A stretch of 64,000 bases of DNA, taken from the NCBI RefSeq assembly GCF_030817535.1, contig NZ_JAUSZL010000002.1, positions 2,976,001 to 3,040,000 on the forward strand. Reading direction: 5' to 3'. A program made the position numbers and the translations under genes. Under the pieces are notes generated by a model. The model saw only the letters and a program-made list of their open reading frames with translations, was not told where the DNA came from and did not search any database. The stretch comes from Streptomyces sp. V3I8 (GTDB lineage: Bacteria > Actinomycetota > Actinomycetes > Streptomycetales > Streptomycetaceae). This document shows, one piece after another, positions 1 through 64,000 of the stretch (positions are counted from its first letter, which is position 1; each line of letters opens with the position of its first letter).

Positions 1-281
1 CCCGGCGCGGCGACGGCCCCGAGTCCCTGGACCTGGAGGTCCTGGACGAGGGCCCCGGCATCCCGCGCTCGGAGTGGCACCGGGTCTTCGAGCGGTTCAA
101 CCGCGGCGGGGTCGTCGCGCCGCACGGCCCGGGCAGCGACGGCGGTACGGGCCTCGGGCTCGCGATCGCCCGCTGGGCGGTGGATCTGCACGGTGGCCGG
201 ATCGGCGTGGCCGAATCCGAGCGGGGCTGCCGGATCCAGGTCACCCTTCCGGGAGTGCCCTCGCCGGACAGGTTGACGTAG
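1..281 (+). CDS. Sensor histidine kinase, C-terminal fragment
   Basis: This is the 3' end of a gene that begins before the window; codons are in phase from base 3 and end at TAG 279-281. The visible 92 residues are the C-terminal half of a HATPase_c domain. They contain an N/G1-type box (DEGPGIP), an F-box-like segment (VFERFNRG) and the G2 box (GTGLGLAIARWAVDLHGG). Such proteins autophosphorylate a histidine and pass the phosphate to a response regulator, which should lie upstream of the window. The kinase/ATPase assignment is secure from the motifs; the signal sensed cannot be inferred because the sensor part is missing. Confidence 0.85.
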   Translation, partial: RRGDGPESLDLEVLDEGPGIPRSEWHRVFERFNRGGVVAPHGPGSDGGTGLGLAIARWAVDLHGGRIGVAESERGCRIQVTLPGVPSPDRLT

Positions 282-485
282 GGTTCGAAGCGAGAGCCCA
301 AGATCCACGTGATCGGGCAGCAGGACACGTGTCATCGCGCGTTCCTCGCACGGAAACCGGCCGTTCGCGGTCGTGATCCCGGGCCGGCGCGTCCGTTCGG
401 TATCGGAACCCCGCTTGTTTCCCGCCATTTCCACCCCCGAAACACGCGATTCGATGTGACTTACGCGACGATGACCATGCCCGGC

Positions 486-515
486 CTGACCTAGGCGGTC
501 CGGGGGGCGTAGCCT
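486..515 (+). promoter_or_regulatory. Candidate kgd promoter in the 282-565 gap
   Basis: The 284-base gap between the kinase and kgd contains a possible -35 (CTGACC, 486-491) and -10 (TAGCCT, 510-515) with an 18-base spacer, ending about 50 bases before the chosen kgd start. Two CACGTG hexamers lie further upstream (about 307-333). The match is weak and based on inspection only. Confidence 0.3.
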
Positions 516-565
516 TTATTCCCGCTGTCCATCACCTTGTGAAGCGGAAGAGGGCGGTTGCCGCC

Positions 566-3500
566 GTGTCGCCACAGTCCCCCAGTAACTCGAGCATCTC
601 GACCGATGACCAAGCCGCCGGGAAGAACCCCGCGGCCGCTTTCGGACCCAACGAGTGGCTCGTCGATGAGATCTATCAGCAGTACCTCCAGGACCCGAAT
701 TCGGTAGACCGAGCCTGGTGGGACTTCTTCGCCGACTACAAGCCGGGCGGCGCGACCGCCTCGCCCCAGGCGGGTACCGCGGCCGCGGGGGGCGCGGGAA
801 CCACCGCCGCCCCCGCTCCGTCCGCCCCGGCAGCTCCCCCGGCCCAGGCCAAGGCTCCGGCCCAGGCCGCGCCGGTCCAGGCTCCGGCCGCCCCGGCGCA
901 GGCCGCACCCGCGGCCGCGAAGCCCGCGGCCGCCGCTCCGGCGGCTGCCGCCCCGGCCAAGGCGCCGGCTCCGGCCGCCGCCCCGGCGAAGCCCGCCGCG
1001 GCCAGGCCGGCCGCCGCCAAGGCCGCGCCCGCCCCGGAGTCCCACGGGGGCCCCGAGTACGTGACGCTGCGCGGTCCGGGCGCCGCGGTCGCGAAGAACA
1101 TGAACGCCTCCATCGAGGTCCCCACGGCCACGTCCGTGCGCGCGGTCCCGGTGAAGCTGCTCTTCGACAACCGCATCGTCATCAACAACCACCTGAAGCG
1201 TGCCCGGGGCGGGAAGATCTCCTTCACCCACCTCATCGGCTACGCGATGGTGCAGGCCATCAAGGCCATGCCGTCGATGAATTACTCCTTCGTGGAGAAG
1301 GACGGCAAGCCGACCCTGGTCAAGCCGGAGCACGTCAACTTCGGTCTCGCCATCGACCTGGTGAAGCCCAACGGCGACCGCCAGCTGGTCGTCGCGGGCA
1401 TCAAGAAGGCCGAGACGCTGAACTTCTTCGAGTTCTGGCAGGCCTACGAGGACATCGTCCGCCGCGCCCGTGACGGCAAGCTGACGATGGACGACTTCAC
1501 CGGGGTCACCGTCTCGCTGACCAACCCCGGCGGCCTCGGCACCGTCCACTCCGTGCCGCGTCTGATGCCCGGTCAGTCGGTCATCATGGGCGTCGGCGCG
1601 ATGGACTACCCCGCGGAGTTCCAGGGCACCTCGCAGGACACCCTGAACAAGCTCGGCATCTCGAAGGTCATGACGCTCACGTCGACCTACGACCACCGGG
1701 TCATCCAGGGCGCCGCGTCCGGCGAGTTCCTGCGCGTCGTCGCGAACTACCTGCTCGGCGAGAACGGCTTCTACGACGAGATCTTCGAGGCCCTGCGCAT
1801 CCCCTACGAGCCGGTCCGCTGGCTCAAGGACATCGACGCCTCGCACGACAGCGACGTCACGAAGGCCGCCCGGGTCTTCGAGCTGATCCACTCCTACCGG
1901 GTCCGCGGCCACGTCATGGCCGACACCGACCCGCTGGAGTACCGCCAGCGCAAGCACCCCGACCTGGACATCACCGAGCACGGGCTCACCCTGTGGGACC
2001 TGGAGCGCGAGTTCGCGGTCGGCGGTTTCGCGGGCAAGTCCCTGATGAAGCTGCGCGACATCCTCGGCGTGCTGCGCGACTCGTACTGCCGCACCACCGG
2101 CGTCGAGTTCATGCACATCCAGGACCCGAAGCAGCGCCGCTGGATCCAGGACCGCATCGAGCGCCCGCACAGCAAGCCGGAGCGCGAGGAGCAGCTGCGC
2201 ATCCTGCGCCGGCTGAACGCGGCGGAGGCGTTCGAGACCTTCCTGCAGACGAAGTACGTCGGCCAGAAGCGCTTCTCCCTGGAGGGCGGCGAGTCCGTCA
2301 TCCCGCTGCTCGACGCGGTGCTCGACTCCGCCGCCGAGTCGCGCCTGGACGAGGTCGTCGTCGGCATGGCCCACCGCGGCCGCCTGAACGTCCTGGCGAA
2401 CATCGTCGGCAAGTCGTACGCGCAGATCTTCCGGGAGTTCGAGGGCAACCTCGACCCGAAGTCGATGCACGGCTCCGGCGACGTCAAGTACCACCTGGGC
2501 GCCGAGGGCGTCTTCACGGGCCTGGACGGCGAGCAGATCAAGGTCTCGCTGGCCGCCAACCCCTCGCACCTGGAGGCGGTCGACCCGATCCTCGAGGGCA
2601 TCGCCCGCGCCAAGCAGGACATCATCAACAAGGGCGGCACGGACTTCACCGTCCTGCCGGTCGCCCTGCACGGTGACGCGGCCTTCGCGGGCCAGGGCGT
2701 GGTGGCCGAGACCCTGAACATGTCGCAGCTGCGGGGCTACCGCACCGGCGGTACGGTCCACGTGGTCATCAACAACCAGGTCGGCTTCACCGCCGCCCCG
2801 GAATCGTCGCGCTCCTCCATGTACGCCACCGACGTGGCCCGCATGATCGAGGCGCCGATCTTCCACGTGAACGGCGACGACCCCGAGGCCGTCGTCCGCG
2901 TCGCGCGGCTGGCCTTCGAGTTCCGGCAGGCGTTCAACAAGGACGTCGTCATCGACCTCATCTGCTACCGCCGCCGCGGTCACAACGAGTCCGACAACCC
3001 GGCGTTCACCCAGCCGCTGATGTACGACCTGATCGACAAGAAGCGCTCGGTGCGCAAGCTCTACACCGAGTCGCTGATCGGCCGGGGCGACATCACGCTG
3101 GAGGAGGCCGAGCAGGCGCTGCAGGACTACCAGGGCCAGCTGGAGAAGGTCTTCACGGAGGTCCGCGAGGCGGCGTCGGCGGCGTCCGAGTCGCACGCCC
3201 CGGACGTGAAGCCCGAGTTCCCGGTGGCGGTCACCACGGCCGTCTCCCAGGAGGTCGTCAAGCGGATCGCCGAGTCCCAGGTCAACATCCCCGAGCGCGT
3301 CACCGTCCACCCGCGCCTGCTGCCCCAGCTGCAGCGCCGCGCGTCGATGGTCGAGGACGGCACGATCGACTGGGGCATGGGCGAGACGCTCGCGATCGGC
3401 TCCCTGCTCCTGGAGGGCACCCCGGTGCGCCTCTCGGGCCAGGACTCCCGCCGCGGCACGTTCGGCCAGCGCCACGCGGTGCTCATCGACCGCGAGACGG

Positions 3501-4414
3501 GCGAGGACTTCACCCCGCTGCAGTACCTGTCGGACGAGCAGGCCCGCTACAACTGCTACGACTCGCTCCTGTCCGAGTACGCGGCGATGGGCTTCGAGTA
3601 CGGCTACTCGCTGGCGCGTCCCGAGTCCCTCGTGATGTGGGAGGCGCAGTTCGGCGACTTCGTCAACGGCGCCCAGACGGTGGTGGACGAGTTCATCTCG
3701 TCGGCGGAGCAGAAGTGGGGCCAGACGTCCGGCGTCACGCTGCTCCTCCCGCACGGCTACGAGGGCCAGGGCCCGGACCACTCGTCCGCCCGCCCGGAGC
3801 GCTTCCTCCAGATGTGCGCGCAGAACAACATGACGGTCGCCATGCCGACGCTCCCGTCGAACTACTTCCACCTCCTGCGGTGGCAGGTGCACAACCCGCA
3901 CCACAAGCCGCTGGTGGTCTTCACCCCGAAGTCGATGCTCCGCCTCAAGGCGGCCGCGTCGAAGGCGGAGGAGTTCACGACGGGCGGCTTCCGTCCGGTC
4001 ATCGGCGACGACTCGGTCGACCCGGCGGCCGTCAAGAAGGTCGTCTTCACGGCCGGCAAGGTCTACTACGACCTCGACGGTGAGCGGAAGAAGCGCGGCA
4101 TCACGGACACGGCCGTCATCCGCATCGAGCGCCTGTACCCCCTCCCGGGTGCCGAGCTCCAGGCGGAGATCGCCAAGTACCCGAACGCCGAGAAGTACCT
4201 GTGGGCCCAGGAGGAGCCGGCGAACCAGGGCGCGTGGCCGTTCATCGCGCTGAACCTCATCGACCACCTGGACCTGGCGGTCGGCGCGGAGGTTCCCCAC
4301 GGGGAGCGCCTGCGCCGCATCTCCCGCCCGGCGAGCTCGTCCCCGGCGGTGGGATCGGCCAAGCGCCACCAGGCGGAGCAGGAGCAGCTGGTGCGCGAGG
4401 TGTTCGACGCCTGA
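566..4414 (+). CDS. kgd: Multifunctional 2-oxoglutarate metabolism enzyme (Kgd)
   Basis: This is a 1282-residue actinobacterial fusion of the E2 acyltransferase and E1 decarboxylase activities of 2-oxoglutarate dehydrogenase. It works in the TCA cycle and is regulated in relatives by FHA proteins. Residues 25-55 carry the conserved [16 protein letters not shown] segment, followed by an Ala/Pro-rich flexible linker of about 90 residues. The acyltransferase-like domain has a [12 protein letters not shown] motif near residue 375. The E1 part shows [14 protein letters not shown] near 600 and the thiamine diphosphate region [16 protein letters not shown] near 702. GTG 566 (protein starting [10 protein letters not shown]) is chosen because homologues start there; an in-frame GTG at 539 has no ribosome site. 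A strong terminator follows at 4448. Confidence 0.95.
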
Positions 4415-4447
4415 CCGGCGGTCGTACGGACGCAGTCGTACGGACGC

Positions 4448-4485
4448 AGGGCCCGGTCCCGAGCTTCGGCTCGGGGCCGGGCCCT
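4448..4485 (+). terminator. Terminator hairpin after kgd
   Basis: A 17-bp stem (4448-4464 with 4469-4485) has a single G-T wobble and closes on the stable tetraloop TTCG. It lies 33 bases after the kgd stop and before the convergent end of the next gene, so it may terminate both directions. Confidence 0.85.
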
Positions 4486-4513
4486 CCGGCGTGGTGCCGG
4501 GGCGGGCGCCGTG

Positions 4514-7500
4514 TCAGGTCGTCTGGGGCTCGAAGTTCCAATACAGGCGTGCCCGCTCTTCGGGGGTGGGCACGTCCTCGCCGCGCAGGGCGCGCAGGTC
4601 GGCGTCGAGGGCGCGGCGGGCGATCCGGGTCAGCGGGTGGTCCGGGCCCAGGATCCGGCCGGCCCGTTCCACCGTGTCCCGGCCCAGCTCGACGGCCGCT
4701 TCGACGCGGTCGGTGAGGTGCAGCGTCATCGCGGCGGTGATCGCACAGCCGAGGGCCCAGGGATGGTCGGACCCGACGGCGCTCGTCATGTCGGTCAGTG
4801 CCCGCTCGGCGAGACGGCGGGCCTGTGTCCGTTCGCCGACGGCGCGCAGGATGAGGGCCTGGTTGCTCCGGGCGCCCGCGACGAACAGGTGGTCCGGCCC
4901 GAGCAGCCGCTCGTACCGGTCGACCACGCGCTCGCCGAGCTCGCGTGCCCGGTCGATGTCACCGTGTTCGCGCATGAAACAGCTGTGGGCCGTCGCGAAG
5001 ACCAGGGTGACCGAGTGCCGCTTGCCGTGGACCCGTTCGCTCTTGACACGCGCGGCGGTGAAATGCTCTCCCGCCGCCTCCAGGTCGTCCGTGCGGTACA
5101 CGCACTGGGCCAGGTTGTAGACGGCCCACAGGGTCTGCGGATTGTCGTCACCCAGAACCTCCCGGTGCCGGGCCCTGTTCGCCCGCTGCATCTCCAGGGC
5201 CTCCTGATAGCGGCCCAGCAGGCGGAGGTCGATCGCGCACCAGGTTTCGCTGTTCAGAGTCAAAAAGTGGTGCGGGCCCAGCACCTCGCCGCGCAGACCC
5301 AGCACTCGTCGGTCGATCTCCAGGGCTTCCCCGAAGCGGCCGAGCAGCCGGAGCGAGACGGCCCGGTTGTTCTGGGCCCCGAGGGTGGCGGGGTGGTCCT
5401 CCCCGCGCAGTTCCGTGTACCCCTCGCAGACCTCCTCCGACAGGTGCAGCGACTCCTCGTAGCGGCCGAGCGCCCGCAGGTCGGCGGCGAGGCCGCCGAC
5501 CGCGCGCAGATACCGCCACTGCCGTACTCCGCCCGTCGCGCGGTGCTCCTCGACCGCCGCGCGGTTCACGATCTCGCTGTCCTCGTACGCGCCCATGGCC
5601 CGCAGCAGGTTGGCGTAGTGGTGGCCGAGGTCCCACAGCCGTTCGGAGTGCTCGTCCTGGTGCCCCTGCCAGGCTTCCAGCGCCTGTTCGGCGAACCGGA
5701 CGCCCGTGTCGTACTCGCCCGAGAGGTAGAGGTAGCGAAGGCAGCGGAGAACGAACTCCTGGACGTCCGGATCGGTGCGCGACAGCAGGTCCGCATGGTC
5801 CAGGTGCGGGACCAGTTCGGCGTACCGCCGCCACACACCGGTGTCGTCGGGGCTGCCCGGGTCCGATCCGACCAGCACGCGCCGGGCCACCTCGGCGCAG
5901 TCCCCGTACTCCTGCGGGGACATGTCGTGCCGGACGGTGCGGTGGACCATCCGGTGCACGGTGAGGAACTCGTTCGACGGGTCCTGCGGCGGGTGCTCCA
6001 CCCGGACCACCGAGTACTTCCGCAGCCGTTCGACGGCGGCGCCCCAGCAGACGTCGTCCGTCAGCAGCCTCGCCACGGCCGGCGGCAGTCCGTCGGCCGA
6101 CGTCCCGCGCAGCAGCCGCACGGGCACCGCGTCGGGGGTGAAGAACGTGCACAGCCGCAGCAGTTGCACGGCGTCCGGCGAGGTCTCGCGGAACTTGTCG
6201 AGCAGGAACGTCCAGGCGGACCGGAAGGTCATCGGGAAGTCGGCCGACACCTGGACCAGGGTGTCCCGGTCCGTGCCTCCCACCAGGAGTTGCTGGAGGT
6301 ACTCGGCGACCGGCATGCCGGACTCCTCCAGCCAGCCCGCGGTCTGGTCGAGGACCAGCGGCAGGTCCCCCAGCGCCTCGGCCAGCTGGTGGGAGTCCGG
6401 CTCCGTCAGGCGGGGCGCCCGCCGCCGGATGAACGCCACCGACTCGTCGCGGTCGTAGCCGGAGACCTCCACCATGGCGCCGGGCCGCGTGCCCCGGTCC
6501 GGGTTGCAGGAGGTGAGGAGCACATGCCCGGTGCCGGTCGGTACGAGGTCCCTGATGTCGTCCGGCTCGTCGGCGCCGTCCAGGATGAGCAGCCACCGCG
6601 GGTACGGGTCGCCGCGGCCCAGCGCGTCACGCACCGCGCGCAGCCGCTCGCCGTACTCGGTCCCGGTCGGCAGTCCCAGCTCGGGCGCCAGATCGGCCAG
6701 CCCCTGCCGGCACGCGGCCCGGTTGCCCGCGTGCACCCACCACACCACGTGGTAGCCGGAGGAGAAGCGGTAGGCGTACTCGGCGGCCAGCTGGGTCTTG
6801 CCCACACCCGACAGCCCGTGCAGGGTGACCCGGCTCTCGCGCTGGAGCGCCTCGTACACCGTGTTGAGCAGCGGCAGCCGGCCGGTGAAGCGGTCGTTGC
6901 GCTCGGGGACCCGGCCCCACACACGAAGGGTGTGCACGGGGAACGGCGGGCCGGAGCGCGTGTCCTCGGACGACTCGGGGGGCGGATCGGACGGCAGGTC
7001 GAGACGGTCCAGGAGGCGTCGTTCGGCCTCCTCGGCGCCCACGTCGTGGAGGGTGACCGCGTCGAGCACGGCCGCCCCGGCGGGCGGGGCCGAGGGGGCC
7101 ACGGTCACCGCCGCGATGCGCCGCGCGTTCGGTACGACGACCCCGCGCAGGGCCGCGTCCCACTCCTGGGCCGTGCGGGTGCCGAGCCTGAAGAACTGGT
7201 CGCTCAGGAGCAGCAGGACGGGTCCCGGCGCCAGCAGGAGGTCGCGCAGCGACTCCTCGACGGACACACCGGGCGGCGGGCCCCACCGCTGGTGCACGAC
7301 GCGGTGGCCGTGCCGTTCGAGGCGGTGCCCGATCCAGTCGGCCCAGCCGCGGTGGACGCCCGAGAAGCTGAGCGTGACGGTCTGCCGCCCGGTGCGCAGC
7401 CGTCGCGGCCCGCTCGGCGGCACCAGCTCCGGAAGGCTCTCCGGTGCGCTCCGCCGGCCGGTCGCACGGTGGTGGTCGGTCGCGCGGTGACGGCCGGCCG

Positions 7501-8029
7501 CGCGGTGGTCGCCGTCCCGGTCCGGGCCGTGACCGGTCCGGGAGAGGTCACCGGCCCGTTCCGGTGACCTGGGGGCGGGCAGGGGGCCGGCCGCGGACAT
7601 CCGTTCCCGGATGACCTCCGCCAGTCGGGCGGCGGGCGCGCTGCCGGGCACGCGCTCCCGGATCTCCGACAGCAGTTCGGCCTTGCGGACCGGTACGCCC
7701 CACTGGTTGTTGACCGTCAGCCACAGCGACGCGTGTCCGGTCGCGCGCCCGGTCGAGACCCGGAAGCGGACCGGTCCGTACGTACCGCCGAACCGGTGCA
7801 GGACGACGCTCGGCTCGTCGAGGGCGGTGCAGACGAAGTAGGGCGAGCCGTCCAGAGCGACGGTGAAGGTGAACTCCTCGTCGGGGTAGGGCCAGTGGCC
7901 GGCCGTGTCCCCGTCCTCGGTCAACGGGCCCCGCAGGTCGACGGTGACCAGGTACTCGCACTGCGTCTCGGCCTCCCGCGGCCAGGCCACGACGGGTTCG
8001 ATCAGGAGGGTGTGGTCGTCGAGGTTCAT
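4514..8029 (-). CDS. fxsT: TIR-NB-ARC-TPR protein of FxSxx-COOH system (FxsT-like, copy 1)
   Basis: This protein of about 1171 residues resembles the FxSxx-COOH system tetratricopeptide proteins. Residues 1-125 form a beta-rich domain of unknown type that copy 2 (12825-15857) lacks. After a low-complexity His/Arg linker, residues 216-350 look like a TIR fold (VTLSFSG at the first strand, LLLLSDQF, then AQEW with a Glu that may match the TIR catalytic Glu). An NB-ARC/STAND ATPase follows, with Walker A GLSGVGKT (about 406-413) and Walker B LLILDGADE (about 481-489). Residues from about 730 are TPR repeats of the kinesin light-chain type. ATG 8029 overlaps the CHAT stop by one base and has GGGGAGAGGG upstream; a GTG at 8032 is an alternative. 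This is probably an NTP-driven sensor or effector switch; its function is untested. Confidence 0.85.
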   Translation of the reverse strand: MNLDDHTLLIEPVVAWPREAETQCEYLVTVDLRGPLTEDGDTAGHWPYPDEEFTFTVALDGSPYFVCTALDEPSVVLHRFGGTYGPVRFRVSTGRATGHASLWLTVNNQWGVPVRKAELLSEIRERVPGSAPAARLAEVIRERMSAAGPLPAPRSPERAGDLSRTGHGPDRDGDHRAAGRHRATDHHRATGRRSAPESLPELVPPSGPRRLRTGRQTVTLSFSGVHRGWADWIGHRLERHGHRVVHQRWGPPPGVSVEESLRDLLLAPGPVLLLLSDQFFRLGTRTAQEWDAALRGVVVPNARRIAAVTVAPSAPPAGAAVLDAVTLHDVGAEEAERRLLDRLDLPSDPPPESSEDTRSGPPFPVHTLRVWGRVPERNDRFTGRLPLLNTVYEALQRESRVTLHGLSGVGKTQLAAEYAYRFSSGYHVVWWVHAGNRAACRQGLADLAPELGLPTGTEYGERLRAVRDALGRGDPYPRWLLILDGADEPDDIRDLVPTGTGHVLLTSCNPDRGTRPGAMVEVSGYDRDESVAFIRRRAPRLTEPDSHQLAEALGDLPLVLDQTAGWLEESGMPVAEYLQQLLVGGTDRDTLVQVSADFPMTFRSAWTFLLDKFRETSPDAVQLLRLCTFFTPDAVPVRLLRGTSADGLPPAVARLLTDDVCWGAAVERLRKYSVVRVEHPPQDPSNEFLTVHRMVHRTVRHDMSPQEYGDCAEVARRVLVGSDPGSPDDTGVWRRYAELVPHLDHADLLSRTDPDVQEFVLRCLRYLYLSGEYDTGVRFAEQALEAWQGHQDEHSERLWDLGHHYANLLRAMGAYEDSEIVNRAAVEEHRATGGVRQWRYLRAVGGLAADLRALGRYEESLHLSEEVCEGYTELRGEDHPATLGAQNNRAVSLRLLGRFGEALEIDRRVLGLRGEVLGPHHFLTLNSETWCAIDLRLLGRYQEALEMQRANRARHREVLGDDNPQTLWAVYNLAQCVYRTDDLEAAGEHFTAARVKSERVHGKRHSVTLVFATAHSCFMREHGDIDRARELGERVVDRYERLLGPDHLFVAGARSNQALILRAVGERTQARRLAERALTDMTSAVGSDHPWALGCAITAAMTLHLTDRVEAAVELGRDTVERAGRILGPDHPLTRIARRALDADLRALRGEDVPTPEERARLYWNFEPQTT

Positions 8030-9351
8030 CACGAACCCTCTCCCCAGGCGCTGTGCCCTTTCTCGGTGACGAGTCGCAGTGTGGTGAGCGGATGACCGTA
8101 GTACTGGAAGGTGAAGGCATACAGCAGCCGCATGACCCGCTTCTGGCCGACCGCGTCCACATGACCGTCATCGTTGCGCGTCGTCGGGATGGCCGCCAGG
8201 CTGCCGAAGTCCTCCAGGACCCCGGCTCTGAAGGCCCGTAAGCTCTCCGGGACCGGGAGGTCCGGCCGTCCGGCGACCTGGCGCATCAGCCGCTGGATCA
8301 GCACGCGTGCGTCCTGGTCCCCGACCTCCCCGGCGGTGACGATGCAGCCGCCCGCTCCCTTGCGCAGGAAGAGTTCGGCGAATCCGCGCAGCGCGTTCTC
8401 GCCCTGTCCGACGTTGTTGACGAAGCGTCCCGAGTGGCAGGCGTTCAGGCACACCAGGGAGCCGTCCCTGCCCAGTACCCGCATGTCCTCGCTGTTGTAC
8501 TCCGCCCAGGTGCGTTCCGCGAGCGTGAGGCTCATGACGGCGTCGCCGTAGGTGCCGTGGCAGCCCATGTAGACCAGGCCGGTGGGGTCCCCCTGGTCCG
8601 TGGCGTCGAGGGCCCGCAGGAAGGAGGTCATCCCGCGGTGCGTCCGGTGCAGGTACGGCGCGAAGACGTGGGAGTCGTCGGCCATGTCCCGGTGCAGGTA
8701 GGCCAGGACACCGCCGTGGCACTCGCCGGTGGGGTACGGCGGAAGATCCTGGCTGCCGTCGTGCACGGTGGTCCAGCGGGTCAGGACGAGCAGGGCGCCC
8801 AGCAGGCCGCCCGGCAGGCCGTGTTCCTGGTCCGGTGGCACCCGGAACGCCTCCCACGGCAGCTCGTAGCCGGTGTCGTCCCACACGATGAGGCGCAGCG
8901 CGTCGCCGTGCCTGGCGCGGGCTGCGTTGATCCAGGAGGCCAGTTCGCCCTGGTTGTCCGACCAGTGCCCTATCCCGCGCAGGATCTCGGACGGGTACAG
9001 GCCGTGCTGCGTCAGGTTGCCCAGGGCGACGGCCGGAGCGGTGAGCCGGGTCGGTCCGGGCGCGCAGGTGACCGTGAGGTCGCCGCACCAGCCGCGGAAC
9101 CGGTAGCCGTCCCGCCCGTCCGCACCCGCGGCACGCATGACGCGGAGCACCGCGTACCCGTCCTCCAGCCGCTCGTGGAGCCTGGCGTCGACACTGCCCA
9201 TGCCGACCGGAGCCTCCGGCGGGTGCAGCAGGTGGAGCAGCGACGGGAGTTCGCGGCGTACGGCGTCCATGGGGCGGGGCAGGGGCGCCCGGCGGATCGC
9301 GCTGCCCGCGCCCGTCAGCCAGCGGGGACCGCGCGGCGGCTCACCACTCAC
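8029..9351 (-). CDS. CHAT-domain caspase-like protease
   Basis: This is a 440-residue protein with a C-terminal CHAT peptidase fold. The segment LPWEAF (164-169) is typical of the domain. The catalytic dyad is visible as His265 in YMGCHGTYGD and Cys305 in CLNACHSG. The N-terminal 120 residues are not recognised. In other systems CHAT proteases are activated by a partner sensor and cleave a target or process a peptide. Here the gene sits between a vWA protein (overlap of 11 bases) and a TIR-NB-ARC-TPR protein (overlap of one base), so it is translationally coupled to both. GTG 9351 is chosen for the GGGGAGGGG run about seven bases upstream. The substrate is unknown. Confidence 0.85.
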   Translation of the reverse strand: MSGEPPRGPRWLTGAGSAIRRAPLPRPMDAVRRELPSLLHLLHPPEAPVGMGSVDARLHERLEDGYAVLRVMRAAGADGRDGYRFRGWCGDLTVTCAPGPTRLTAPAVALGNLTQHGLYPSEILRGIGHWSDNQGELASWINAARARHGDALRLIVWDDTGYELPWEAFRVPPDQEHGLPGGLLGALLVLTRWTTVHDGSQDLPPYPTGECHGGVLAYLHRDMADDSHVFAPYLHRTHRGMTSFLRALDATDQGDPTGLVYMGCHGTYGDAVMSLTLAERTWAEYNSEDMRVLGRDGSLVCLNACHSGRFVNNVGQGENALRGFAELFLRKGAGGCIVTAGEVGDQDARVLIQRLMRQVAGRPDLPVPESLRAFRAGVLEDFGSLAAIPTTRNDDGHVDAVGQKRVMRLLYAFTFQYYGHPLTTLRLVTEKGHSAWGEGS

Positions 9352-11335
9352 CGGCGTCCCCTCCCCGGCCGGTGTCCGGACCCCTGCCGCCGCCGCTGTC
9401 CCGCCCTCTGCCGCGTCCTTCGACCACGGTGGCGCCCAGCGTGTCCGCGAGGGCGGCCGGCAGGTTCCCGTACGGTTCGCGTCCCGCGTCGACCACGACC
9501 GTCTGCAAGCGGGTGCGGTCCATGCTCCTGACGTCCGCCGCGGCGTTCAACGCGTCCTCCACCCCTTCGGCGCCCACCGGGCCGCCCAGCCGTCCCGTGT
9601 GACTGGCCCGCAGCGGGACGTTGCCGCGCCCGTCCGTGACCACGACCAGCCAGGCCTCGGCGAGACCGCTGCCGTGCTGCCGGAAGGCACGGCGCAGGGC
9701 CAGCGCCGCCTGTTCGATGCCGTGGGCGAGCGGGCTCGCGCGGCCCGGCGGCCGGTAGAGGGCGGCGAGGAGCCGCGGGTCGAGCACGCTGCGCAGGGCG
9801 AAGGACTCCGCCTTCAGTTCGTCGGCCGCCCGCGCGCCGCCGATCTCCACGACGTGGACGGCGGCGCGCATGGTGTAGGCCCACTGGAGGTACGGGGTGA
9901 GGGTGTCCTGCCAGTCCCAGTCCCCGCGGCACGTGTGGTCCAGGACCAGGACGAGGAGGCGCTCCGGAGCGCCGGCCCGGACGTGGCTGTGCAGGTCGGC
10001 GGGGGAGACCGTGAAGCCCTCGGTGCGGCGGACGCGCTGGTGCACCGCGGCCTCGCGCACGGTGCGCACATAGGCGAGGTCGTTCAGGTCCCGGGCCCGC
10101 CGTGAGCCGATGACCACGCCGCGCTGGGGGTCGGTCCCCGGCGTCCGCTGCCATGGGCTGCGCAGCGGGGCGAAGTCGCGCAGTACGTCCGCGCGGTCCT
10201 CCGGGTAGGGCGTGGCGAAGACGGCCGGTGTGCCGCCCGGGGCGCTTCCGACGCCTTCGGCCGGCTCGGTCTCCAGCAGCGTCTGTCCGGCTTCGGCCCA
10301 GCGGCGCTCGGCCTGGTCGCCCTGTCCGCGTCGCACGGTGTCACCACGCGGCCGCGGCACCGGGCGGGTCGGAACCGGCGCGGCATGCGCCGGACCGGCC
10401 GCCGGTCCCGCGGGCTGGGGCGGCTCGGTGACGGCCAGGCCCATGAGCCGGGCCGCTTCGTCGCAGTGCGCGACACCGGTCGTGTGTTCCCCCTCCAGGG
10501 CGGCGAGCGCCCGGGCGAGCCGGGCGAGGGCGAGTTGTCTGCGCACGCCGGTGTCGGGGCCCAGGAGTCGTCCGACGCGGGTGACCGCCTCGTCGGTCAC
10601 GGTGACGGCGGGTGCGTCGTTCCCGCCGACGGCCCGGGCGGCGCGCTCGAGCCAGGCCGGTGGCAGGGAGCCGAGCAGCCGCTCGACGTCGGGGAGCCGC
10701 AGGTCGGCGGCGGGCAGCCGGATGGCGAACCGGTCGAGCAGATGGCTGCTGATCCGGCCCGCGTCGGCCGAGCCGCAGGCCGCCAGCCAGCGGGCCCGGG
10801 GCCGGGCGGTCTGGCTCAGTCCCGCGTGCTCGACCACCGCCACGTCGGCGCCCAGCAGCTGGACGGCGCCGCGCATGCCGGCGACGCTCAGGCGGCACAG
10901 GTCCGGCACGGCGACCACGGGCGGGAGCGTTTCGGGCCGGTCGTCCGCCTGGATGAGCGGGCCCGGTTCCAGATGGAACGCGATGCCGTCCGCCTCCTGG
11001 CGCAGTACGGCCCTGGTCCACAGGTCCTCGTCCCGGCTGGTGGCGCCCAGCATGACGGGCGGGGCCTCCGGCCGCCCCGCGCCGGCCAGGATCCGGCGGA
11101 AGAGGCGGGCCACCGGGTCCAGCAGCCGGGGTTCCAGGTCGAACAGCAGCACACTGCAGAGCGCGGGGTCGACCGCGGCGCAGACGAGGGCCCGGCACAG
11201 GCGCAGCGCGAGGTCGTCCGGCTGTTCGCCCCGCTCGTGCCGCGGTCCGCGCTCCGGTTCGGTGCCGGTGCCGGTGCCCGCGCCGGTGCCGGTGTCGGCG
11301 GGTGGATCGACGCCGCTCGGCGGCTCGGTGGACAT
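9341..11335 (-). CDS. ChlD-like/vWA-domain partner of a MoxR ATPase
   Basis: This 664-residue protein resembles the D subunit of magnesium chelatase-type complexes. The first 30 residues carry a simple GT/DT repeat. Residues of about 30-300 look like a degenerate AAA domain without a Walker A; a lid-like HLLDRFAIRLPA segment is visible. The middle is a Pro/Arg-rich linker. The C-terminal 240 residues look like a vWA fold (LVLVLDHTCRGDW at the first strand, SPLAHGIEQAALALRRA, AWLVVVTDGRGN). The MIDAS motif DxSxS is replaced by D-H-T-C-R, so metal binding may be altered. It starts eight bases after the MoxR stop and overlaps the CHAT start. It is probably the substrate-recruiting half of a MoxR-vWA chaperone-like pair. 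Confidence 0.75.
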   Translation of the reverse strand: MSTEPPSGVDPPADTGTGAGTGTGTEPERGPRHERGEQPDDLALRLCRALVCAAVDPALCSVLLFDLEPRLLDPVARLFRRILAGAGRPEAPPVMLGATSRDEDLWTRAVLRQEADGIAFHLEPGPLIQADDRPETLPPVVAVPDLCRLSVAGMRGAVQLLGADVAVVEHAGLSQTARPRARWLAACGSADAGRISSHLLDRFAIRLPAADLRLPDVERLLGSLPPAWLERAARAVGGNDAPAVTVTDEAVTRVGRLLGPDTGVRRQLALARLARALAALEGEHTTGVAHCDEAARLMGLAVTEPPQPAGPAAGPAHAAPVPTRPVPRPRGDTVRRGQGDQAERRWAEAGQTLLETEPAEGVGSAPGGTPAVFATPYPEDRADVLRDFAPLRSPWQRTPGTDPQRGVVIGSRRARDLNDLAYVRTVREAAVHQRVRRTEGFTVSPADLHSHVRAGAPERLLVLVLDHTCRGDWDWQDTLTPYLQWAYTMRAAVHVVEIGGARAADELKAESFALRSVLDPRLLAALYRPPGRASPLAHGIEQAALALRRAFRQHGSGLAEAWLVVVTDGRGNVPLRASHTGRLGGPVGAEGVEDALNAAADVRSMDRTRLQTVVVDAGREPYGNLPAALADTLGATVVEGRGRGRDSGGGRGPDTGRGGDAGEW

Positions 11336-11343
11336 CGTCTGTC

Positions 11344-12289
11344 TCAGCCCGCGTCGAAGAGGTCCTTGACACGGGCCTCGTCGTCGGGAGCCCACTCGAA
11401 CGTGCCACCGTGGGCGGTCTCGGGCCGGCGGTGCCGGAAGGCCATCGGCAGCACCTGCCGGAGATGGCCGGGTTCCACGCCGTCCGCGTCCTCCAGGGCC
11501 GCGAGCGCACGGGCCGCCAGCGTCGCCACGATCTCGCCGCGCTGTCCGACGGCGTCCACCCGCTGGGCCACCTGGGCGCACAGGCGGACCACGTCGTCCG
11601 GGACCCGCATCGTGCCCACCCGGTCCTTGGCGCGCTGCAGCCGGTCGCGGGTGGCGGCGTTGTCCCGCGTGGCCTCGGCCAGCCAGGGCGACTCGTCCTT
11701 CTGCTGCTCCTCCTCGAAGGTCAGCACGGTCCTTATCGTCCGGTGCCGGGCGTCCGTGTCCTGCTGCTGCGCGGCGACCATGAGCCCGAACCGGTCGAGC
11801 AACTGGGGCCGCAGCCAGCCCTCTTCGGGATTCATCGTGCCCACCAGGCCGAAGGTGACCTGCCTGGCGGTGGCGAGCCCCTCGCGCTGCACGGACAGCA
11901 CGCCGGTGGAGACGACGTCGAGGATGACGTTGACGAGGTGGTCGTCGAGCAGATTGACCTCGTCGATGTAGAGGAGTCCCTTCCCCGGCCGCTTCTTCGA
12001 GCAGTCCCGGCTGCGGGCGGGCCTCGCCCCGCATCAGCGCCTCCAGCTCCCAGCCCCCCACCACCCGGTCGTCGGTGGCGTTGATGGGGAGGGTGACAGG
12101 CAGCTCCGCGTGCGCCATCAGCGCGAAGGCGCGGACGATCGTGGACTTGGCGGTGCCCCGGGCCCCCGCCATCAGCACACCGCCGATCCGCGGTGCCACG
12201 TAGTTCAGTTCGAGCGCCAGCTTGAGATCGTTCTGTCCCACCACACGGCTGTAGGGAAGGATGCGTATGGCTCCGGTCGTACGGCTCAC
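11344..12289 (-). pseudogene. MoxR/ChlI-type AAA ATPase, frameshifted as sequenced
   Basis: Two overlapping reading frames together encode a complete ChlI/MoxR-family ATPase. The first frame carries Walker A (AGARGTAKST, about residues 41-50) up to GLLEEAAG. The second carries the rest from Walker B (LLYIDEVNLLDD) through VTFGLVGTMNPEEG and LLDRFGL to the C-terminus. Removing one G from the GGGG run at 11983-11986 (C on the plus strand) restores one frame of 314 residues, which is exactly divisible. GTG 12289 overlaps the stop of the upstream Trypco1-like gene (GTGA). The enzyme would use ATP to remodel a partner, probably with the vWA protein encoded next. Either a sequencing error or a true inactivating lesion is possible; a functional gene is likelier because the domains are otherwise intact. 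Confidence 0.8.
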
Positions 12290-12705
12290 GAGTCGGTTCC
12301 CCCTCCGCTGCCCGGTGACGCCTCGGTCCGGGCGGCGGTTCGCCACCGGAACGTGACCTGCAGCTGTGCTTCGGCCTTGCTGGTGACCAGCGCCGCCATT
12401 CCCGCGTCGACCTTGATGGACAACTGCATCTCGATCTCGTCCGGCCGCAGACCGTCGGCGATCTCACCGAACCGGCTGACGGCCTGCACCGCGCACCGCC
12501 GGGCCAGCTCCAGTCCGTCCGTGTAGGCGTCGTGGGCCACCTCCACGACGCGCTGGGCGGCCCGCCCTCTGACCTGCTCGTCCCCGTAGACGGCCGCGAG
12601 ACCGTCATCGGGACCGTTCTCGGCGCCCGGACCGGGGCTCACCTCGACCTGGACGGGGATGGGCCCGTCCGCGCCCGCCGGTACGGGGCCCACCAGAATC
12701 ACCAC
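12286..12705 (-). CDS. Trypco1-like (CU044_2847 family) small protein
   Basis: This protein of about 139 residues has an N-terminal strand pattern (VVILVGPV, PIPVQVEV) and a C-terminal region resembling the CU044_2847/Trypco1 family. The second half reads RPDEIEMQLSIKVDAG, then SKAEAQLQVTFRW, like the family pattern PDEVEVEFGVKL...AEAxFxVxLxW. Trypco1 domains are known from actinobacterial conflict loci containing MoxR, vWA and protease genes; their biochemical role is unproven. GTG 12705 or 12702 is favoured by a GGGGGGA ribosome site; the longer frame from ATG 12777 adds 24 unconserved residues. The stop overlaps the MoxR GTG start, so the two are probably co-translated. Confidence 0.65.
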   Translation of the reverse strand: MVILVGPVPAGADGPIPVQVEVSPGPGAENGPDDGLAAVYGDEQVRGRAAQRVVEVAHDAYTDGLELARRCAVQAVSRFGEIADGLRPDEIEMQLSIKVDAGMAALVTSKAEAQLQVTFRWRTAARTEASPGSGGGTDS

Positions 12706-12824
12706 ATGTCCCCCCGGTTCAACTCTCCGGTTTTCTACGGGTGCCGACTGTTGCCGTTGGACGGGAACTGGCTTCATTCCCCGGTGCGCGTGAAGGTATA
12801 CGTCGAGGCCTCACTTCCCCCGGC

Positions 12825-15800
12825 TCAGGTGGAATACGGTTCAAAGTCCCAGAAAGGTCGTCTGCGGGAGCGGGCGGACATCACCTGTGGATGTTGGGGC
12901 CCGAACGTGGCGGTCAGATCCGTCAGCGCTTCCTGCTCGATCTTGTCGGCCTGCCGGCTGCTCCTGAGCCCCCGCAGATCGTCCGCCAGAGCGACACGTG
13001 CGCAGAGCGTCAGCGGATGGGTGCGCCCCAGCGTCCCGGTCGCCCTGGCGACGGTGTCCCCGCTGAGTTCGGCGGCTCCGTCGAAGTTCCCCATGGTCTT
13101 GCGTACCGCGGCGGCGTTGACGGCGCAGCCCAGCGTCCAGGGGTGGTCCTTCCCCACGGCCGCCGTCAGGTCGGCCAATGCCTGCTCGACCAGTGCGTGG
13201 GCCTGGTCGCGCTCTCCCACGTCGTGGAGAACCAGTGAGTGGTTCGCCCGGGCTCCCGCGATGTAGGGGTGCTGTTCGAGCAGCATCACTTCGTAGCGGG
13301 CGAGCACGGACTCACTGGCGGCGCGCGCTTCGTCGATGTCGCCGTAGCGACGGGCGAAGCAGCTGTGGCTGGACGTGAAGATCAATGTGAACGGGTGCGT
13401 CTCACCCAGTACGCGCTCGCCGCGTTCCCGCAGGTCGGCAAGGAGCCTTCCGCCCTGCGAACGATCGTTGCCGTCGTACAGGCACCGCGCCAGGTTGTGC
13501 TCGGCCAGCAGGGAGTTGGCGTGGTCCGGCCCGATGGCTTTCTTCAGCTCACGCGCGTTCTCCCGCTGGATCGATCCAGCCATCTTGTACTGGCCCAGCA
13601 GGCGGAGGTCCATCGCGTAGTAGCTCTCGGACAGCAGCGTCTCCACGTGCCCCGCACCCAGAATCGTCCGCCGCTCCTCCAGCGTGCGCCGGTCCTGCTC
13701 CCGTGCCTGTTCGTACCGGCCGAGGAGCCGCAGCGCCACCGCCACGTTGTTCTCGGCACGCAAGGTCGTTGCGGAGTTCTCACTCAGCGAGCTGCGGCAC
13801 ATCGGGACGAGCCGCTCGCAGAGTTCCAGGGCTTCCTCGTACCGGGCGAGTCCCCGCAGATCCGCCGCCAGTCCGCCGACCATGCGCAGGTACGCCAGCG
13901 ACCCGGCTCCCTGCTCCTCCTTCAGGTGCTCCACGCCCGCACGCATGATGGCTTCGGAGCGCTGGTAGTCCCCCACCTCGCGCAGCAGGTTGGCGTAGTG
14001 GTGGGCCACTTCCCAGACCCTCGGATGATTCTCGCCGAGCAGCGCACGCCATGCCTCCATGGCCCGTTCACCGAGCTTGAGGCCGGTCGCGTACTCGCCC
14101 GAGCGGTACATGTAGCGCAAGCTGTTGAGGATGAGGCGCTGCGCCCCGCGGTCCTTGCTCCCCAGTACGTCCGCGTATTTGAGATGCGGCACGAGCTGCG
14201 CGTAGGCGTCCCATGATGCGCGGTTGTCAGGATTCTTCGGATCAGCCGTCACGAGCGCCCGCCGCACCGTGTCGATGAAGAGGTCGCGATCCTCGTCCGG
14301 CATGTTCTGGCGCACGATCTGGTGGACCATCCGGTGCAGATAGAAGGGTGCGTCCGAGGTGACGGCCTCATCGGCCTCGTCCGCCTCGTCCGCTCGGACT
14401 TCCTCGGGAATGACGGAGTAGCGTTGCAGCTGATCGACCGCTTTGAGCCACAGTTGCGGCTCGTCCAGCAAGCGGGCGACACGCTCGGGCAGGCGGTCGG
14501 TCGACACCTGCCGCAGCAGACCCACCGGAATGAGTCCTGGCGCGAAGAACGTGCACAACCGCAGCAGGTCGACCGATTCCGGAACGGCCTCGTACAGCTT
14601 GCCCAGGAGTATCGACCAGGCCCGCTGGAAGGGCATCGGGAAATCCGGGGACACCGTCACCACGTCCGGATTGATGCTCTCCTCCAGCAGGTCGATGTAC
14701 CGCGCCACCGACATGTCGGAGTCCTTGAGCCAGCCGGCCGTCTGGTCCAGCACGAGCGGCAGGTCCTCCAGCGCTTCCGCGAGCTGGCTCGCCTCGACCC
14801 TGGTCAGCCGCGGGGCACGGCGGCTGATGAAGGCCACCGACTCCGCGCGGTCGTACACCGGCACCTCCAGCAGCCGGCTGTTGTGTTCCCGCCACTGCAG
14901 GTTGCGCGAGGTGATCAGGACGTGGCCGGTGCCCGTCGGCACGAGACCCGAGATCTGCTCCGGTTCGTCGGCACCGTCCAGCACCAGCAGCCATTTCGCG
15001 TAAGGGGTGCCCCGGCGCAGCGAGTCACGCACCGCCCGCAGCCTCTCGCCGTAGTCGGCGCCGGTGGACAGTCCGAGCCTCGGCGCGAGTTCCGCCAGGG
15101 TCCGCCGGTAGACGGCCCGTTTGTCGGCACCCACCCACCAGACCACGTCGTACTCCAGGCAGAACCGGTACACGAACTCCGCGGCCAGCTGGGTCTTGCC
15201 CACCCCGGGCATGCCGTGGAAGGTCACGACACCCGCACCCGGCTCGGCGTTCTGCAGCAGCTGGTACGCGTTGTTCAGCAGCTCCTCCCGCCCGGTGAAG
15301 CGGATGTTCCGGCGCGGTACGGTCGGCCCCCAGATATCGGGAGAGGCGGTCGGGAAGCGCGGCGCCCGCTGTGTGCCGGCCGGGGCCTCCGCCAAGGGCT
15401 GACGGAGCAGGTCGAGCCGGTCGAGCCGGTCGAAAACCCGGCGCTCGGCCTCCTCCGACCCCATGACGGTGAGGTCCGTCGCGGCGAGTACGGCAGTCGC
15501 CGTCGGTACCGGCTCCGCGGTGACCAGAACCGCGGCGAACCGTTCCGGGTCGGGCGCCACCACCTCACGGAGCGCGGCGTTCCACTCCTCGTGAGTCCTC
15601 GGCCCGAGCTGGAAGTACCACTTGCTGAGGACGATGAGGATGCGTCCCGGGGCGAGCTTCAGGTCCCGCAGGTGGTCGGCCAGCACGATCTCCGGAGACC
15701 CCGCCCAGCGTTGGTACACGACACGGAGTCCGCGGCGCTCAAGCACGTGGCCGATCCAGGCCGCCCAGGCCCGGTCGTAACCGGCGAAGCTGATCGTGAC

Positions 15801-15857
15801 GGAGTCTTCGCGGGCATGCCTGTCCGCCCGTCCGGCCGGCACGCGGCTTTCAGACAT
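12825..15857 (-). CDS. fxsT: TIR-NB-ARC-TPR protein of FxSxx-COOH system (FxsT-like, copy 2)
   Basis: This is a 1010-residue paralogue of the 4514-8029 protein. The TIR-like domain spans residues 18-150 (VTISFAGYDRAWAAWIG, RILIVLSKWYF, HEEW). The NB-ARC ATPase follows with Walker A GMPGVGKT (215-222) and Walker B LLVLDGADE (290-298). From about residue 560 there are kinesin light-chain-like TPR repeats up to the C-terminus FWDFEPYST, similar to YWNFEPQTT in copy 1. Copy 1 has an extra N-terminal beta domain that this one lacks. ATG 15857 has GGGGGAGG eight bases upstream. A perfect palindrome lies just beyond, so this gene probably has its own promoter, separate from fxsAB. TIR-STAND-TPR proteins commonly act as nucleotide-gated switches; NADase activity is inferred only. 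Confidence 0.85.
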   Translation of the reverse strand: MSESRVPAGRADRHAREDSVTISFAGYDRAWAAWIGHVLERRGLRVVYQRWAGSPEIVLADHLRDLKLAPGRILIVLSKWYFQLGPRTHEEWNAALREVVAPDPERFAAVLVTAEPVPTATAVLAATDLTVMGSEEAERRVFDRLDRLDLLRQPLAEAPAGTQRAPRFPTASPDIWGPTVPRRNIRFTGREELLNNAYQLLQNAEPGAGVVTFHGMPGVGKTQLAAEFVYRFCLEYDVVWWVGADKRAVYRRTLAELAPRLGLSTGADYGERLRAVRDSLRRGTPYAKWLLVLDGADEPEQISGLVPTGTGHVLITSRNLQWREHNSRLLEVPVYDRAESVAFISRRAPRLTRVEASQLAEALEDLPLVLDQTAGWLKDSDMSVARYIDLLEESINPDVVTVSPDFPMPFQRAWSILLGKLYEAVPESVDLLRLCTFFAPGLIPVGLLRQVSTDRLPERVARLLDEPQLWLKAVDQLQRYSVIPEEVRADEADEADEAVTSDAPFYLHRMVHQIVRQNMPDEDRDLFIDTVRRALVTADPKNPDNRASWDAYAQLVPHLKYADVLGSKDRGAQRLILNSLRYMYRSGEYATGLKLGERAMEAWRALLGENHPRVWEVAHHYANLLREVGDYQRSEAIMRAGVEHLKEEQGAGSLAYLRMVGGLAADLRGLARYEEALELCERLVPMCRSSLSENSATTLRAENNVAVALRLLGRYEQAREQDRRTLEERRTILGAGHVETLLSESYYAMDLRLLGQYKMAGSIQRENARELKKAIGPDHANSLLAEHNLARCLYDGNDRSQGGRLLADLRERGERVLGETHPFTLIFTSSHSCFARRYGDIDEARAASESVLARYEVMLLEQHPYIAGARANHSLVLHDVGERDQAHALVEQALADLTAAVGKDHPWTLGCAVNAAAVRKTMGNFDGAAELSGDTVARATGTLGRTHPLTLCARVALADDLRGLRSSRQADKIEQEALTDLTATFGPQHPQVMSARSRRRPFWDFEPYST

Positions 15858-15871
15858 GCAGCGGCCTCCCC

Positions 15872-15887
15872 CGCGTTTCGAAACGCG
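15872..15887. promoter_or_regulatory. Perfect 16-bp palindrome before fxsT copy 2
   Basis: The sequence CGCGTTTCGAAACGCG is fully self-complementary and lies 15 bases upstream of the ATG at 15857. It is in a relatively AT-rich 213-base gap. It could be an operator that blocks initiation of the leftward operon or a short hairpin in its leader. No known regulator is recognised. Confidence 0.5.
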
Positions 15888-16070
15888 TGCAGTCTAGACG
15901 CGCATGAGGCTGCTCAACAGGGCGCTTTCCAGCGTGAGTTGGCATTTCGAGCACCCTTGGTGGCAGAATTTGACCACATCGCCCCATGCGTATCATTTCC
16001 TATCTGATTACGCACAGATTGTGACTCTTCAGAACGCATCACCCCTTTCTGGACACACCAACTTTGTCGC

Positions 16071-17558
16071 TCATTCGGAGGGCGCACGGGAGCGAAGCCA
16101 GAGCGCGCGAGCGGTATTGACCGCTGCCTCGGCCCGGATCCGGGCGCCGCGGGGAGGAGGGTTCTCACCCATCCGCTCGCACTCGCCGGCCAGCTGGTCG
16201 ACCAGCCGGCGCCCCGACGACGTGAGGGAGTCCGCCCCCGCGATCACCGGCAGCGTCACTCGCACCTGCTCCCGGTAGCGGGCGTGCTCCCGCCAGGCCG
16301 CTTCCCGCTGTCCGGGACGGGAGGCAACGGTCAGCGCGCACCGCTGATAGAAGTCCGCGAGCGCCACGTGACTGTAGACCCCCTGCAACAGCCCGTCGTA
16401 CGGTCTTGGATCCGGCCGCCACGGCGCGAAGTACCGTTCCTGCGGACCTTCTCGGTGCAGCACCACCATGTCGCTGAGGGCCGCGAGCTTGGCATGCTGG
16501 ACCTCGTGGACAAGGGTTGCCGCGAAGGTGGCGGGTGTCGGCGGCATGCTGCTGAGCACAGCGCCGAAGGCTTCTCGCCGGGTCCCGCTGCAGCTTCCCG
16601 CCCGGCTGTGCTCCCCCGGGCCGGCCGGTACGGCCAACGGCACCAGACAGCGCAGGAGCGCGGCGACCTCCGCAACCCGGTGCTCACCGCCCAGTCGGAG
16701 CAACGGAAGCACTCCCGACCAGGAACGGAGCCATTGCTCACGTCCCGCTCCGTCAAGAGTCGCCGGCCCGCTCAGCCCTTGATGGTGCTGGCCGGAGGGG
16801 ACCGAACGGTAGGGATCGAGATCGTCGAGGGGAACGGAGGCGGAGCCGGGCAGCAGGCCCGGCAGGCTGTACGCCGGGACCCAGGAGTCGGCCCCGGAGT
16901 GCGTGGCGGCACTGACGCCGGGAACCACACAGGTTCCGGCTTCCTCGTACACCACGACATCGGCACAGCCGTGCCGACTCAGGACGGTACGACCGTCGCG
17001 GTGGACGACGTCCACAGCCCTTCCCCCCGGCTCAGCCATACGCAACGCCCCCAGTGACGGCAGGTGCAGCGCGCCTTCGGTCGCGGTCAGCCGTACGGAG
17101 AAGGGCACCCCGGCCCGTACCGCAGCTGCGGCGGCGAGCGCGCTGAAGTGGGCGAGACCGCGACGCACGGTGTCGGCCTGCTGTCGACGCGCCGCACGGG
17201 AGCCCGGTACCGAGCCAAGTGCGCGCAGGCAGGTCCGGCCCCACGGGCCGACGAGCGGGTAGAGGAGCCGGGTATGGGCGGAAGACCGGCGGACGATGGC
17301 CCTCTCATCGTGCGTCGGGCCTTCCGCCCCGACCTCGCCGTCCGCCTCCTCCAGCAACGCCCAGTCCTCCCTCAGCCGGTCGCGCAGCGGTCTGGGGCAC
17401 ACCTGCGGGTCGGCCGCGTCGACGGCGTCCAGGACCGCCCGGAGCAGGAGCAGGCGCCGTAGGTACTGGTCTCTCTGCAGAAGGGCGAGCGTGTCGGGCC
17501 CGCCTGCCGTGCGGCCCAGTTCGCTCAAGGCCCGCTCGGTCAGCACCGACGGGATCAA
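16071..17558 (-). CDS. HEXXH-motif putative peptide modification protein
   Basis: This 495-residue protein carries one HEXXH motif, HEVQH at 351-355 in LVHEVQHAKLAAL, typical of a zinc metallohydrolase site. The rest is alpha-rich and resembles the HEXXH-motif domain proteins that accompany FxsB-type radical SAM enzymes. Known families of this kind are predicted to act on the modified peptide, for example by proteolysis or further tailoring; no reaction is established. Its ATG overlaps the fxsB stop as ATGA, so the two are translated together. A downstream gap of 213 bases separates it from the TIR-NB-ARC-TPR gene, marking the end of the fxsAB transcript or an internal promoter. Confidence 0.8.
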   Translation of the reverse strand: MIPSVLTERALSELGRTAGGPDTLALLQRDQYLRRLLLLRAVLDAVDAADPQVCPRPLRDRLREDWALLEEADGEVGAEGPTHDERAIVRRSSAHTRLLYPLVGPWGRTCLRALGSVPGSRAARRQQADTVRRGLAHFSALAAAAAVRAGVPFSVRLTATEGALHLPSLGALRMAEPGGRAVDVVHRDGRTVLSRHGCADVVVYEEAGTCVVPGVSAATHSGADSWVPAYSLPGLLPGSASVPLDDLDPYRSVPSGQHHQGLSGPATLDGAGREQWLRSWSGVLPLLRLGGEHRVAEVAALLRCLVPLAVPAGPGEHSRAGSCSGTRREAFGAVLSSMPPTPATFAATLVHEVQHAKLAALSDMVVLHREGPQERYFAPWRPDPRPYDGLLQGVYSHVALADFYQRCALTVASRPGQREAAWREHARYREQVRVTLPVIAGADSLTSSGRRLVDQLAGECERMGENPPPRGARIRAEAAVNTARALWLRSRAPSE

Positions 17559-18820
17559 GGCGTGTCTCCTCCGTGAACGTCCGGTCCGGCCGGGCTGCGA
17601 TCCGATGCCGACGCCGCCGCGGTTCTCGTTGCCGCCGTTGCCGTCGCCGCCGCGAGCCGCCGGGCCACGTGCCGGATGAAGCGTTGCAAATCAAGGCAGT
17701 AGACAGAAGGGTTGGCGAAGCCCTCTCCGGCACGGTAGCGATGGGCGTAGTGGCCGCCGCCGCACACCGCGAGCAGGGGGCAGGCCCGGCAGCGGGCTCC
17801 CAGGGCCGCGACACCCGCCTGCCGGGCCGCGACGCCGGGGTGGCGCAGCGCCTCGTCGAAGCCATGCCGGAAGACGTCGAGACCCGTCCGGGAGGCGCCG
17901 TCGTAGGCGGACTTGAGCGAGTCGACCTGCTCGATGCTCCCGTCGGTTTCGACGACCACGGCGTCGAACGGGGCGAGGCCCAGCGACTCGGTGGCCGCGG
18001 GCAGCCCCGCGAGCAGGGCGATGCACTCCTCGAAAAGACGTACCCGGGTCTCCTTCCGCCGCCCGAGCCACCACCGGTCGAAGACGGCGCACAACCAGTC
18101 GCCGTACGGCGTCCGTACCGGCCGGGGGCCGTCCTTCCCCTCCGTCTCGGGCTCGATGTGGGGCGGCGGAGCCGACCAGTTCCCGTGCGGCAGCAACAGG
18201 TCGAGGGCCGGCGGGCGCAGGGCGAGCAGGGATTCGTAGACGACCACGGGATCCGTGACCGGATCGACCACCGTCAGCACTCCGGCGTACGCGTCCGGAT
18301 GGTGATCGGCGAGCAGGCGCGCACCGCGCACCGCGGCCGGCCAGGACGGGCGGCCGGAGTGGTCGACGCGTCGGGCGTTGTGCGCGGGCAGGCCCCCGTC
18401 GAGGCTGATGCCGACGCTTATGCCGTGGCGGGCCAGCACACCGACGCGGCGCGCGGTCAGGAGGGTGGCGTTGGTCTGGACGGTGGCGTGCACCGTGCAG
18501 GTCCGGGGGACGCTCCGACGGACGCGCGTGGTGAAACGGGCGAGCGTGTCCACCCCGGCGAGAAGGGGTTCACCGCCGTGCAGGACCAGGGAGACGGCGG
18601 TCAGTCCGTGTGCCGCCGCGTGTTCGCCGATGCGGTACGCGGCCCGCTCCAGCACGTCGGGCGGCGTGGCGGCCGGCCGGTCCCGGTAGGTGCGGTCGGG
18701 ACCCTCGTAGAGGTAGCAGTAGCGGCAGGCGAGATTACACCTTCCATGGACTTTTACGATGAATTGCCGGAATGGAGCGACCGAGACACATACCGGTGCG
18801 GACACCCCCTGGCTGTCCAC
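17555..18820 (-). CDS. fxsB: FxsB-family radical SAM/SPASM cyclophane-forming peptide maturase
   Basis: This 421-residue enzyme has the radical SAM cluster motif Cx3Cx2C (C28, C32, C35 in GRCNLACRYCYLYEG). It also has a C-terminal SPASM cysteine set (CRACPLLAVCGGGHY, then a later Cys in SVYCLDL) for auxiliary Fe-S clusters. FxsB-family enzymes crosslink an aromatic side chain to the beta carbon of a residue two positions later in a short peptide, forming a three-residue cyclophane. The substrate is almost certainly the 58-aa peptide encoded just upstream. The open frame extends to 19312, but the extra 164 residues are Arg/Gly-rich and unlike the family; GTG 18820 after GGGGGTGG is chosen. It overlaps the HEXXH gene by four bases. 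Confidence 0.88.
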   Translation of the reverse strand: MDSQGVSAPVCVSVAPFRQFIVKVHGRCNLACRYCYLYEGPDRTYRDRPAATPPDVLERAAYRIGEHAAAHGLTAVSLVLHGGEPLLAGVDTLARFTTRVRRSVPRTCTVHATVQTNATLLTARRVGVLARHGISVGISLDGGLPAHNARRVDHSGRPSWPAAVRGARLLADHHPDAYAGVLTVVDPVTDPVVVYESLLALRPPALDLLLPHGNWSAPPPHIEPETEGKDGPRPVRTPYGDWLCAVFDRWWLGRRKETRVRLFEECIALLAGLPAATESLGLAPFDAVVVETDGSIEQVDSLKSAYDGASRTGLDVFRHGFDEALRHPGVAARQAGVAALGARCRACPLLAVCGGGHYAHRYRAGEGFANPSVYCLDLQRFIRHVARRLAAATATAATRTAAASASDRSPAGPDVHGGDTP

Positions 18821-18912
18821 CGCGCCACCCCCAAAGTGTCGGGCTCTCTCCCGGCGTCCCGTTCTCCCCGTGTCCCGTGGTGCGGCCACGCTCCGTGGTA
18901 CCGCCTCGCCCT

Positions 18913-18945
18913 TTGCTGTCGCGGCACCCGGTGCCGCGACAGCAA
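18913..18945 (-). terminator. Perfect 15-bp hairpin between fxsA and fxsB
   Basis: TTGCTGTCGCGGCAC (18913-18927) pairs perfectly with 18931-18945 around a CCG loop. It lies in the 281-base gap between the peptide gene and the maturase gene, both leftward. It looks like a partial terminator or an mRNA-stabilising structure giving more precursor than maturase transcript. There is no clear U-tract on the minus strand. The rest of the gap shows no gene. Confidence 0.6.
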
Positions 18946-19101
18946 CCGCTCCTCGCGAGTGACCTCGGCAGCGCCATTCCCGCTGCCTTTGCCATGACAA
19001 ACGCAACCCGGTCGAACCTGTCCGGTTCGGCCGGTGGATCGACCGGAACCGGCAGGTGCGGCCGGGACCTGCGCGGCTCGGACGGTGTTTCGGACGGCGG
19101 T

Positions 19102-19278
19102 TCAGAAGGCGTTGTTGAACCCCCACAGCATCTCGCTCGGCTGCTCCGCCCGCTCCCGGAGTTCCGCCAGCACCTCGGCGAGCACAGGATGGTCGATCGC
19201 CCTCAGTTCCGCGAGCCCCATCGCGAGAAGATCCGGCAGCGGCTCCTCGGCCCCCTGTGCGTCGTCCTGTTCGCCCAT
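19102..19278 (-). CDS. fxsA: FxsA-like RiPP precursor peptide, variant C-terminus FNNAF
   Basis: This is a short leftward gene of 58 residues with an excellent ribosome site (AAGGAGGG) before ATG 19278. The leader contains LPDLLAMGLAELRAIDHPVL, an amphipathic helical stretch resembling FxSxx-COOH precursors. The C-terminus reads MLWGFNNAF. The family is named for a C-terminal F-x-S-x-x; here it is F54-N-N56-A-F58, with Asn in place of Ser. Three-residue cyclophane maturases can use several residues at that position, so an F54-N56 or W52-F54 crosslink is plausible. It precedes fxsB by 281 bases with a hairpin between. It is too short for default gene length cut-offs. Confidence 0.8.
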   Translation of the reverse strand: MGEQDDAQGAEEPLPDLLAMGLAELRAIDHPVLAEVLAELRERAEQPSEMLWGFNNAF

Positions 19279-19350
19279 CCCCTGACTCCCTCCTTCCGGT
19301 CCACGGCGTCACACCGTGGCCGGTGGTGGCGGCCGGGCCGCCCTCGACGC

Positions 19351-19366
19351 CCTACCGTCCCGTAGG
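19351..19366. promoter_or_regulatory. Inverted repeat upstream of fxsA
   Basis: CCTAC-N6-GTAGG lies 73-88 bases upstream of the fxsA start, in the 197-base divergent gap shared with the DUF6104 gene. It could be an operator for the RiPP transcript. It is short, so chance is possible. Confidence 0.3.
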
Positions 19367-19431
19367 ACATACCCAGTCGGTGCGGCAGGCATCGAGCCAG
19401 TGTGCGCCAGAAGCCCGGATGCACTCCGCCT

Positions 19432-19448
19432 ATCCTGCTGTACAGGAT
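19432..19448. promoter_or_regulatory. Inverted repeat upstream of DUF6104 gene
   Basis: ATCCTG-N5-CAGGAT ends 27 bases before the ATG of the rightward DUF6104 gene and is in the divergent region with fxsA. It may be an operator overlapping the promoter. Confidence 0.3.
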
Positions 19449-19475
19449 TTCAGCGAGAACGACGGAGCACCACGC

Positions 19476-19664
19476 ATGTACTTCACCGACCGCGGTATCG
19501 AAGAGCTGGAGAAGCGGCGCGGCGAGGAAGAGGTCACTTTCGAGTGGCTCGCCGAACAGCTGCGCACGTTCGTCGACCTGAACCCGGACTTCGAGGTCCC
19601 GGTCGAACGCCTGGCGACCTGGCTGGCCCGCCTGGACGACGACGCGGACGAGGACGACGAGTAG
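19476..19664 (+). CDS. DUF6104 family small acidic protein
   Basis: This 62-residue protein begins MYFTDRGIEELEKRRGEEEV and ends in an Asp/Glu-rich tail (DDDADEDDE). It matches a short protein family common in Streptomyces, named DUF6104 as far as I recall. It is hydrophilic, with no signal peptide or membrane segment. ATG 19476 has GGAG upstream; the longer open frame from 19257 is not supported. No function is known. It is divergent from the fxsA operon, which does not by itself show a link. Confidence 0.8.
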   Translation: MYFTDRGIEELEKRRGEEEVTFEWLAEQLRTFVDLNPDFEVPVERLATWLARLDDDADEDDE

Positions 19665-19774
19665 GCAGGCGGGGTCCGCCCTCTTCAGCAGCCCCTCCGG
19701 CGCCTGAGGACGAACGCGCGACGCGACAGGGGAGTCCGGGGGCCGCAGCCCCAGGAGCGAGGGGCCCCGGCTTC

Positions 19775-20420
19775 ACCCCCCGCACGGGGATACGTCGAGA
19801 CCCTTGCCCGCGACACGGCAGCCCCCCGCACCATCAGCGGCAGCCCCACAGCCACCCGGGCCAGTGCGAGCCCCTGCGCCCTGCCGGTACCCGCCGAGGG
19901 CAGCCACGCCCCAGCCGGCCGTTCTCCACGACGGCGGTCTCGGCCCGGACGGCATGCCCCAGCCCGGGCCACTCGACGGTCCGGACACCGGACAGGCCGC
20001 GGACCGCCTCACGGCGGCGGCCGGCCTGATCACCGGGGCCGAGCCCGGCCGACAGCATGATCCCCACCTGCGTGAGGACGGCGAGCAGACCCCACAGGCG
20101 TGCCGTTCGCCGGCCACTCGTGACCCACCGCGCGCCGAAAAAGCCCGTGGCGCGCCCGCCCAGTCGGCGAGAACGCGGTCGACCGGTTCACCACCCTGCG
20201 GCCAGGGCGTCCCCTCCAGGACCGGCACGCTCCGCTCCCGTCCCGCCGGGACGAGCAGCATGCGCTCCCGAAGCAGCCGGGCGACGGCTTCGACCGCTTC
20301 CGGTTCCGCGCGGCAGAGCGGCAGGGCGCCGGCCGCCCGGGGCCCGGGCGGCGAGAAACGGGTGGGAGACCTGCGACTCAAGGGGCGGCATGGGCCCGGA
20401 TCATTCCCAATCGTCCGCAC
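19775..20420 (-). pseudogene. Decayed gene of unrecognised family
   Basis: The 873-base gap between the DUF6104 and DUF4097 genes has protein-like composition on the minus strand, split across three frames. One frame gives RAEPEAVEAVARLLRERMLL and DRVLADWAG. Near 20160 the sense continues in another frame as TGFFGARWVTSGRRTARLWG and LLAVLTQVGIMLSAG. A third frame near 19900 gives GLALARVAVGLPLMVRGAAV. At least two frameshifts are needed to join them. I read this as the remnant of a membrane-associated protein, but no family is recognised and the call is tentative. The remainder of the gap (19665-19774) shows nothing. Confidence 0.4.
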
Positions 20421-20451
20421 AGCGGCCGCTCAGATCACCGGAAAGAGTGCC

Positions 20452-20500
20452 TTGACTTCCCGGATCCGCGATATATCGTGAATAGCGGAAGACGCGATAT
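20452..20500 (+). promoter_or_regulatory. Promoter and repeat operator of the DUF4097-PadR pair
   Basis: A TTGACT hexamer (20452-20457) is followed about 16 bases later by TATCGT (20474-20479). The palindrome CGATATATCG (20469-20478) overlaps the -10, and the direct repeat CGCGATAT occurs at 20467-20474 and 20493-20500. This fits autoregulation by the PadR protein encoded downstream. Confidence 0.5.
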
Positions 20501-20538
20501 TGCGTGTCGCGTCCCGTCCAGTCGAGGAGGTCCGCGCC

Positions 20539-21627
20539 ATGTCCGAGTGGTCCGTCGCAGAGCCGAGGAAGCTCACGTTCGACGAACCGGTGACGTCCCT
20601 CCATGTGCGCATCGTCAACGGAACGGTGAACGTCGTAGGGATCGACGAGGGTTCCGCCCGCCTCGAAGTGTCTTCGATGGAAGGGCCGCCACTGACGGTG
20701 ACCCAGGAGAACGGCGTACTCACGATCGCCTACGAGGACCTGCCCTGGAAGGGCTTCCTCAAGTGGCTCGACCGCAAGGGCTGGCGCCGCAGCGCGGTGG
20801 TCTCGCTGGCCGTTCCGGCACGCACGCGCGTCGAGGTGGGTGTGGTCGGCGCCACGGCCATGGTCTCCGGCATCGAAGGGCAGGCGGTGGTGAAAGGCGT
20901 CTTCGGCGACACCGCACTCGTGGGCCTCTCCGGCCCGGTCCGCACGGACACCGTGTCGGGGAACGTGGAAGCCCAGGCCCTCACCGGCGACCTCCGCCTC
21001 AACTCCGTCTCCGGGGACCTGACCGTCATCGAAGGCTCGAGTCCCTCCGTACGGGCCGAGACGATCAGCGGCTCCGTGATCGTCGACCTCGATCCGGCCG
21101 GGCCGGCCAGTGACCTCAGCCTGACCAGCGTCTCGGGAGAGATCGCCGTCCGTCTGCCGCACCCGGCGGACGCGGAGGTCGAGGTCGACTCGGCGAGCGG
21201 CTCGGTCTCCAGCGCCTTCGAAGACCTCAGGGTCTGCGGCGGCTGGGGCGCCAAGAAGATAACCGGCAGGCTCGGCGCGGGCAACGGACGCCTGAAGGCG
21301 ACCACCGTCTCCGGTTCCATCGCCCTGCTCAGGAGGCCTCCCGCGGAGGACGAACCGTGGGACGAGCCATGGGACGAGGAAGCCGATGAGACGGGAGTCG
21401 ATTTCGGGAAGGGGGCGGCGGTCGGGGAGGATGAACCACAGGACACGGTCCCTGACCCGTCAGGAACCGGGACCGGGGCCGGGACCGGGTTCGCTTCGGC
21501 GTCCGGCACCGGATCCGCGTCCCCGGCCTCCGACTCCGCTCCCACCGCCCCCTGCGCACAGCACTCCGTTCACGACGGCACCGACGGTTCCCCCGACGGC
21601 CCGACCCACCACCAGAAGGGGCTCTGA
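20539..21627 (+). CDS. DUF4097 family beta-strand repeat protein
   Basis: This 362-residue protein has no signal peptide. Residues 1-265 form repeated beta-strand units with the rhythm SVSGDLTV, TISGSVIVDL, SVSGEIAVRL and SASGSVSS, as in DUF4097 (adhesin-like) proteins. The C-terminal 100 residues are an acidic, Gly/Thr/Ser/Pro-rich tail that looks disordered. Start ATG 20539 has GAGGAGG seven bases before it. The gene precedes a PadR regulator by one base, a common Streptomyces pairing. The function is not established; the pairing suggests a response to envelope or stress signals. Confidence 0.85.
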   Translation: MSEWSVAEPRKLTFDEPVTSLHVRIVNGTVNVVGIDEGSARLEVSSMEGPPLTVTQENGVLTIAYEDLPWKGFLKWLDRKGWRRSAVVSLAVPARTRVEVGVVGATAMVSGIEGQAVVKGVFGDTALVGLSGPVRTDTVSGNVEAQALTGDLRLNSVSGDLTVIEGSSPSVRAETISGSVIVDLDPAGPASDLSLTSVSGEIAVRLPHPADAEVEVDSASGSVSSAFEDLRVCGGWGAKKITGRLGAGNGRLKATTVSGSIALLRRPPAEDEPWDEPWDEEADETGVDFGKGAAVGEDEPQDTVPDPSGTGTGAGTGFASASGTGSASPASDSAPTAPCAQHSVHDGTDGSPDGPTHHQKGL

Positions 21628-21628
21628 C

Positions 21629-22708
21629 ATGGCTCCCGTCTTTGCCCATGGCCGCCTGCGGCTGTACCTGCTGAAGCTGCTCGACGAAGCACCGCGCCAC
21701 GGTTACGAGGTGATCCGCCTCCTGGAGGAACGGTTCCAGGGGCTGTACGCGCCGTCGGCCGGCACCGTCTACCCCCGGCTGGCCAAGCTGGAGGCCGAGG
21801 GCCTGGTCACCCACACCACCGAGGGCGGCCGGAAGGTGTACGCGATCACGGACGCGGGCCGTGCCGAGCTGGCCGACCGCAGCGGCGAACTGGCCGATCT
21901 GGAACTGGAGATCCGCGAGTCGGTCGCCGAGCTCGCCGCGGAGATCCGTGCCGACGTGCGCGGCGCCGCGGGAGACCTGCGCCGCGAGATGCGGGCCGCG
22001 GCCAGCGAGTCACAGCGCGGCTCCACCGGGTCCGGCACCGGTGGAGGTGCCGGCCGCGAAGGCGCCCGCGGAGACTTCAGCGACCTCGGGGACAAGGAGT
22101 CGTGGCGCGTCGCCAAGGAGGAGATGCGCCGCATCAAGCAGGAGTGGAAGGAGCAGGCGCGCCGCGCCAAGGACGAGAGCCGCCGGGCCCGCGAGGAGGC
22201 CCAGCGGGCCCGTCACCAGGCCAAGGAGGCCCAGGAGCGGGCCCGGGTCCAGGCGCAGGAAGAGCTCCAGCGCATCGCCAAGCGCGTCCAGGACCAGGTG
22301 CAGGACCACTTCACCCGGGGCGACTGGCCGACGGGGGTCAGAGAGGGCCTCACCGATCTGGCCAAGGAGTTCGGCGACTTCGGCAAGAACTTCGGCAGCG
22401 AGTTCGGGAAGGACTTCGGCTTCGGCCGGCACGAGGCGGGCCCTCGGGCCGGCACCGGACCGGAGAAGCCCGACTGCACGGCCACCCCCGAGGACTTCCC
22501 CGCCGACTACGAGCCCTCCTGGGCCCATGAGGACTCGACGGGTGATCCCGCCCGCGATCTGGACCGTCTGCTGGACCGTTTCCGGGACGACATCCGCGAC
22601 GCGGCCCGCGATCACGGGGTGACCGAGGAACAGCTCCGTGCCACACGAGGCCACTTGTCGGCGGCGGCGGCGCGCATAGGTGCGGTGCTGCGGACGCCGA
22701 GAGGCTGA
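21629..22708 (+). CDS. PadR family transcriptional regulator with long coiled-coil C-terminus
   Basis: This is a 359-residue protein. Residues 5-85 are a PadR winged helix (LLKLLDEAPRHGYEVI, AGTVYPRLAKLEAEGLV, GRKVYAIT). The C-terminal part is unusually long, with about 80 residues of Arg/Glu/Lys-rich coiled coil (for example KQEWKEQARRAKDESRRARE) and then an acidic tail. ATG 21629 follows the DUF4097 stop at one base's distance, so the two are coupled. PadR proteins are usually repressors of their own operon; a candidate operator lies at 20467-20500. Confidence 0.9.
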   Translation: MAPVFAHGRLRLYLLKLLDEAPRHGYEVIRLLEERFQGLYAPSAGTVYPRLAKLEAEGLVTHTTEGGRKVYAITDAGRAELADRSGELADLELEIRESVAELAAEIRADVRGAAGDLRREMRAAASESQRGSTGSGTGGGAGREGARGDFSDLGDKESWRVAKEEMRRIKQEWKEQARRAKDESRRAREEAQRARHQAKEAQERARVQAQEELQRIAKRVQDQVQDHFTRGDWPTGVREGLTDLAKEFGDFGKNFGSEFGKDFGFGRHEAGPRAGTGPEKPDCTATPEDFPADYEPSWAHEDSTGDPARDLDRLLDRFRDDIRDAARDHGVTEEQLRATRGHLSAAAARIGAVLRTPRG

Positions 22709-22738
22709 CCGAACGGCGGCCCGGCACCGCCTCGGTCC

Positions 22739-23377
22739 TCAGCTCGCCTTCGCCTCTCCCCCGTCGTCGCCGTACAGCACGCGCCGCAATGACGCGTGGG
22801 TCACCCCGTGGTCGGCCAGGACCTCCGCGGGGACGCCGGGGCGGGCGGTGAGGGCGAGCAGGAGGTGTTCGTCGCCGATGTGCCGGTCGTGCCGGGCGAG
22901 GGCGACGCGCAGGGACTCCGTGAGGAGGTCCTTGGCACCCCGGGCGAAGGGACGGCGGCCGCCGACGAACCCGGACCACCGTCCGCGGCTCCGTCCACCG
23001 GTCCCGCCGTCGCCTTTGCCGCCGGCTTTCCCGCCACCCCTCCCCTCACCGTGCGCGGCCTCCAGCGCGCCTTCGCCATGGGCCTCCTCGACGCGCGAGA
23101 CGATGGCCGAGACGTCGATGCCCAGTTCCGAGAGCGCGTCCGTGTCGGCGCGGGAGAGGCCGCCGCGACGACGCGCCTCGGCGAGGGCCCGCTCGACGGA
23201 GTCCCGGCGCCCGCCGAGCCCCAGGGACGTCAGGGCGAACGACGCGCGGCTCGCCTCGCGGTCGAGGAGGGCCAGCAGCAGGTGCTGTTCCTCGACCGTT
23301 TCCGCATCCAGCCGCTCGGCGTGGCCGACCGCGCCCAGGACCACCGCGCGGGCGTCCTTGGTGAACCGTTCGAACAT
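22739..23377 (-). CDS. Clp N-terminal domain protein (no ATPase domain)
   Basis: This 212-residue protein begins MFERFTKDARAVVLGAVGHA and carries the paired Clp N repeats (EEQHLLLALLDREA, then GDEHLLLALTARPG). The repeats are separated by a Gly/Lys/Arg-rich linker of about 60 residues. It lacks the AAA+ modules of ClpC, so it may act as an adaptor, decoy or substrate-binding factor for the Clp protease. ATG 23377 shares its first base with the stop of the HTH gene (TGATG), with GGGAGG upstream. Both appear to be expressed from the operator region at 23589-23645. Confidence 0.85.
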   Translation of the reverse strand: MFERFTKDARAVVLGAVGHAERLDAETVEEQHLLLALLDREASRASFALTSLGLGGRRDSVERALAEARRRGGLSRADTDALSELGIDVSAIVSRVEEAHGEGALEAAHGEGRGGGKAGGKGDGGTGGRSRGRWSGFVGGRRPFARGAKDLLTESLRVALARHDRHIGDEHLLLALTARPGVPAEVLADHGVTHASLRRVLYGDDGGEAKAS

Positions 23378-23586
23378 CACTGCCTCCCGTACTTCTTGTG
23401 CACGGCCTGCCTGCTGACACCCAGTTCCGCGGCGATCTCCTGCCACGACCAGCCCTGATTGCGCGCGCTGCGCACCTGTACCGCTTCGAGCTGCTCCAGC
23501 AGCCGCCGCAAGGCGGAGACGGCTCGCAGCCCGATCCGCGGATCACGGTCGCCGGCACGCTCGGCGAGATCCGTTGCTTCGGTCAT
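23377..23586 (-). CDS. Small helix-turn-helix regulator
   Basis: This is a 69-residue protein with a C-terminal HTH (GWSWQEIAAELGVSRQAVHK) preceded by an amphipathic helix. The size and layout fit a dimeric DNA-binding repressor. It is the first gene of a two-gene leftward operon with the Clp-N protein. The inverted repeats immediately upstream overlap its promoter, so it probably represses itself and the Clp-N gene. Operator binding is inferred from position only. Confidence 0.85.
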   Translation of the reverse strand: MTEATDLAERAGDRDPRIGLRAVSALRRLLEQLEAVQVRSARNQGWSWQEIAAELGVSRQAVHKKYGRQ

Positions 23587-23588
23587 GA

Positions 23589-23645
23589 TGTCAACTTAGA
23601 TTGACACACCCAAGCATGTCAATCTCAGTTGACACGCTTGGGTGT
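23589..23645 (-). promoter_or_regulatory. Tandem operator TGTCAA-N6-TTGACA inside a longer dyad
   Basis: Two identical inverted repeats, 23589-23606 and 23617-23634, have centres 28 bp apart. The second is embedded in a long dyad whose outer arms ACACCCAAGC (23606-23615) and GCTTGGGTGT (23636-23645) are perfectly complementary. The minus strand reads TTGACA (23622-23617) as a consensus -35, then TAAGTT (23598-23593) as a -10 with an 18-base spacer. The promoter is therefore covered by both operators. Confidence 0.75.
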
Positions 23646-23709
23646 GCGGGACGGCCAGGGAGGTGGTCACGGGGCGGTCAGGAAGCGGTCATCGAGGGTT
23701 CGGAAGGGT

Positions 23710-24675
23710 TCATGAGGCGGTCAGAACGACCTTGCCGAAGAGTTCACCGGACTCCATGCGCCCAAAGCCCTCGCGGGCCCGGTCCAGAGGGAGGATCTCG
23801 TCGATGACGGGGCGGACGCCGGTGGCGGCGCAGAAGGACAGCAGGTCCTCGAGTTCGTCCTTGGTGCCCATCGTGGAGCCGACGACCTTGAGTTCGAGGA
23901 AGAAGATGCGGGTCAGCTCGGCGTGCGCAGGGCGGTCGCCGCTCGTGGCGCCCGAGATGACCAGGGTGCCGCCGGGCTTGAGGGACTTGACGGAGTGGGA
24001 CCAGGTGGCGGCGCCGACGGTCTCGATGACGGCGTCCACGCGGTGCGGCAGACGGGCGCCGGATTCCAGGGCCTCCACCGCGCCCAGTTCGAGGGCCCGC
24101 TTGCGCTTGGCCTCGTCCCGGCTGGTGGCGAAGACGCGCAGTCCCGCGGCCTTGCCGAGTGCGATGGCGGCCGTGGCGACGCCGCCGCCGGCGCCCTGGA
24201 CGAGGACGGAGTCACCGGGGCGTACGCCCGCGTTGGTGAAGAGCATGCGGTAGGCCGTCAGCCAGGCGGTGGGAAGGCAGGCGGCTTCTTCGAAGGAGAG
24301 CTCGGCGGGCTTGGGGAGGACGTTCCAGGTGGGTACGGAGACCTGTTCCGCGAAGGTCCCCTGGTAGCGCTCGGTGAGGATGGACCGTGGTTCCTCCGGG
24401 CCGACGCCGTGCCCGGTCTGTCCGATGACGGAGTGGAGTACGACTTCGTTGCCGTCCTCGTCGATGCCGGCGGCGTCGCAGCCGAGGATCATGGGCAGCT
24501 TGTCCTCGGCGAGGCCGACGCCTCGCAACGACCAGAGGTCGTGGTGGTTGAGGGAGGCGGCCCTGACGTTCACGGTCGTCCAGCCGGGCCGGGGCTCGGG
24601 GGCGGGGCGTTCACCCAGTTCGAGGCCGTTGAGCGGCTGGTCGCGGTCGATGCGGGAGGCGTAGGCGGCGAACAT
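23710..24675 (-). CDS. Zinc-binding-family MDR alcohol dehydrogenase / quinone oxidoreductase
   Basis: This is a 321-residue medium-chain dehydrogenase/reductase. The N-terminal half is the GroES-like catalytic domain (NHHDLWSLRG, LGCDAAGIDEDG). The Rossmann part has a nucleotide-binding loop, QGAGGGVATAAIALGKAAG, near 165-185. The usual structural zinc Cys cluster is not obvious, so it may be a zinc-independent quinone reductase-type enzyme using NADPH. The substrate is unknown. It is monocistronic, pointing away from the malic enzyme beyond a repeat-rich gap. Confidence 0.85.
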   Translation of the reverse strand: MFAAYASRIDRDQPLNGLELGERPAPEPRPGWTTVNVRAASLNHHDLWSLRGVGLAEDKLPMILGCDAAGIDEDGNEVVLHSVIGQTGHGVGPEEPRSILTERYQGTFAEQVSVPTWNVLPKPAELSFEEAACLPTAWLTAYRMLFTNAGVRPGDSVLVQGAGGGVATAAIALGKAAGLRVFATSRDEAKRKRALELGAVEALESGARLPHRVDAVIETVGAATWSHSVKSLKPGGTLVISGATSGDRPAHAELTRIFFLELKVVGSTMGTKDELEDLLSFCAATGVRPVIDEILPLDRAREGFGRMESGELFGKVVLTAS

Positions 24676-24785
24676 GTCCCGACCCTAGGGGGCACCCGCC
24701 TCCGACGGAACCGGACCCGCCTGTGACACGCGTCCCCCACCGGGCCCCGGGTGCGTGTGCCGTCCGCGGCCCGGCGGAGGCCGCT

Positions 24786-24908
24786 CGCGCAGTTCCCCGC
24801 GCCCCTGGAAAACCCCGGCGAAGGCCCACCTCCAAGGGCACCGGCAACCGTGCGAGCACCCTCATCCGCCCCGCCCCTCAGGGGCGCGGGGAACTGCGCG
24901 ACCAGCCA
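24786..24908. repeat. Inverted pair of Streptomyces intergenic repeats
   Basis: The 382-base gap 24676-25057 holds no gene. The motif CGCAGTTCCCCGCGCCCC at about 24788 occurs again in reverse orientation as GGGGCGCGGGGAACTGCG at about 24881. Relatives of this motif appear near 29787, 54041 and partly at 60146. It is the familiar dispersed GC-rich Streptomyces intergenic element, possibly acting as a bidirectional terminator or mRNA stabiliser. Confidence 0.6.
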
Positions 24909-25030
24909 CAACGGACCGGCATCCGGCGCCCCGCACCCGGCCCTGGCCCTCGGACCCGGGCCCCTTTCCCCTCCCCCACACACGAATCCGGGCCCCGCCC
25001 ACCAGGACGGGACCCGGACACACCACCAGG

Positions 25031-25052
25031 CCGGCCGGGCGGTACCGGCCGG
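25031..25052 (-). terminator. Hairpin after the malic enzyme gene
   Basis: CCGGCCGG (25031-25038) and an identical, self-complementary CCGGCCGG (25045-25052) flank a six-base loop. The structure lies five bases past the malic enzyme stop codon. Confidence 0.55.
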
Positions 25053-25057
25053 ACGGG

Positions 25058-26281
25058 TCAGCGGCGAGCGACACCCTCCGCCCGGGCCGCCGCCGCGACC
25101 GCCGCGGTGACCGCCGGAGCCACCCGCTCGTCGAACGGTGACGGAATCACATAGTCAGCGGCAAGATCGTCGCCGACGACCGACGCCAGCGCCTCGGCCG
25201 CCGCGATCTTCATCCCCTCGGTGATCCGGGAGGCCCGCACCTGCAGCGCCCCCGCGAAGATCCCGGGGAACGCCAGCACGTTGTTGATCTGGTTCGGATA
25301 GTCGGACCGCCCGGTCGCGACGACCGCCGCGTACCTGTGCGCGACATCCGGGTGCACCTCGGGAGTGGGGTTCGCCATGGCGAACACGAACGCGCCCTCG
25401 GCCATGGAGGCCACAGCCGGCTCCGGCACCGTACCGCCGGACACGCCGATGAAGACGTCGGCGCCGGCGAGCGCGGACTCCAGCGAGCCGGACAGCCCCG
25501 CCTTGTTGGTCATGACGGCCAGTTCCCGCTTGACCGGCGTCAGATCGTCCCGGTCGGCCGACACGATCCCCTTGCGGTCCGCGACGGCGACGTCGCCGAG
25601 CCCCGCCTCCAGCAGGAACTTGGCGATGGCCACCCCGGCCGCACCCGCACCCGAGATCACGGCCCGCAGCTGTCCGAGCGACCGCCCGGTCAGCCGTGCG
25701 GCGTTCCGCAGGGCCGCCAGCGTGACGACGGCCGTCCCGTGCTGGTCGTCGTGGAAGACGGGAATGTCGAGCCGCTCCTGCAACCGACGTTCGATCTCGA
25801 AGCACCGCGGCGCCGAGATGTCCTCCAGGTTGACGCCGCCGAAGGACGGCGCGAGCCGCACCACGGTCTCGACGATCTCGTCGACACCCGTGCAGCCCAG
25901 CGCGATCGGCACGGCGTCGACCCCGCCGAACTGCTTGAACAGGATCGCCTTGCCCTCCATGACGGGGAGCGAGGCCTCGGGTCCGATGTCGCCGAGTCCG
26001 AGCACGGCGGTCCCGTCCGTCACGACGGCGACCACGGACGACTTCCACGTGTAGTCGTGGACGAGTTCCGGCCGCTCCGCGATGGCCGTGCAGACCTTCG
26101 CGACGCCGGGCGTGTACGCCAGGGACAGGTCGTCCTTGTCGCGGACGGGCACGGTGGCCCGCACGGCCATCTTGCCGCCGCGGTGCAGCGCGAACACCGG
26201 GTCGAAGGAATCGAGGGGCTCGGCCCCGCCGTCCTGATCCGTACTGCTGTCGCTGCGAGGATTGACGATCTCCGCTGCCAC
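25058..26281 (-). CDS. Malic enzyme (NAD(P)-dependent)
   Basis: This 407-residue protein oxidatively decarboxylates malate to pyruvate with NAD(P)H formation. It has the short bacterial layout. The malic N-terminal domain includes AYTPGVAKVC, DGTAVLGLGDIGPEASLPVM and PVFHDDQHGTAVVTLAAL. The Rossmann domain has a GAGAAGVAIAKFL loop and FAMANPTPE. There is no phosphotransacetylase extension. From memory, the S. coelicolor protein in this position (SCO5261) was reported as NADP-dependent; cofactor choice cannot be read here. GTG 26281 has AAGGGG upstream. It is monocistronic and divergent from the amino acid transporter. Confidence 0.92.
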   Translation of the reverse strand: MAAEIVNPRSDSSTDQDGGAEPLDSFDPVFALHRGGKMAVRATVPVRDKDDLSLAYTPGVAKVCTAIAERPELVHDYTWKSSVVAVVTDGTAVLGLGDIGPEASLPVMEGKAILFKQFGGVDAVPIALGCTGVDEIVETVVRLAPSFGGVNLEDISAPRCFEIERRLQERLDIPVFHDDQHGTAVVTLAALRNAARLTGRSLGQLRAVISGAGAAGVAIAKFLLEAGLGDVAVADRKGIVSADRDDLTPVKRELAVMTNKAGLSGSLESALAGADVFIGVSGGTVPEPAVASMAEGAFVFAMANPTPEVHPDVAHRYAAVVATGRSDYPNQINNVLAFPGIFAGALQVRASRITEGMKIAAAEALASVVGDDLAADYVIPSPFDERVAPAVTAAVAAAARAEGVARR

Positions 26282-26935
26282 TTTGTTTTACCCCTTAAGT
26301 CTTAAACGGTTGAGGGTCCGCTCCGGGTGAGGAGCGGGCGGGCACCGCGCACGTCCCTGACGACTGTTGCGTCCCTGATGACCGTTGGGCACGGGACGCG
26401 CGCGACGGGCGCGCCGCACACGCGCCCTGAGCCCCGGATGAGGGGTGTGAGGAACCTTCTTACCGGACGGACCGCACCGCGGACGAGTCGATGGAGCGAA
26501 GGTCACACGCGGACCGCCGCGGAGGGCGGACCGAGGGGCCCGGACCCGTATACCGGAGGGCGAAGGTCACATACCGGTGACATGAGTCATGACCGAATGG
26601 GTCGAACAAGCATATGGTGGGAATTAGCAGCCGGTAAGCACCATGGTGCCCAAAATGCCCGGAAGCGGTCGTCCGCACCTCGGTGTTCACCGTAGATCTT
26701 CCGGCCCTTACGGGGGATTTCCGCACAAGATCCGGTCATGCCGGACCGACCGGGTCCGGTCGGGGGGTCACCCGTTATCCGATTTTGACATGGCAGGAAG
26801 CCTGAAGGCGTGAGTCCGAATGGCAAGATGCCGTAATCACACGAGGTCGCGACACCCGAAGGTGTGTGTTCTCGTCGACCCATCGGCTCCTGCCGACCCA
26901 TCGGCAACTCCACCCACCCGCCGGAGGAACCCACC
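26282..26935. other. 654-base divergent intergenic region
   Basis: No gene is visible between the malic enzyme and ABC transporter starts. The middle (about 26570-26860) is relatively AT-rich. A TTGACA hexamer at 26785-26790 is a candidate -35 for the transporter, although no clear -10 follows. A half-repeat TGGCAGG/TGGCAAG occurs near 26791 and 26821. The leader to the transporter would be long, more than 100 bases, which could allow control in the mRNA. A possible promoter for the malic gene lies near the AT-rich TTAAGTCTTAAAC at 26294-26308. Confidence 0.4.
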
Positions 26936-27898
26936 ATGACCGCACGCTCCACCCGTCGTACGACCACCGCGCAGTCCCGGATAGCCGCGGTCGGTGCGAT
27001 CGCGGTCGCAGGCACCCTGCTGCTCACCGGCTGCGGTGACCAGACCGAGGACAAGGACGGCGGCAGCTCGGACACCTCGGCCTCCAGCTCGGCGCCGCTC
27101 GCCGACAAGCTGCCCAAGGCCGTCCGCGACAAGGGCGTCATCAAGGTCGGCTCGGACATCGCGTACGCGCCCGTCGAGTTCAAGGACGACTCCGGCAAGA
27201 CGGTCGGCATCGACCCCGACCTCGCCGACGCGATGGGCAAGCAGCTCGGCGTGAAGTTCGAGTTCGAGAACGGCACCTTCGACACGCTGCTCACCGGCCT
27301 GCGCTCCAAGCGGTACGACATCGCGATGTCGGCGATGACGGACACCAAGGACCGCCAGGAGGGCGTCGACTCCGAGACCGGCAAGAAGGTCGGTGAGGGC
27401 GTCGACTTCATCGACTACTTCACCGCGGGCGTCTCGATCTACACCAAGCAGGGCGACGAGCAGTCCATCAAGACCTGGGACGACCTGTGCGGCAAGAAGA
27501 TCGTGGTGCAGCGCAACACGGTCTCCAACGACCTCGCCAAGGCCCAGGCCAAGAAGTGTCCGGCGGGCAAGAAGCTCTCCATCGAGGCCTTCGACAACGA
27601 CCAGCAGGCCCAGACCCGGCTGCGCGCCGGTGGCGCCGACGCCGGCTCCTCGGACTTCCCCGTGGCGGCGTACGCGGCGAAGACCTCCGGCGGCGGCAAG
27701 GACTTCGTGGTCGTCGGTGAGCAGGTCGAGGCCGCCCCGTACGGCATCGCGGTCGCCAAGTCGAACACCGGGCTGCGGGACGCCCTGCAGGCCGCGCTCG
27801 ACGCGATCATCAAGAACGGCGAGTACGACAAGGTCATCGCGAAGTGGGGCGTCGGGGCGGGTGCCGTGAAGGAAGCCACCCTCAACGGCGGCAAGTGA
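26936..27898 (+). CDS. Polar amino acid ABC transporter substrate-binding lipoprotein
   Basis: This is a 320-residue family 3 solute-binding protein. The signal peptide ends in a lipobox, LLTGC, near residue 32, so it is anchored outside the membrane. It is followed by a short Ser/Asp linker. The binding domain has DKGVIKVGSDIAYAPVEF, TVGIDPDLADAMGKQLGV and DTLLTGLRSKRYDIAMSAM, typical of glutamate/glutamine/arginine-type receptors. It starts a three-gene operon with a permease and an ATPase. GGAGG lies nine bases before ATG 26936. The exact ligand is unknown. Confidence 0.92.
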   Translation: MTARSTRRTTTAQSRIAAVGAIAVAGTLLLTGCGDQTEDKDGGSSDTSASSSAPLADKLPKAVRDKGVIKVGSDIAYAPVEFKDDSGKTVGIDPDLADAMGKQLGVKFEFENGTFDTLLTGLRSKRYDIAMSAMTDTKDRQEGVDSETGKKVGEGVDFIDYFTAGVSIYTKQGDEQSIKTWDDLCGKKIVVQRNTVSNDLAKAQAKKCPAGKKLSIEAFDNDQQAQTRLRAGGADAGSSDFPVAAYAAKTSGGGKDFVVVGEQVEAAPYGIAVAKSNTGLRDALQAALDAIIKNGEYDKVIAKWGVGAGAVKEATLNGGK

Positions 27899-27929
27899 CC
27901 GCGACCGGCGGCGCTGAAAGGCAACATCC

Positions 27930-28874
27930 GTGACTGCTGACATCGACAAGACAGCCGGCCCCGAGAGCACTCCCCCGGGCGGACCGGAGGCCATCAAGGC
28001 CATCCCGGTCCGGCACTACGGGCGGTACGTCTCGGCGGTCGTCGCGATCGCGCTCTTCGCGGCGATCGTCTACGCGTTCGCCCAGGGCAAGATCAACTGG
28101 GGCGCCGTACCGGACTACTTCTTCGACGACCGGATCCTCAAGGGCGTCGGCCAGACGATGCTGCTCACCGTCCTGTCGATGCTGATCGGCATCGTGGGCG
28201 GCATCCTCCTCGCGGTGATGCGCCTGTCGAGGAACCCGGTGACCTCGTCGATCGCCTGGTTCTACATCTGGTTCTTCCGGGGCACCCCGGTCCTGGTCCA
28301 GCTCGTCGTCTGGTTCAACCTGGGACTGGTCTTCGAGTACATCAACCTCGGCCCGGTCTACAAGGACGAGTGGTCGAGCTTCATGACGCCGCTGCTGACG
28401 GCGCTCCTCGGGCTCGGTCTCAACGAGGCCGCGTACATGGCGGAGATCTGCCGCGCCGGCCTGCTGTCGGTCGACGAGGGCCAGACCGAGGCCTCGCACG
28501 CCCTGGGCATGAGCCACGGCAAGACCCTGCGGCGGATCGTGATCCCGCAGGCGATGCGCGTGATCGTGCCCCCCACGGGCAACGAGGTCATCAACATGCT
28601 GAAGACGACCTCGCTGGTGTCGGTGGTCCAGTTCGCCGAGCTGTTCCGCTACGCCCAGGACATCGGGCAGTCGTCGGGCGCACCGGTGGAGATGTACTTC
28701 CTGGCCGCCGCCTGGTACCTGGTCCTGACCTCGGTGCTCAGCGTCGGGCAGTACTACGTCGAGCGGTACTACGCCCGCGGTTCGAGCCGTGCGCTGCCGG
28801 CCACCCCGTTCCAGAGGATCAGGGCGAACGTACTGTCCCTGTCGAGCCGCAAGGGCGGAGGAGCAACCGCATGA
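27930..28874 (+). CDS. Polar amino acid ABC transporter permease
   Basis: This 314-residue inner-membrane protein has about five to six hydrophobic helices and the HisM-like signature. The segments [27 protein letters not shown] and [18 protein letters not shown] are the family hallmarks, the last including the EAA loop that contacts the ATPase. It starts at GTG 27930 after a 31-base gap and overlaps the ATPase start by four bases (ATGA). One permease gene implies a homodimeric channel. Confidence 0.92.
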
Positions 28875-29680
28875 CCGCCGATGTGACGAAGGTGGACTCC
28901 GGTACGCCGAGGGGCGCCGGTACGTTGATGGTGAAGGCCGAGGGCGTCCACAAGTCCTTCGGGCCGGTCGAGGTCCTCAAGGGCATCGACCTCGAGGTGA
29001 GGCCCGGCGAGGTCTTCTGCCTCATCGGCCCGTCCGGCTCCGGCAAGTCGACGTTCCTGCGGTGCATCAACCACCTGGAGAAGGTCAACGCCGGGCGGCT
29101 GTACGTGGACGGGGAGCTGGTCGGCTACCGCCAGAAGGGCGACAAGCTCTACGAGCTCAAGGACAGCGAGGTCGCGCTGAAGCGGCGGGACATCGGCATG
29201 GTGTTCCAGCGCTTCAACCTGTTCCCGCACATGACGGCGCTCGAGAACGTCATGGAGGCGCCGGTCCAGGTCAAGGGCGTGAACCGGGCGCAGGCGCGGG
29301 AGCGTGCGGGACAGCTCCTGGAGCGGGTCGGTCTCGCCGACAAGGCGGGCAACTACCCGTCGCAGTTGTCCGGCGGGCAGCAGCAGCGGGTCGCCATCGC
29401 GCGGGCGCTGGCGATGGAGCCGAAGCTGATGCTCTTCGACGAGCCGACGTCGGCGCTCGACCCGGAGCTCGTCGGTGACGTCCTCGACGTCATGCGTGAC
29501 CTCGCCGAGTCGGGCATGACGATGGTCGTCGTCACGCACGAGATGGGGTTCGCGCGGGAGGTCGGCGACTCGCTGGTCTTCATGGACGAGGGTGTGGTGG
29601 TCGAGTCCGGCCACCCGCGGGACGTGCTGACCAATCCGCAGCACGAGCGGACGCAGTCGTTCCTGTCGAAGGTGCTCTAG
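28871..29680 (+). CDS. Amino acid ABC transporter ATP-binding protein
   Basis: This 269-residue ATPase energises the preceding permease. It has Walker A (GPSGSGKST, near 56-64), Q-loop, ABC signature ([16 protein letters not shown]), Walker B (LMLFDEP) and the switch His in [13 protein letters not shown] 28871 overlaps the permease stop; the longer open frame upstream is only a shadow of the permease. An ideal terminator follows 26 bases after the stop, closing the operon. Confidence 0.95.
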
Positions 29681-29706
29681 CCTCCGGCGGGTCGGCCGGG
29701 TGGTGA

Positions 29707-29736
29707 AGGGGCGGTACGGGTTTCCGTACCGCCCCT
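29707..29736 (+). terminator. Terminator of the amino acid ABC operon
   Basis: A perfect 13-bp stem (AGGGGCGGTACGG pairing with CCGTACCGCCCCT) surrounds a GTTT loop. Confidence 0.85.
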
Positions 29737-29782
29737 CCGCCGTCCTCGGCCGACGCCGGGTCGTCGGTCGTCTGCGGGCCCG

Positions 29783-29850
29783 GTGGGGGCTGATCGCGCG
29801 GTTCCCCGCGCGCCCGAGGGCGCGGAGGCGCGGGGAACTGTGCGATGGGG
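29783..29850. repeat. Streptomyces GC-rich intergenic repeat pair
   Basis: The element GCGGTTCCCCGCGCGCCC and its reverse GGCGCGGGGAACTGTGCGA face each other and can form a hairpin between the ABC operon and the methyltransferase stop. They are copies of the motif also seen at 24786-24908. Confidence 0.5.
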
Positions 29851-29917
29851 GGCTGAGGGCGCAGCCCCCAGGGGCGATGGGGGGAGGGAAGGGGCGGCGG
29901 GGGCGAGGAGCAGCCGG

Positions 29918-30676
29918 CTACTTCAGGGCCAGGACCAGCGCGTCCGACGGGGAGCGCCAGACCTCGCGGGCCTCCGCGAAGCCGGCCGCGCGAAGGGTGC
30001 GGGCATGCCACTCGGCGGACGGCGTGTCCCCGTCCGCGTGCTCCCCGTAGATCTCGAACCGCCGGGCCGTCGGCTCCGCGAGCACCGGATCCGCCGCGGC
30101 GAGCTGCCACCATTCGGCCCAGTCCAGGACGCCCGCGGCCTTCGCCCCGTCCATCCGGGCATGCCGCTGCGCCCGGTCCGCCGCGTTGATCCGCGGGGTC
30201 GCCTCGTCGATCATGTGGTCCGCGTTCATGAACACCCCGCCGTCCCGCACGAGCCCGGCGACCTGGCCGTACAGGACCGCCAGCGGCTCGCTGTGCAGCC
30301 AGTGCAGCGCGGTCGCGGTGAGGACGGCGTCGTACGAGTCGTACGGCAGCCGCGCCGCCCAGTCGGGGTCCTTGAGATCGGCCGTGACGAACGTGACCCG
30401 GTCGTCGCCCGCGAACGTGCCCTCGGCGATGGCCAGGAGCGCCGGATCGAGATCGACGCCGGTACTGACCGCCTCCGGGAACCTTTCGAGGAGCCGGGCC
30501 GTGATACTTCCCGTACCACACGCGAGGTCCAGCACGCGCGGCTCGGGGCCCACCAGCGCCCCGACCATGTCGAGCATGACCCGGAAGCGCTCCTCGCGGT
30601 CGGGCAGGTACCACTCCTGCTGCCGGTCCCAGCTCTCCTGCCACGCATGCCAGTCGGAACCGAGGGTGGTCGTCAT
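29918..30676 (-). CDS. Class I SAM-dependent methyltransferase
   Basis: This is a 252-residue soluble enzyme. Motif I is VLDLACGTGSITARLLERFP (about 48-67), followed by VDLDPALLAIAEG and the motif IV-like YDAVLTATALHWL. The architecture matches trans-aconitate/UbiE-like small-molecule methyltransferases. The substrate is not evident. It is divergent from the CGNR regulator with a 99-base gap, and that regulator may control it. Confidence 0.88.
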   Translation of the reverse strand: MTTTLGSDWHAWQESWDRQQEWYLPDREERFRVMLDMVGALVGPEPRVLDLACGTGSITARLLERFPEAVSTGVDLDPALLAIAEGTFAGDDRVTFVTADLKDPDWAARLPYDSYDAVLTATALHWLHSEPLAVLYGQVAGLVRDGGVFMNADHMIDEATPRINAADRAQRHARMDGAKAAGVLDWAEWWQLAAADPVLAEPTARRFEIYGEHADGDTPSAEWHARTLRAAGFAEAREVWRSPSDALVLALK

Positions 30677-30775
30677 GTGAGCCCCTTTTCCCCTCCAGTA
30701 TGTAATACCCTGGAGGCACCATCAGCCATTACGTGTCCGCACCACGACCATAGAGCGCCCTCGTAAGGACTACAA

Positions 30776-31405
30776 GTGGAACTGGCCTATTACTCGGATT
30801 ACGCCGTCCGTCTCGTCAACAGCGAGGAGCCGGCCCGGGGCAAGGACACGCTCACCTCGGTCGAGGCCGTCCGCGACCTCTTCGGGGGCAACGCCTCGGC
30901 GGCCCGCCGCGCCAACGACTCGGACGTGACCCGCTTCCGCGGCGTACGGGCCCGGCTGCGCGCGGTCTTCGAGGCGGCGGACGGCGGCGACGAGACGCTC
31001 GCCGTGGACCTGCTGAACTCACTGCTGCTGGAGTTCCCGGTCAGCCCGCAGATCTCGGGCCACGACTTCCGGGACGACGACGGCCGCCCGCTGTGGCACA
31101 TGCACCTCGCGGACCATCCTTCGAACGCGACCGCGGGGTACGCCGCGATCGCTGCCATGGGCCTGGCCTTCCACCTCACCGAGTACGGGGTCGACCGCCT
31201 GGGCCTGTGCGAGGCGGCGCCGTGCCGCAACGCCTATCTCGACACCTCGACGAACCGCTCCCGGCGTTACTGCTCGGACCGCTGCGCGACCCGGGCCAAC
31301 GTCGCCGCCTACCGCGCGCGCAAGCGCCAGGAGGCGGACCGGTCGGAGAGCACCGGCCTGGCGGCCGACAGCGCCCAGCGCGCGAGCGCGAACGGCGAGC
31401 GCTGA
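30776..31405 (+). CDS. CGNR zinc finger / ABATE domain regulator
   Basis: This is a 209-residue protein. The N-terminal ABATE domain (LVNSEEPARGKDTLTSVEAV) is a predicted ligand-binding stress-sensing module. The C-terminal CGNR finger (CEAAPCRNAYLD, then RYCSDRCATRANVAAYRARK) has four Cys and a basic helix for DNA binding. GTG 30776 is the start. Its last 97 bases overlap the convergent sodX gene. The gap before it contains CCAGTAT...CCCTGG, a loose dyad that could be an operator. Confidence 0.88.
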   Translation: MELAYYSDYAVRLVNSEEPARGKDTLTSVEAVRDLFGGNASAARRANDSDVTRFRGVRARLRAVFEAADGGDETLAVDLLNSLLLEFPVSPQISGHDFRDDDGRPLWHMHLADHPSNATAGYAAIAAMGLAFHLTEYGVDRLGLCEAAPCRNAYLDTSTNRSRRYCSDRCATRANVAAYRARKRQEADRSESTGLAADSAQRASANGER

Positions 31406-31746
31406 CCCTTGCGCAACGGCCGGTAGCGGAAGCGCACCTTCCCCAGGACGAGCTCCCCGGGCACGGTCCCGTAGTCCCTGCTGTCCCCGCCGCCGGCGAA
31501 CGTGTTGTCGCCGAGCACCCACCAGCCGCCCTCGCGCCGCTCGGCCGCGCGCTTGACGACCAGCAGGTCCTGCTGGAACGGATGGCGCAGCACGACGACG
31601 TCACCGGGCCGGACCCTGGCCCCGTACTGCACCACGAGGCGGTCCCCGTGCTGCAGCGTGGGCACCATGGACGGTCCCGTCACCTCGGCGGCCCCGAAGG
31701 GCAGGACGCCCCTCGTGCGCTCGGTCTCCTGCGACAGCTCCGGCAT
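31309..31746 (-). CDS. sodX: Nickel-type superoxide dismutase maturation protease (SodX)
   Basis: This is a 145-residue signal peptidase I-like serine protease. It shows the catalytic Ser box GPSMVPTL and the Lys region DLLVVKRAAERREGGWWVLGDN, plus RYRPL near the end. SodX removes the N-terminal leader of SodN so that the nickel-binding His becomes residue 1. It is divergently transcribed from sodN, the usual arrangement. ATG 31746 (MPELSQE) is chosen; longer frames extend over the sodN promoter. The 3' end overlaps the CGNR gene by 97 bases. Confidence 0.92.
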   Translation of the reverse strand: MPELSQETERTRGVLPFGAAEVTGPSMVPTLQHGDRLVVQYGARVRPGDVVVLRHPFQQDLLVVKRAAERREGGWWVLGDNTFAGGGDSRDYGTVPGELVLGKVRFRYRPLRKGQRSPFALARWALSAARPVLSDRSASWRLRAR

Positions 31747-31891
31747 CCCCGGCACCTCCCCGGTCCTATCCTCCACCAGTCCCAGTCTGACCCTGGACTT
31801 TTGTCCTAAGCCCATGGGGGCACCCGCGAAAACCCGTCCCTCACGGAGTAATGTCCCACCTGAGAAGACGATCACGAGGAAGGACAGCTCC

Positions 31892-32287
31892 ATGCTTTCC
31901 CGCCTGTTTGCCCCCAAGGTCAAGGTCAGCGCACACTGCGACCTGCCCTGCGGCGTGTACGACCCTGCCCAGGCCCGCATCGAGGCGGAGTCGGTGAAGG
32001 CCGTCCAGGAAAAGATGGCCGCCAACGACGACGCGCACTTCCAGACGCGTGCCACCGTCATCAAGGAGCAGCGCGCCGAGCTCGCCAAGCACCACGTCTC
32101 GGTGCTGTGGAGCGACTACTTCAAGCCTCCGCACTTCGAGAAGTACCCGGAACTGCACCAGCTGGTCAACGACACCCTCAAGGCCCTCTCGGCCGCGAAG
32201 GCCTCGACGGACCCGGCCACGGGCCAGAAGGCGCTGGACTACATCGCCCAGATCGACAAGATCTTCTGGGAGACCAAGAAGGCCTGA
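31892..32287 (+). CDS. sodN: Nickel superoxide dismutase
   Basis: This 131-residue precursor has a 14-residue leader (MLSRLFAPKVKVSA) followed by the nickel hook HCDLPCGVYDP. His1, Cys2 and Cys6 of the mature form bind Ni. The rest is a helical bundle. It dismutates superoxide in the cytoplasm as a hexamer. The start has GAGGA about 12 bases upstream. The divergent 145-base region shared with sodX holds the promoter. In S. coelicolor, nickel supply favours sodN and represses sodF. Confidence 0.96.
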   Translation: MLSRLFAPKVKVSAHCDLPCGVYDPAQARIEAESVKAVQEKMAANDDAHFQTRATVIKEQRAELAKHHVSVLWSDYFKPPHFEKYPELHQLVNDTLKALSAAKASTDPATGQKALDYIAQIDKIFWETKKA

Positions 32288-32301
32288 CCCCGCGTCGAGC
32301 C

Positions 32302-32334
32302 GTCCGGTCCGCGCGCTCGCGCGCGCTGCCGGAC
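32302..32334 (+). terminator. sodN 3'-UTR hairpin (possible sRNA end)
   Basis: A compound stem (GTCCGG, then CGCGCGC with GCGCGCG, then CCGGAC) begins 15 bases after the sodN stop. In S. coelicolor the sodN 3'-UTR is processed into the small RNA s-SodF that inhibits sodF. Whether this sequence carries the antisense segment cannot be tested without the local sodF gene. Confidence 0.6.
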
Positions 32335-32456
32335 CCGGCATCCTCCCGACCGCACCCGGTCCGCAGCAGGCCGCCCACCACGGCGTCCGAAGCGGTCCGG
32401 GTGCGGTCGTTCCCCGCCGCGGACCGCTCGGCTCCGCCGGGCCCGGCGGGCCGCGG

Positions 32457-33200
32457 TCACGTCAGGGCGGCGAGCACCTCGGCCGGCTCCAGGGTGCGGC
32501 GGACCAGGGCCCGGGCGGTCGCGGTGAGCCGGTTGCCGTTGCGGCTGCTGTGGACCCGCAGGGCCTCCATCGCCCGTGCGGGGTCGAGCCCGCCGTGCTC
32601 GACGAGCATGCCCCGCGCCATCTCCACGGTGGCCCTGGCGGCGACGGCCGCCTGGACACGGGTGAGGATGTCCATGGGTCTGGCCGGGTCCGGGCTCCAG
32701 TGGACCAGGGCCACGGCGGCCACGTCGGCGAGCGCCTGGGCCAGTCGCAGGTCGCCCGGCGCGAGGCCGTCCGGCGCGGTCAGCAGGAGACTCACGAACC
32801 CGACGGTCTGGCGGCCGACCCGCAGGGGCAGCGCGTGCGCGGCACCGTAACCGGCCTCCAGGGCCTGTGCCGTGAACCGCGGCCAGCGGTCGCCGAGCCC
32901 GTGCAGACGGGGTGCGTCCACCGGCAGGCGGGTCGCGTAGCAGTCCAGGCCGGGGCCCTCCGCGGTCTGCGTCCCGATCAGTCCGGCCGGGGCCGTACCG
33001 GCCGGATCCGGAGCGGCCGAGACCGACATCGTACGGAGATCACCGCGGACGGTGGCCATCACGACCCCGGCCGTGTCGGCTCCGACGATGCCGACGCAGT
33101 ACCCGACCAGGCGGTCCAGCAGGACCACCGGGTCGAAGCCCTCGGCGAGGGTGTCGGCCAGCCCGACGAACGCGTCGGCGAGCTGCTCTTCTCGCATCAT
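32457..33200 (-). CDS. GAF-ANTAR RNA-binding antiterminator-type protein 1
   Basis: This is a 247-residue protein. The GAF domain spans about 10-165 (LADTLAEGFDPVVLLDRLVGYC, LPLRVGRQTVGFVSLLL). The C-terminal ANTAR domain (VQAAVAARATVEMARGMLVEHG) is a three-helix RNA-binding module that prevents termination by binding dual hairpins. Its ATG overlaps the stop of the preceding frameshifted GAF-ANTAR gene (ATGA). The signal is unknown; ANTAR proteins are often activated by phosphorylation or ligand. Confidence 0.88.
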   Translation of the reverse strand: MMREEQLADAFVGLADTLAEGFDPVVLLDRLVGYCVGIVGADTAGVVMATVRGDLRTMSVSAAPDPAGTAPAGLIGTQTAEGPGLDCYATRLPVDAPRLHGLGDRWPRFTAQALEAGYGAAHALPLRVGRQTVGFVSLLLTAPDGLAPGDLRLAQALADVAAVALVHWSPDPARPMDILTRVQAAVAARATVEMARGMLVEHGGLDPARAMEALRVHSSRNGNRLTATARALVRRTLEPAEVLAALT

Positions 33201-34016
33201 GACCGGTCACCGTCTCCTTCGTCGCCGAGCCGACCGCGGCCCTTCAGCTGATCATCACCCGTCCGCCGGAAACGCAGTGTCCGGGCCAGGATCTCCTGTG
33301 CCACTTCGGTGACCGTGTACTCATGCGCGAAGGCGTACGCCCGCAGACGGTCCAAAGCCTGGTCAGGATCCGCCCCGGTCTGCACCATGACCATGCCGAC
33401 GGCCTGATGGACCTCGGCGTGGTCGGCCTGGGCCGCGTCCACCCATGACGCCACGTCCGAACCGTCCGCCGGGCCGTCCGCCGAGCTGTCCGCCGGTCCG
33501 GAGCCGTCGGGCGCCGCTTCGAGGCTCAGTACCGCGAAAGTGACCGCGTCCCGTACCAGCAGGGCGATCCGCAGGTCCCGTACGGACAGGGACCCCGCGC
33601 TGTCCCGGTAGAGGTCGAGGGTGCCGAGCGCCGGCGCGCCGGTGCCGAGCGGCAGCGAGAGGACCGCCCGGACCCCGAGATCGACGGCCTGGTGCGCGAA
33701 GACCGGCCAGCGCCGGGCGTCCGGCCCCCGATGAGGTCCGGGGTGGCCCGGACGAGGGCGCTCCGGCAGGGGCCGTCGCCCAGCGTGTACTGCGCCTCGG
33801 CGAGGCGTGCCGCCGTGTCGTCGCCGGCGCACCACAGCGCCTGGACCGTGCTGTTCCCGCTGATGGAGATCGAGGCGCCGCTGACCGGAAGCAGGTCCAC
33901 GCAGGCCCGGCACAACAGGTCCGGTGCCAGCCGCACCTGGGCGGACGCGGTCAGAGGGGCGTGAAGGCCTCCGTGATCCGGCGGCGGTCCTCCGTCTCGG
34001 AGGGCCGGCCGGGCAT
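33197..34016 (-). pseudogene. GAF-ANTAR gene broken by two frameshifts
   Basis: Three frames read in order give one GAF-ANTAR protein: MPGRPSETEDRRRITEAF, then TASAQVRLAPDLLCRACVDL...ATPDLIGG, then DARRWPVFAHQAVDLGVRAV through an ANTAR-like end (HQAVGMVMVQTGADPDQALD). The breaks are near 33951-33960 and 33722-33729. Adding one base at each would give 273 residues, an exact multiple of three. ATG 34016 has GGGGACGAG upstream. It is coupled to the next GAF-ANTAR gene. The protein may be truly dead or the sequence may have two base errors. Confidence 0.75.
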
Positions 34017-34456
34017 CTCGTCCCCGCCGTCGCGGTTCCCGGGCCGCATCGGCTTCACCTCCGCCCCGCCGCTCAGCCGGCAGCATGATGCGCCGGTATC
34101 GCCCACGGGCGCGCTCCGCGCGGACCGCCGTCCGCCCGTCGCGTCGCCCCACCGCCGCGTCCCGGCCTTTCCGGTACGCCCCGGCCCTTGCGGCCGCCGG
34201 TCCCTTCCGGCCGCACCTCGCCTCCGGGCTCCGGGCTCCGGGCTCCGGTACGGCCGCCCACGTGACGGGACGTCATGCCCCGACGGGCGCGGCCGGAAGA
34301 TACCACCGGATCCGACGCACGGTAGTAGACCTGTGGCGCTTTGTGCTTGGCTGTTGTGCACAAACGACGCGGCCCCCGCCCGGGTGCGACGCCCTGGCAC
34401 CCAGGAGCCGCGCGTTCCGGCTCGGCTTCGCCATCCAGCTCCTCAGGACATATGTG
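34017..34456. other. 440-base divergent region between GAF-ANTAR genes
   Basis: No coding sequence is supported here. Several open frames cross it but have no family resemblance. The segment 34310-34350 (TAGTAGACCTGTGGCGC, then TTGTGCTTGGCTG) is less GC-rich and may hold a promoter for the rightward GAF-ANTAR gene. I see no clear operator. Confidence 0.35.
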
Positions 34457-35221
34457 ATGAACACCGAACCGCTCGATCCCGGCAGGGCGCAGGAAGTGGC
34501 CGCGAACCTGCTCGCCCTCGCCGACGCACCGGCCCGGGGCGAGGACGAGGCACATCTCCTGCGACGGCTCGCACAGGTCACGGTCCTCGTGCCGGGGGTG
34601 GAGGAGGCGGCCTGCAGCCTCCTCGGCCCGGCGGGGGCCCCCGGGCCCATGGCCGCGTCCGACGGCCGGGCGCGCCGGCTGGAGCGTCTGCAGGCGGAGC
34701 TGCGCGAAGGGCCCTGCCCGGACGTCTCGCGCGGCAGGAGCAGGAAACCCCTGGCCGACATCCCGCTGTCCCACCCGCAGAACCGGACCCGCTGGCCCCA
34801 CTTCACCAGCCGCGCCCTCGTCGAGGGCTTCACCGCCGTGACGTCCGTGCCGCTCGTCCACCAGGAGCGGACCCTGGGCGCGCTCGACCTGTACCACCAG
34901 CACGGCCGGCTGGGGCCGTCCGGCATCCGCTGGGCCCTGCTCCTGGCCGACGCCACGGCCGTCGGGCTGGGCCACCGCGACGTGCTGCGCGACGCCCTGG
35001 GCCGGGCCGATCAGCTGCAGACCGCCCTGAACAGCCGGATCGTCATCGAGCAGGCCAAGGGCATCCTGGTCGAACGCTTCGACTGCGACCTCAAGGAGGC
35101 CTTCGACCGCCTGCGCGGCCATGCCCGCACGAACCGGATGAAACTCGCCGACCTGGCCGCGCTGATCGTCGCCAGCCCGGCCGACAGCCCGCCCTTCCCC
35201 CGGCTGCGGCCGGCCCGCTGA
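34457..35221 (+). CDS. GAF-ANTAR RNA-binding antiterminator-type protein 3
   Basis: This is a 254-residue protein with a GAF domain in residues 10-165 and a C-terminal ANTAR domain (LQTALNSRIVIEQAKGILVE, then AFDRLRGHARTNRMKLADLA). ATG 34457 is the first supported start; an Arg/Pro-rich extension from 34085 is rejected. The protein resembles the broken neighbour in the segments LCRACVDL/LRRLAQVTV and LALDLY. Three related GAF-ANTAR genes side by side suggest tandem duplication or a set of sensors. Confidence 0.85.
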   Translation: MNTEPLDPGRAQEVAANLLALADAPARGEDEAHLLRRLAQVTVLVPGVEEAACSLLGPAGAPGPMAASDGRARRLERLQAELREGPCPDVSRGRSRKPLADIPLSHPQNRTRWPHFTSRALVEGFTAVTSVPLVHQERTLGALDLYHQHGRLGPSGIRWALLLADATAVGLGHRDVLRDALGRADQLQTALNSRIVIEQAKGILVERFDCDLKEAFDRLRGHARTNRMKLADLAALIVASPADSPPFPRLRPAR

Positions 35222-35324
35222 CGGCTGCCGCGCGGTCGCAGGGTGACCGCGGTCGCGGTGGAGCGTTCTCCCGCTCGGACCACGGACCGAGGGCGCTGTC
35301 AGTGGGCTGTGCGATGCTGCGGGC

Positions 35325-35744
35325 ATGACCACGGAGGACTTGGTGCGACTGCGCAGGGCCCGCGACCGCATGGACCGTGAGTACGCCGGGCCGCTGGACG
35401 TGCCCATGCTCGCGCGCACCGCATTGATGTCTCCCGGCCACTTCCAGCGCAGCTTCCGGGCCGCCTTCGGCGAGACGCCGTACGGCTATCTCATGACGCG
35501 CCGCATGGAGCGCGCGAAGGCACTGCTCAGACGCGGCGACCTGAGTGTCACAGAGGTCTGCTTCGCCGTGGGGTGCACGTCGCTCGGTTCGTTCAGCTCC
35601 CGTTTCACGGAGCTGGTCGGGGAGACGCCGAGCGCGTACCGGGCGCGGTCGCACGAGCCGGGGGCGGCGATCCCGGCGTGCGTGGCGAAGATGTACACGC
35701 GACCGGTGCGCCGTACCGCGGCGAAGTCCCAGCCCCTAGCGTGA
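35325..35744 (+). CDS. AraC-family helix-turn-helix regulator
   Basis: This 139-residue protein is essentially the AraC double-HTH domain with almost no ligand-binding part. The first HTH is DVPMLARTALMSPGHFQRSF; the second is VTEVCFAVGCTSLGSFSSRF. It is followed four bases later by a glyoxalase-fold (VOC) protein gene, so the pair is probably co-transcribed. The regulator likely controls this pair or a detoxification gene; the ligand is unknown. Confidence 0.9.
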   Translation: MTTEDLVRLRRARDRMDREYAGPLDVPMLARTALMSPGHFQRSFRAAFGETPYGYLMTRRMERAKALLRRGDLSVTEVCFAVGCTSLGSFSSRFTELVGETPSAYRARSHEPGAAIPACVAKMYTRPVRRTAAKSQPLA

Positions 35745-35748
35745 CGTC

Positions 35749-36162
35749 ATGGACCTCAAAATCTCGCAGTGCTTCATCTCGGTCGACGACCACGACCGGG
35801 CGCTCGCCTTCTACCGTGACGTGCTGGGCCTGGAGGTCCGCAACGACGTCGGTTTCGAGGGCATGCGCTGGGTGACCGTCGGGCCCCCGCTCCAGCCGGA
35901 CGTGGAGATCGTCCTGGAGCCGCCGCTGGCCGATCCGAACGCCGCGGCGGCCGACCGGCAGGCGGTGGCCGAGCTGCTGGCCAAGGGACTGCTCCGGGGC
36001 GTCATCTTCACCACGGAGGACTGCGACGCGACGTACGAGCGACTGCTCGCCGCGGACGCCGACGTCCTCCAGGAGCCGATGGACCAGCCGTACGGGGTCC
36101 GCGACTGCGCGGTCCGCGACCCCGCGGGCAACCTCCTGCGCTTCACCCAGCGCAAGGTCTGA
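35749..36162 (+). CDS. VOC family (glyoxalase/bleomycin resistance fold) protein
   Basis: This is a 137-residue single-domain VOC protein: QCFISVDDHDRALAFYRDVL at the N-terminus, RGVIFTTEDCDATYERL in the second half, and VRDCAVRDPAGNLLRFTQRK at the C-terminus. Such proteins bind metal in a beta-alpha-beta-beta-beta fold and act in detoxification, resistance or epimerisation. The pairing with an AraC regulator is common in actinobacteria. The substrate is unknown. Confidence 0.9.
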   Translation: MDLKISQCFISVDDHDRALAFYRDVLGLEVRNDVGFEGMRWVTVGPPLQPDVEIVLEPPLADPNAAAADRQAVAELLAKGLLRGVIFTTEDCDATYERLLAADADVLQEPMDQPYGVRDCAVRDPAGNLLRFTQRKV

Positions 36163-36189
36163 GAGGCCCCGCCTCCGGCACCGGCACGG

Positions 36190-36270
36190 TCGCTCGGTCA
36201 GTCGCCCGCCCGCTCGTCCGTCCGCCTGTCCGTCCGCCCGTTCGCTCGCCCGTTCGCTCGCCCGCTCGCT
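36190..36270. repeat. Low-complexity CGCCCGTTCGCT-type tandem repeat
   Basis: Short units based on CGCCCG, CGTCCGTC and TTCGCTCGCC are repeated between the VOC stop and the sigma factor stop. The last part contains two adjacent copies of CGCCCGTTCGCT. Copy number may vary between strains. No gene is encoded. Confidence 0.6.
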
Positions 36271-37486
36271 ACGGTCCCAGGCGGGCGGCGCGGGCCCGGA
36301 GGTAGTGCTGTTCCGGGCGGCTGAGCGTCTTGCCGGCCGCCGACTCGTAGGCGGCGTACGCGGCCGCGGTGTCACCGGCGCGTTCCAGAAGGTGGGCGCG
36401 GACCGCGTCGAGCCGGTGCCCCGCCGACAGCTCGGCCTCGAGCGGCGCCAGTTCGGCGAGTCCCGCCTCCGGCCCGTGCACCATCGCGACGGCCACCGCC
36501 CGGTTGAGGCGCTCGACGGGGCCGGGCACGAACCGCACCAGGAGGTCGTAGAGGCCGAGGATCTGCCGCCAGTCGGTGTCGCCGGGCGAGGCGGCCTCGT
36601 CGTGGACGGCGGCGATCGCGGCCCGCAGCTGGTACGGGCCGGGCCGGCGCCGGGTCAGCGCGTGGGTCACCAGCGCCACGCCTTCCTCGACGGCCGCCTT
36701 GTCCCACAGCGTCCGGTCCTGTTCGTCGAGCGGGACCAGCTCGCCGTGCGGTCCGGTGCGCGCGGCCCGGCGGGCGTCGGTGAGGAGCATCAGCGCGAGC
36801 AGCCCGGTGACCTCGTGGACGTCGGGCAGCAGACGGTGTGCCGTACGGGTCAGCCGGATCGCCTCGCCCGCGAGTCCGGCCCGCTGCAGCGCCGTACCCG
36901 ACGTGGCCGTGTACCCCTCGTTGAAGATCAGGTACAGGACGTGCAGCACCGCGGGCAGCCGCTCCTCCCCGTTCTCGGGACGGCCGAAGCCCACGCCCTT
37001 GACCTTCTGTTTCGCCCGGCTGATGCGCTGGGCCATGGTCGCCTCGGGCACGAGGTGCGCGCGGGCGATCTCGGCGGTCGTCAGACCGCCCACCGCGCGC
37101 AGCGTGAGCGCGATCCGCGCGGGCGGGCTGAGGTCGGGGTGGCAGCAGAGGAAGAGCAGGGTGAGCGTGTCGTCCTCGGACGGGGCGCGATCCGCCCCGG
37201 GCGGCGGCGCCGTGAACGCGTCGCGCGGGGACAGCGCCGCCACCCGTTCCTCCCGCAGCCGCCGGGCCTCCTCGCTGCGCAGCACGTCGGTGAGCCGCCG
37301 CGAGGCGACCTTGATCAGCCAGCCGCGCGGGTTGTCGGGCACCCCGTCCGCCGGCCACTGCCCGGCCGCCGCGAGCAGCGCCTCCTGCACGGCGTCCTCG
37401 GCGGAGTCGAAGTGCCCGTACCGCCGTACGAGCGCCCCAAGGACCTGCGGCGCGTGCCGGCGCAGCAGGTCCTCGGTCTCGCTCAT
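36269..37486 (-). CDS. ECF42-type RNA polymerase sigma factor with C-terminal extension
   Basis: This 405-residue protein has sigma region 2 (LVRRYGHFDSAEDAVQEALL and NPRGWLIKVASRRLTDVL) and region 4 (GLTTAEIARAHLVPEATMAQ). A long C-terminal domain of about 200 residues (AVLHVLYLIFNEGYTATSG, later TPR-like VHGPEAGLAELAPLEAEL) follows, typical of the ECF42/SigJ-like group. These sigma factors are encoded beside DGPF/YciI proteins instead of a membrane anti-sigma; that protein follows here on the same strand, 29 bases upstream. ATG 37486 is chosen. Regulation by the extension is known for the group; the signal is not. Confidence 0.88.
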   Translation of the reverse strand: MSETEDLLRRHAPQVLGALVRRYGHFDSAEDAVQEALLAAAGQWPADGVPDNPRGWLIKVASRRLTDVLRSEEARRLREERVAALSPRDAFTAPPPGADRAPSEDDTLTLLFLCCHPDLSPPARIALTLRAVGGLTTAEIARAHLVPEATMAQRISRAKQKVKGVGFGRPENGEERLPAVLHVLYLIFNEGYTATSGTALQRAGLAGEAIRLTRTAHRLLPDVHEVTGLLALMLLTDARRAARTGPHGELVPLDEQDRTLWDKAAVEEGVALVTHALTRRRPGPYQLRAAIAAVHDEAASPGDTDWRQILGLYDLLVRFVPGPVERLNRAVAVAMVHGPEAGLAELAPLEAELSAGHRLDAVRAHLLERAGDTAAAYAAYESAAGKTLSRPEQHYLRARAARLGP

Positions 37487-37515
37487 ACCGTGGGACGGGT
37501 GCCCCGGGACACGGT

Positions 37516-37929
37516 TCACACGTCCCCGCCGACGTCGAAGATCGGCCGGATGACCAGCGGGTACTGCTTCGTTCCCTGGGGGACCGGGCATTCGAGGACC
37601 CGGGCGGCGATCTCCGTGACCCGCTCCAGGCCGGCGCAGTCCAGCACCCAGTAACCGGCGAGCACTTCCTTGGTCTCGCCGTAGGGCCCGTCGGTGATCA
37701 CGGTCTTCCCGTCCGGGCCCAGTTCGACGAAGCGGGCCCGGGCCGGCTCCGCCAGACCGTTGGCGTCGACGATCTCGCCGCTCTCGGCGAGGTCGTTGTT
37801 GATGGCGCCCATGTGCGCGTACATCGTCCGCAGGTCCTGCTCGGTCCAGGCGGGCGCGTCGCCGGTGGCCTTGCCGCTCTGCGCCTGGTAGTCCGCCTGG
37901 GTGCCCTGGATCATCAGGAGGTACTTCAT
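37516..37929 (-). CDS. DGPF/YciI family protein
   Basis: This 137-residue protein begins MKYLLMIQGTQADYQ and contains the signature TDGPYGETKE, which gives the DGPF family its name. It belongs to the YciI-like dimeric alpha-beta barrel fold. It is the first gene of a two-gene operon with the ECF42-type sigma factor; GAAGGAG precedes its ATG. DGPF proteins may be the target or a partner of the sigma factor, but their biochemical role is unclear. Confidence 0.9.
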   Translation of the reverse strand: MKYLLMIQGTQADYQAQSGKATGDAPAWTEQDLRTMYAHMGAINNDLAESGEIVDANGLAEPARARFVELGPDGKTVITDGPYGETKEVLAGYWVLDCAGLERVTEIAARVLECPVPQGTKQYPLVIRPIFDVGGDV

Positions 37930-38027
37930 GGGTCCGCTCCTTCGGCTCGGACCGCCCGCGGTGGGCGGTTCTCGGAGGGGACGTCGGACCGGGTCCGCGG
38001 TTCTCTACACACCCGCGGAAAGTTTTC

Positions 38028-38246
38028 TCACCGATCCCGTTCCGGACCGGTCCGGGATGTCCCGGGCGGCGCCGGTGCGGCGCCGGCCCCTTCGCTCTCC
38101 TCGTCCGCCGCGTGGCGGGCGCAACGGGGGTTCGGGCAGGGGCCGGGGGCCCACACGGGCACGAAGACGCCCAGGGTCTTGTGCCGACGCACGACGGTGT
38201 CGACGGACTGCTCGCAGACCGGACAGACGGACTCATCGCTGGTCAT
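38028..38246 (-). CDS. Small four-cysteine zinc-ribbon-like protein
   Basis: This is a 72-residue hypothetical protein. Two Cys pairs, CPVC at 8-11 and CPNPRC further on, could bind one zinc ion. The C-terminal half is Ala/Gly/Pro-rich and probably disordered. No function is recognised. It lies between the DGPF gene and the DHFR-like gene on the same strand, 98 bases from the former. Confidence 0.6.
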   Translation of the reverse strand: MTSDESVCPVCEQSVDTVVRRHKTLGVFVPVWAPGPCPNPRCARHAADEESEGAGAAPAPPGTSRTGPERDR

Positions 38247-38305
38247 GGCCCCAGAATATTGCGGGACGGGCCGGGCCGAAAGGCGAACGACGGCCCCCTC
38301 CCCGG

Positions 38306-38890
38306 TCAGCGTTTGCGGCTGTACGTCCGCACGACCGCCCCGTTCCTGAAGGTGCGCACCTCACCGAGCGTGAACTCGGTGATCGCGAACCCGGCGGCGA
38401 ACATCGGCATACCGCTGCCCAGCACGATGGGGTACGTCTTGACGACGAGCTCGTCGATCTCGTCGATCAGCTCGCCCGCGACCTGCGAACCGCCGCACAG
38501 GTAGATGCCGAAGTCGCCTTCCTCCGCCTTGAGTTCGCGGACCCTGCCGACCAGGTCCTCGGCGACGATCTCGACGTTCGGGTCGGGTGACTCCTTGAGC
38601 GTGCGGGAGGCGACGTACTCGCGCAGATGGGCGTAGGGGCTGGTGACGTCGATCTGCAGCGCCAGGTCGTAGCTGGCGCGGCCCTGGACGATCGTGTCGT
38701 ACTTCCGGTTCGCCAGGTCGTCGATGCCCGTCGCACGCCGGCCGTGGGTCGGCATCGTCTCCGGGTACTCGTCCTTGAGGAACGCGAAGAACTCCTCGTC
38801 CACGAACCGGACCATCGACGTCGCGTCCCCGTCCGGACCACCGATGAAGCCGTCGATCGAGCACGCGATGACATACGTCAGCTTTCGCAA
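38306..38890 (-). CDS. Dihydrofolate reductase family (RibD-like) protein
   Basis: This 194-residue protein has the RibD C-terminal/DHFR-like fold: LTYVIACSIDGFIGGPDG at the N-terminus, then YDTIVQGRASYDLAL, and GIYLCGGSQVAGELIDEID with the nucleotide-binding Gly-Gly. It probably reduces a small substrate with NADPH; it is not the housekeeping DHFR. Start TTG 38890 is chosen because the family begins at the (M/L)RKLTYV segment, with GGAAAGAGA upstream. It is divergent from a TetR gene that probably regulates it. Confidence 0.8.
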   Translation of the reverse strand: MRKLTYVIACSIDGFIGGPDGDATSMVRFVDEEFFAFLKDEYPETMPTHGRRATGIDDLANRKYDTIVQGRASYDLALQIDVTSPYAHLREYVASRTLKESPDPNVEIVAEDLVGRVRELKAEEGDFGIYLCGGSQVAGELIDEIDELVVKTYPIVLGSGMPMFAAGFAITEFTLGEVRTFRNGAVVRTYSRKR

Positions 38891-38912
38891 GCCGGTCTCT
38901 TTCCGTAGGCTG

Positions 38913-38958
38913 CCTTGACCACTCCATTCATAGTGCTTCAGTTGTAGTGGTTGCAAGG
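38913..38958. promoter_or_regulatory. Imperfect inverted repeat between DHFR-like and tetR genes
   Basis: CCTTGACCACT (38913-38923) faces AGTGGTTGCAAGG (38946-38958) across 22 bases in the divergent region. This is the expected place for a TetR operator controlling both genes. The arms differ by two extra bases. Confidence 0.4.
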
Positions 38959-39009
38959 CGATTACCGCGGACCTCCCGTACGGGACCGAAGCGGGAGAAG
39001 GAGTTCCGG

Positions 39010-39606
39010 ATGGTGAGCAACCCGCAGCGCCGGGCCGCCCTGGTCGACGCCGGTGTGGAGGTCCTGGCCCGCGAGGGGGCCCGCGGACTGACCTTCCGCG
39101 CGGTGGACGGCGAGGCCGGGGTGCCGGTGGGCACCGCGTCGAACTACTTCACCGGCCGCGACGACCTGCTCCGGCAGATCGACGCCCGCCTCCACGAGCG
39201 GCTGGCTCCGGATCCGGAGGTCATGGCGGAACTCCTGAAGGCTCCGAGGGACCGCTCCCTGATCACGGCCTTCATGCACGACCTCATGGCCCGCGCCCGG
39301 CGGGACCGCACCGGTTACCTCGGGCTGCTGGAGATGCGCCTGGAGGCCACCCGCCGCCCCGAGCTGCGGGCCTCGTACACGAAGACCGTCCGCGGCGACC
39401 TCGAACAGGGCATGGAGTTCCACCGCGCGGCGGGCCTCCCGGGCGGCGACGAGACCGTGACGATCCTCTACCTGGCCATGCTCGGCCTGATCCTCGAACA
39501 CCTGACCCTGCCGGGCGTACTGGACGGCGTCCTGCCGGGCGTCACGGTGCCGGACGGCCTGGTGGAACGCATCGTCACCACGATCGTCCCGCACCCCGAA
39601 TCCTGA
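39010..39606 (+). CDS. TetR family transcriptional regulator
   Basis: This is a 198-residue regulator. The N-terminal HTH is visible in RRAALVDAGVEVLAREGARG and VGTASNYFTGRDDLLRQ. The rest is the helical ligand-binding domain. ATG 39010 has GAAGGAG upstream; an earlier in-frame start at 38947 would extend into the operator. It is probably the repressor of the divergent DHFR-like gene and itself. The 370-base region after it (39607-39976) holds only a hairpin at its far end and no gene. Confidence 0.9.
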   Translation: MVSNPQRRAALVDAGVEVLAREGARGLTFRAVDGEAGVPVGTASNYFTGRDDLLRQIDARLHERLAPDPEVMAELLKAPRDRSLITAFMHDLMARARRDRTGYLGLLEMRLEATRRPELRASYTKTVRGDLEQGMEFHRAAGLPGGDETVTILYLAMLGLILEHLTLPGVLDGVLPGVTVPDGLVERIVTTIVPHPES

Positions 39607-39941
39607 CGTCGGCCAACCCGAACCCCGACGCCGGCCGAACGGCACCGTCCCCGGGGCCGGCGCACCGCGCCCCCGGCCGGGCGGACCGGCGGGTCCCGCG
39701 CACCGTGGGGATGCGCGGGGCCCACCGTCACCGGAGCTCCTCCCCCTCGCCGCGCCGTCAGGTGCCGCACGAGAGCGGGAACTCCGGTGTCTCGGCGCTC
39801 GGGCACCGGCACACAGCCACCCGAGCAAGGCCGGGCGGCGGCGTGAGCCAAGGCCCCGCCACCCCGCCGCCCGCCGTCTTCCCCCCTCCCCCCTCGCCCC
39901 TCCCCCTCAGGTCACCCCACCCGCCCGCTCCCCTCGGGCCG

Positions 39942-39972
39942 GCCGCAGGCTTCCCCTCCTCGGGCCTGCGGC
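39942..39972 (-). terminator. Hairpin after the encapsulin cargo gene
   Basis: GCCGCAGGC (39942-39950) pairs with GCCTGCGGC (39964-39972) across a 13-base loop, four bases past the stop of the polyprenyl transferase gene. Confidence 0.55.
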
Positions 39973-39976
39973 AGCA

Positions 39977-41083
39977 TCACCCGCTGCGGCGCGTCACGAA
40001 CTCCGCCAGTGACAGCAGACCCTCCGCCGCCTGCGGATCCGGCACCGCACGGGACAGGTGGTCCAGCGCCGTGGCCATCCGGTCGGCGGCCTGTATCTGG
40101 GCCCAGTCCCGGCCGCCCGCCCGCTCGACGGCGACGACCGTGCGCTCCAGGTCACCGTCCCGGTAGGGAACCCGGTACAGCTCGGCGAGCTCGGCCGCCG
40201 CCGGTGTGCCGGAGGCGAGCGCGGCGACCACGGGCAGGGACTTCTTGCGGGCCATGAGATCCGCCCCGGCCGGTTTGCCGGTGCTCCCCGGGTCCCCCCA
40301 GATCCCGATCACGTCGTCGATGAACTGGAAGGCGAGCCCGGCCTCGCGCCCGAACGCGTCCAGTGCCTCGACGTCCGCGTCGTCGGCGCCCGCGTACAGC
40401 GCCCCGATCGCGCACGCGCATCCGAGCAGCGCGCCCGTCTTGGCCTCGGCCATGGCGAGCACCTCGGCGAGCGTGATGTCGCCGGGACCGCGACGCTCCA
40501 TCGCGGTGTCCGCGTGCTGCCCCGCGCAGAGCTCGACGACACAGCTCGCCAGCCGCGCGGCCGCCGCCGAGGACGCCGGGTGCGGATCGTCGGCGAGCAG
40601 CCGGTGGGCCAGCGCCTGCAGGGAGTCCCCCGCGAGGACCGCGTCGGCGTCGCCGAACACCGCCCATGCGGTGGGCCGGTGCCGGCGGGTGGTGTCCCGG
40701 TCCATCACGTCGTCGTGCAGCAGCGTGAAGTTGTGCACCAACTCCACGGCGGCGGCGGCCCGGACGGCCGTCTCCCGGTGCCCGCCCAGCGCCCCGGTCG
40801 CGGCCAGGACGAGCGCGGGCCGGATGGCCTTGCCCGCGTTCCCCGCCGCCGGGGTGCCGTCCGCGTGCTCCCACCCGAAGTGATAGAGCGCGACCCGCCG
40901 CATCGGGGCGGGCAGTGACTCGACGGCCCGGCGCAGTTCGGGGTCGACCGAGGTCCGGGCCCGCTCGAGGATCGCGGACGCCTCCTGCTCGTCGGGCGGA
41001 CCGTGCTGCCTGACGAGCACCGGTGCCCGGTCCGGCCGGGGTCCTTCCCTCGCGGGTGAAGGGCTCTGCCGCGTCTCCGTCAT
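39977..41083 (-). CDS. Polyprenyl transferase, probable family 2 encapsulin cargo
   Basis: This is a 368-residue isoprenyl diphosphate synthase-type enzyme. Both Asp-rich motifs are intact: DDVMD (124-128, first aspartate motif) and DDVIGIWGD (256-264). They bind Mg2+ and diphosphate to condense isopentenyl units. The first 35 residues are Pro/Arg-rich and likely disordered, as in known cargo-loading segments of family 2 encapsulin cargo. The gene directly follows the encapsulin shell gene on the same strand, 124 bases apart. The product chain length cannot be read from the sequence. Confidence 0.9.
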   Translation of the reverse strand: MTETRQSPSPAREGPRPDRAPVLVRQHGPPDEQEASAILERARTSVDPELRRAVESLPAPMRRVALYHFGWEHADGTPAAGNAGKAIRPALVLAATGALGGHRETAVRAAAAVELVHNFTLLHDDVMDRDTTRRHRPTAWAVFGDADAVLAGDSLQALAHRLLADDPHPASSAAAARLASCVVELCAGQHADTAMERRGPGDITLAEVLAMAEAKTGALLGCACAIGALYAGADDADVEALDAFGREAGLAFQFIDDVIGIWGDPGSTGKPAGADLMARKKSLPVVAALASGTPAAAELAELYRVPYRDGDLERTVVAVERAGGRDWAQIQAADRMATALDHLSRAVPDPQAAEGLLSLAEFVTRRSG

Positions 41084-41207
41084 GAGCTCACCCGTGGATC
41101 CGTCTCGAAGGGTGCGCGGACGGTGGCGGTTCCGCTGGCACCGGGCGCGTACCCCGGAGGTCTACCCGTCCCGGTGGGCGGGAACACGGTCCGCAGCGCG
41201 CCGGAGG

Positions 41208-42614
41208 TCACCGCCAGCGGCCGATCTCGACGTTCTCCAGTACGCCGAGCGCGTCCGGCACGAGGACCGCGGCCGAGTAGTACGTCGTCACCAGGTACGA
41301 CATGATCGCCTGCTCGCTGATGCCCATGAACCGCACGGACAGGCTCGGCTCGATCTCGTCCGGGATGCCCGCCTGCTGGAGCCCGACGACCCCCTGCTCG
41401 GCCTCGCCCGTACGCATGGCGATGATCGAGGTCGTCCTGGTCTCGCTGACCGGGATCTTGTTGCACGGGTAGATCGGCACGCCGCGCCAGGTGGGGATGC
41501 GGTGGCCGGCCACGTCCAGGGTCTCCGGGACGAGCCCCCGCTTGTTGAGCTCGCGGCCGAACGCCGAGATCGCCCGGGGGTGGGCGAGCAGCAGCTTGGT
41601 ACCGCGCCGCCTGGTGAGCAGTTCGTCCAGGTCGTCCGGGCTGGGTACGCCGTCGTGCGGCTGGAGCCGCTGGTCGTACTCGCAGTTGTGGAGCAGGCCG
41701 AACTCGCGGTTGTTGACGAGCTCGTGCTCCTGGCGCTCCTTCAGCGCCTCCACGGTGAGCCGCAACTGCTGCTCGGTCTGGTTCATCGGCTGGTTGTAGA
41801 GGTCGGCCACGCGCGTGTGGATGCGCAGTACGGTCTGGGCGACGCTGAGTTCGTACTCGCGCGGCGCGGCGTCGTAGTCGACGTACGTCCCCGGGATGGC
41901 CGGTTCCCCGGTGTGGCCGGCCGCGAGGTCGATCTCCTTCTCACCGTACTTGTTGGCGCGCTGGTGCGGGATGGCGCGCAGTCGCTCCAGGTGCTCGCGC
42001 AGGGAGTCGGAGCGCTCCGCGATCTGCTCGAAGTGCGAGCGGGACAGGGTGAGGACCGTGCACGCGGTGACCGCGCGGGCCGTGTACTCCCAGATGGCGT
42101 CCGGGTCGAGGATCGACTGGTCGCCGAAGTAGGCGCCGTCGGCGAGCGTTCCGAGGGCCGCGTCGTCGCCGTACGGCCCGGTGCCGATCTTCTCGACCCT
42201 GCCGTGCGCGAGCAGGAACACCTCGTCCGCCGGGCTGCCGAAGGACGTGAGGGCGTCGCCCGGACCGAACTCGCGCTGCTCGCAGCGCTGGGCCAGTTCC
42301 CCGAGCACCTCCTGGTCGTCGTAGGTGCGCAGTGCCGGCAGTTCGCCGAGCTCCGCCGGGATGACCTGGACGCGGTCACCTGTCTTGACGAAGGTGACGC
42401 GGCCGTCTCCCACGGAGTAGCTCAGCCTGCGGTTCACCCGGTATGTGCCGCCCTGCACGTTCACCCACGGCAGCATGCGCAGCAGCCATCGTGAGCTGAT
42501 CTCCTGCATCTGTGGCGCGGTCTTGGTGGTGGTGGCCAGGTTCCGCGCCGCGGATGTGCCAAGACTCTTCCGCGGCTGGTCCTGCTCCGCGCGAGTCTCT
42601 TCGCCTACCGACAT
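41208..42614 (-). CDS. eshB: Family 2B encapsulin shell protein with cyclic-nucleotide-binding domain
   Basis: This 468-residue protein has a HK97-like shell fold split by an inserted CNBD. Residues 1-70 form the N-terminal arm ([20 protein letters not shown]). Residues of about 75-215 resemble a cyclic nucleotide-binding domain ([30 protein letters not shown]). The rest returns to the shell fold ([38 protein letters not shown]). Family 2B shells form about 24-nm compartments and carry enzymes, including polyprenyl transferases like the one encoded next. ATG 42614 has GGAAGGAC upstream. Nucleotide gating is suggested by the domain but untested here. Confidence 0.9.
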
Positions 42615-42850
42615 GAGACGTCCTTCCCAATCGTGCATCGAGCTGCGGGAACAACCCTTCCATCACGTACCGTGCTCGTGCTATTACACGAAAGAGCGGG
42701 AATGGATCTTCGCGAAGCGGGGCATCGCGTGCGCTTCCGGGCGCGCCCGGTTCATCCGGGATCGCCGGGCTCGCGGATCTTCGTCCGGGAACTCCAAGAT
42801 CGGGCCGCCCGTTCACCGGGCAGGACGGACGATCGACGGAGGAGACGGCC

Positions 42851-43084
42851 ATGGCAGGCTTCCTGGACCGCGCCAAGGAACAAGCACAGCGCGGCCTCAC
42901 GCAGGGCAAGCAGAAGATCGACGAGGTGCAGGCGCAGCGGGCCGGCGGTGATCTGCTGAAGAACCTCGGCGCGGCCTACCTCGCGGAGCGGCGCGGCAGC
43001 GGCTCCCCGCAGGCCACCCAGCAGGCACTGCAGGCGGTGGAGAGCCACATCGCGACGCACGGGGACGGCTTCCTGCGCGCCTGA
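42851..43084 (+). CDS. Conserved small helical protein, function unknown
   Basis: This is a 77-residue hydrophilic protein (MAGFLDRAKEQAQRGLTQGK). It has Gln/Lys/Glu-rich helices, with an AAYLAERRG segment in the middle and no signal or membrane segment. GGAGGAGACGG precedes the ATG. It is divergent from the encapsulin gene across a 236-base region. I do not recognise the family; it resembles short Streptomyces proteins of unknown role. Confidence 0.7.
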   Translation: MAGFLDRAKEQAQRGLTQGKQKIDEVQAQRAGGDLLKNLGAAYLAERRGSGSPQATQQALQAVESHIATHGDGFLRA

Positions 43085-43210
43085 CCGCGGTCGCCCGGGC
43101 GGCCGCTCGCGTGTCGCGCGAACCGGTGGTCGCTCAGGGCGACTTCCGGGTACAAGCAGCGTACGAGGCGGCTGCGAAAGGTGGCCGTCGCGCACTGTGA
43201 GGAGGCAATT

Positions 43211-43801
43211 GTGGCCTCACCCATGTCCGCGAGCAGAATGCTGAGCCGGCTCAAGGCCGAGGGGGTCACCGTCGTCGAGGTCGGCGACTGGGAGACCCAC
43301 AACCGCAACCACAAGGGCCCCTGGGGCCCGGTCAACGGTGTGATGATCCATCACACGGTGACGTCGGGCAGCAAGCGGACGGTCGAGATCTGCCGTGACG
43401 GATACAGCGGACTGCCGGGCCCGTTGTGCCACGGCGTCATCACGAAGGACGGCCGCGTCCACCTCGTGGGTCACGGCCGCGCCAACCACGCGGGCCTCGG
43501 TGACGACGACGTCCTGCGCGCGGTCATAGCCGAGCGGGCCCTCCCGCCGGACAATGAGGCGAACACCGACGGCAACCGCCATTTCTACGGCTTCGAGTGC
43601 GAGAACCTCGGCGACGGCGACGATCCCTGGCCGGAGGTCCAGCTGGAGGCCATCGAGCGGGCCGCGGCGGCGATCTGCCGCCACCACGGCTGGACGGAGC
43701 GCTCGGTGATCGGGCATCTCGAATGGCAGCCGGGCAAGATCGATCCGCGTGGCTTCACGATGGCCGCCATGCGGGCCCGCATCCGCGACCGCCTGGGGTG
43801 A
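43211..43801 (+). CDS. PGRP-type N-acetylmuramoyl-L-alanine amidase
   Basis: This 196-residue protein has an amidase_2/PGRP domain: GVMIHHTVT with a zinc His, LVGHGRANHAG, and the catalytic GHLEWQPGKIDP region. It would cleave the bond between muramic acid and the stem peptide. There is no signal peptide or cell-wall repeat, so it may act on cytoplasmic recycled muropeptides or need another export route. GTG 43211 has GAGGAGG seven bases upstream. Downstream is a separate PLP enzyme gene. Confidence 0.88.
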   Translation: MASPMSASRMLSRLKAEGVTVVEVGDWETHNRNHKGPWGPVNGVMIHHTVTSGSKRTVEICRDGYSGLPGPLCHGVITKDGRVHLVGHGRANHAGLGDDDVLRAVIAERALPPDNEANTDGNRHFYGFECENLGDGDDPWPEVQLEAIERAAAAICRHHGWTERSVIGHLEWQPGKIDPRGFTMAAMRARIRDRLG

Positions 43802-43861
43802 CGGGCGGGGCTCCGGCGGCATCGGCGCAGCCCCGCGTGCCGCTCGGACGCGTGTCCGACA

Positions 43862-44851
43862 ATGGGGTACGTGACCAGCCCCGACACCCCTGAAGCCGTC
43901 GGCCCCGGCCTTGACTGCGGTCATGGCTCCGGCCCCGGCGTCCTGCGGCCGCGGCTGCCGTCGCCGCTGCGGGAGGTCGCGGACGAGCGCTTCACGCGAC
44001 GTGGCGTGCGGCTGCTGCTCAAGCGGGACGATCTGATCCATCCGGAGCTGATCGGCAACAAGTGGCGCAAGCTGGTCCCGAACCTGGTGGCGGCGGGCGG
44101 CCGCACGGTCCTGACCTTCGGTGGCGCGTACTCGAACCACCTGCGGGCCACCGCCGCGGCCGGCCGCCTCCTGGGGCTGTCGACCGTCGGTGTGGTCCGC
44201 GGCCAGGAGCTCGCCGGCCGCCCCCTCAACCCGTCCCTCGCCCGGTGCGCGGCCGACGGCATGCGGCTGCACTTCGTCGACAGGTCGACGTACCGCCGCA
44301 AGGGCGAGCCGGAGACCTTGGCCGCCCTGTTGCAGGCGACCGGCTGCGAGGCCGCGTACGTCGTTCCGGAGGGCGGCAGCAACGCTCCCGCCGTGCGGGG
44401 CTGCGTGGCACTGGGCGAGGAACTGCGCAGCCACGCCGACGTCGTCGCGCTCGCCTGCGGCACGGGCGGCACCCTGGCCGGCCTGGCCGCGGGCCTCTCC
44501 CCCGGCCAGCGCGCCCTGGGTGTCCCGGTCCTCAAGGGCGGCTTCCTCGGCGCGGAGATACGCGCCCTGCAGGAGGAGGCGTTCGGCGGCCCGCGCGGCG
44601 ACTGGACGCTGGACGACCGGTTCCACTTCGGCGGCTACGCCCGCACACCCGCCGAACTCGACGCGTTCGCCGCCGACTTCGGGCGGCGTCACGCCCTGCC
44701 CGTCGAACGTCTCTATGTCGCCAAATCGCTGTACGGACTCGTGACGCTCGCCGAGGAGGGCGCGTTCCCGCGCGGGACGACGGTCGCGGCCGTGATCACG
44801 GGCACGCCCGGACCGTCCCGGGGAACCGTCCTGGGGAGCGGCACTTCCTAG
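43862..44851 (+). CDS. 1-aminocyclopropane-1-carboxylate deaminase / D-cysteine desulfhydrase family
   Basis: This is a 329-residue PLP-dependent fold II enzyme. The cofactor Lys lies in IGNKWRKLVPN, and the phosphate-binding glycine loop is ACGTGGTLAGLAAG. FGGAYSNHLRATAAAGR is the substrate-side motif of this family. It probably deaminates or desulfhydrates a D-amino acid or ACC; the exact reaction is not distinguishable here. The start is uncertain between ATG 43862 and GTG 43871. The stop overlaps the convergent antiporter stop by four bases. Confidence 0.85.
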   Translation: MGYVTSPDTPEAVGPGLDCGHGSGPGVLRPRLPSPLREVADERFTRRGVRLLLKRDDLIHPELIGNKWRKLVPNLVAAGGRTVLTFGGAYSNHLRATAAAGRLLGLSTVGVVRGQELAGRPLNPSLARCAADGMRLHFVDRSTYRRKGEPETLAALLQATGCEAAYVVPEGGSNAPAVRGCVALGEELRSHADVVALACGTGGTLAGLAAGLSPGQRALGVPVLKGGFLGAEIRALQEEAFGGPRGDWTLDDRFHFGGYARTPAELDAFAADFGRRHALPVERLYVAKSLYGLVTLAEEGAFPRGTTVAAVITGTPGPSRGTVLGSGTS

Positions 44852-46443
44852 GCGGCCTCCCGGAACGCGGCCGCCTCCTCCAGGTCCAGGCGTCGCAGCA
44901 GGGTCCGCAGCATCTCGTCGTCGATGTGACGGCCGTCCCGCAGCTTCACGAACACCCCGCGCTCGGCACTGATCATCTCCCGGGACAGCCGCCGGTAGGT
45001 GTCGTCCGCGGTCTCGCCGGTGACGGTGTTGACCTGGCCGAGACGTTCCCAGACGGCGTTGCGGCGGCGCTCCAGGACCGTGCGCAGACGGTCGGCGAGG
45101 GGCGGCGGAAGCGTGTTGCGCTCGTCGGAGAGGAGTTCTTCCAGGCGCCGCTCGGCGGCCCGCGAGGCCTGCGCCTGGGCGTTCGCCTCCGCGAGGGTCT
45201 CGGCCTGCTGGTCCCGCCCGGGCAGTTTCAGCACGCGGATGAGCGGCGGCAGCGTCAGCCCCTGCACGACGAGCGTTCCGATGACCGTCGTGAAGGTCAG
45301 GAAGAGGATCATGTTGCGGCCGTCGAAGTCCTCGCCGCCGTGCGCGGTGAGCGGGATCGAGAAGGCGATGGCGAGCGACACCACACCTCTCATGCCGGCC
45401 CAGCCGATGACGAAGGATCCCTTCCAGGTGGGGTTCTCCTCCCGTTCGCGGATCCGCGCGGACAGCAGGCGCGGCAGGAAGGTCGCGGGGTAGACCCAGG
45501 CGAAGCGGGTCACGACGACGACCGCGAAGAGGGCCACCGCGTACCAGGCGGCGCTCGCCCCCTCGTACTCGCCCAGGCCCTTCAGGATCACCGGCAGCTG
45601 CAGGCCGATGAGTGCGAAGACCGCCGACTCCAGGATGAACGCGACCATCTTCCAGACCGCCTCCTCCTGGAGGCGGGTGGCGAAGTCGACCTCCCAGTTG
45701 CGGTGGCCCAGGTAGAGCGCGACGACGACCACGGCGAGCACCCCGGAGGCGTGCAGTTGCTCGGCGACCGCGTAGGCGAAGAAGGGGGTGAGCAGCGACA
45801 GGGAGTTCTGCACCAGCGCCTCCTTCAGGTGGGTGCGCATCCAGTGGATCGGCACCATCAGGACGAGACCGACGCCGACGCCGCCGAGCGCCGCGAGCAG
45901 GAACTCGCCGATGCCGCCCGCCCAGGTCGCGCCCTCGCCGACGGCGGCGGCGAGGGCGACCTTGTAGGCGGTGATCGCGGTCGCGTCGTTCACCAGGGAC
46001 TCGCCCTGCAGGATCGTGGTGACCCGCGACGGCAGTCCGACCCGCCGGGCCACCGCGGTGGCCGCCACCGCGTCCGGCGGGGCCACGACCGCGCCGAGTA
46101 CCAGCGCCGCGGTGAGGGAGAGGTCCGGCACGAGCACGTACGCGACCCAGCCGACGACGAGCGTCGCGAACAGCACGTAGCCGACGGACAGCAGCGCCAC
46201 CGGCCGGATCTGCGCCCGCAGGTCGAGGTACGAACTGTCCGTGGCGGCGGTGTAGAGCAGCGGAGGCAGCAGCAGCGGCAGCACCACGTGCGGGTCGAGG
46301 GTGTACTCGGGCACCCAGGGCACGTACGAGACGATCAGGCCCGCCGCGACGAGCAGCAGCGGCGCGGGCACCGGGGTGCGCCGCGCGGCACCCGCCACTG
46401 CGGCACTGCCCGCGATCAGCAGGAGCAGGGGCATCACATGCAT
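44848..46443 (-). CDS. Na+/H+ antiporter (CPA1 family)
   Basis: This is a 531-residue membrane protein with about twelve hydrophobic helices in the first 400 residues. Family motifs include GAVVAPPDAVAATAVARR and GESLVNDATAI, with the transport Asp, and WAGMRGVVSLAIAFSIPL. The C-terminal 120 residues are cytoplasmic and charged. It exchanges Na+ for H+ for pH and salt control. ATG 46443 (MHVMPLLLL) is chosen; a longer frame from 46593 adds a hydrophilic tail that would precede the first helix. Confidence 0.92.
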   Translation of the reverse strand: MHVMPLLLLIAGSAAVAGAARRTPVPAPLLLVAAGLIVSYVPWVPEYTLDPHVVLPLLLPPLLYTAATDSSYLDLRAQIRPVALLSVGYVLFATLVVGWVAYVLVPDLSLTAALVLGAVVAPPDAVAATAVARRVGLPSRVTTILQGESLVNDATAITAYKVALAAAVGEGATWAGGIGEFLLAALGGVGVGLVLMVPIHWMRTHLKEALVQNSLSLLTPFFAYAVAEQLHASGVLAVVVVALYLGHRNWEVDFATRLQEEAVWKMVAFILESAVFALIGLQLPVILKGLGEYEGASAAWYAVALFAVVVVTRFAWVYPATFLPRLLSARIREREENPTWKGSFVIGWAGMRGVVSLAIAFSIPLTAHGGEDFDGRNMILFLTFTTVIGTLVVQGLTLPPLIRVLKLPGRDQQAETLAEANAQAQASRAAERRLEELLSDERNTLPPPLADRLRTVLERRRNAVWERLGQVNTVTGETADDTYRRLSREMISAERGVFVKLRDGRHIDDEMLRTLLRRLDLEEAAAFREAA

Positions 46444-46504
46444 CGCTATAGGCCCGCTTTCGTTTCTGCGCGGTTTTCCGCACACCCGACGTAATCTGGC
46501 AATC

Positions 46505-46765
46505 ATGAAACAGTGCACGCACGCCGACGCGCTGCCGCATCCCGAACCCGCGCCGCTGAGCGACACCTGCCTCGAGTGCGAGGCGGCGGGCACGCATCCG
46601 GTGCAGCTGCGGCTGTGCCTCGACTGCGGTCACGTGGGCTGCTGCGACTCGTCACCGCTGCGGCACGCCACCGAGCACCACAAGGACACCGGCCATCCGA
46701 TCATGCGGACCTTCGAGCCCGGTGAGAGCTGGCGCTGGTGCTTCGTCGATCACGTACTGGTGTGA
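46505..46765 (+). CDS. UBP-type zinc finger protein
   Basis: This 86-residue protein consists of one ZnF-UBP domain. Cys and His ligands are visible in CTHADALPH, DTCLECEAAG, RLCLDCGHVGCCDSS and HATEHHKDTGHPIM. In eukaryotes this fold binds the ubiquitin C-terminus; bacterial stand-alone copies are widespread in actinobacteria with unknown partners. It is divergent from the antiporter with a 61-base gap. Confidence 0.9.
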   Translation: MKQCTHADALPHPEPAPLSDTCLECEAAGTHPVQLRLCLDCGHVGCCDSSPLRHATEHHKDTGHPIMRTFEPGESWRWCFVDHVLV

Positions 46766-47016
46766 CGTGGGGTCCGGACGGTTCGGGCGTCTGACGTCTG
46801 GGTACGTCAATCCGGCGCGCGCTCTTCCCAATTGGGCCCGCAGACCTCTAGCCACTGTGCGTATACATAGGTTTACTATGAGTGACAGCAAGGGGTTGGG
46901 GTCCCGGGGACAGGACACCTGAGAGCGCGATAGCGTCACCGCTGAACCACGTTGCGCGTTACCCCGGGGGGCGACCCTCGGCCCCCGAAAGAGCTTGTAC
47001 CACCTTGGAGGTGAGG
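46766..47016 (+). promoter_or_regulatory. Regulatory region of the anti-sigma/sigH operon
   Basis: This 251-base gap is AT-rich around 46850-46890 (GTATACATAGGTTTACTATG), a likely promoter. An AGTGAC element at 46881 resembles half of a BldD site; BldD represses sigH in S. coelicolor. A GTTT at 46871 could be part of a stress sigma promoter but its spacing to a GGG box is poor. These are suggestions from the known sigH control. Confidence 0.4.
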
Positions 47017-47430
47017 GTGTCCCAGTTCGCAGGCGAGCCCGCGACCCAGGACTTCGTCGAAGTCCGGCTGCCGGCTGCGGGTGCCTACCTGTCGGTGCTG
47101 CGTACGGCCACAGCCGGCCTCGCGGCGCGTTTGGACTTCACCCTCGACGAGATCGAGGACTTGCGCATCGCCGTGGACGAGGCGTGCGCGATCCTGTTGC
47201 AACAGGCGGTGCCGGGCTCCGTGCTCAGCTGTGTCTTCCGCCTGATCGACGACTCGCTCGAGGTGACCGTCTCGGCTCCGACCACCGACGGCCACGCCCC
47301 CGCACGGGACACCTTCGCGTGGACCGTGCTCTCGGCCCTCGCCGGCAAGGTCTCCTCGTCGGTGGCCGACGACAAAACCGTTTCGATCAGCCTCTACAAA
47401 CAGCGCGGCGCGGGACCCGGGCCGGCGTGA
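47017..47430 (+). CDS. prsH: Anti-sigma factor for SigH (RsbW-like ATPase)
   Basis: This 137-residue protein has a GHKL/HATPase fold of the RsbW/SpoIIAB type: LDEIEDLRIAVDEACAILL carries the N-box-like region and SISLYKQRG lies near the end. It is named PrsH or UshX in S. coelicolor, where it binds and inhibits SigH. GTG 47017 has GGAGGT four bases upstream; a GTG at 47011 overlaps that site. The stop overlaps the sigH GTG start (GTGA), so the two proteins are translationally coupled and made in balance. Confidence 0.88.
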   Translation: MSQFAGEPATQDFVEVRLPAAGAYLSVLRTATAGLAARLDFTLDEIEDLRIAVDEACAILLQQAVPGSVLSCVFRLIDDSLEVTVSAPTTDGHAPARDTFAWTVLSALAGKVSSSVADDKTVSISLYKQRGAGPGPA

Positions 47431-48575
47431 GGAACGGGGACGGGCCGGTGCGGGACGAAGAGCGCGGCACACGGGAACTCCCCGCCGGGGGCGAAGGCGG
47501 CCCGGGCGGGCCCCGGCACCTGGCGGAGGGCGTCGACGGCATTCCCGAGCAGCAGGCCCGGCCGCATCCGGAGGACATCGGTCCGCCGGCGGCCGGGGCC
47601 TCTCGGGGCGGACCGATCGACGAGGACGGGCGCGAAGCGCCCTCCGGCAGTGACGGGCGACACGATCCAGACGTTGCCGCGCAGTGGGGGTCCCCCCGGA
47701 CGGAGTCTGGGGGGACGTCCCTGGAAGGGCGGCGGCGGGTGACGGGCGGGATCATGGGCGAGCAGCAGCACGAGCACGAACGAAATGCCGACAACGGCGC
47801 GTCGGGAGCACCGCACGACCCGCACAACCGGAGCGGGGCGCGGGCCAAGTTCATCGAGCTGCGCGAGCTGGACGCCACCAGCCGGGAGTACGCGGAACTG
47901 CGCAATCAGCTGGTCCGCATGCACCTGCCGCTCGTGGAGCACCTCGCGCGCCGGTTCCGCAACCGCGGCGAGCCGCTGGACGACCTCACGCAGGTCGCGA
48001 CCATCGGCCTGATCAAGTCGGTCGACCGCTTCGACCCGGAGCGCGGTGTCGAGTTCTCGACGTACGCGACCCCGACGGTCGTCGGCGAGATCAAGCGGCA
48101 CTTCCGGGACAAGGGCTGGGCGGTGCGCGTGCCGCGCCGGCTTCAGGAGCTGCGGCTCGCGCTGACCACGGCGACCGCGGAGCTGTCGCAGCAGCACGGC
48201 CGTTCCCCCACCGTGCACGAGCTGGCCGAGAAGCTGGCCATCTCGGAGGAGGAGGTCCTGGAGGGCCTGGAGTCGGCCAACGCGTACTCCACGCTGTCCC
48301 TGGACGTCCCCGACACGGACGACGAGTCCCCGGCCGTCGCGGACACCCTCGGCTCCGAGGACGAGGCGCTGGAGGGTGTCGAGTACCGCGAGTCCCTCAA
48401 ACCGCTCCTGGAGGATCTTCCTCCGCGGGAGAAGCGCATCCTGCTGCTGCGCTTCTTCGCGAACATGACCCAGTCGCAGATCGCCCAGGAGGTCGGCATC
48501 TCGCAGATGCACGTCTCCCGGCTGCTGGCCCGGACACTGGCCCAGCTCCGCGAGAAGCTCCTGGTCGAGGAGTAG
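47427..48575 (+). CDS. sigH: SigB/SigF-family stress sigma factor SigH, with long N-terminal extension
   Basis: From GTG 47427 the product is 382 residues. The conserved sigma domains start near residue 130: region 2 (LARRFRNRGEPLDDLTQVAT, VEFSTYATPTVVGEIKRHFR), region 3 (VHELAEKLAISEEEVLEGL) and region 4 (NMTQSQIAQEVGISQMHVSR). The first 110 residues are Gly/Pro/Arg-rich and look disordered. An internal ATG at 47754 (MGEQQHEHERN) would give 273 residues. S. coelicolor SigH is known as several sizes from different starts and processing, consistent with both. It directs osmotic/stress and developmental genes and is held by the coupled anti-sigma. Confidence 0.9.
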   Translation: MRNGDGPVRDEERGTRELPAGGEGGPGGPRHLAEGVDGIPEQQARPHPEDIGPPAAGASRGGPIDEDGREAPSGSDGRHDPDVAAQWGSPRTESGGTSLEGRRRVTGGIMGEQQHEHERNADNGASGAPHDPHNRSGARAKFIELRELDATSREYAELRNQLVRMHLPLVEHLARRFRNRGEPLDDLTQVATIGLIKSVDRFDPERGVEFSTYATPTVVGEIKRHFRDKGWAVRVPRRLQELRLALTTATAELSQQHGRSPTVHELAEKLAISEEEVLEGLESANAYSTLSLDVPDTDDESPAVADTLGSEDEALEGVEYRESLKPLLEDLPPREKRILLLRFFANMTQSQIAQEVGISQMHVSRLLARTLAQLREKLLVEE

Positions 48576-48626
48576 GGCACACCCACGGGCCGCGCCCCGG
48601 CCCGCACCCCGGCCCGTACGCCCGCT

Positions 48627-48646
48627 CGCGCCCCGTGAGGGGCGCG
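48627..48646. terminator. Bidirectional hairpin after sigH
   Basis: An 8-bp perfect stem (CGCGCCCC with GGGGCGCG) surrounds GTGA between two convergent stops at 48575 and 48662. It is also a copy of the dispersed GGGGCGCGGG element. Confidence 0.6.
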
Positions 48647-48661
48647 GGAACCACGGGACGA

Positions 48662-49105
48662 CTACTCCCGTACGCCGCCCGGCCCGGTGATGCCCAGGGC
48701 CCGTGTCGTCTCGGGGTTCAGGATCAGCACCAGGGTCGCGACCGCCACCACCGCCAGGGCGATGCCCCCGGGGATGGCGAGACTGTCGGCCTGGAGCAGG
48801 TTGTACGCGACGGGCAGCGCCATGATCTGCGTGATGATCGCGGGCCCCCGGCTCCAGGCGCGCCGCAGCAGCAGCCCCCGGGCGGCCAGCAGCGGCAGCA
48901 GGGCGAGCACGATCAGCGTCACCCCTCCGGTGACCGCCTGGCCCCGGTCGTCCGGATGGCCGGTGAGGCCCATCACGAGCAGGTAGACGCCTCCGGCGAC
49001 CAGCGCGGCCCCCTCCAGCGCGGCGAGTGCGGCCGCCGCGGTCAGCCGCCCGGGGCGGGGCCCGGCGTCGGTGGTCTGCGGGGTGGGATTCTGCTCAGGG
49101 CTCAC
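48662..49105 (-). CDS. Small integral membrane protein
   Basis: This 147-residue protein has four hydrophobic segments, for example AALEGAALVAGGVYLLVMGL and VTLIVLALLPLLAARGLLL. It has a hydrophilic N-terminus and C-terminus. No catalytic motif is seen. GTG 49105 (protein starting MSPEQNPTPQ) is chosen because the longer frame crosses the upstream divergent promoter. Its role is unknown. It is divergent from the lipid kinase gene with a 138-base gap. Confidence 0.75.
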   Translation of the reverse strand: MSPEQNPTPQTTDAGPRPGRLTAAAALAALEGAALVAGGVYLLVMGLTGHPDDRGQAVTGGVTLIVLALLPLLAARGLLLRRAWSRGPAIITQIMALPVAYNLLQADSLAIPGGIALAVVAVATLVLILNPETTRALGITGPGGVRE

Positions 49106-49243
49106 ATCCGAAGGGTAGCTCCCGCCCGCCGGGCGCTCCCTGCCCGCCCACGGCCCCGGCGGGCCCGCGCCGGGCGCTCCCGCTCCCACCTGATCCTCAC
49201 CTCGGTATGGGACGAGTACCCCGCGGTAGGTACGCTGCATCGC

Positions 49244-50212
49244 ATGCGTGCACTTCTCGTGGTCAATCCGGCAGCAACCACCACCAGCGCACGCATGCGT
49301 GACGTTCTGATCCACGCCCTGGCGAGCGAGATGAAACTCGAGGCGGTCACCACCGAGTACCGCGGGCACGCCAGGGACCTCGGCCGGCAGGCCGCGGAGA
49401 GCAAGGACATAGAACTGGTCGTGGCCCTCGGCGGCGACGGCACGGTCAACGAGGTCGTGAACGGTCTGCTGCACGGCGGTCCCGACCCCGACCGGCTGCC
49501 GGGGTTCGCCGTCGTCCCCGGCGGTTCCACCAATGTCTTCGCCCGCGCCCTCGGCCTGCCCAACGACGCCGTCGAGGCGACGGGCGCCCTGCTGGACGCC
49601 CTGCGCGAGGGCCGGGAGCGCACGGTGGGCCTGGGTCTCGCCGCGGGCACCCCGGGCAGCGAGGACGAGGCCGTCCCCGCCCGCTGGTTCACCTTCAACG
49701 CGGGCCTCGGCTTCGACGCCGGTGTGGTCGGCCGGGTCGAACAGCACCGCGAACGCGGCAAGCGCTCCACGCACTCGCTGTACCTGCGCCAGGCGATGCG
49801 GCAGTTCTTCGGGGAGACCCACCGGCGCCGCGGCACCATCACCCTGGAACGGGCGGGCGCCGAGCCGGTGGACGATCTGGTGCTCTCGATAGTCTGCAAC
49901 ACCTCCCCCTGGACTTATCTGGGCAATCGCCCGGTGTACGCGTCACCTAAGGCCTCGTTCGATACCGGCCTCGACGTACTCGGCCTCAGCCGCATGTCGA
50001 CGGGCGCGGTTGCCCGGTATGGCACCCAGTTGCTCACTTCGTCCCCCGACCGCGGACCCCATGGCAAGCACGCGGTGTCCCTGCACGACCTGACCGACTT
50101 CACCTTGCATTCGAAGGTCCCGCTGCCCCTGCAGATGGACGGCGACCACCTCGGACTGCGTACGAGCGTCGCGTTCACAGGCGTTCGCCGTGCACTGCGT
50201 GTGATTGTGTGA
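49244..50212 (+). CDS. Diacylglycerol/sphingosine kinase family lipid kinase
   Basis: This is a 322-residue protein with the DAGK catalytic domain: the nucleotide-binding GGDGTVNEVVNGLL (about 63-76) and VVPGGSTNVFARALGLP. The C-terminal half has the beta-sandwich typical of YegS/DgkB kinases, ending PLPLQMDGDHLG. It would phosphorylate diacylglycerol or a related lipid with ATP for phospholipid recycling. ATG 49244 is the start; the much longer open frame upstream is a shadow of sigH. It precedes wblE with a 317-base leader between. Confidence 0.9.
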   Translation: MRALLVVNPAATTTSARMRDVLIHALASEMKLEAVTTEYRGHARDLGRQAAESKDIELVVALGGDGTVNEVVNGLLHGGPDPDRLPGFAVVPGGSTNVFARALGLPNDAVEATGALLDALREGRERTVGLGLAAGTPGSEDEAVPARWFTFNAGLGFDAGVVGRVEQHRERGKRSTHSLYLRQAMRQFFGETHRRRGTITLERAGAEPVDDLVLSIVCNTSPWTYLGNRPVYASPKASFDTGLDVLGLSRMSTGAVARYGTQLLTSSPDRGPHGKHAVSLHDLTDFTLHSKVPLPLQMDGDHLGLRTSVAFTGVRRALRVIV

Positions 50213-50264
50213 GCGGAACGGGCTAAAGTCCTTCCACTCGAACGTTTAGGCCAGGATCCACCCC

Positions 50265-50282
50265 ATGGAAGTACGGCTGTGA
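50265..50282 (+). other. Five-codon open frame in the wblE leader
   Basis: ATG 50265 opens a frame for M-E-V-R-L then TGA. It lies 265 bases before wblE, without a clear ribosome site. If transcription starts just upstream it could be a leaderless peptide used for attenuation. The 317-base gap 50213-50529 also has an A8 run near 50304 and nothing else gene-like. Confidence 0.25.
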
Positions 50283-50489
50283 CCTAGTCGACACCGAGGA
50301 ATCAAAAAAAACTTTCCGGTAGGGGTTGTATCCGCCGCTGAGGTTTGCGAGTCTCTACGTGGCGCTCGGGACGGGCCGCAACATCGCCCCCACAGAGCGC
50401 CGGAACCCCTCCTCACTCAAAGGACCACACCAGTCCGTCTGGTAGTCGGCCCTTCACTTGTTGAGGGATTCGTGAAAGCGTTCACATTC

Positions 50490-50506
50490 ACAAGCAACCT
50501 GCTTGT
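50490..50506 (+). promoter_or_regulatory. Short hairpin before the wblE ribosome site
   Basis: ACAAGCA (50490-50496) pairs with TGCTTGT (50500-50506) around ACC, seven bases before the AAGGAGAGG ribosome site of wblE. It may modulate translation or mRNA stability. Confidence 0.4.
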
Positions 50507-50529
50507 AATACCAAGGAGAGGTAGCAGCC

Positions 50530-50787
50530 ATGGACTGGCGTCACAACGCCGTTTGCCGCGAGGAAGACCCCGAGCTCTTCTTCCCCATCGGCAACACCGG
50601 TCCTGCGCTGCTGCAGATCGAGGAAGCCAAGGCCGTCTGCCGTCGCTGCCCCGTCATGGAGCAGTGTCTGCAGTGGGCGCTCGAGTCCGGCCAGGACTCC
50701 GGCGTCTGGGGTGGCCTCAGCGAGGACGAGCGCCGTGCGATGAAGCGCCGCGCCGCTCGCAACAGGGCCCGTCAGGCATCCGCCTGA
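50530..50787 (+). CDS. wblE: WhiB-family iron-sulfur regulator WblE
   Basis: This 85-residue protein is a near-exact match to Streptomyces WblE (WhiB1-like). Four Cys bind a [4Fe-4S] cluster: C9, C37, C40 and C46 in the order VCREED, AVCRRCPV, EQC. The turn GVWGG and a basic C-terminal tail (RAMKRRAARNRA) contact DNA and the sigma factor. Its iron-sulfur cluster reacts with nitric oxide in mycobacterial orthologues. GGAGAGG lies nine bases before ATG. The leader is long, and a strong terminator follows. Confidence 0.96.
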   Translation: MDWRHNAVCREEDPELFFPIGNTGPALLQIEEAKAVCRRCPVMEQCLQWALESGQDSGVWGGLSEDERRAMKRRAARNRARQASA

Positions 50788-50897
50788 CAACCCGCCCCAC
50801 AACAGCCTGAGCCCGGCGGCGCGTACAGCGAGTACGCATCTCCCGCCCCCGAGCCGCAGCGCGCAGTACCCCCGATGCGCAGAACCGAATGACACTC

Positions 50898-50930
50898 TGA
50901 GCCCCGGACCACCCAGTGGTCCGGGGCTCA
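50898..50930 (+). terminator. Terminator after wblE
   Basis: A perfect 15-bp stem (TGAGCCCCGGACCAC with GTGGTCCGGGGCTCA) surrounds CCA and is followed by TTGCTGTTTG. The rest of the 342-base gap up to 51129 shows no gene. Confidence 0.9.
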
Positions 50931-51129
50931 TTGCTGTTTGCGATCGCGTGCTCACCCACCGCCACGCGCCTTTTCCACCGCCGACTTCCCGGGTGAAGAT
51001 TACGCAGCGTGTTCGTGGAGTAATGGTGCGGAAGGGACGTGGGGGGCGGGTGGGACGGATGGGGTCGCGGGCCGCCTGGATTACCTAGGCGGCCTGTACG
51101 GCGTGGATGAGGTGCGTCACCCGAACGGG

Positions 51130-52596
51130 CTACTTGGGAGTGCGCACCGGAATGTCCAGCACGACCTGGGTGCCGCGCTCCGGGCCCGGGAGCATGTCGA
51201 AGGTGCCGCCCAGCTCGCCCTCCACGAGGGTCCGGACGATCTGCAGGCCGAGGTTGCCCGAGCGGTGCGGGTCGAAGCCCTCGGGCAGGCCCGCCCCGTC
51301 GTCCTGGACCGTGACCAGGAGGCGGTTCTCCTTCGACGTGCCGCCGCGGACCGCGGAGACCTCCACCGTGCCCCGCTCGCCCTCGCGGAAGCCGTGCTCC
51401 AGCGCGTTCTGCAGGATCTCGGTGAGGACCATGGAGAGCGGGGTCGCGACCTCGGCGTCGAGTATGCCGAAGCGGCCCGTGCGCCGGCCGGCGACCTTGC
51501 CCGGCGAGATCTCGGCGACCATGGTCAGCACCCGGTCGGCGATCTCGTCGAACTCCACGCGCTCGTCGAGGTTCTGCGAGAGCGTCTCGTGCACGATGGC
51601 GATCGAGCCGACCCGGCGCACGGCCTCCTCGAGGGCTTCGCGGCCCCGGTCGGACTCGATACGGCGGGCCTGCAGGCGCAGCAGGGCCGCGACCGTCTGG
51701 AGGTTGTTCTTCACCCGGTGGTGGATCTCCCGGATGGTCGCGTCCTTGGTGATCAACTCGCGCTCACGGCGGCGTAGTTCGGTCACGTCGCGCAGGAGGA
51801 CCAGGGAACCGACGCGCGTGCCCTTGGGCTTGAGGGGGATCGCGCGCAGCTGGATCACGCCGTCGTTGCTCTCGATCTCGAACTCACGGGGCGCCCAGCC
51901 GCTGGCGACCTTGGCCAGCGCCTCGTCCACCGGGCCCCGGGAGGGGGCGAGTTCGGCGGTGGTCTGTCCGAGGTGGTGCCCGACCAGGTCGGCGGCCAGG
52001 CCCAGCCGGTGGTACGCCGACAGCGCGTTCGGGGACGCGTACTGGACGACGCCGTCCGCGTCCACCCTGATCAGCCCGTCGCCCACGCGCGGCGAGGCGT
52101 CCATGTCGACCTGCTGGCCGTGGAACGGGAAGGAGCCGGCCGCGATCATCTGGGCCAGGTCGGACGCGCTCTGCAGGTAGGTGAGTTCGAGCCGCGAGGG
52201 CGTGCGCACCGTGAGCAGGTTGGTGTTGCGGGCGATGACGCCGAGGACGCGGCCCTCCCTGCGCACGGGGATGGACTCCACCCGTACGGGGACCTCCTCG
52301 CGCCATTCCGGGTCGCCCTCGCGCACGATCCGGCCCTCGTCCAGGGCGGCGTCCAGCATGGGGCGGCGGCCGCGCGGGACGAGGTGGCCGACCATGTCGT
52401 CCTGGTACGAGGTGGGGCCGGTGTTGGGCCTCATCTGGGCGACCGAGACGTAGCGGGTGCCGTCGCGGGTGGGGACCCACAGGACGAGGTCGGCGAAGGA
52501 GAGGTCGGAGAGCAGCTGCCACTCCGAGACCAGCAGATGCAGCCACTCGAGGTCGGAGTCACCGAGCGCGGTGTGCTGGCGTACGAGGTCGTTCAT
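51130..52596 (-). CDS. pdtaS: PdtaS-type sensor histidine kinase
   Basis: This is a 488-residue cytosolic kinase. A GAF-like N-terminal domain (LEWLHLLVSEWQLLSDLSFA) precedes a PAS domain (DGVVQYASPNALSAYHRLGL, about 175-275). The HisKA_2 box REIHHRVKNNLQTVAALLRL near residue 290 holds the phosphorylated His. The HATPase has NALEHGF, DDGAGLP and GNLGLQIVRTL. In mycobacteria PdtaS phosphorylates the ANTAR regulator PdtaR; no pdtaR is adjacent here. ATG 52596 is chosen by alignment with homologues recalled from S. coelicolor. A DasR site lies 320 bases upstream. Confidence 0.92.
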   Translation of the reverse strand: MNDLVRQHTALGDSDLEWLHLLVSEWQLLSDLSFADLVLWVPTRDGTRYVSVAQMRPNTGPTSYQDDMVGHLVPRGRRPMLDAALDEGRIVREGDPEWREEVPVRVESIPVRREGRVLGVIARNTNLLTVRTPSRLELTYLQSASDLAQMIAAGSFPFHGQQVDMDASPRVGDGLIRVDADGVVQYASPNALSAYHRLGLAADLVGHHLGQTTAELAPSRGPVDEALAKVASGWAPREFEIESNDGVIQLRAIPLKPKGTRVGSLVLLRDVTELRRRERELITKDATIREIHHRVKNNLQTVAALLRLQARRIESDRGREALEEAVRRVGSIAIVHETLSQNLDERVEFDEIADRVLTMVAEISPGKVAGRRTGRFGILDAEVATPLSMVLTEILQNALEHGFREGERGTVEVSAVRGGTSKENRLLVTVQDDGAGLPEGFDPHRSGNLGLQIVRTLVEGELGGTFDMLPGPERGTQVVLDIPVRTPK

Positions 52597-52917
52597 GGAG
52601 GGCACGTGTGCGAGCGTACCCGCCGTGTGCGACAAGGCATGGAACCGGCCGCTCGCGAGGGGTTCGGGACACCCGCGGGCCGCGGCGCCTGGGAGGGACC
52701 CTCAGCCCTCCCGGCACCGCAGCCCGGAGCAACATCGGCCACGGGGTGTGCGGTCCCGGTCGGCCGAAGGATGAGGATCCGGTGCAGTCAGGGCAGAGAG
52801 CACCGGGTCCTCGATCCGCCCTCCTGTGCGGGGAGGACGGAGGTTCGGTCACACAGATGGCTCGGTCGTACGGTCACTTGATCATTCAGTTGCATGGTCA
52901 AGCTTTGCTGACGATTC

Positions 52918-52929
52918 TGGACTAGACCA
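52918..52929. promoter_or_regulatory. DasR operator (dre) in the pdtaS-nagB gap
   Basis: TGGACTAGACCA is one base from the DasR core TGGTCTAGACCA. It lies in the 542-base divergent region between pdtaS and nagB, 209 bases before nagB. The remainder of this gap has no gene. Control of pdtaS by DasR is possible but unproven. Confidence 0.75.
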
Positions 52930-53086
52930 CTCCGCCTGTCCATGCGTCGCCGGATGTTTGTTGCCGTCTCTCCGCCCGGCAACCCACGCCCTACATCCAC
53001 CACGCAGCCTAACCCCGGGCGGTTCACCGGCGGGGCCGGATGCGCGGGGTGAGTTCCGCCGACGGGGGAGGCGCGTTCTGCTAGAT

Positions 53087-53098
53087 TGGTCTATACCA
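53087..53098 (+). promoter_or_regulatory. DasR operator (dre) of nagB
   Basis: TGGTCTATACCA matches the core dre except for one base and sits 41 bases before the nagB start, as in other Streptomyces where DasR represses nagB until glucosamine-6-phosphate releases it. Confidence 0.9.
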
Positions 53099-53138
53099 CA
53101 CGTGTAGGTGAGTTCCCCTTCAGAACGGCAGGCCCAGC

Positions 53139-53924
53139 GTGGAAGTTGTCATCGTTTCGGACGCCAAGGCGGGTGGCGAGCTCATTGCCGGAGCCATGGC
53201 GGAGCTGCTCCGGCACAAGCCCGACGCCCTGCTCGGCGTCGCCACCGGTTCGACCCCCCTGCCCATCTACGAGGCGCTGGCGGCGCGGGTGGCGTCGGGA
53301 GCCGTGGACGCCTCACGGGCGCGGGTCGCCCAGCTCGACGAGTACGTGGGGCTGCCGGCCGAGCATCCCGAGTCGTACCGGTCCGTGCTGCGGCGTGAGG
53401 TGCTGGAGCCGCTGGGGCTGGACCCGGCCGCGTTCATGGGGCCGGACGGGACCGCCGAGGACGTCCGGGCGGCGTGCGAGGCGTACGACAGGGCGCTCGC
53501 CGAGGCGGGCGGGGTCGATCTGCAACTGCTCGGCATCGGGACCGACGGGCACATCGGGTTCAACGAGCCGTGCTCCTCGCTGGCCTCCCGCACACGGATC
53601 AAGACGCTGACCGAGCAGACGCGGATCGACAACGCGCGGTTCTTCGAGGGCGACATCGAGCAGGTGCCGCACCACGTGATCACCCAGGGGATCGGGACGA
53701 TCCTGGAGGCCCGGCACCTGGTGCTGCTCGCCACCGGCGAGGGCAAGGCGGACGCCGTGGCGGCGACCGTCGAGGGACCGGTCGCCGCGGTGTGCCCGGC
53801 CTCCGCGCTGCAGCTGCATCCGCATGCCACGGTCGTGGTGGACGAGGCGGCCGCCTCCGAGCTGAAGCTGGCGGACTACTTCCGGCACACCTATGCCGAC
53901 AAGCCGGCCTGGCAGGGGATCTAG
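53139..53924 (+). CDS. nagB: Glucosamine-6-phosphate deaminase
   Basis: This 261-residue enzyme converts glucosamine-6-phosphate to fructose-6-phosphate and ammonia, ending N-acetylglucosamine breakdown. The active-site segments are VATGSTPLPIYEAL, the catalytic Asp in AQLDEYVGL and GIGTDGHIGFNEP with the ring-opening His. The GTG start at 53139 follows a dre operator, linking it to DasR control. Its substrate is also the DasR ligand, so the gene shapes the signal that controls it. A terminator follows 28 bases later. Confidence 0.96.
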   Translation: MEVVIVSDAKAGGELIAGAMAELLRHKPDALLGVATGSTPLPIYEALAARVASGAVDASRARVAQLDEYVGLPAEHPESYRSVLRREVLEPLGLDPAAFMGPDGTAEDVRAACEAYDRALAEAGGVDLQLLGIGTDGHIGFNEPCSSLASRTRIKTLTEQTRIDNARFFEGDIEQVPHHVITQGIGTILEARHLVLLATGEGKADAVAATVEGPVAAVCPASALQLHPHATVVVDEAAASELKLADYFRHTYADKPAWQGI

Positions 53925-53951
53925 CATCCAGCGGTTCCGGACGGTACGCGG

Positions 53952-53988
53952 AAGGCGCCGGGCTCCCCCCGTGGGAGTCCGGCGCCTT
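53952..53988 (+). terminator. Terminator after nagB
   Basis: A 16-bp stem (AAGGCGCCGGGCTCCC with GGGAGTCCGGCGCCTT, one G-T pair) surrounds a CCCGT loop. Confidence 0.85.
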
Positions 53989-54028
53989 GCGTCCGGCGCT
54001 GCTGCCGCCTGTGCGATGGCCGGGTGCG

Positions 54029-54140
54029 GGCCCGGTGGGGGCTGGTCGCGCAGTTCCCCGCGCCCCTGAAAGCACCGGTTGCCGCGGCCCTGGAACCCCG
54101 TTCCCGCGCCCCTGAAAGCGCCCGTTCCCCGCTCCCGCGA
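54029..54140. repeat. Cluster of dispersed GC-rich repeats
   Basis: The gap between nagB and the GH3 gene holds CGCAGTTCCCCGCGCCCC followed by two further partial units built on CGCGCCCCTGAAAGC and CCCGTTCCCCG. It is the same Streptomyces intergenic element as at 24786 and 29783, here in a tandem series. Confidence 0.55.
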
Positions 54141-54166
54141 AGCCGGTGTCCCGTGACCGCGGCAGG

Positions 54167-55675
54167 TCACGGAGCGGTGATGGCCTCCGCCGCCGCCAGG
54201 CCGCACACCCGTGCCGCTCCGTGCGTGGCGATGTGGAGCGCGCCCCGGGGCGGCGCCTGGGGCACCCCCATCTCGACCACGACCGTGTCCGGCCGGGCGG
54301 TGACCAGCGCGTGGAGGGCCTCGGCCATCCACGCGTGCCGGTGGACGTCGCGCACGACGGCGACCACCCGGCGCGATCCGGCGGCCGCGAGCACCTCGGC
54401 CCCGGCCCCCTCCCCCGAGAAGCTCCCGGTCTCCGTGCCGGGCAGCCTGCGGCGCAGCTCGGCGCCGACGCCCCAGGGGGTCTCGTCACCGACGGCGATG
54501 TTGGCGACGGGGGTGAGGGCCGCGACGTACGGCGCCTCGGTGACCGGCGTGTGGAGCGGGCCGCGGGTCACGGTCAGCGCACGCCGGGCCGCCACCAGGC
54601 CGATCTCGGGGCCGTCGGGGGCGGACGCCGGTGCCGGGGACCCGGCCGGTGCCGCGGCGCCGGCCGAGGCGGTCCAGGACGCCAGGGCCCGGACCCGGGC
54701 CGCCGCGTCCGCCAGCCGCTCCTCGGGGAGTTCGCCCGAGCGGACCGCCGTGACCAGCGCGTCCCGCAGTCGCAGGACCGTCGACTCGTCGGCCAGCCCG
54801 CCGCCCACGCAGATCGCGTCGGCGCCGGCGGCGATCGCGAGGACGCTGCCGCGTTCGATGCCGTAGGTGGCGGAGATGGCCTGCATCTCCATGCCGTCGG
54901 TGACGATCAGCCCGTCGAAGCCGAGTTCCTCGCGCAGCAGCCCGGTGAGGACGCGGCGGGAGAGGGTCGCGGGACGGTCCGGGTCGAGGGCCGGCACCAG
55001 GATGTGCGCGCTCATCACGGCCCGGGTGCCGGCCGCGATCGCCGCGCGGAAGGGGGCCAGCTCGCGGGAGTCCAGGACCGGCAGATCGGCGTCGATGCGC
55101 GGCAGCGCGTGGTGGGAGTCGACCGCCGTGTCGCCGTGGCCCGGGAAGTGCTTGGTGCAGGCGGCGACCCCGGCGGCCTGGAGCCCGCGGACGTACGCGG
55201 CGGTGTGCCGGGCGACCAGGTCGGTGTCGGCGCCGAAGGACCGTACGCCGATGACGGGGTTGGAGGGGTTGGAGTTGATGTCGGCGGACGGCGCCCAGTT
55301 GAGGTTCACGCCGCAGGCGGCGAGCCGGCGGCCCAGTTCGTGGGCGACGGCCTCGGTGAGCGCCACGTCGTCGACCGCGCCGAGCGCGTGGTTGCCGGGG
55401 AACGAGGATCCCGTACGCACCTCGAGGCGGGTGACGTCACCGCCTTCCTCGTCGATGGCGACCAGGACGTCGTCGCGTTCCGCGCGCAGCTGGGCGGTGA
55501 GGGCGGCGAGCTGGTCGGCCGAGGCGATGTTGCGGCCGAAGAGGCCGACGGAGGTGAGGCCCTCACCGAGCCGCCGCAGCAGCCAGGAGGGGGCGGCGGT
55601 CCCGGTGAAACCGGGCTGCAGGACGGCGAGGGCGTCACGCGTCAGCGTGTCCGTGCCGGAGGCGATGGTGGTCAT
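54167..55675 (-). CDS. dasD: Glycoside hydrolase family 3 beta-N-acetylglucosaminidase
   Basis: This 502-residue cytoplasmic enzyme has the NagZ-type motif KHFPGHGDTAVDSHHALP, where the Asp-His pair is the acid/base. The likely nucleophile Asp is in LIVTDGMEMQAI. A smaller C-terminal domain follows. It splits chitobiose into N-acetylglucosamine after uptake. The gene ends the dasABC transcript, nine bases after dasC, and no signal peptide is present. The name dasD is used for the gene in this position in S. coelicolor as I recall it. Confidence 0.9.
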   Translation of the reverse strand: MTTIASGTDTLTRDALAVLQPGFTGTAAPSWLLRRLGEGLTSVGLFGRNIASADQLAALTAQLRAERDDVLVAIDEEGGDVTRLEVRTGSSFPGNHALGAVDDVALTEAVAHELGRRLAACGVNLNWAPSADINSNPSNPVIGVRSFGADTDLVARHTAAYVRGLQAAGVAACTKHFPGHGDTAVDSHHALPRIDADLPVLDSRELAPFRAAIAAGTRAVMSAHILVPALDPDRPATLSRRVLTGLLREELGFDGLIVTDGMEMQAISATYGIERGSVLAIAAGADAICVGGGLADESTVLRLRDALVTAVRSGELPEERLADAAARVRALASWTASAGAAAPAGSPAPASAPDGPEIGLVAARRALTVTRGPLHTPVTEAPYVAALTPVANIAVGDETPWGVGAELRRRLPGTETGSFSGEGAGAEVLAAAGSRRVVAVVRDVHRHAWMAEALHALVTARPDTVVVEMGVPQAPPRGALHIATHGAARVCGLAAAEAITAP

Positions 55676-55684
55676 CGGGTGGCG

Positions 55685-56515
55685 TTATCCCTTCACGGCG
55701 CCGGCGGTCAGTCCACTGACGGCCTTGCGCTGGAGGAAGACGAAGAGGACCAGGATCGGGATGGCGAAGAGCGAGGCGGCGGCCATGGTGGCCCCCCAGT
55801 CGTCGCCGAACGTCGATTCGAAGCTGGAGAGCCACAGCGGCAGCGTCTGCTTCTCGGCGTCCTTGTTGAGGATCAGGACCAGCGGGAACTCGTTCCACGC
55901 CGTGATGAAGCCGAAGAGCGAGGTCGCCATGAGGCCCGGGGCGAGCAGCGGGAAGATGACCTTCACGAAGGCCTGCCCGCGGGTGCAGCCGTCCACCATG
56001 GCCGACTCCTCCAGCTCCTTCGGCACGGCGGCGACGTATCCGCGCAGCGTCAGGATCGTGAAGGGCAGCACCATGACCATGTAGAAGACGGTGAGCGGGA
56101 CGAGGCTGTTGAGGAGGTCGGCGTCGCGCACGATGATGTAGATCGCGATGACCATGACCTCCCAGGGGGCCATCTGCGCGATCATGAAGGTCAGCAGGAA
56201 GCCGCGGCGGCCCTTGAACCGCATGCGGGCCAGTGCGAAGGACGCGAGCAGCGCGATGACGAGGGAGAAGACCACCGCGAGGACGGTCACCGTCAGCGAG
56301 TTGCCGACCAGGGTCCAGAAGTTGTCGGCGTCGAGCGCCTTGCCGAAGTGGTCGAAGGTGATGTCGGTCGGGACGAAGACCGGGTCGTCCGCGATGATGT
56401 CGCCGGTGGGCTTCAGCGAGGTCGCGAACATCCAGTAGACGGGGAACGCGAAGACGACGAAGAGGACGAGGGCCGTCGCGTTGGGCCACAGCCGGGCCAT
56501 CGGGGAGCGCTTCAC
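55685..56515 (-). CDS. dasC: Chitobiose ABC transporter permease DasC
   Basis: This is a 276-residue MalG-like membrane protein with six helices. The EAA loop reads EESAMVDGCTRGQAFVKVIF. GTG 56515 overlaps the dasB stop (GTGA). With DasA and DasB it imports N,N'-diacetylchitobiose; the ATPase (MsiK in S. coelicolor) is encoded elsewhere. Confidence 0.93.
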   Translation of the reverse strand: MKRSPMARLWPNATALVLFVVFAFPVYWMFATSLKPTGDIIADDPVFVPTDITFDHFGKALDADNFWTLVGNSLTVTVLAVVFSLVIALLASFALARMRFKGRRGFLLTFMIAQMAPWEVMVIAIYIIVRDADLLNSLVPLTVFYMVMVLPFTILTLRGYVAAVPKELEESAMVDGCTRGQAFVKVIFPLLAPGLMATSLFGFITAWNEFPLVLILNKDAEKQTLPLWLSSFESTFGDDWGATMAAASLFAIPILVLFVFLQRKAVSGLTAGAVKG

Positions 56516-57528
56516 AGCTCGTCCTCCTCTTGCTTGAGAACGGTACGCAGGTAGTAGGCGGTCAGGGCGAGCAGGATGAGGATCGTCAGGAACGAGATCG
56601 CCGCGCCCATGCCGTAGTGCTGGTTGCCGGGGCCCTCGACGAACGCGTAGATCGGCAGGGTCTCGGTGAGCCGGTCGGGCCCGCCCTTGTTCATGGCGAA
56701 GATCTGCGGGAACGCCTTGAAGACCCAGATGACCTCGAGGAAGGTCGTCGCCCACAGGAACGGCCGCAGGAACGGGAAGGTCACGTGCGTGAAGCCCTTC
56801 CACACCCCGGCGCCGTCGATGGAGGCGGCCTCGTACAGCTCCTTGGGGATGGTGGTCGTGGCGGCGTACAGGTTGATCGCCACGAACGGGATCGACTGCC
56901 AGACGATCAGCAGCGTGATCACCGAGAAGGTGGAGAGCTGGGTGCCGAACCAGTTGTAGTCGGCCATCGACGTCCAGCCGGCCTTGGCGAGCAGCCAGTT
57001 GACGACGCCGAAGCGCTGGGCGAACAGCCACTGGTAGACCGTGGTCGCGGCGATCACCGGCATGGCCCAGGCCAGCACCAGACCGAGCAGCAGCACCAGC
57101 CGCATGCGCTTGCCGAGCCGGGCGAGGAGCAGGCCGACGAGGGTGCCGAGCACCATGATCAGGACGACGTTCACCGCGGTGAACAGGACCGTGCGCTGGA
57201 CGACCTTCCAGAAGTCCGCGCTGTTCAGGACGTCCGTGTAGTTGTCGATCCCCCGCCACTCGGTGAGGTGGAGGATCAGCTGGCGCGGGTTGAGGTTCTG
57301 GAACGACAGCATGCCGTTCTTGATGAGCGGCCAGCCGAGCAGGATCACCGTGGCGAGCAGGGCGGGCATCAGGAGCAGATACGGGGCGTACGCGCCGCTG
57401 CCTCTCCTGGCCGGGCCCGTGCCTGTGTCGTCGGCGGGCGGGGGTACGTCGGTCTTACGGACACCGGGCGCCGCGGCCGTGCCTGTGCCTGTGTCCGTGC
57501 GTTCGGTCTGCACTGACATGCTCGCCAT
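56512..57528 (-). CDS. dasB: Chitobiose ABC transporter permease DasB
   Basis: This is a 338-residue MalF-like permease with six helices in the last 290 residues. The N-terminal 45 residues are a Thr/Gly/Pro-rich cytoplasmic tail (TGTGTAAAPG). The EAA loop is YEAASIDGAGVWKGFTHVTF. ATG 57528 or the nearer ATG 57519 may be the start. It follows dasA by 78 bases and is translationally coupled to dasC. Confidence 0.93.
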   Translation of the reverse strand: MASMSVQTERTDTGTGTAAAPGVRKTDVPPPADDTGTGPARRGSGAYAPYLLLMPALLATVILLGWPLIKNGMLSFQNLNPRQLILHLTEWRGIDNYTDVLNSADFWKVVQRTVLFTAVNVVLIMVLGTLVGLLLARLGKRMRLVLLLGLVLAWAMPVIAATTVYQWLFAQRFGVVNWLLAKAGWTSMADYNWFGTQLSTFSVITLLIVWQSIPFVAINLYAATTTIPKELYEAASIDGAGVWKGFTHVTFPFLRPFLWATTFLEVIWVFKAFPQIFAMNKGGPDRLTETLPIYAFVEGPGNQHYGMGAAISFLTILILLALTAYYLRTVLKQEEDEL

Positions 57529-57606
57529 CTCTTCCAGCGTCGAAAGTCGCAGTCGGATGCACCGGCGTGCCGGGGACGGACGGGCCCGTCCCCGGCACGG
57601 CGGGGA

Positions 57607-58884
57607 TCAGCTGCTCTGCGCGAGCCGCTTGTTGATCTCCGCCTCGACCTGCTTGGCGGCGGCGGCGGGCGACTTCCCCTTCAGGACCGCGGTCATGTAC
57701 GACTTGATCGGGTTGGGGTCGTTCTCCACGGCCGCCCACTCGGGGATCAGCGGGGTGGTGCCACCGCCGGACGCGGCCGGGGCGGCGGCCTCGGCGGCGC
57801 CGTTGCCCACGAGGTTGACCTGCAGCGCCTCCTTGTTGGGGATGACGCCGTTCTCCTTGGCGAGCGCGCCCTCGAACTTGTCGGAGAGGGCGATCTTCAG
57901 GAACTCCTTGGCCAGCTCCTGCTTCTTGCTGCCCGCGGCGACCGCGAAGTTGGAGCCGCCGAGGAAGACGCCCTCGGGCTCGGACGCCGTCTCACCGGGG
58001 ATGGTGAAGTAGCCGATGTCCTTCTCGATCTTCTTGTTGGCGGCGATGGCCGTGCCGGCCTCCCAGCCCATGCCGATGAAGGCGCCGACGTCGCCCTTGG
58101 CGAAGACCTCGGCCTGCTGCGGGGTCGCCTCGTCCTTGTCCTTGGGGGCCTTGGAGTAGGACTGGTACTGCTTGTAGAGCTCCATGGCCTTGCCGACCTT
58201 CGGGTCCGCGAGGTTGGAGACGTACTTGTCGCCTTCCTTCTTCACCAGGTCGGCGCTCTGGCCGATGGTCAGGCCGTCGAAGAAGTACCAGTTCTGGCCG
58301 GGCAGGTAGAGGGGCTCGGCGTCGGTCTTCTTGTCGATGGCCTTCAGGGCGTCGAAGAACTCGGCGCGCGTCTTCGGGGTGTCCGTGAGGCCGGCGTCGG
58401 CCCAGACCTTCTTGTTGTAGATGACGACGCGGTTGGCGAAGTACCAGGGGGCGGCGTACTGCTTGCCGTCGAAGACCGAGGACTCGTTGAGGGCCTTGGT
58501 CCAGTCGGCGCCGATCTCCTCCTTGAGATCGCCCAGGTCGGCGAGACCGCCGGTGGCCGCGTAGGCGGGGGTCTGGGTGTTGCCGACCTCGAGGACGTCC
58601 GGCGGGTTCTCCTCGGAGAGCGAGGTGGTGATCTTCTGCTGGATGCCGTTCCACTGCTGGGTCTCGAACTTCAGCTTGGCCTTCGTCTTCTTCTCGAAGG
58701 CGGCCGTGACATCCTTGGTCCAGCCGTCCGGCGTGGAGCCGTCCATGGCCCAGACGGTCAGGGTCTGGCCCTTGTAACCGTCGGCGCCCGCCTTGCCGCC
58801 GTCGTCACCGTCGTCGCCGCCACAGGCAGCGACCGACATCAACATGCCCGCGACACCGACGGCCGCGATGAGCTTGCGATTCAC
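57607..58884 (-). CDS. dasA: Chitobiose-binding lipoprotein DasA
   Basis: This is a 425-residue family 1 sugar-binding protein. The signal peptide ends in the lipobox VAAC near residue 21, followed by a Gly/Asp linker. The mature part includes LTVWAMDGSTPDGW and a sugar-binding pattern typical of oligosaccharide receptors. GTG 58884 has GAGGAGG upstream. It is the first gene of dasABC-dasD, controlled from the dre sites at 58975-59178. In S. coelicolor it binds chitobiose and is needed for normal development. Confidence 0.95.
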   Translation of the reverse strand: MNRKLIAAVGVAGMLMSVAACGGDDGDDGGKAGADGYKGQTLTVWAMDGSTPDGWTKDVTAAFEKKTKAKLKFETQQWNGIQQKITTSLSEENPPDVLEVGNTQTPAYAATGGLADLGDLKEEIGADWTKALNESSVFDGKQYAAPWYFANRVVIYNKKVWADAGLTDTPKTRAEFFDALKAIDKKTDAEPLYLPGQNWYFFDGLTIGQSADLVKKEGDKYVSNLADPKVGKAMELYKQYQSYSKAPKDKDEATPQQAEVFAKGDVGAFIGMGWEAGTAIAANKKIEKDIGYFTIPGETASEPEGVFLGGSNFAVAAGSKKQELAKEFLKIALSDKFEGALAKENGVIPNKEALQVNLVGNGAAEAAAPAASGGGTTPLIPEWAAVENDPNPIKSYMTAVLKGKSPAAAAKQVEAEINKRLAQSS

Positions 58885-58974
58885 GTCATCCTCCTCAGGG
58901 ATGCCAGCAACCCCCCTGCCCACCGCGTGACTTACGACGAGTACTGCTCCGTGGGGCTGGGACCTGGTCCTCAA

Positions 58975-58986
58975 TGGTTTAGACCA
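58975..58986. promoter_or_regulatory. DasR operator (dre) 1 of dasA
   Basis: TGGTTTAGACCA differs from the dre core at one base. It lies 91 bases upstream of dasA in the 430-base divergent region with dasR. Confidence 0.88.
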
Positions 58987-58998
58987 GTACGGGGAGCT

Positions 58999-59010
58999 TG
59001 GACTAGACCT
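58999..59010. promoter_or_regulatory. DasR operator (dre) 2 of dasA
   Basis: TGGACTAGACCT, 24 bp centre-to-centre from the first site, is a weaker dre. The near-helical spacing of the two suggests cooperative binding. Confidence 0.75.
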
Positions 59011-59059
59011 AGAGGGGTGTCAAGGGCGATGAGGCCGCTCCCGACCGTCCGTTACGTGA

Positions 59060-60079
<1,020 letters not shown>

Positions 60080-60145
60080 GGGTGGCCGGGGCGGGGTGGC
60101 CGGGATGGTGTGGCCGGGGTGCGTCGTCGGGTGCGGCGCCGTCGT

Positions 60146-60165
60146 GGCCGGTCGTGCAGTTCCCC
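60146..60165. repeat. Partial copy of the GC-rich intergenic repeat
   Basis: GGCCGGTCGTGCAGTTCCCC, in the 216-base gap between dasR and cstA, is a diverged copy of the element at 54029. The rest of the gap holds A6 and a T/C-rich stretch and no gene. Confidence 0.35.
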
Positions 60166-60295
60166 TCACACCAAAAAAGCGGCACCCTCCCGCAACCTCC
60201 TTGTGTGACCGACCAGTTGAGGTTGCAGGTGGTGTAGCGCCGGGTGGGATCCTGGTCTACCGTCCTCCCGTCACCCATGGACGGGAGGACGACCT

Positions 60296-62449
60296 GTGCG
60301 CATCGACAGCCCCCGCAAGGCAAGTCCCCGCAGCATCGTCATCTGGACGCTCGTCGCACTGGTGGGCGCGGCCGGCTGGTCCGTGCTCGCGCTCTCGCGG
60401 GGCGAGGAGGTCTCGGCCGCCTGGATGGTGGCGGCCGCCCTCGGCTCGTACGCCATCGCCTACCGTTTCTACGCGAAGTTCATCGCCCACAAGGTCCTGA
60501 AGGTCGACGGCACCCGGGCCACCCCGGCCGAACGCCTCAACAACGGCATCGACTTCCACCCCACCGACCGGCGCGTGCTGCTCGGCCACCACTTCGCGGC
60601 GATCGCGGGCGCGGGGCCGCTGGTGGGGCCCGTACTGGCCGCGCAGATGGGATACCTGCCCGGCACCGTCTGGATCATCGTCGGCGTGATCTTCGCCGGC
60701 GCCGTCCAGGACATGGTCGTCCTGTTCTTCTCCACCCGCCGCGACGGCCGCTCGCTGGGGCAGATGGCGCGCGAGGAGATCGGCCCGTTCGGCGGCGCGG
60801 CCGCCCTGGTCGCCGCCTTCGCCATCATGATCATCCTGCTCGGGGTGCTCGCGCTGGTCGTCGTCAACGCGCTCGCCCAGTCGCCGTGGGGCACCTTCTC
60901 CATCGCGATGACGGTCCCGATCGCCCTGCTGATGGGCCTCTACCTGCGGGTCCTGCGGCCCGGCCGGGTCACCGAGGTCTCGCTGATCGGCGTGGCGCTG
61001 CTGCTGTTCGCGCTGGTGGCCGGCCGCTGGGTCGCCGAGTCGTCCTGGGCCGGCACGTTCACGCTGGCGCCCTCGACGCTGGTCGTCTGGCTGGTGGCGT
61101 ACGGCTTCATCGCGTCGATCCTGCCGGTGTGGATGCTGCTGGCGCCGCGCGACTACCTCTCCACCTTCATGAAGATCGGCACGATCGGGCTGCTCGCGCT
61201 CGGGGTCGTCGTCTCGCTGCCGACCCTGCGGATGGACCCGGTGACCGACTTCGCCTCGCAGGGCGACGGACCGGTCTTCGCGGGCTCGCTCTTCCCGTTC
61301 GTCTTCATCACCATCGCCTGCGGGGCGCTCTCCGGCTTCCACTCCCTGATCGCCTCCGGCACGACGCCGAAGATGATCCAGAAGGAGACGCAGATCCGGC
61401 TGATCGGTTACGGCTCCATGCTCATGGAGTCGTCCGTGGCGATCATGGCTCTGGTCGCGGCGTCCGTCATCGACCCGGGCCTGTACTTCGCGATGAACGC
61501 GCCCGCCGGGGTCATCGGGGACACGGTCCAGAGCGCCTCCCAGGTGGTGGGCGGCTGGGGTTACCAGATCTCCCCCGAGGACCTGGCCGCCGCGGCGAAG
61601 AACGTCGAGGAGTCCTCCCTGCTGTCGCGGACCGGCGGTGCGCCCACGCTCGCGGTCGGCGTCTCGGAGATCTTCTCCGAGGTCACCGGGGGCGGCCTGC
61701 GCGCGTTCTGGTACCACTTCGCCATCATGTTCGAGGCGCTGTTCATCCTGACCGCGCTCGACGCGGGCACCCGGGTGGGCCGCTTCATGCTCCAGGACAC
61801 CCTGGGCAACCTCTACAAACCCTTCAGGGACGTGAGCTGGAAGCCCGGCCTGGTCATCACGAGCGGCATCGTCTGCGGTCTGTGGGGCTACTTCCTGTGG
61901 GTCGGCGTCCATGAACCGCTCGGCGGGATCAACCAGCTGTTCCCGATCTTCGGCATCTCCAACCAGCTCCTCGCCGCGGTCGCCCTCGCCGTCTGCACGA
62001 CCCTGCTGGTGAAGTCCGGCCGCCTCAAGTGGGCCTGGATCACCGGGATCCCGCTCGTCTGGGACGCCACGGTCACCCTGACCGCGAGCTGGCAGAAGGT
62101 GTTCTCCGGCGACCCGCGCGTCGGCTTCTTCGAGCAACGCTCGGTCTACCAGGACGGCATCGACCGGGGCGAACTCGTCGCACCCGCGAAGAGCATGGAC
62201 GACATGCACACCATCGTCACGAACTCCACGGTCGACGGTGTCCTGACGGCGGTCCTCGCCCTGCTCGTCGTCGTCGTGATCGCGGACGCGGCGCGGGTGT
62301 GCGTCCGGCACGTACGCCGTCCCGCGCTCTCCTCGCTCAGCGAGGCACCGTACGTCGCGTCGCAGATCGTCGCCCCGGCCGGGCTGATCCCGACCGGGCG
62401 GGAGAAGGAGGAGGCACGCGATGCGGTCGGCGCTGAACCGCGCGGCTAG
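60296..62449 (+). CDS. cstA: CstA family carbon-starvation peptide/pyruvate transporter
   Basis: This is a 717-residue membrane protein with about 16 hydrophobic helices. The family region HHFAAIAGAGPLVGPVLAAQ is present near residues 98-117, as is SGFHSLIASGTTPKM further on. CstA-type transporters import pyruvate or peptides during carbon limitation. GTG 60296 has GGGAGGA upstream. The C-terminus overlaps the start of a YbdD-like gene by 29 bases, the usual cstA-ybdD coupling. No dre site is seen here. Confidence 0.95.
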   Translation: MRIDSPRKASPRSIVIWTLVALVGAAGWSVLALSRGEEVSAAWMVAAALGSYAIAYRFYAKFIAHKVLKVDGTRATPAERLNNGIDFHPTDRRVLLGHHFAAIAGAGPLVGPVLAAQMGYLPGTVWIIVGVIFAGAVQDMVVLFFSTRRDGRSLGQMAREEIGPFGGAAALVAAFAIMIILLGVLALVVVNALAQSPWGTFSIAMTVPIALLMGLYLRVLRPGRVTEVSLIGVALLLFALVAGRWVAESSWAGTFTLAPSTLVVWLVAYGFIASILPVWMLLAPRDYLSTFMKIGTIGLLALGVVVSLPTLRMDPVTDFASQGDGPVFAGSLFPFVFITIACGALSGFHSLIASGTTPKMIQKETQIRLIGYGSMLMESSVAIMALVAASVIDPGLYFAMNAPAGVIGDTVQSASQVVGGWGYQISPEDLAAAAKNVEESSLLSRTGGAPTLAVGVSEIFSEVTGGGLRAFWYHFAIMFEALFILTALDAGTRVGRFMLQDTLGNLYKPFRDVSWKPGLVITSGIVCGLWGYFLWVGVHEPLGGINQLFPIFGISNQLLAAVALAVCTTLLVKSGRLKWAWITGIPLVWDATVTLTASWQKVFSGDPRVGFFEQRSVYQDGIDRGELVAPAKSMDDMHTIVTNSTVDGVLTAVLALLVVVVIADAARVCVRHVRRPALSSLSEAPYVASQIVAPAGLIPTGREKEEARDAVGAEPRG

Positions 62450-62630
62450 GGCGGCCAGGGGCCTGCGCTGGTATGTACGGGAACTCACCGACGAGTCCGG
62501 GTACGACCGTTACGTGGCGCATCTGCGGGCACACCGGCCCGGCGCGGACGTGCCCTCGCGGCGGGAGTTCGAGCGGATGCGCACGGACCGACAGGAGGCG
62601 GACCCCCGGCAGGGCTTCCGCTGCTGCTGA
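62421..62630 (+). CDS. YbdD/YjiX family small protein
   Basis: This 69-residue protein carries the family core GLRWYVRELTDESGYDRYVAH and ends in CC. Such proteins accompany CstA-type transporters and are required for their activity in E. coli relatives. The start overlaps the cstA 3' end in another frame, with GGAGGAG upstream. Confidence 0.9.
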   Translation: MRSALNRAARAARGLRWYVRELTDESGYDRYVAHLRAHRPGADVPSRREFERMRTDRQEADPRQGFRCC

Positions 62631-62778
62631 CGCCGCCGGCGCCGTCGTTCCCCCGGGTGGCGCCGGCGCCACACGGCACGGCACATCCGTTATACGGACG
62701 GGGGTTCCATAAAGCGGAACCGTCCCTTAGATTTCCTGCGCGTTGCACAGGTGATCAGTGAGGGGACGGAGCCGCCGT

Positions 62779-63072
62779 ATGTCGGAAACACCGGATGCGC
62801 CAGGAGCGCCTGAGGAGAAACCGCCGGTCGTAACGCCGGTCCGCGTGGTGATCGCGCTCTGCCTGATCGCCCCGTTCGTGGCGATGCTGTGGGTGGGGTC
62901 GTACGCGAAGGTCGACCCGACCTTCATCGGCATCCCCTTCTTCTACTGGTACCAGATGCTGTGGGTGCTCGTCTCGACCGCGCTCACGATGACCGCGTAC
63001 ACGCTGTGGAACCGTGACCAGCGCGCCCGCAGGTCCGCCCGCACGTCGCAGAACGGGGGCGCGTCCGCATGA
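62779..63072 (+). CDS. DUF3311 membrane protein, permease partner
   Basis: This 97-residue protein has two hydrophobic segments (VVIALCLIAPFVAMLWVGSY and FYWYQMLWVLVSTALTMTAY). DUF3311 proteins are small partners of MctP-type sodium/solute symporters. It overlaps the next gene as ATGA, confirming the pair. ATG 62779 is chosen; GTG 62758 is an alternative. Confidence 0.9.
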   Translation: MSETPDAPGAPEEKPPVVTPVRVVIALCLIAPFVAMLWVGSYAKVDPTFIGIPFFYWYQMLWVLVSTALTMTAYTLWNRDQRARRSARTSQNGGASA

Positions 63073-64000
63073 AGGACGGCGTGAACGGCGTCGCACTCGC
63101 CGTCTTCATCTTCTTCTTCCTGGCCGTCACGGTCATGGGCTTCCTGGCCTCGCGCTGGCGCCGTTCCGACGGCGAGCAGACCCTCGACGAATGGGGCCTG
63201 GGCGGCCGGTCGTTCGGCACCTGGGTGACCTGGTTCCTGCTCGGCGGCGACCTCTACACGGCTTACACGTTCGTGGCGGTCCCGGCGGCGATCTACGCGG
63301 CGGGCGCGGCCGGCTTCTTCGCCGTCCCGTACACGATCCTGGTCTACCCGCTGATCTTCACCTTCCTGCCCCGGCTCTGGTCGGTGTCGCACAAGCACGG
63401 GTACGTGACGACGTCGGACTTCGTGCGCGGGCGCTTCGGCTCGAAGGGGCTCTCGCTGGCGGTCGCCGTCACCGGCATCCTCGCGACGATGCCGTACATC
63501 GCGCTGCAGCTGGTCGGCATCCAGGCCGTCCTCGACGTGATGGGCGTCGGCGGCGGTGAGGACACCAACTGGTTCGTCAAGGACCTGCCGCTGCTCATCG
63601 CCTTCGGCGTGCTGGCCGCGTACACGTACTCGTCCGGACTGCGCGCGCCCGCGCTGATCGCGTTCGTCAAGGACACGCTGATCTACATCGTCATCGCGGT
63701 CGCGATCATCTACATCCCGATCAAACTGGGCGGCTTCGACGAGATCTTCGCCAAGGCGGGCGAGGCCTACGGCCGGACCAACCCGGCGACCGGTGCGCCG
63801 CGCGGGGCCGTGGTACCCGGCGAGGCGGGCCAGTGGACGTACGCGACCCTCGCGCTCGGCTCCGCGCTGGCCCTGTTCATGTACCCGCACTCGATCACCG
63901 CGACGCTGTCCTCGCGCAGCCGCGAGGTGATCCGGCGCAACACCACGATCCTGCCGCTGTACTCGCTGATGCTGGGCCTGCTCGCGCTGCTCGGCTTCAT
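63069..64000 (+). CDS. mctP: Monocarboxylate uptake permease MctP, 5' part
   Basis: The first 310 residues of a sodium:solute symporter-family permease are visible before the window ends. The segments TLDEWGLGGRSFGTWVTWFL, GYVTTSDFVRGRFGS and SALALFMYPHSITATLSSRS fit the family, with at least eight hydrophobic helices. Homologues take up pyruvate, lactate or other monocarboxylates. Together with the adjacent CstA this makes a local cluster for small-carboxylate uptake. The start ATG is coupled to the DUF3311 stop. Confidence 0.92.
   Translation, partial: MKDGVNGVALAVFIFFFLAVTVMGFLASRWRRSDGEQTLDEWGLGGRSFGTWVTWFLLGGDLYTAYTFVAVPAAIYAAGAAGFFAVPYTILVYPLIFTFLPRLWSVSHKHGYVTTSDFVRGRFGSKGLSLAVAVTGILATMPYIALQLVGIQAVLDVMGVGGGEDTNWFVKDLPLLIAFGVLAAYTYSSGLRAPALIAFVKDTLIYIVIAVAIIYIPIKLGGFDEIFAKAGEAYGRTNPATGAPRGAVVPGEAGQWTYATLALGSALALFMYPHSITATLSSRSREVIRRNTTILPLYSLMLGLLALLGF

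What the first reader, a model, noticed from the sequence alone, without database searches (positions are those of the whole stretch)
4514..19278. Single-strand block joining an FxsA/FxsB RiPP system to MoxR-vWA, CHAT and two TIR-NB-ARC-TPR proteins
Nine leftward genes with overlapping or near-touching ends combine a radical-SAM peptide system with a full set of parts typical of predicted NTPase-driven conflict systems. These are two TIR-STAND-TPR proteins, a CHAT protease, a MoxR/ChlD-vWA pair and a Trypco1-like protein. I know published predictions of MoxR-vWA-Trypco1 and of FxsA/B/T sets, but not a characterised locus with all parts together. One hypothesis is that the modified peptide is a signal or guard and the TIR/CHAT proteins are effectors. 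The operon may be two transcripts, split at 15858-16070.
Basis: partly seen in the sequence, partly recalled or inferred. Interest (0 to 1): 0.88.

Follow-up and report, generated by a model that had tools for sequence, protein, structure and literature searches.

The report
Peptide-linked TIR/CHAT immunity-like gene cassette
A conserved nine-gene Streptomyces cassette joins a peptide-modifying system to a chaperone-protease system that elsewhere stands alone and carries changing effectors; it looks like a bacterial immunity or cell-suicide switch, but its function has not been tested.

Summary
The nine leftward genes are real: FxsA, FxsB, aKG-HExxH protein, TIR-NB-ARC-TPR (T1), Trypco1, chelatase-type AAA+ (ChlI), ChlD/vWA, CHAT and a second TIR-NB-ARC-TPR (T2). 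ChlI is frame-broken in this strain, intact in 11 of 11 fetched relatives. The survey favours one unit: 14 of 199 Streptomyces genomes have the CHAT gene; in 12 of the 13 that can be judged FxsB starts 9-10 kb away on the same strand, and 11 of those keep all nine genes in order beside kgd. It is two joined modules. Module A (FxsA-FxsB-HExxH-T1) occurs alone at the same site. Module B (Trypco1-ChlI-ChlD-CHAT-T2) occurs without a detected FxsB in an Anaerolineae-containing phylum, Nonomuraea and a Streptomyces giant plasmid. There T2's Ig-like N-terminal domain (T2N) bears other effectors; in Streptomycetaceae loci compared it bears a paralogue of T1. Kaur et al. 2020 predicted FxSxx peptide-TIR-STAND coupling to VMAP/MoxR/vWA systems; the chelatase-CHAT-T2N class is not in the parts I read. 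Best reading: a peptide-gated, CHAT-controlled TIR-STAND conflict system. Unity is well supported; mechanism is inferred.

The parts
19102..19278 (-). FxsA, 58-aa precursor peptide ending EMLWGFNNAF (FxNxx core)
   Evidence: ORF; TIGR04268 40.8 bits, cut-off 28; identical protein in L013, 6 of 6 nt differences synonymous; core MLWGF[NDT]N[AS]F in the 10 other complete kgd loci
17555..18805 (-). FxsB radical SAM/SPASM cyclophane maturase (CNLACRYC motif); start placed by orthologues
   Evidence: TIGR04269 419.6 bits, cut-off 370; start
16071..17558 (-). aKG-HExxH peptide hydroxylase-like protein, HEVQH intact; overlaps fxsB by 4 nt
   Evidence: TIGR04267 169.8 bits, cut-off 40; sequence; PDB matches 22nu E 1.2e-20 and ChlH 8s5f E 8.3e-6
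12825..15857 (-). T1: TIR-NB-ARC-TPR (FxsT family), 1010 aa
   Evidence: NF040586 781 bits; TIR_2 60.7, NB-ARC 33.1; TIR Glu kept
12286..12777 (-). Trypco1 protein, 163 aa
   Evidence: PF19493 50.1 bits, cut-off 24.6
11344..12346 (-). ChlI: chelatase-type AAA+ (P-loop GARGTAKST); reading frame broken in this strain near 11977-11990
   Evidence: Three-frame reading; intact 312-334 aa frame in 11 of 11 relatives; 1-nt length difference in 5 of 5 alignments
9341..11335 (-). ChlD-like protein with C-terminal vWA region; DHTC[RH] at the place of a MIDAS motif (consensus recalled)
   Evidence: TIGR02442 and BchD-ChlD matches in the fused ORF; alignment A2
8029..9351 (-). CHAT (caspase-like) protease, His265 and Cys305 kept
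   Evidence: PF12770 29.8 bits, cut-off 24; H265, N303, A304, C305, S307 invariant in 17 of 17 rows
4514..8032 (-). T2: T2N domain + TIR-NB-ARC-TPR (FxsT family), 1172 aa; overlaps CHAT by 4 nt
   Evidence: NF040586 787.8 bits; TIR_2 at 219-340
7649..8032 (-). T2N: Ig-like beta-sandwich domain (residues ~1-128 of T2), constant part of the effector protein
   Evidence: AlphaFold2 mean pLDDT 85.9 over 151 aa, ten-residue block means 86-97 over 11-130; D32, W47, E52, E53, R80-F81-G82-G83, Y85, G112 invariant in 20 of 20 rows
7382..7654 (-). 91-aa low-complexity linker between T2N and TIR, candidate CHAT cleavage region (inference)
   Evidence: 46 of 91 residues are P/G/A/S/T, 11 hydrophobic
539..4414 (+). 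flank: kgd/sucA-type 2-oxoglutarate dehydrogenase, convergent
   Evidence: Pfam E1_dh, 2-oxoacid_dh, OxoGdeHyase_C
19476..19664 (+). flank: conserved 62-aa gene (label DUF6104 recalled), divergent from fxsA
   Evidence: ORF; lies next to kgd in the three genomes whose site is empty

Best explanation
The block is a fusion of two conflict modules at the kgd locus of Streptomycetaceae. Module A makes a modified C-terminal peptide: FxsB probably cross-links the F-x-N motif and the HExxH enzyme probably hydroxylates it. Module A also carries T1, a TIR-STAND-TPR protein that reads the peptide or its processing. Module B is a chelatase-type AAA+/vWA machine (ChlI, ChlD, with Trypco1) plus a CHAT protease that docks on the T2N domain. 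In other bacteria T2N carries unrelated effectors; here it carries a paralogue of T1, so that T1 and T2 can share one NTPase platform. On an invasion or stress signal, ChlI/ChlD remodel the CHAT-T2N complex, CHAT cuts the linker after T2N or T2N releases CHAT, and the TIR domains act on NAD+ to stop growth or kill the cell. Shown: gene content, order, conservation, catalytic residues, modularity, paralogy, gene conversion. Inferred: peptide chemistry, ligand, CHAT substrate, TIR activity, defence role.
For: One unit: 12 of 13 judgeable CHAT-bearing Streptomyces genomes have FxsB 9-10 kb away on the same strand; of 36 CHAT-centred loci 22 have the complete order, 3 all but a scored FxsA, 7 are cut by contig ends, 2 are two-FxsB variants, 2 have no Fxs match (overlaps the first set). 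Purifying selection: dN/dS below 1 for 8 of 8 genes tested against L013, FxsA 0 nonsynonymous to 6 synonymous (ChlI not tested). Module B alone: T2N in 6 of 350 genomes of the phylum of the Anaerolineae MAG, each time directly after a CHAT-family gene and without an FxsB match in the stretch read; also L115, L124, L125. Variable effectors on T2N. Coupling: T2 is an FxsT paralogue of T1 in the 16 loci compared, with recent gene conversion of the NB-ARC region in L076 and L019 (four-fold sites 93-96% alike within the locus against 62-72% between T1 orthologues); in L130 a caspase-NTPase-TPR protein and a T2N-NTPase-TPR protein, 68% identical over 779 aa, flank Trypco1-ChlI-ChlD-CHAT. TIR Glu in 31 of 32; CHAT His and Cys in 17 of 17.
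Against: No experiment; none of 7 proteins matches a PADLOC model except FxsB, weakly, to a viperin model. Stable inheritance at one core locus is less typical of defence islands. Module A exists without B in 18 of 40 sampled FxsB loci, all 18 beside kgd, so B is dispensable for A. Tandem TIR-FxsT genes also occur without module B (L053, L065, and L044/L045 away from kgd), so a second FxsT is not proof of coupling to B. One CHAT-family protein has lost both catalytic residues (L128) and one T2 TIR lacks the Glu (L019). ChlI is broken in this strain; unless that is a sequencing error, module B may be inactive here. No cleavage site was shown and the linker varies. In the window lineage T1 and T2 show no recent conversion (62-65% aa and 40-60% at four-fold sites over residues 191-390).
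Confidence: 0.55

Rival explanations
1. Two independent systems sit side by side at a permissive kgd site, with no functional link between peptide and CHAT machine.
For: Each module occurs alone. The kgd site can be empty (3 of 8 genomes read), hold other FxsT/HExxH genes (5 of 8), or the full cassette. The FxsB tree needs 6 changes of module B presence, at least 5 forced by starred branches. Tandem FxsT genes occur without module B (L053, L065).
Against: Order and orientation do not vary in the complete kgd loci read; in none of them does module B sit at kgd without A unless the contig ends first; TIR-FxsT after T2N was seen only where FxsB is near, with gene conversion from T1 in some loci; two-FxsB variants away from kgd keep the same combination (L024, L105).
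Confidence: 0.2
2. A developmental or metabolic regulator rather than defence: the 2-oxoglutarate-dependent HExxH enzyme beside kgd reports 2-oxoglutarate state through the peptide, and TIR/CHAT control differentiation or hyphal death.
For: HExxH family enzymes use 2-oxoglutarate (passages of PMC12636437); the cassette stays beside kgd in Streptomyces and Actinacidiphila; FxsA is unchanged between the window and L013 while its partners diverge.
Against: Seven of 18 kgd-linked A-only loci lack a detected HExxH gene (L041, L047, L054-L056, L062, L065); kgd is convergent, not co-directed; 185 of 199 Streptomyces genomes lack the CHAT homologue, so it is not a core regulator.
Confidence: 0.2
3. 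A RiPP natural-product cluster: FxsA yields a secreted cyclophane peptide and the other genes give maturation, proteolysis or self-protection.
For: FxsA/FxsB/HExxH families make cyclophane and hydroxylated peptides (NCBIfam names; PMC12636437 passages).
Against: No gene within 4514-19278 was assigned as an exporter; the core peptide is nearly constant among the A+B loci, although A-only loci vary more; two TIR-STAND proteins and a chelatase-CHAT machine are not typical RiPP parts (established knowledge).
Confidence: 0.05

Closest known systems
FxSxx-COOH peptide-processing systems, alone or coupled to VMAP-MoxR-vWA ternary systems (Kaur et al. 2020, PMC7159879; sections 8, 9 part 1, 20, 22, 24 and passages read)
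   Same: Small FxSxx-type precursor, radical SAM/SPASM enzyme, HExxH protein, separate TIR-AP-ATPase-TPR protein, AAA+-vWA chaperone pair, Trypco1, caspase-superfamily peptidases, role predicted in conflict; standalone peptide + AP-ATPase sets (my module A) are described there too
   Different: No VMAP; AAA+ and vWA are chelatase-type; CHAT is a separate gene 3' of vWA; the vWA protein bears no C-terminal effector; the effector hangs on T2N; core is FxNxx; the HExxH family is now described as 2-oxoglutarate oxygenases (PMC12636437 passages) rather than plain peptidases
TERNS3 and iSTAND2 MoxR-vWA systems (Kaur et al. 2021, PMC8195603; section 6 and passages read)
   Same: A separate gene next to vWA carries a constant domain fused to variable effectors
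   Different: There the constant domain is the alpha-helical vWA-L; T2N is predicted all-beta. The 5' gene here is Trypco1
Magnesium/cobalt chelatase I and D subunits (BchI/ChlI, BchD/ChlD)
   Same: AAA+ sequence relationship and the I-D/vWA arrangement
   Different: Far below the chelatase cut-offs (268.5 of 779 and 219.8 of 467 bits for the L022 ChlI); no H subunit recognised in the block; partners are Trypco1 and CHAT
aKG-HExxH RiPP hydroxylases (ChlH/ChlBH type)
   Same: TIGR04267 match, intact HExxH, sequence match to solved ChlH (8s5f)
   Different: Here a separate protein next to FxsB rather than fused to it; product unknown

Membership tests
FxSxx-COOH RiPP system (TIGR04268/TIGR04269/NF040586) | FxsA, FxsB and FxsT models above curated cut-offs | tested here: met
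   40.8/28; 419.6/370; 787.8 and 781/300
FxSxx-COOH RiPP system (TIGR04268/TIGR04269/NF040586) | C-terminal F-x-S-x-x | tested here: not met
   Window ends F-N-N-A-F; F-x-N at that place in the 10 other complete kgd loci. The protein still passes the family model
FxSxx-COOH RiPP system (TIGR04268/TIGR04269/NF040586) | Cyclophane installed by FxsB | not testable with these tools
   Needs mass spectrometry and NMR
VMAP-MoxR-vWA ternary system | VMAP gene 5' of MoxR, then vWA | tested here: not met
   5' gene is Trypco1; the CHAT protein matches only CHAT at E<=10
VMAP-MoxR-vWA ternary system | Variable effector domains C-terminal to vWA | tested here: not met
   The chelatase profile match ends at 975 of 1001 residues of the fused ORF, 638 of 641 profile positions; no long C-terminal extension in 6 aligned orthologues
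VMAP-MoxR-vWA ternary system | Aromatic-rich N-terminal extension of MoxR (WxhapG, PsWRxa) | tested here: not met
   Window ChlI has no Trp before the P-loop
beta-propeller or FtsH ternary systems | vWA with C-terminal beta-propeller, or an FtsH partner | tested here: not met
   No such Pfam match in the proteins of the block that were scanned
beta-propeller or FtsH ternary systems | MoxR of the bpMoxR family with GXXXTAKS P-loop | tested here: inconclusive
   P-loop GARGTAKS fits; PF20030 40.0 bits in L022 (cut-off 27) but 24.3, 25.1 and 24.6 in L014, L114, L115
TERNS3 / iSTAND2 systems | TERNS3 or iSTAND2 third component | not testable with these tools
   No model named so was met in the scans; the 5' gene is Trypco1
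TERNS3 / iSTAND2 systems | alpha-helical vWA-L domain carrying effectors | tested here: not met
   T2N is predicted all-beta
Magnesium/cobalt chelatase | Curated NCBIfam cut-offs of I and D subunits | tested here: not met
   L022 orthologues 268.5/779, 219.8/467, 163.9/500
aKG-HExxH peptide hydroxylase | TIGR04267 with intact HExxH | tested here: met
   169.8/40; HEVQH
TIR NADase | TIR domain with conserved Glu | tested here: met
   TIR_2 above cut-off; Glu in T1 16/16 and T2 15/16; that this Glu is catalytic is recalled; activity not tested
CHAT protease | CHAT domain with His/Cys dyad | tested here: met
   29.8/24; H265 and C305 in 17 of 17; the L128 homologue, outside that alignment, has lost both
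Known anti-phage systems in PADLOC-DB 2.0.0 | Match to a component model | tested here: not met
   6 of 7 proteins without a match; FxsB matches pVip at 33.4 bits (FxsA not scanned)

The most novel reading that the evidence does not exclude
Module B (Trypco1, chelatase-type ChlI and ChlD/vWA, CHAT, and an Ig-like T2N domain fused to interchangeable effectors) is an undescribed class of AAA+/vWA-centred conflict system found in at least two phyla. In Streptomycetaceae a modified-peptide system has been wired into it by placing a copy of the peptide system's own TIR-STAND receptor in the T2N effector slot, giving a peptide-gated complex with two STAND partners and a protease-controlled effector.
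Probability: 0.55. Interest if true: 0.85.

Novelty: new variant of a known kind. Interest (0 to 1): 0.72.

Why it matters
It gives the FxSxx peptide systems, whose role is only predicted in the papers I saw, a concrete set of conserved partners. It also adds a class to the AAA+/vWA conflict systems in which the effector is carried by a swappable docking protein next to a CHAT protease. That makes two questions directly testable: does CHAT cut or hold T2N, and does the modified peptide set the threshold for the TIR-STAND pair?

Tried and rejected
Programmed frameshift in ChlI: rejected, since 11 of 11 fetched relatives have one open frame there; in the CHAT-centred set 29 of 30 loci with a ChlI match show it in one open frame, the exception being L110, whose genes are in pieces throughout.

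Loss of module B by recombination between T1 and T2: rejected for the six A-type loci compared (L046, L048, L052, L053, L058, L063; nine comparisons). Their T1 resembles T1 of the A+B locus more than T2 in all but one 100-column block, with no switch to T2.

A motif scan for FxsA-like peptides in 22 non-kgd standalone and 10 fused FxsBH loci found almost none, so a contrast of FxN with FxS between locus types was not established. The promoter and terminator scan was uninformative. In one search one ChlI piece was translated in the wrong frame; its hits are ghost matches and are not used. In one search the corrected query for that piece came out as a single letter, so ChlI intactness rests on the length of the open frame after the N-terminal match. 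The script picked a wrong ORF; one search is the corrected one. One search was an empty script.

Full report
WHAT IS THERE. The block 4514-19278 holds nine genes on the minus strand. In transcription order they are fxsA (19102-19278), fxsB (17555-18805), an aKG-HExxH gene (16071-17558), T1 = TIR-NB-ARC-TPR (12825-15857), Trypco1 (12286-12777), ChlI (11344-12346), ChlD/vWA (9341-11335), CHAT (8029-9351) and T2 = TIR-NB-ARC-TPR (4514-8032). kgd, a 2-oxoglutarate dehydrogenase, converges on T2 from the left (539-4414); a small conserved gene and a DUF4097-like gene (labels recalled) lie on the right. No tRNA was found in the window. Both TIR proteins pass the NCBIfam cut-off for 'FxSxx-COOH system tetratricopeptide repeat protein' (787.8 and 781 bits, cut-off 300), so they belong to the FxsT family.

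ChlI is not intact in the window: its frame is lost near 11977-11990. All 11 relatives whose ChlI was fetched in the first set have a single open frame of 312-334 aa, and the window has one nucleotide more at this point against each of five relatives aligned. This may be a sequencing error or a recent loss; I cannot tell. The AAA+ is nearest to the magnesium-chelatase I subunit (BchI 1g8p, E 1.9e-56 for the L014 orthologue) but far below chelatase cut-offs. Intergenic gaps are 296 bp (fxsA-fxsB), 213 bp (HExxH-T1), 47 bp (T1-Trypco1) and 8 bp (ChlI-ChlD); the other four junctions overlap.

NEIGHBOURHOOD SURVEY. The CHAT protein has a homologue (E<=1e-10) in 14 of 199 Streptomyces genomes; FxsB (E<=1e-60) is in 127 of the 199. 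Twelve of the 14 CHAT genomes, the window's included, have an FxsB gene that starts 9-10 kb upstream on the same strand. One, G028, is on a 9.5-kb contig that ends inside ChlD (L018). One, G049, has a 34%-identical CHAT at both chromosome ends with no FxsB in the 13 kb read (L025). Eleven of the 12 have the nine genes in the same order next to kgd; L024 (G068) has two FxsB genes, no HExxH match, and no kgd in the stretch. In the family-level sample 5 of 150 genomes had CHAT; the four besides the window (L076-L079, three of them from another genus) have all nine genes and kgd. A CHAT-profile scan of named genomes gave 35 loci; with L115, 36 were read. Of these, 22 have the complete order, 3 lack only a scored FxsA near the edge of the stretch (one of them, L098, with ChlD matched in two frames), 7 are cut by contig ends, 2 (L105, L110) are two-FxsB variants without a kgd match, and 2 (L114, L115) have no Fxs match. 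Named carriers include S. dioscori, S. lincolnensis, S. bluensis, S. bungoensis, S. ardesiacus, S. fumanus, S. albiflavescens, S. poriferorum, Actinacidiphila epipremni and A. yanglinensis.

MODULE A ALONE. I fetched 40 other standalone FxsB loci, picked by hand from the rows that were listed (more matches were not listed) and were not CHAT loci, and 10 fused FxsBH loci. None of these 50 has a ChlI, ChlD or CHAT match; L046 and L050 have a Trypco1-like match. Eighteen of the 40 lie next to kgd with FxsB and T1 and, in 11 of the 18, a detected HExxH gene; the other 22 have no kgd in the stretch. Two of the 18 (L053, L065) have two TIR-FxsT genes in tandem, as have L044 and L045 away from kgd, so a second FxsT gene is not unique to module B. 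In an FxsB tree of 36 rows the presence of module B needs 6 changes, at least 5 forced by well-supported branches, so B has been gained or lost repeatedly. In 8 genomes without module B, 3 have an empty site (kgd followed directly by the small gene), 4 have divergent TIR-FxsT genes (about 41% identity) within the 7 kb read, three of them with an HExxH gene, and 1 has an HExxH gene alone; FxsB was not matched in these 7-kb stretches.

MODULE B ALONE. L114, from an Anaerolineae MAG, has Trypco1-ChlI-ChlD-CHAT followed by a protein whose N-terminus matches that of T2 (T2N) but continues into a PQQ propeller, LRR and Roc-COR domains, then a caspase gene; no Fxs gene was matched in the 12.4-kb contig. 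A T2N profile hit 6 of 350 genomes of that MAG's phylum (the tool names no genome; Anaerolineae belong to Chloroflexota by established taxonomy). In each, T2N follows a CHAT-family gene: L114, L127, L129 and L130 have ChlI-ChlD-CHAT-T2N (Trypco1 matched in all but L127), L126 is a 5-kb contig with CHAT-T2N, and L128 has ChlI-ChlD, a CHAT-like protein without the catalytic residues, and T2N at the contig end. L124 (Nonomuraea gerenzanensis, a chromosome-sized record filed as a plasmid) and L125 (1.56-Mb linear plasmid of Streptomyces sp. NBC_01483) have Trypco1-ChlI-ChlD-CHAT-T2N without an FxsB match in the 18.8 kb read; L115 (another actinomycete family) has ChlI-ChlD-CHAT-T2N. Module B is rare: CHAT in 2 of 296 and ChlD in 2 of 246 class-level genomes, the window being one of the two in each.

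T2N CARRIES SWAPPABLE EFFECTORS. Pfam finds after T2N: TIR-NB-ARC-TPR (window, L022), trypsin+EAD2 (L025, L125), CBM48+alpha-amylase (L124), ResIII+HsdM_N+N6-methyltransferase (L126, L127), CHAT+TPR with an NTPase region that matches NACHT/AAA models just at or below cut-off (L129), TPR with an AAA_16 match below cut-off (L130), PQQ+LRR+Roc-COR (L114); nothing in L115. A search of the large protein set with residues 1-150 of the L114 protein gave 10 proteins, one of them the query itself; the other nine carry Pfam accessions that I recall as NACHT, FGS/FGE-sulfatase, SMODS, trypsin, caspase, TPR, CHAT and NPHP3_N, without genomic context. T2N is predicted with confidence as a beta-sandwich. 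This constant-plus-variable pattern is the one Kaur et al. 2020 describe for the C-terminus of vWA proteins; here it sits on T2N.

HOW THE MODULES ARE COUPLED. In the 16 loci compared the T2 effector is a paralogue of T1. In L076 the four-fold degenerate sites of T1 and T2 are 93-95% alike over residues 141-390, and in L019 96% over 291-390, against 62-68% (L076 with L019) and 72% (L019 with L022, 291-390) between T1 orthologues; TPR regions of the same two pairs are 35-64% alike in protein. High within-locus values are also seen in L077-L079. This is recent gene conversion of the NTPase region in some loci; the window itself shows none. In L130 the upstream caspase-NTPase-TPR protein and the T2N-NTPase-TPR protein are 68% identical over 779 aa, an arrangement parallel to T1/T2 without an FxsB match. 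I infer that T1 and T2 share an NTPase platform; it is not shown, and the tandem FxsT genes without module B named above weaken it.

THE PEPTIDE. FxsA matches TIGR04268 (40.8 bits, cut-off 28) but ends F-N-N-A-F. The core is MLWGF[NDT]N[AS]F in the 10 other complete kgd loci, with WGFDNAM, WGFDNDTP, WGFNNSL, WGFNNAL and WGFNNAM in further A+B loci; A-only loci vary more, for example WAFNSAC, NAFDSGVA and WGGFNQFSQFSSSSLPS endings. Between the window and L013 FxsA differs by six synonymous and no nonsynonymous changes; dN/dS of the seven other genes tested is 0.16-0.59 (ChlI not tested because of its broken frame). The HExxH protein keeps HEVQH and matches solved ChlH and 22nu. PMC12636437 (passages seen) reports that a radical-SAM-fused HExxH protein once annotated as a metallopeptidase is a 2-oxoglutarate-dependent hydroxylase, citing work I have not seen, and that its own two enzymes hydroxylate and also cleave the backbone oxidatively. 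This changes the role that Kaur et al. gave this gene, though cleavage is not excluded.

MECHANISM. Shown: order, conservation, selection, catalytic residues (CHAT H265/C305 in 17 of 17; TIR Glu in 31 of 32), a 34-91-aa low-complexity linker between T2N and TIR in 15 of 16 loci (one not parsed), modularity and paralogy. Inferred: FxsB/HExxH modify the FxN core; T1 senses the product; ChlI/ChlD/Trypco1 gate CHAT on T2N; CHAT cuts the linker or frees T2; TIR domains consume NAD+. The least certain steps are the trigger and the CHAT substrate.

WHAT IS KNOWN. Kaur et al. 2020 (sections 8, 9 part 1, 20, 22, 24 and passages read) predict FxSxx peptide, radical SAM, HExxH protein and separate TIR-AP-ATPase-TPR coupled to VMAP-MoxR-vWA systems, mention standalone peptide sets with a similar AP-ATPase, and list four MoxR-vWA classes. 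Kaur et al. 2021 (section 6 and passages) add iSTAND2 and TERNS3. PMC10907252 and PMC10910872 (passages only) discuss the VMAP class. None of the parts read describes a chelatase-type pair with a separate CHAT gene and a T2N-like effector carrier. The word CHAT does not occur in the 2020 main text, but 'caspase' occurs 28 times and could cover CHAT proteins, and the source data of those papers were not available. My literature searches cover open-licence PMC papers only, so the claim that module B is undescribed is provisional.

VERDICT. The idea of one system is supported for Streptomycetaceae. The locus is a new variant of a known kind: AAA+/vWA conflict systems joined to an FxSxx-type peptide system.

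Noticed in passing
window ~11977-11990: Frame break in ChlI, present only in this strain among the relatives compared; sequencing error or recent loss.
   Followed up: partly
L076, L019, L077-L079 (T1 and T2 NB-ARC regions): Gene conversion between the two TIR-STAND genes of one locus, strongest in the NTPase region.
   Followed up: yes
L131, L133, L134, L137, L138 (downstream of kgd): The kgd site can hold divergent TIR-FxsT and/or HExxH genes without an FxsB match in the 7 kb read, or an HExxH gene alone (L138).
   Followed up: partly
L025 395-2952 and L125 9797-12570: Closely similar T2N-trypsin-EAD2 proteins at a Streptomyces chromosome end (with CHAT but no ChlI/ChlD match) and on a giant linear plasmid (with full module B).
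   Followed up: partly
L024, L105, L110: Variant cassette with two FxsB genes, no HExxH match and no kgd in the stretch; the L024 FxsA candidate has a different C-terminus.
   Followed up: no
L128 816-2549: CHAT-family protein in the CHAT position that has lost both catalytic residues.
   Followed up: yes
L110: Streptomyces sp. P3 record in which most cassette genes are split over several frames, as expected of indel-rich sequence.
   Followed up: no
L053, L065, L044, L045: Tandem TIR-FxsT genes in FxsB loci without module B.
   Followed up: no
window 41208-42638: Type 2A encapsulin shell protein (SrpI-like) with a cyclic-nucleotide-binding domain.
   Followed up: no
G000:C4:15216-17432 (L003): Another contig of the same genome carries a further FxsT-like protein at 264.6 bits, below the 300-bit cut-off.
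   Followed up: no
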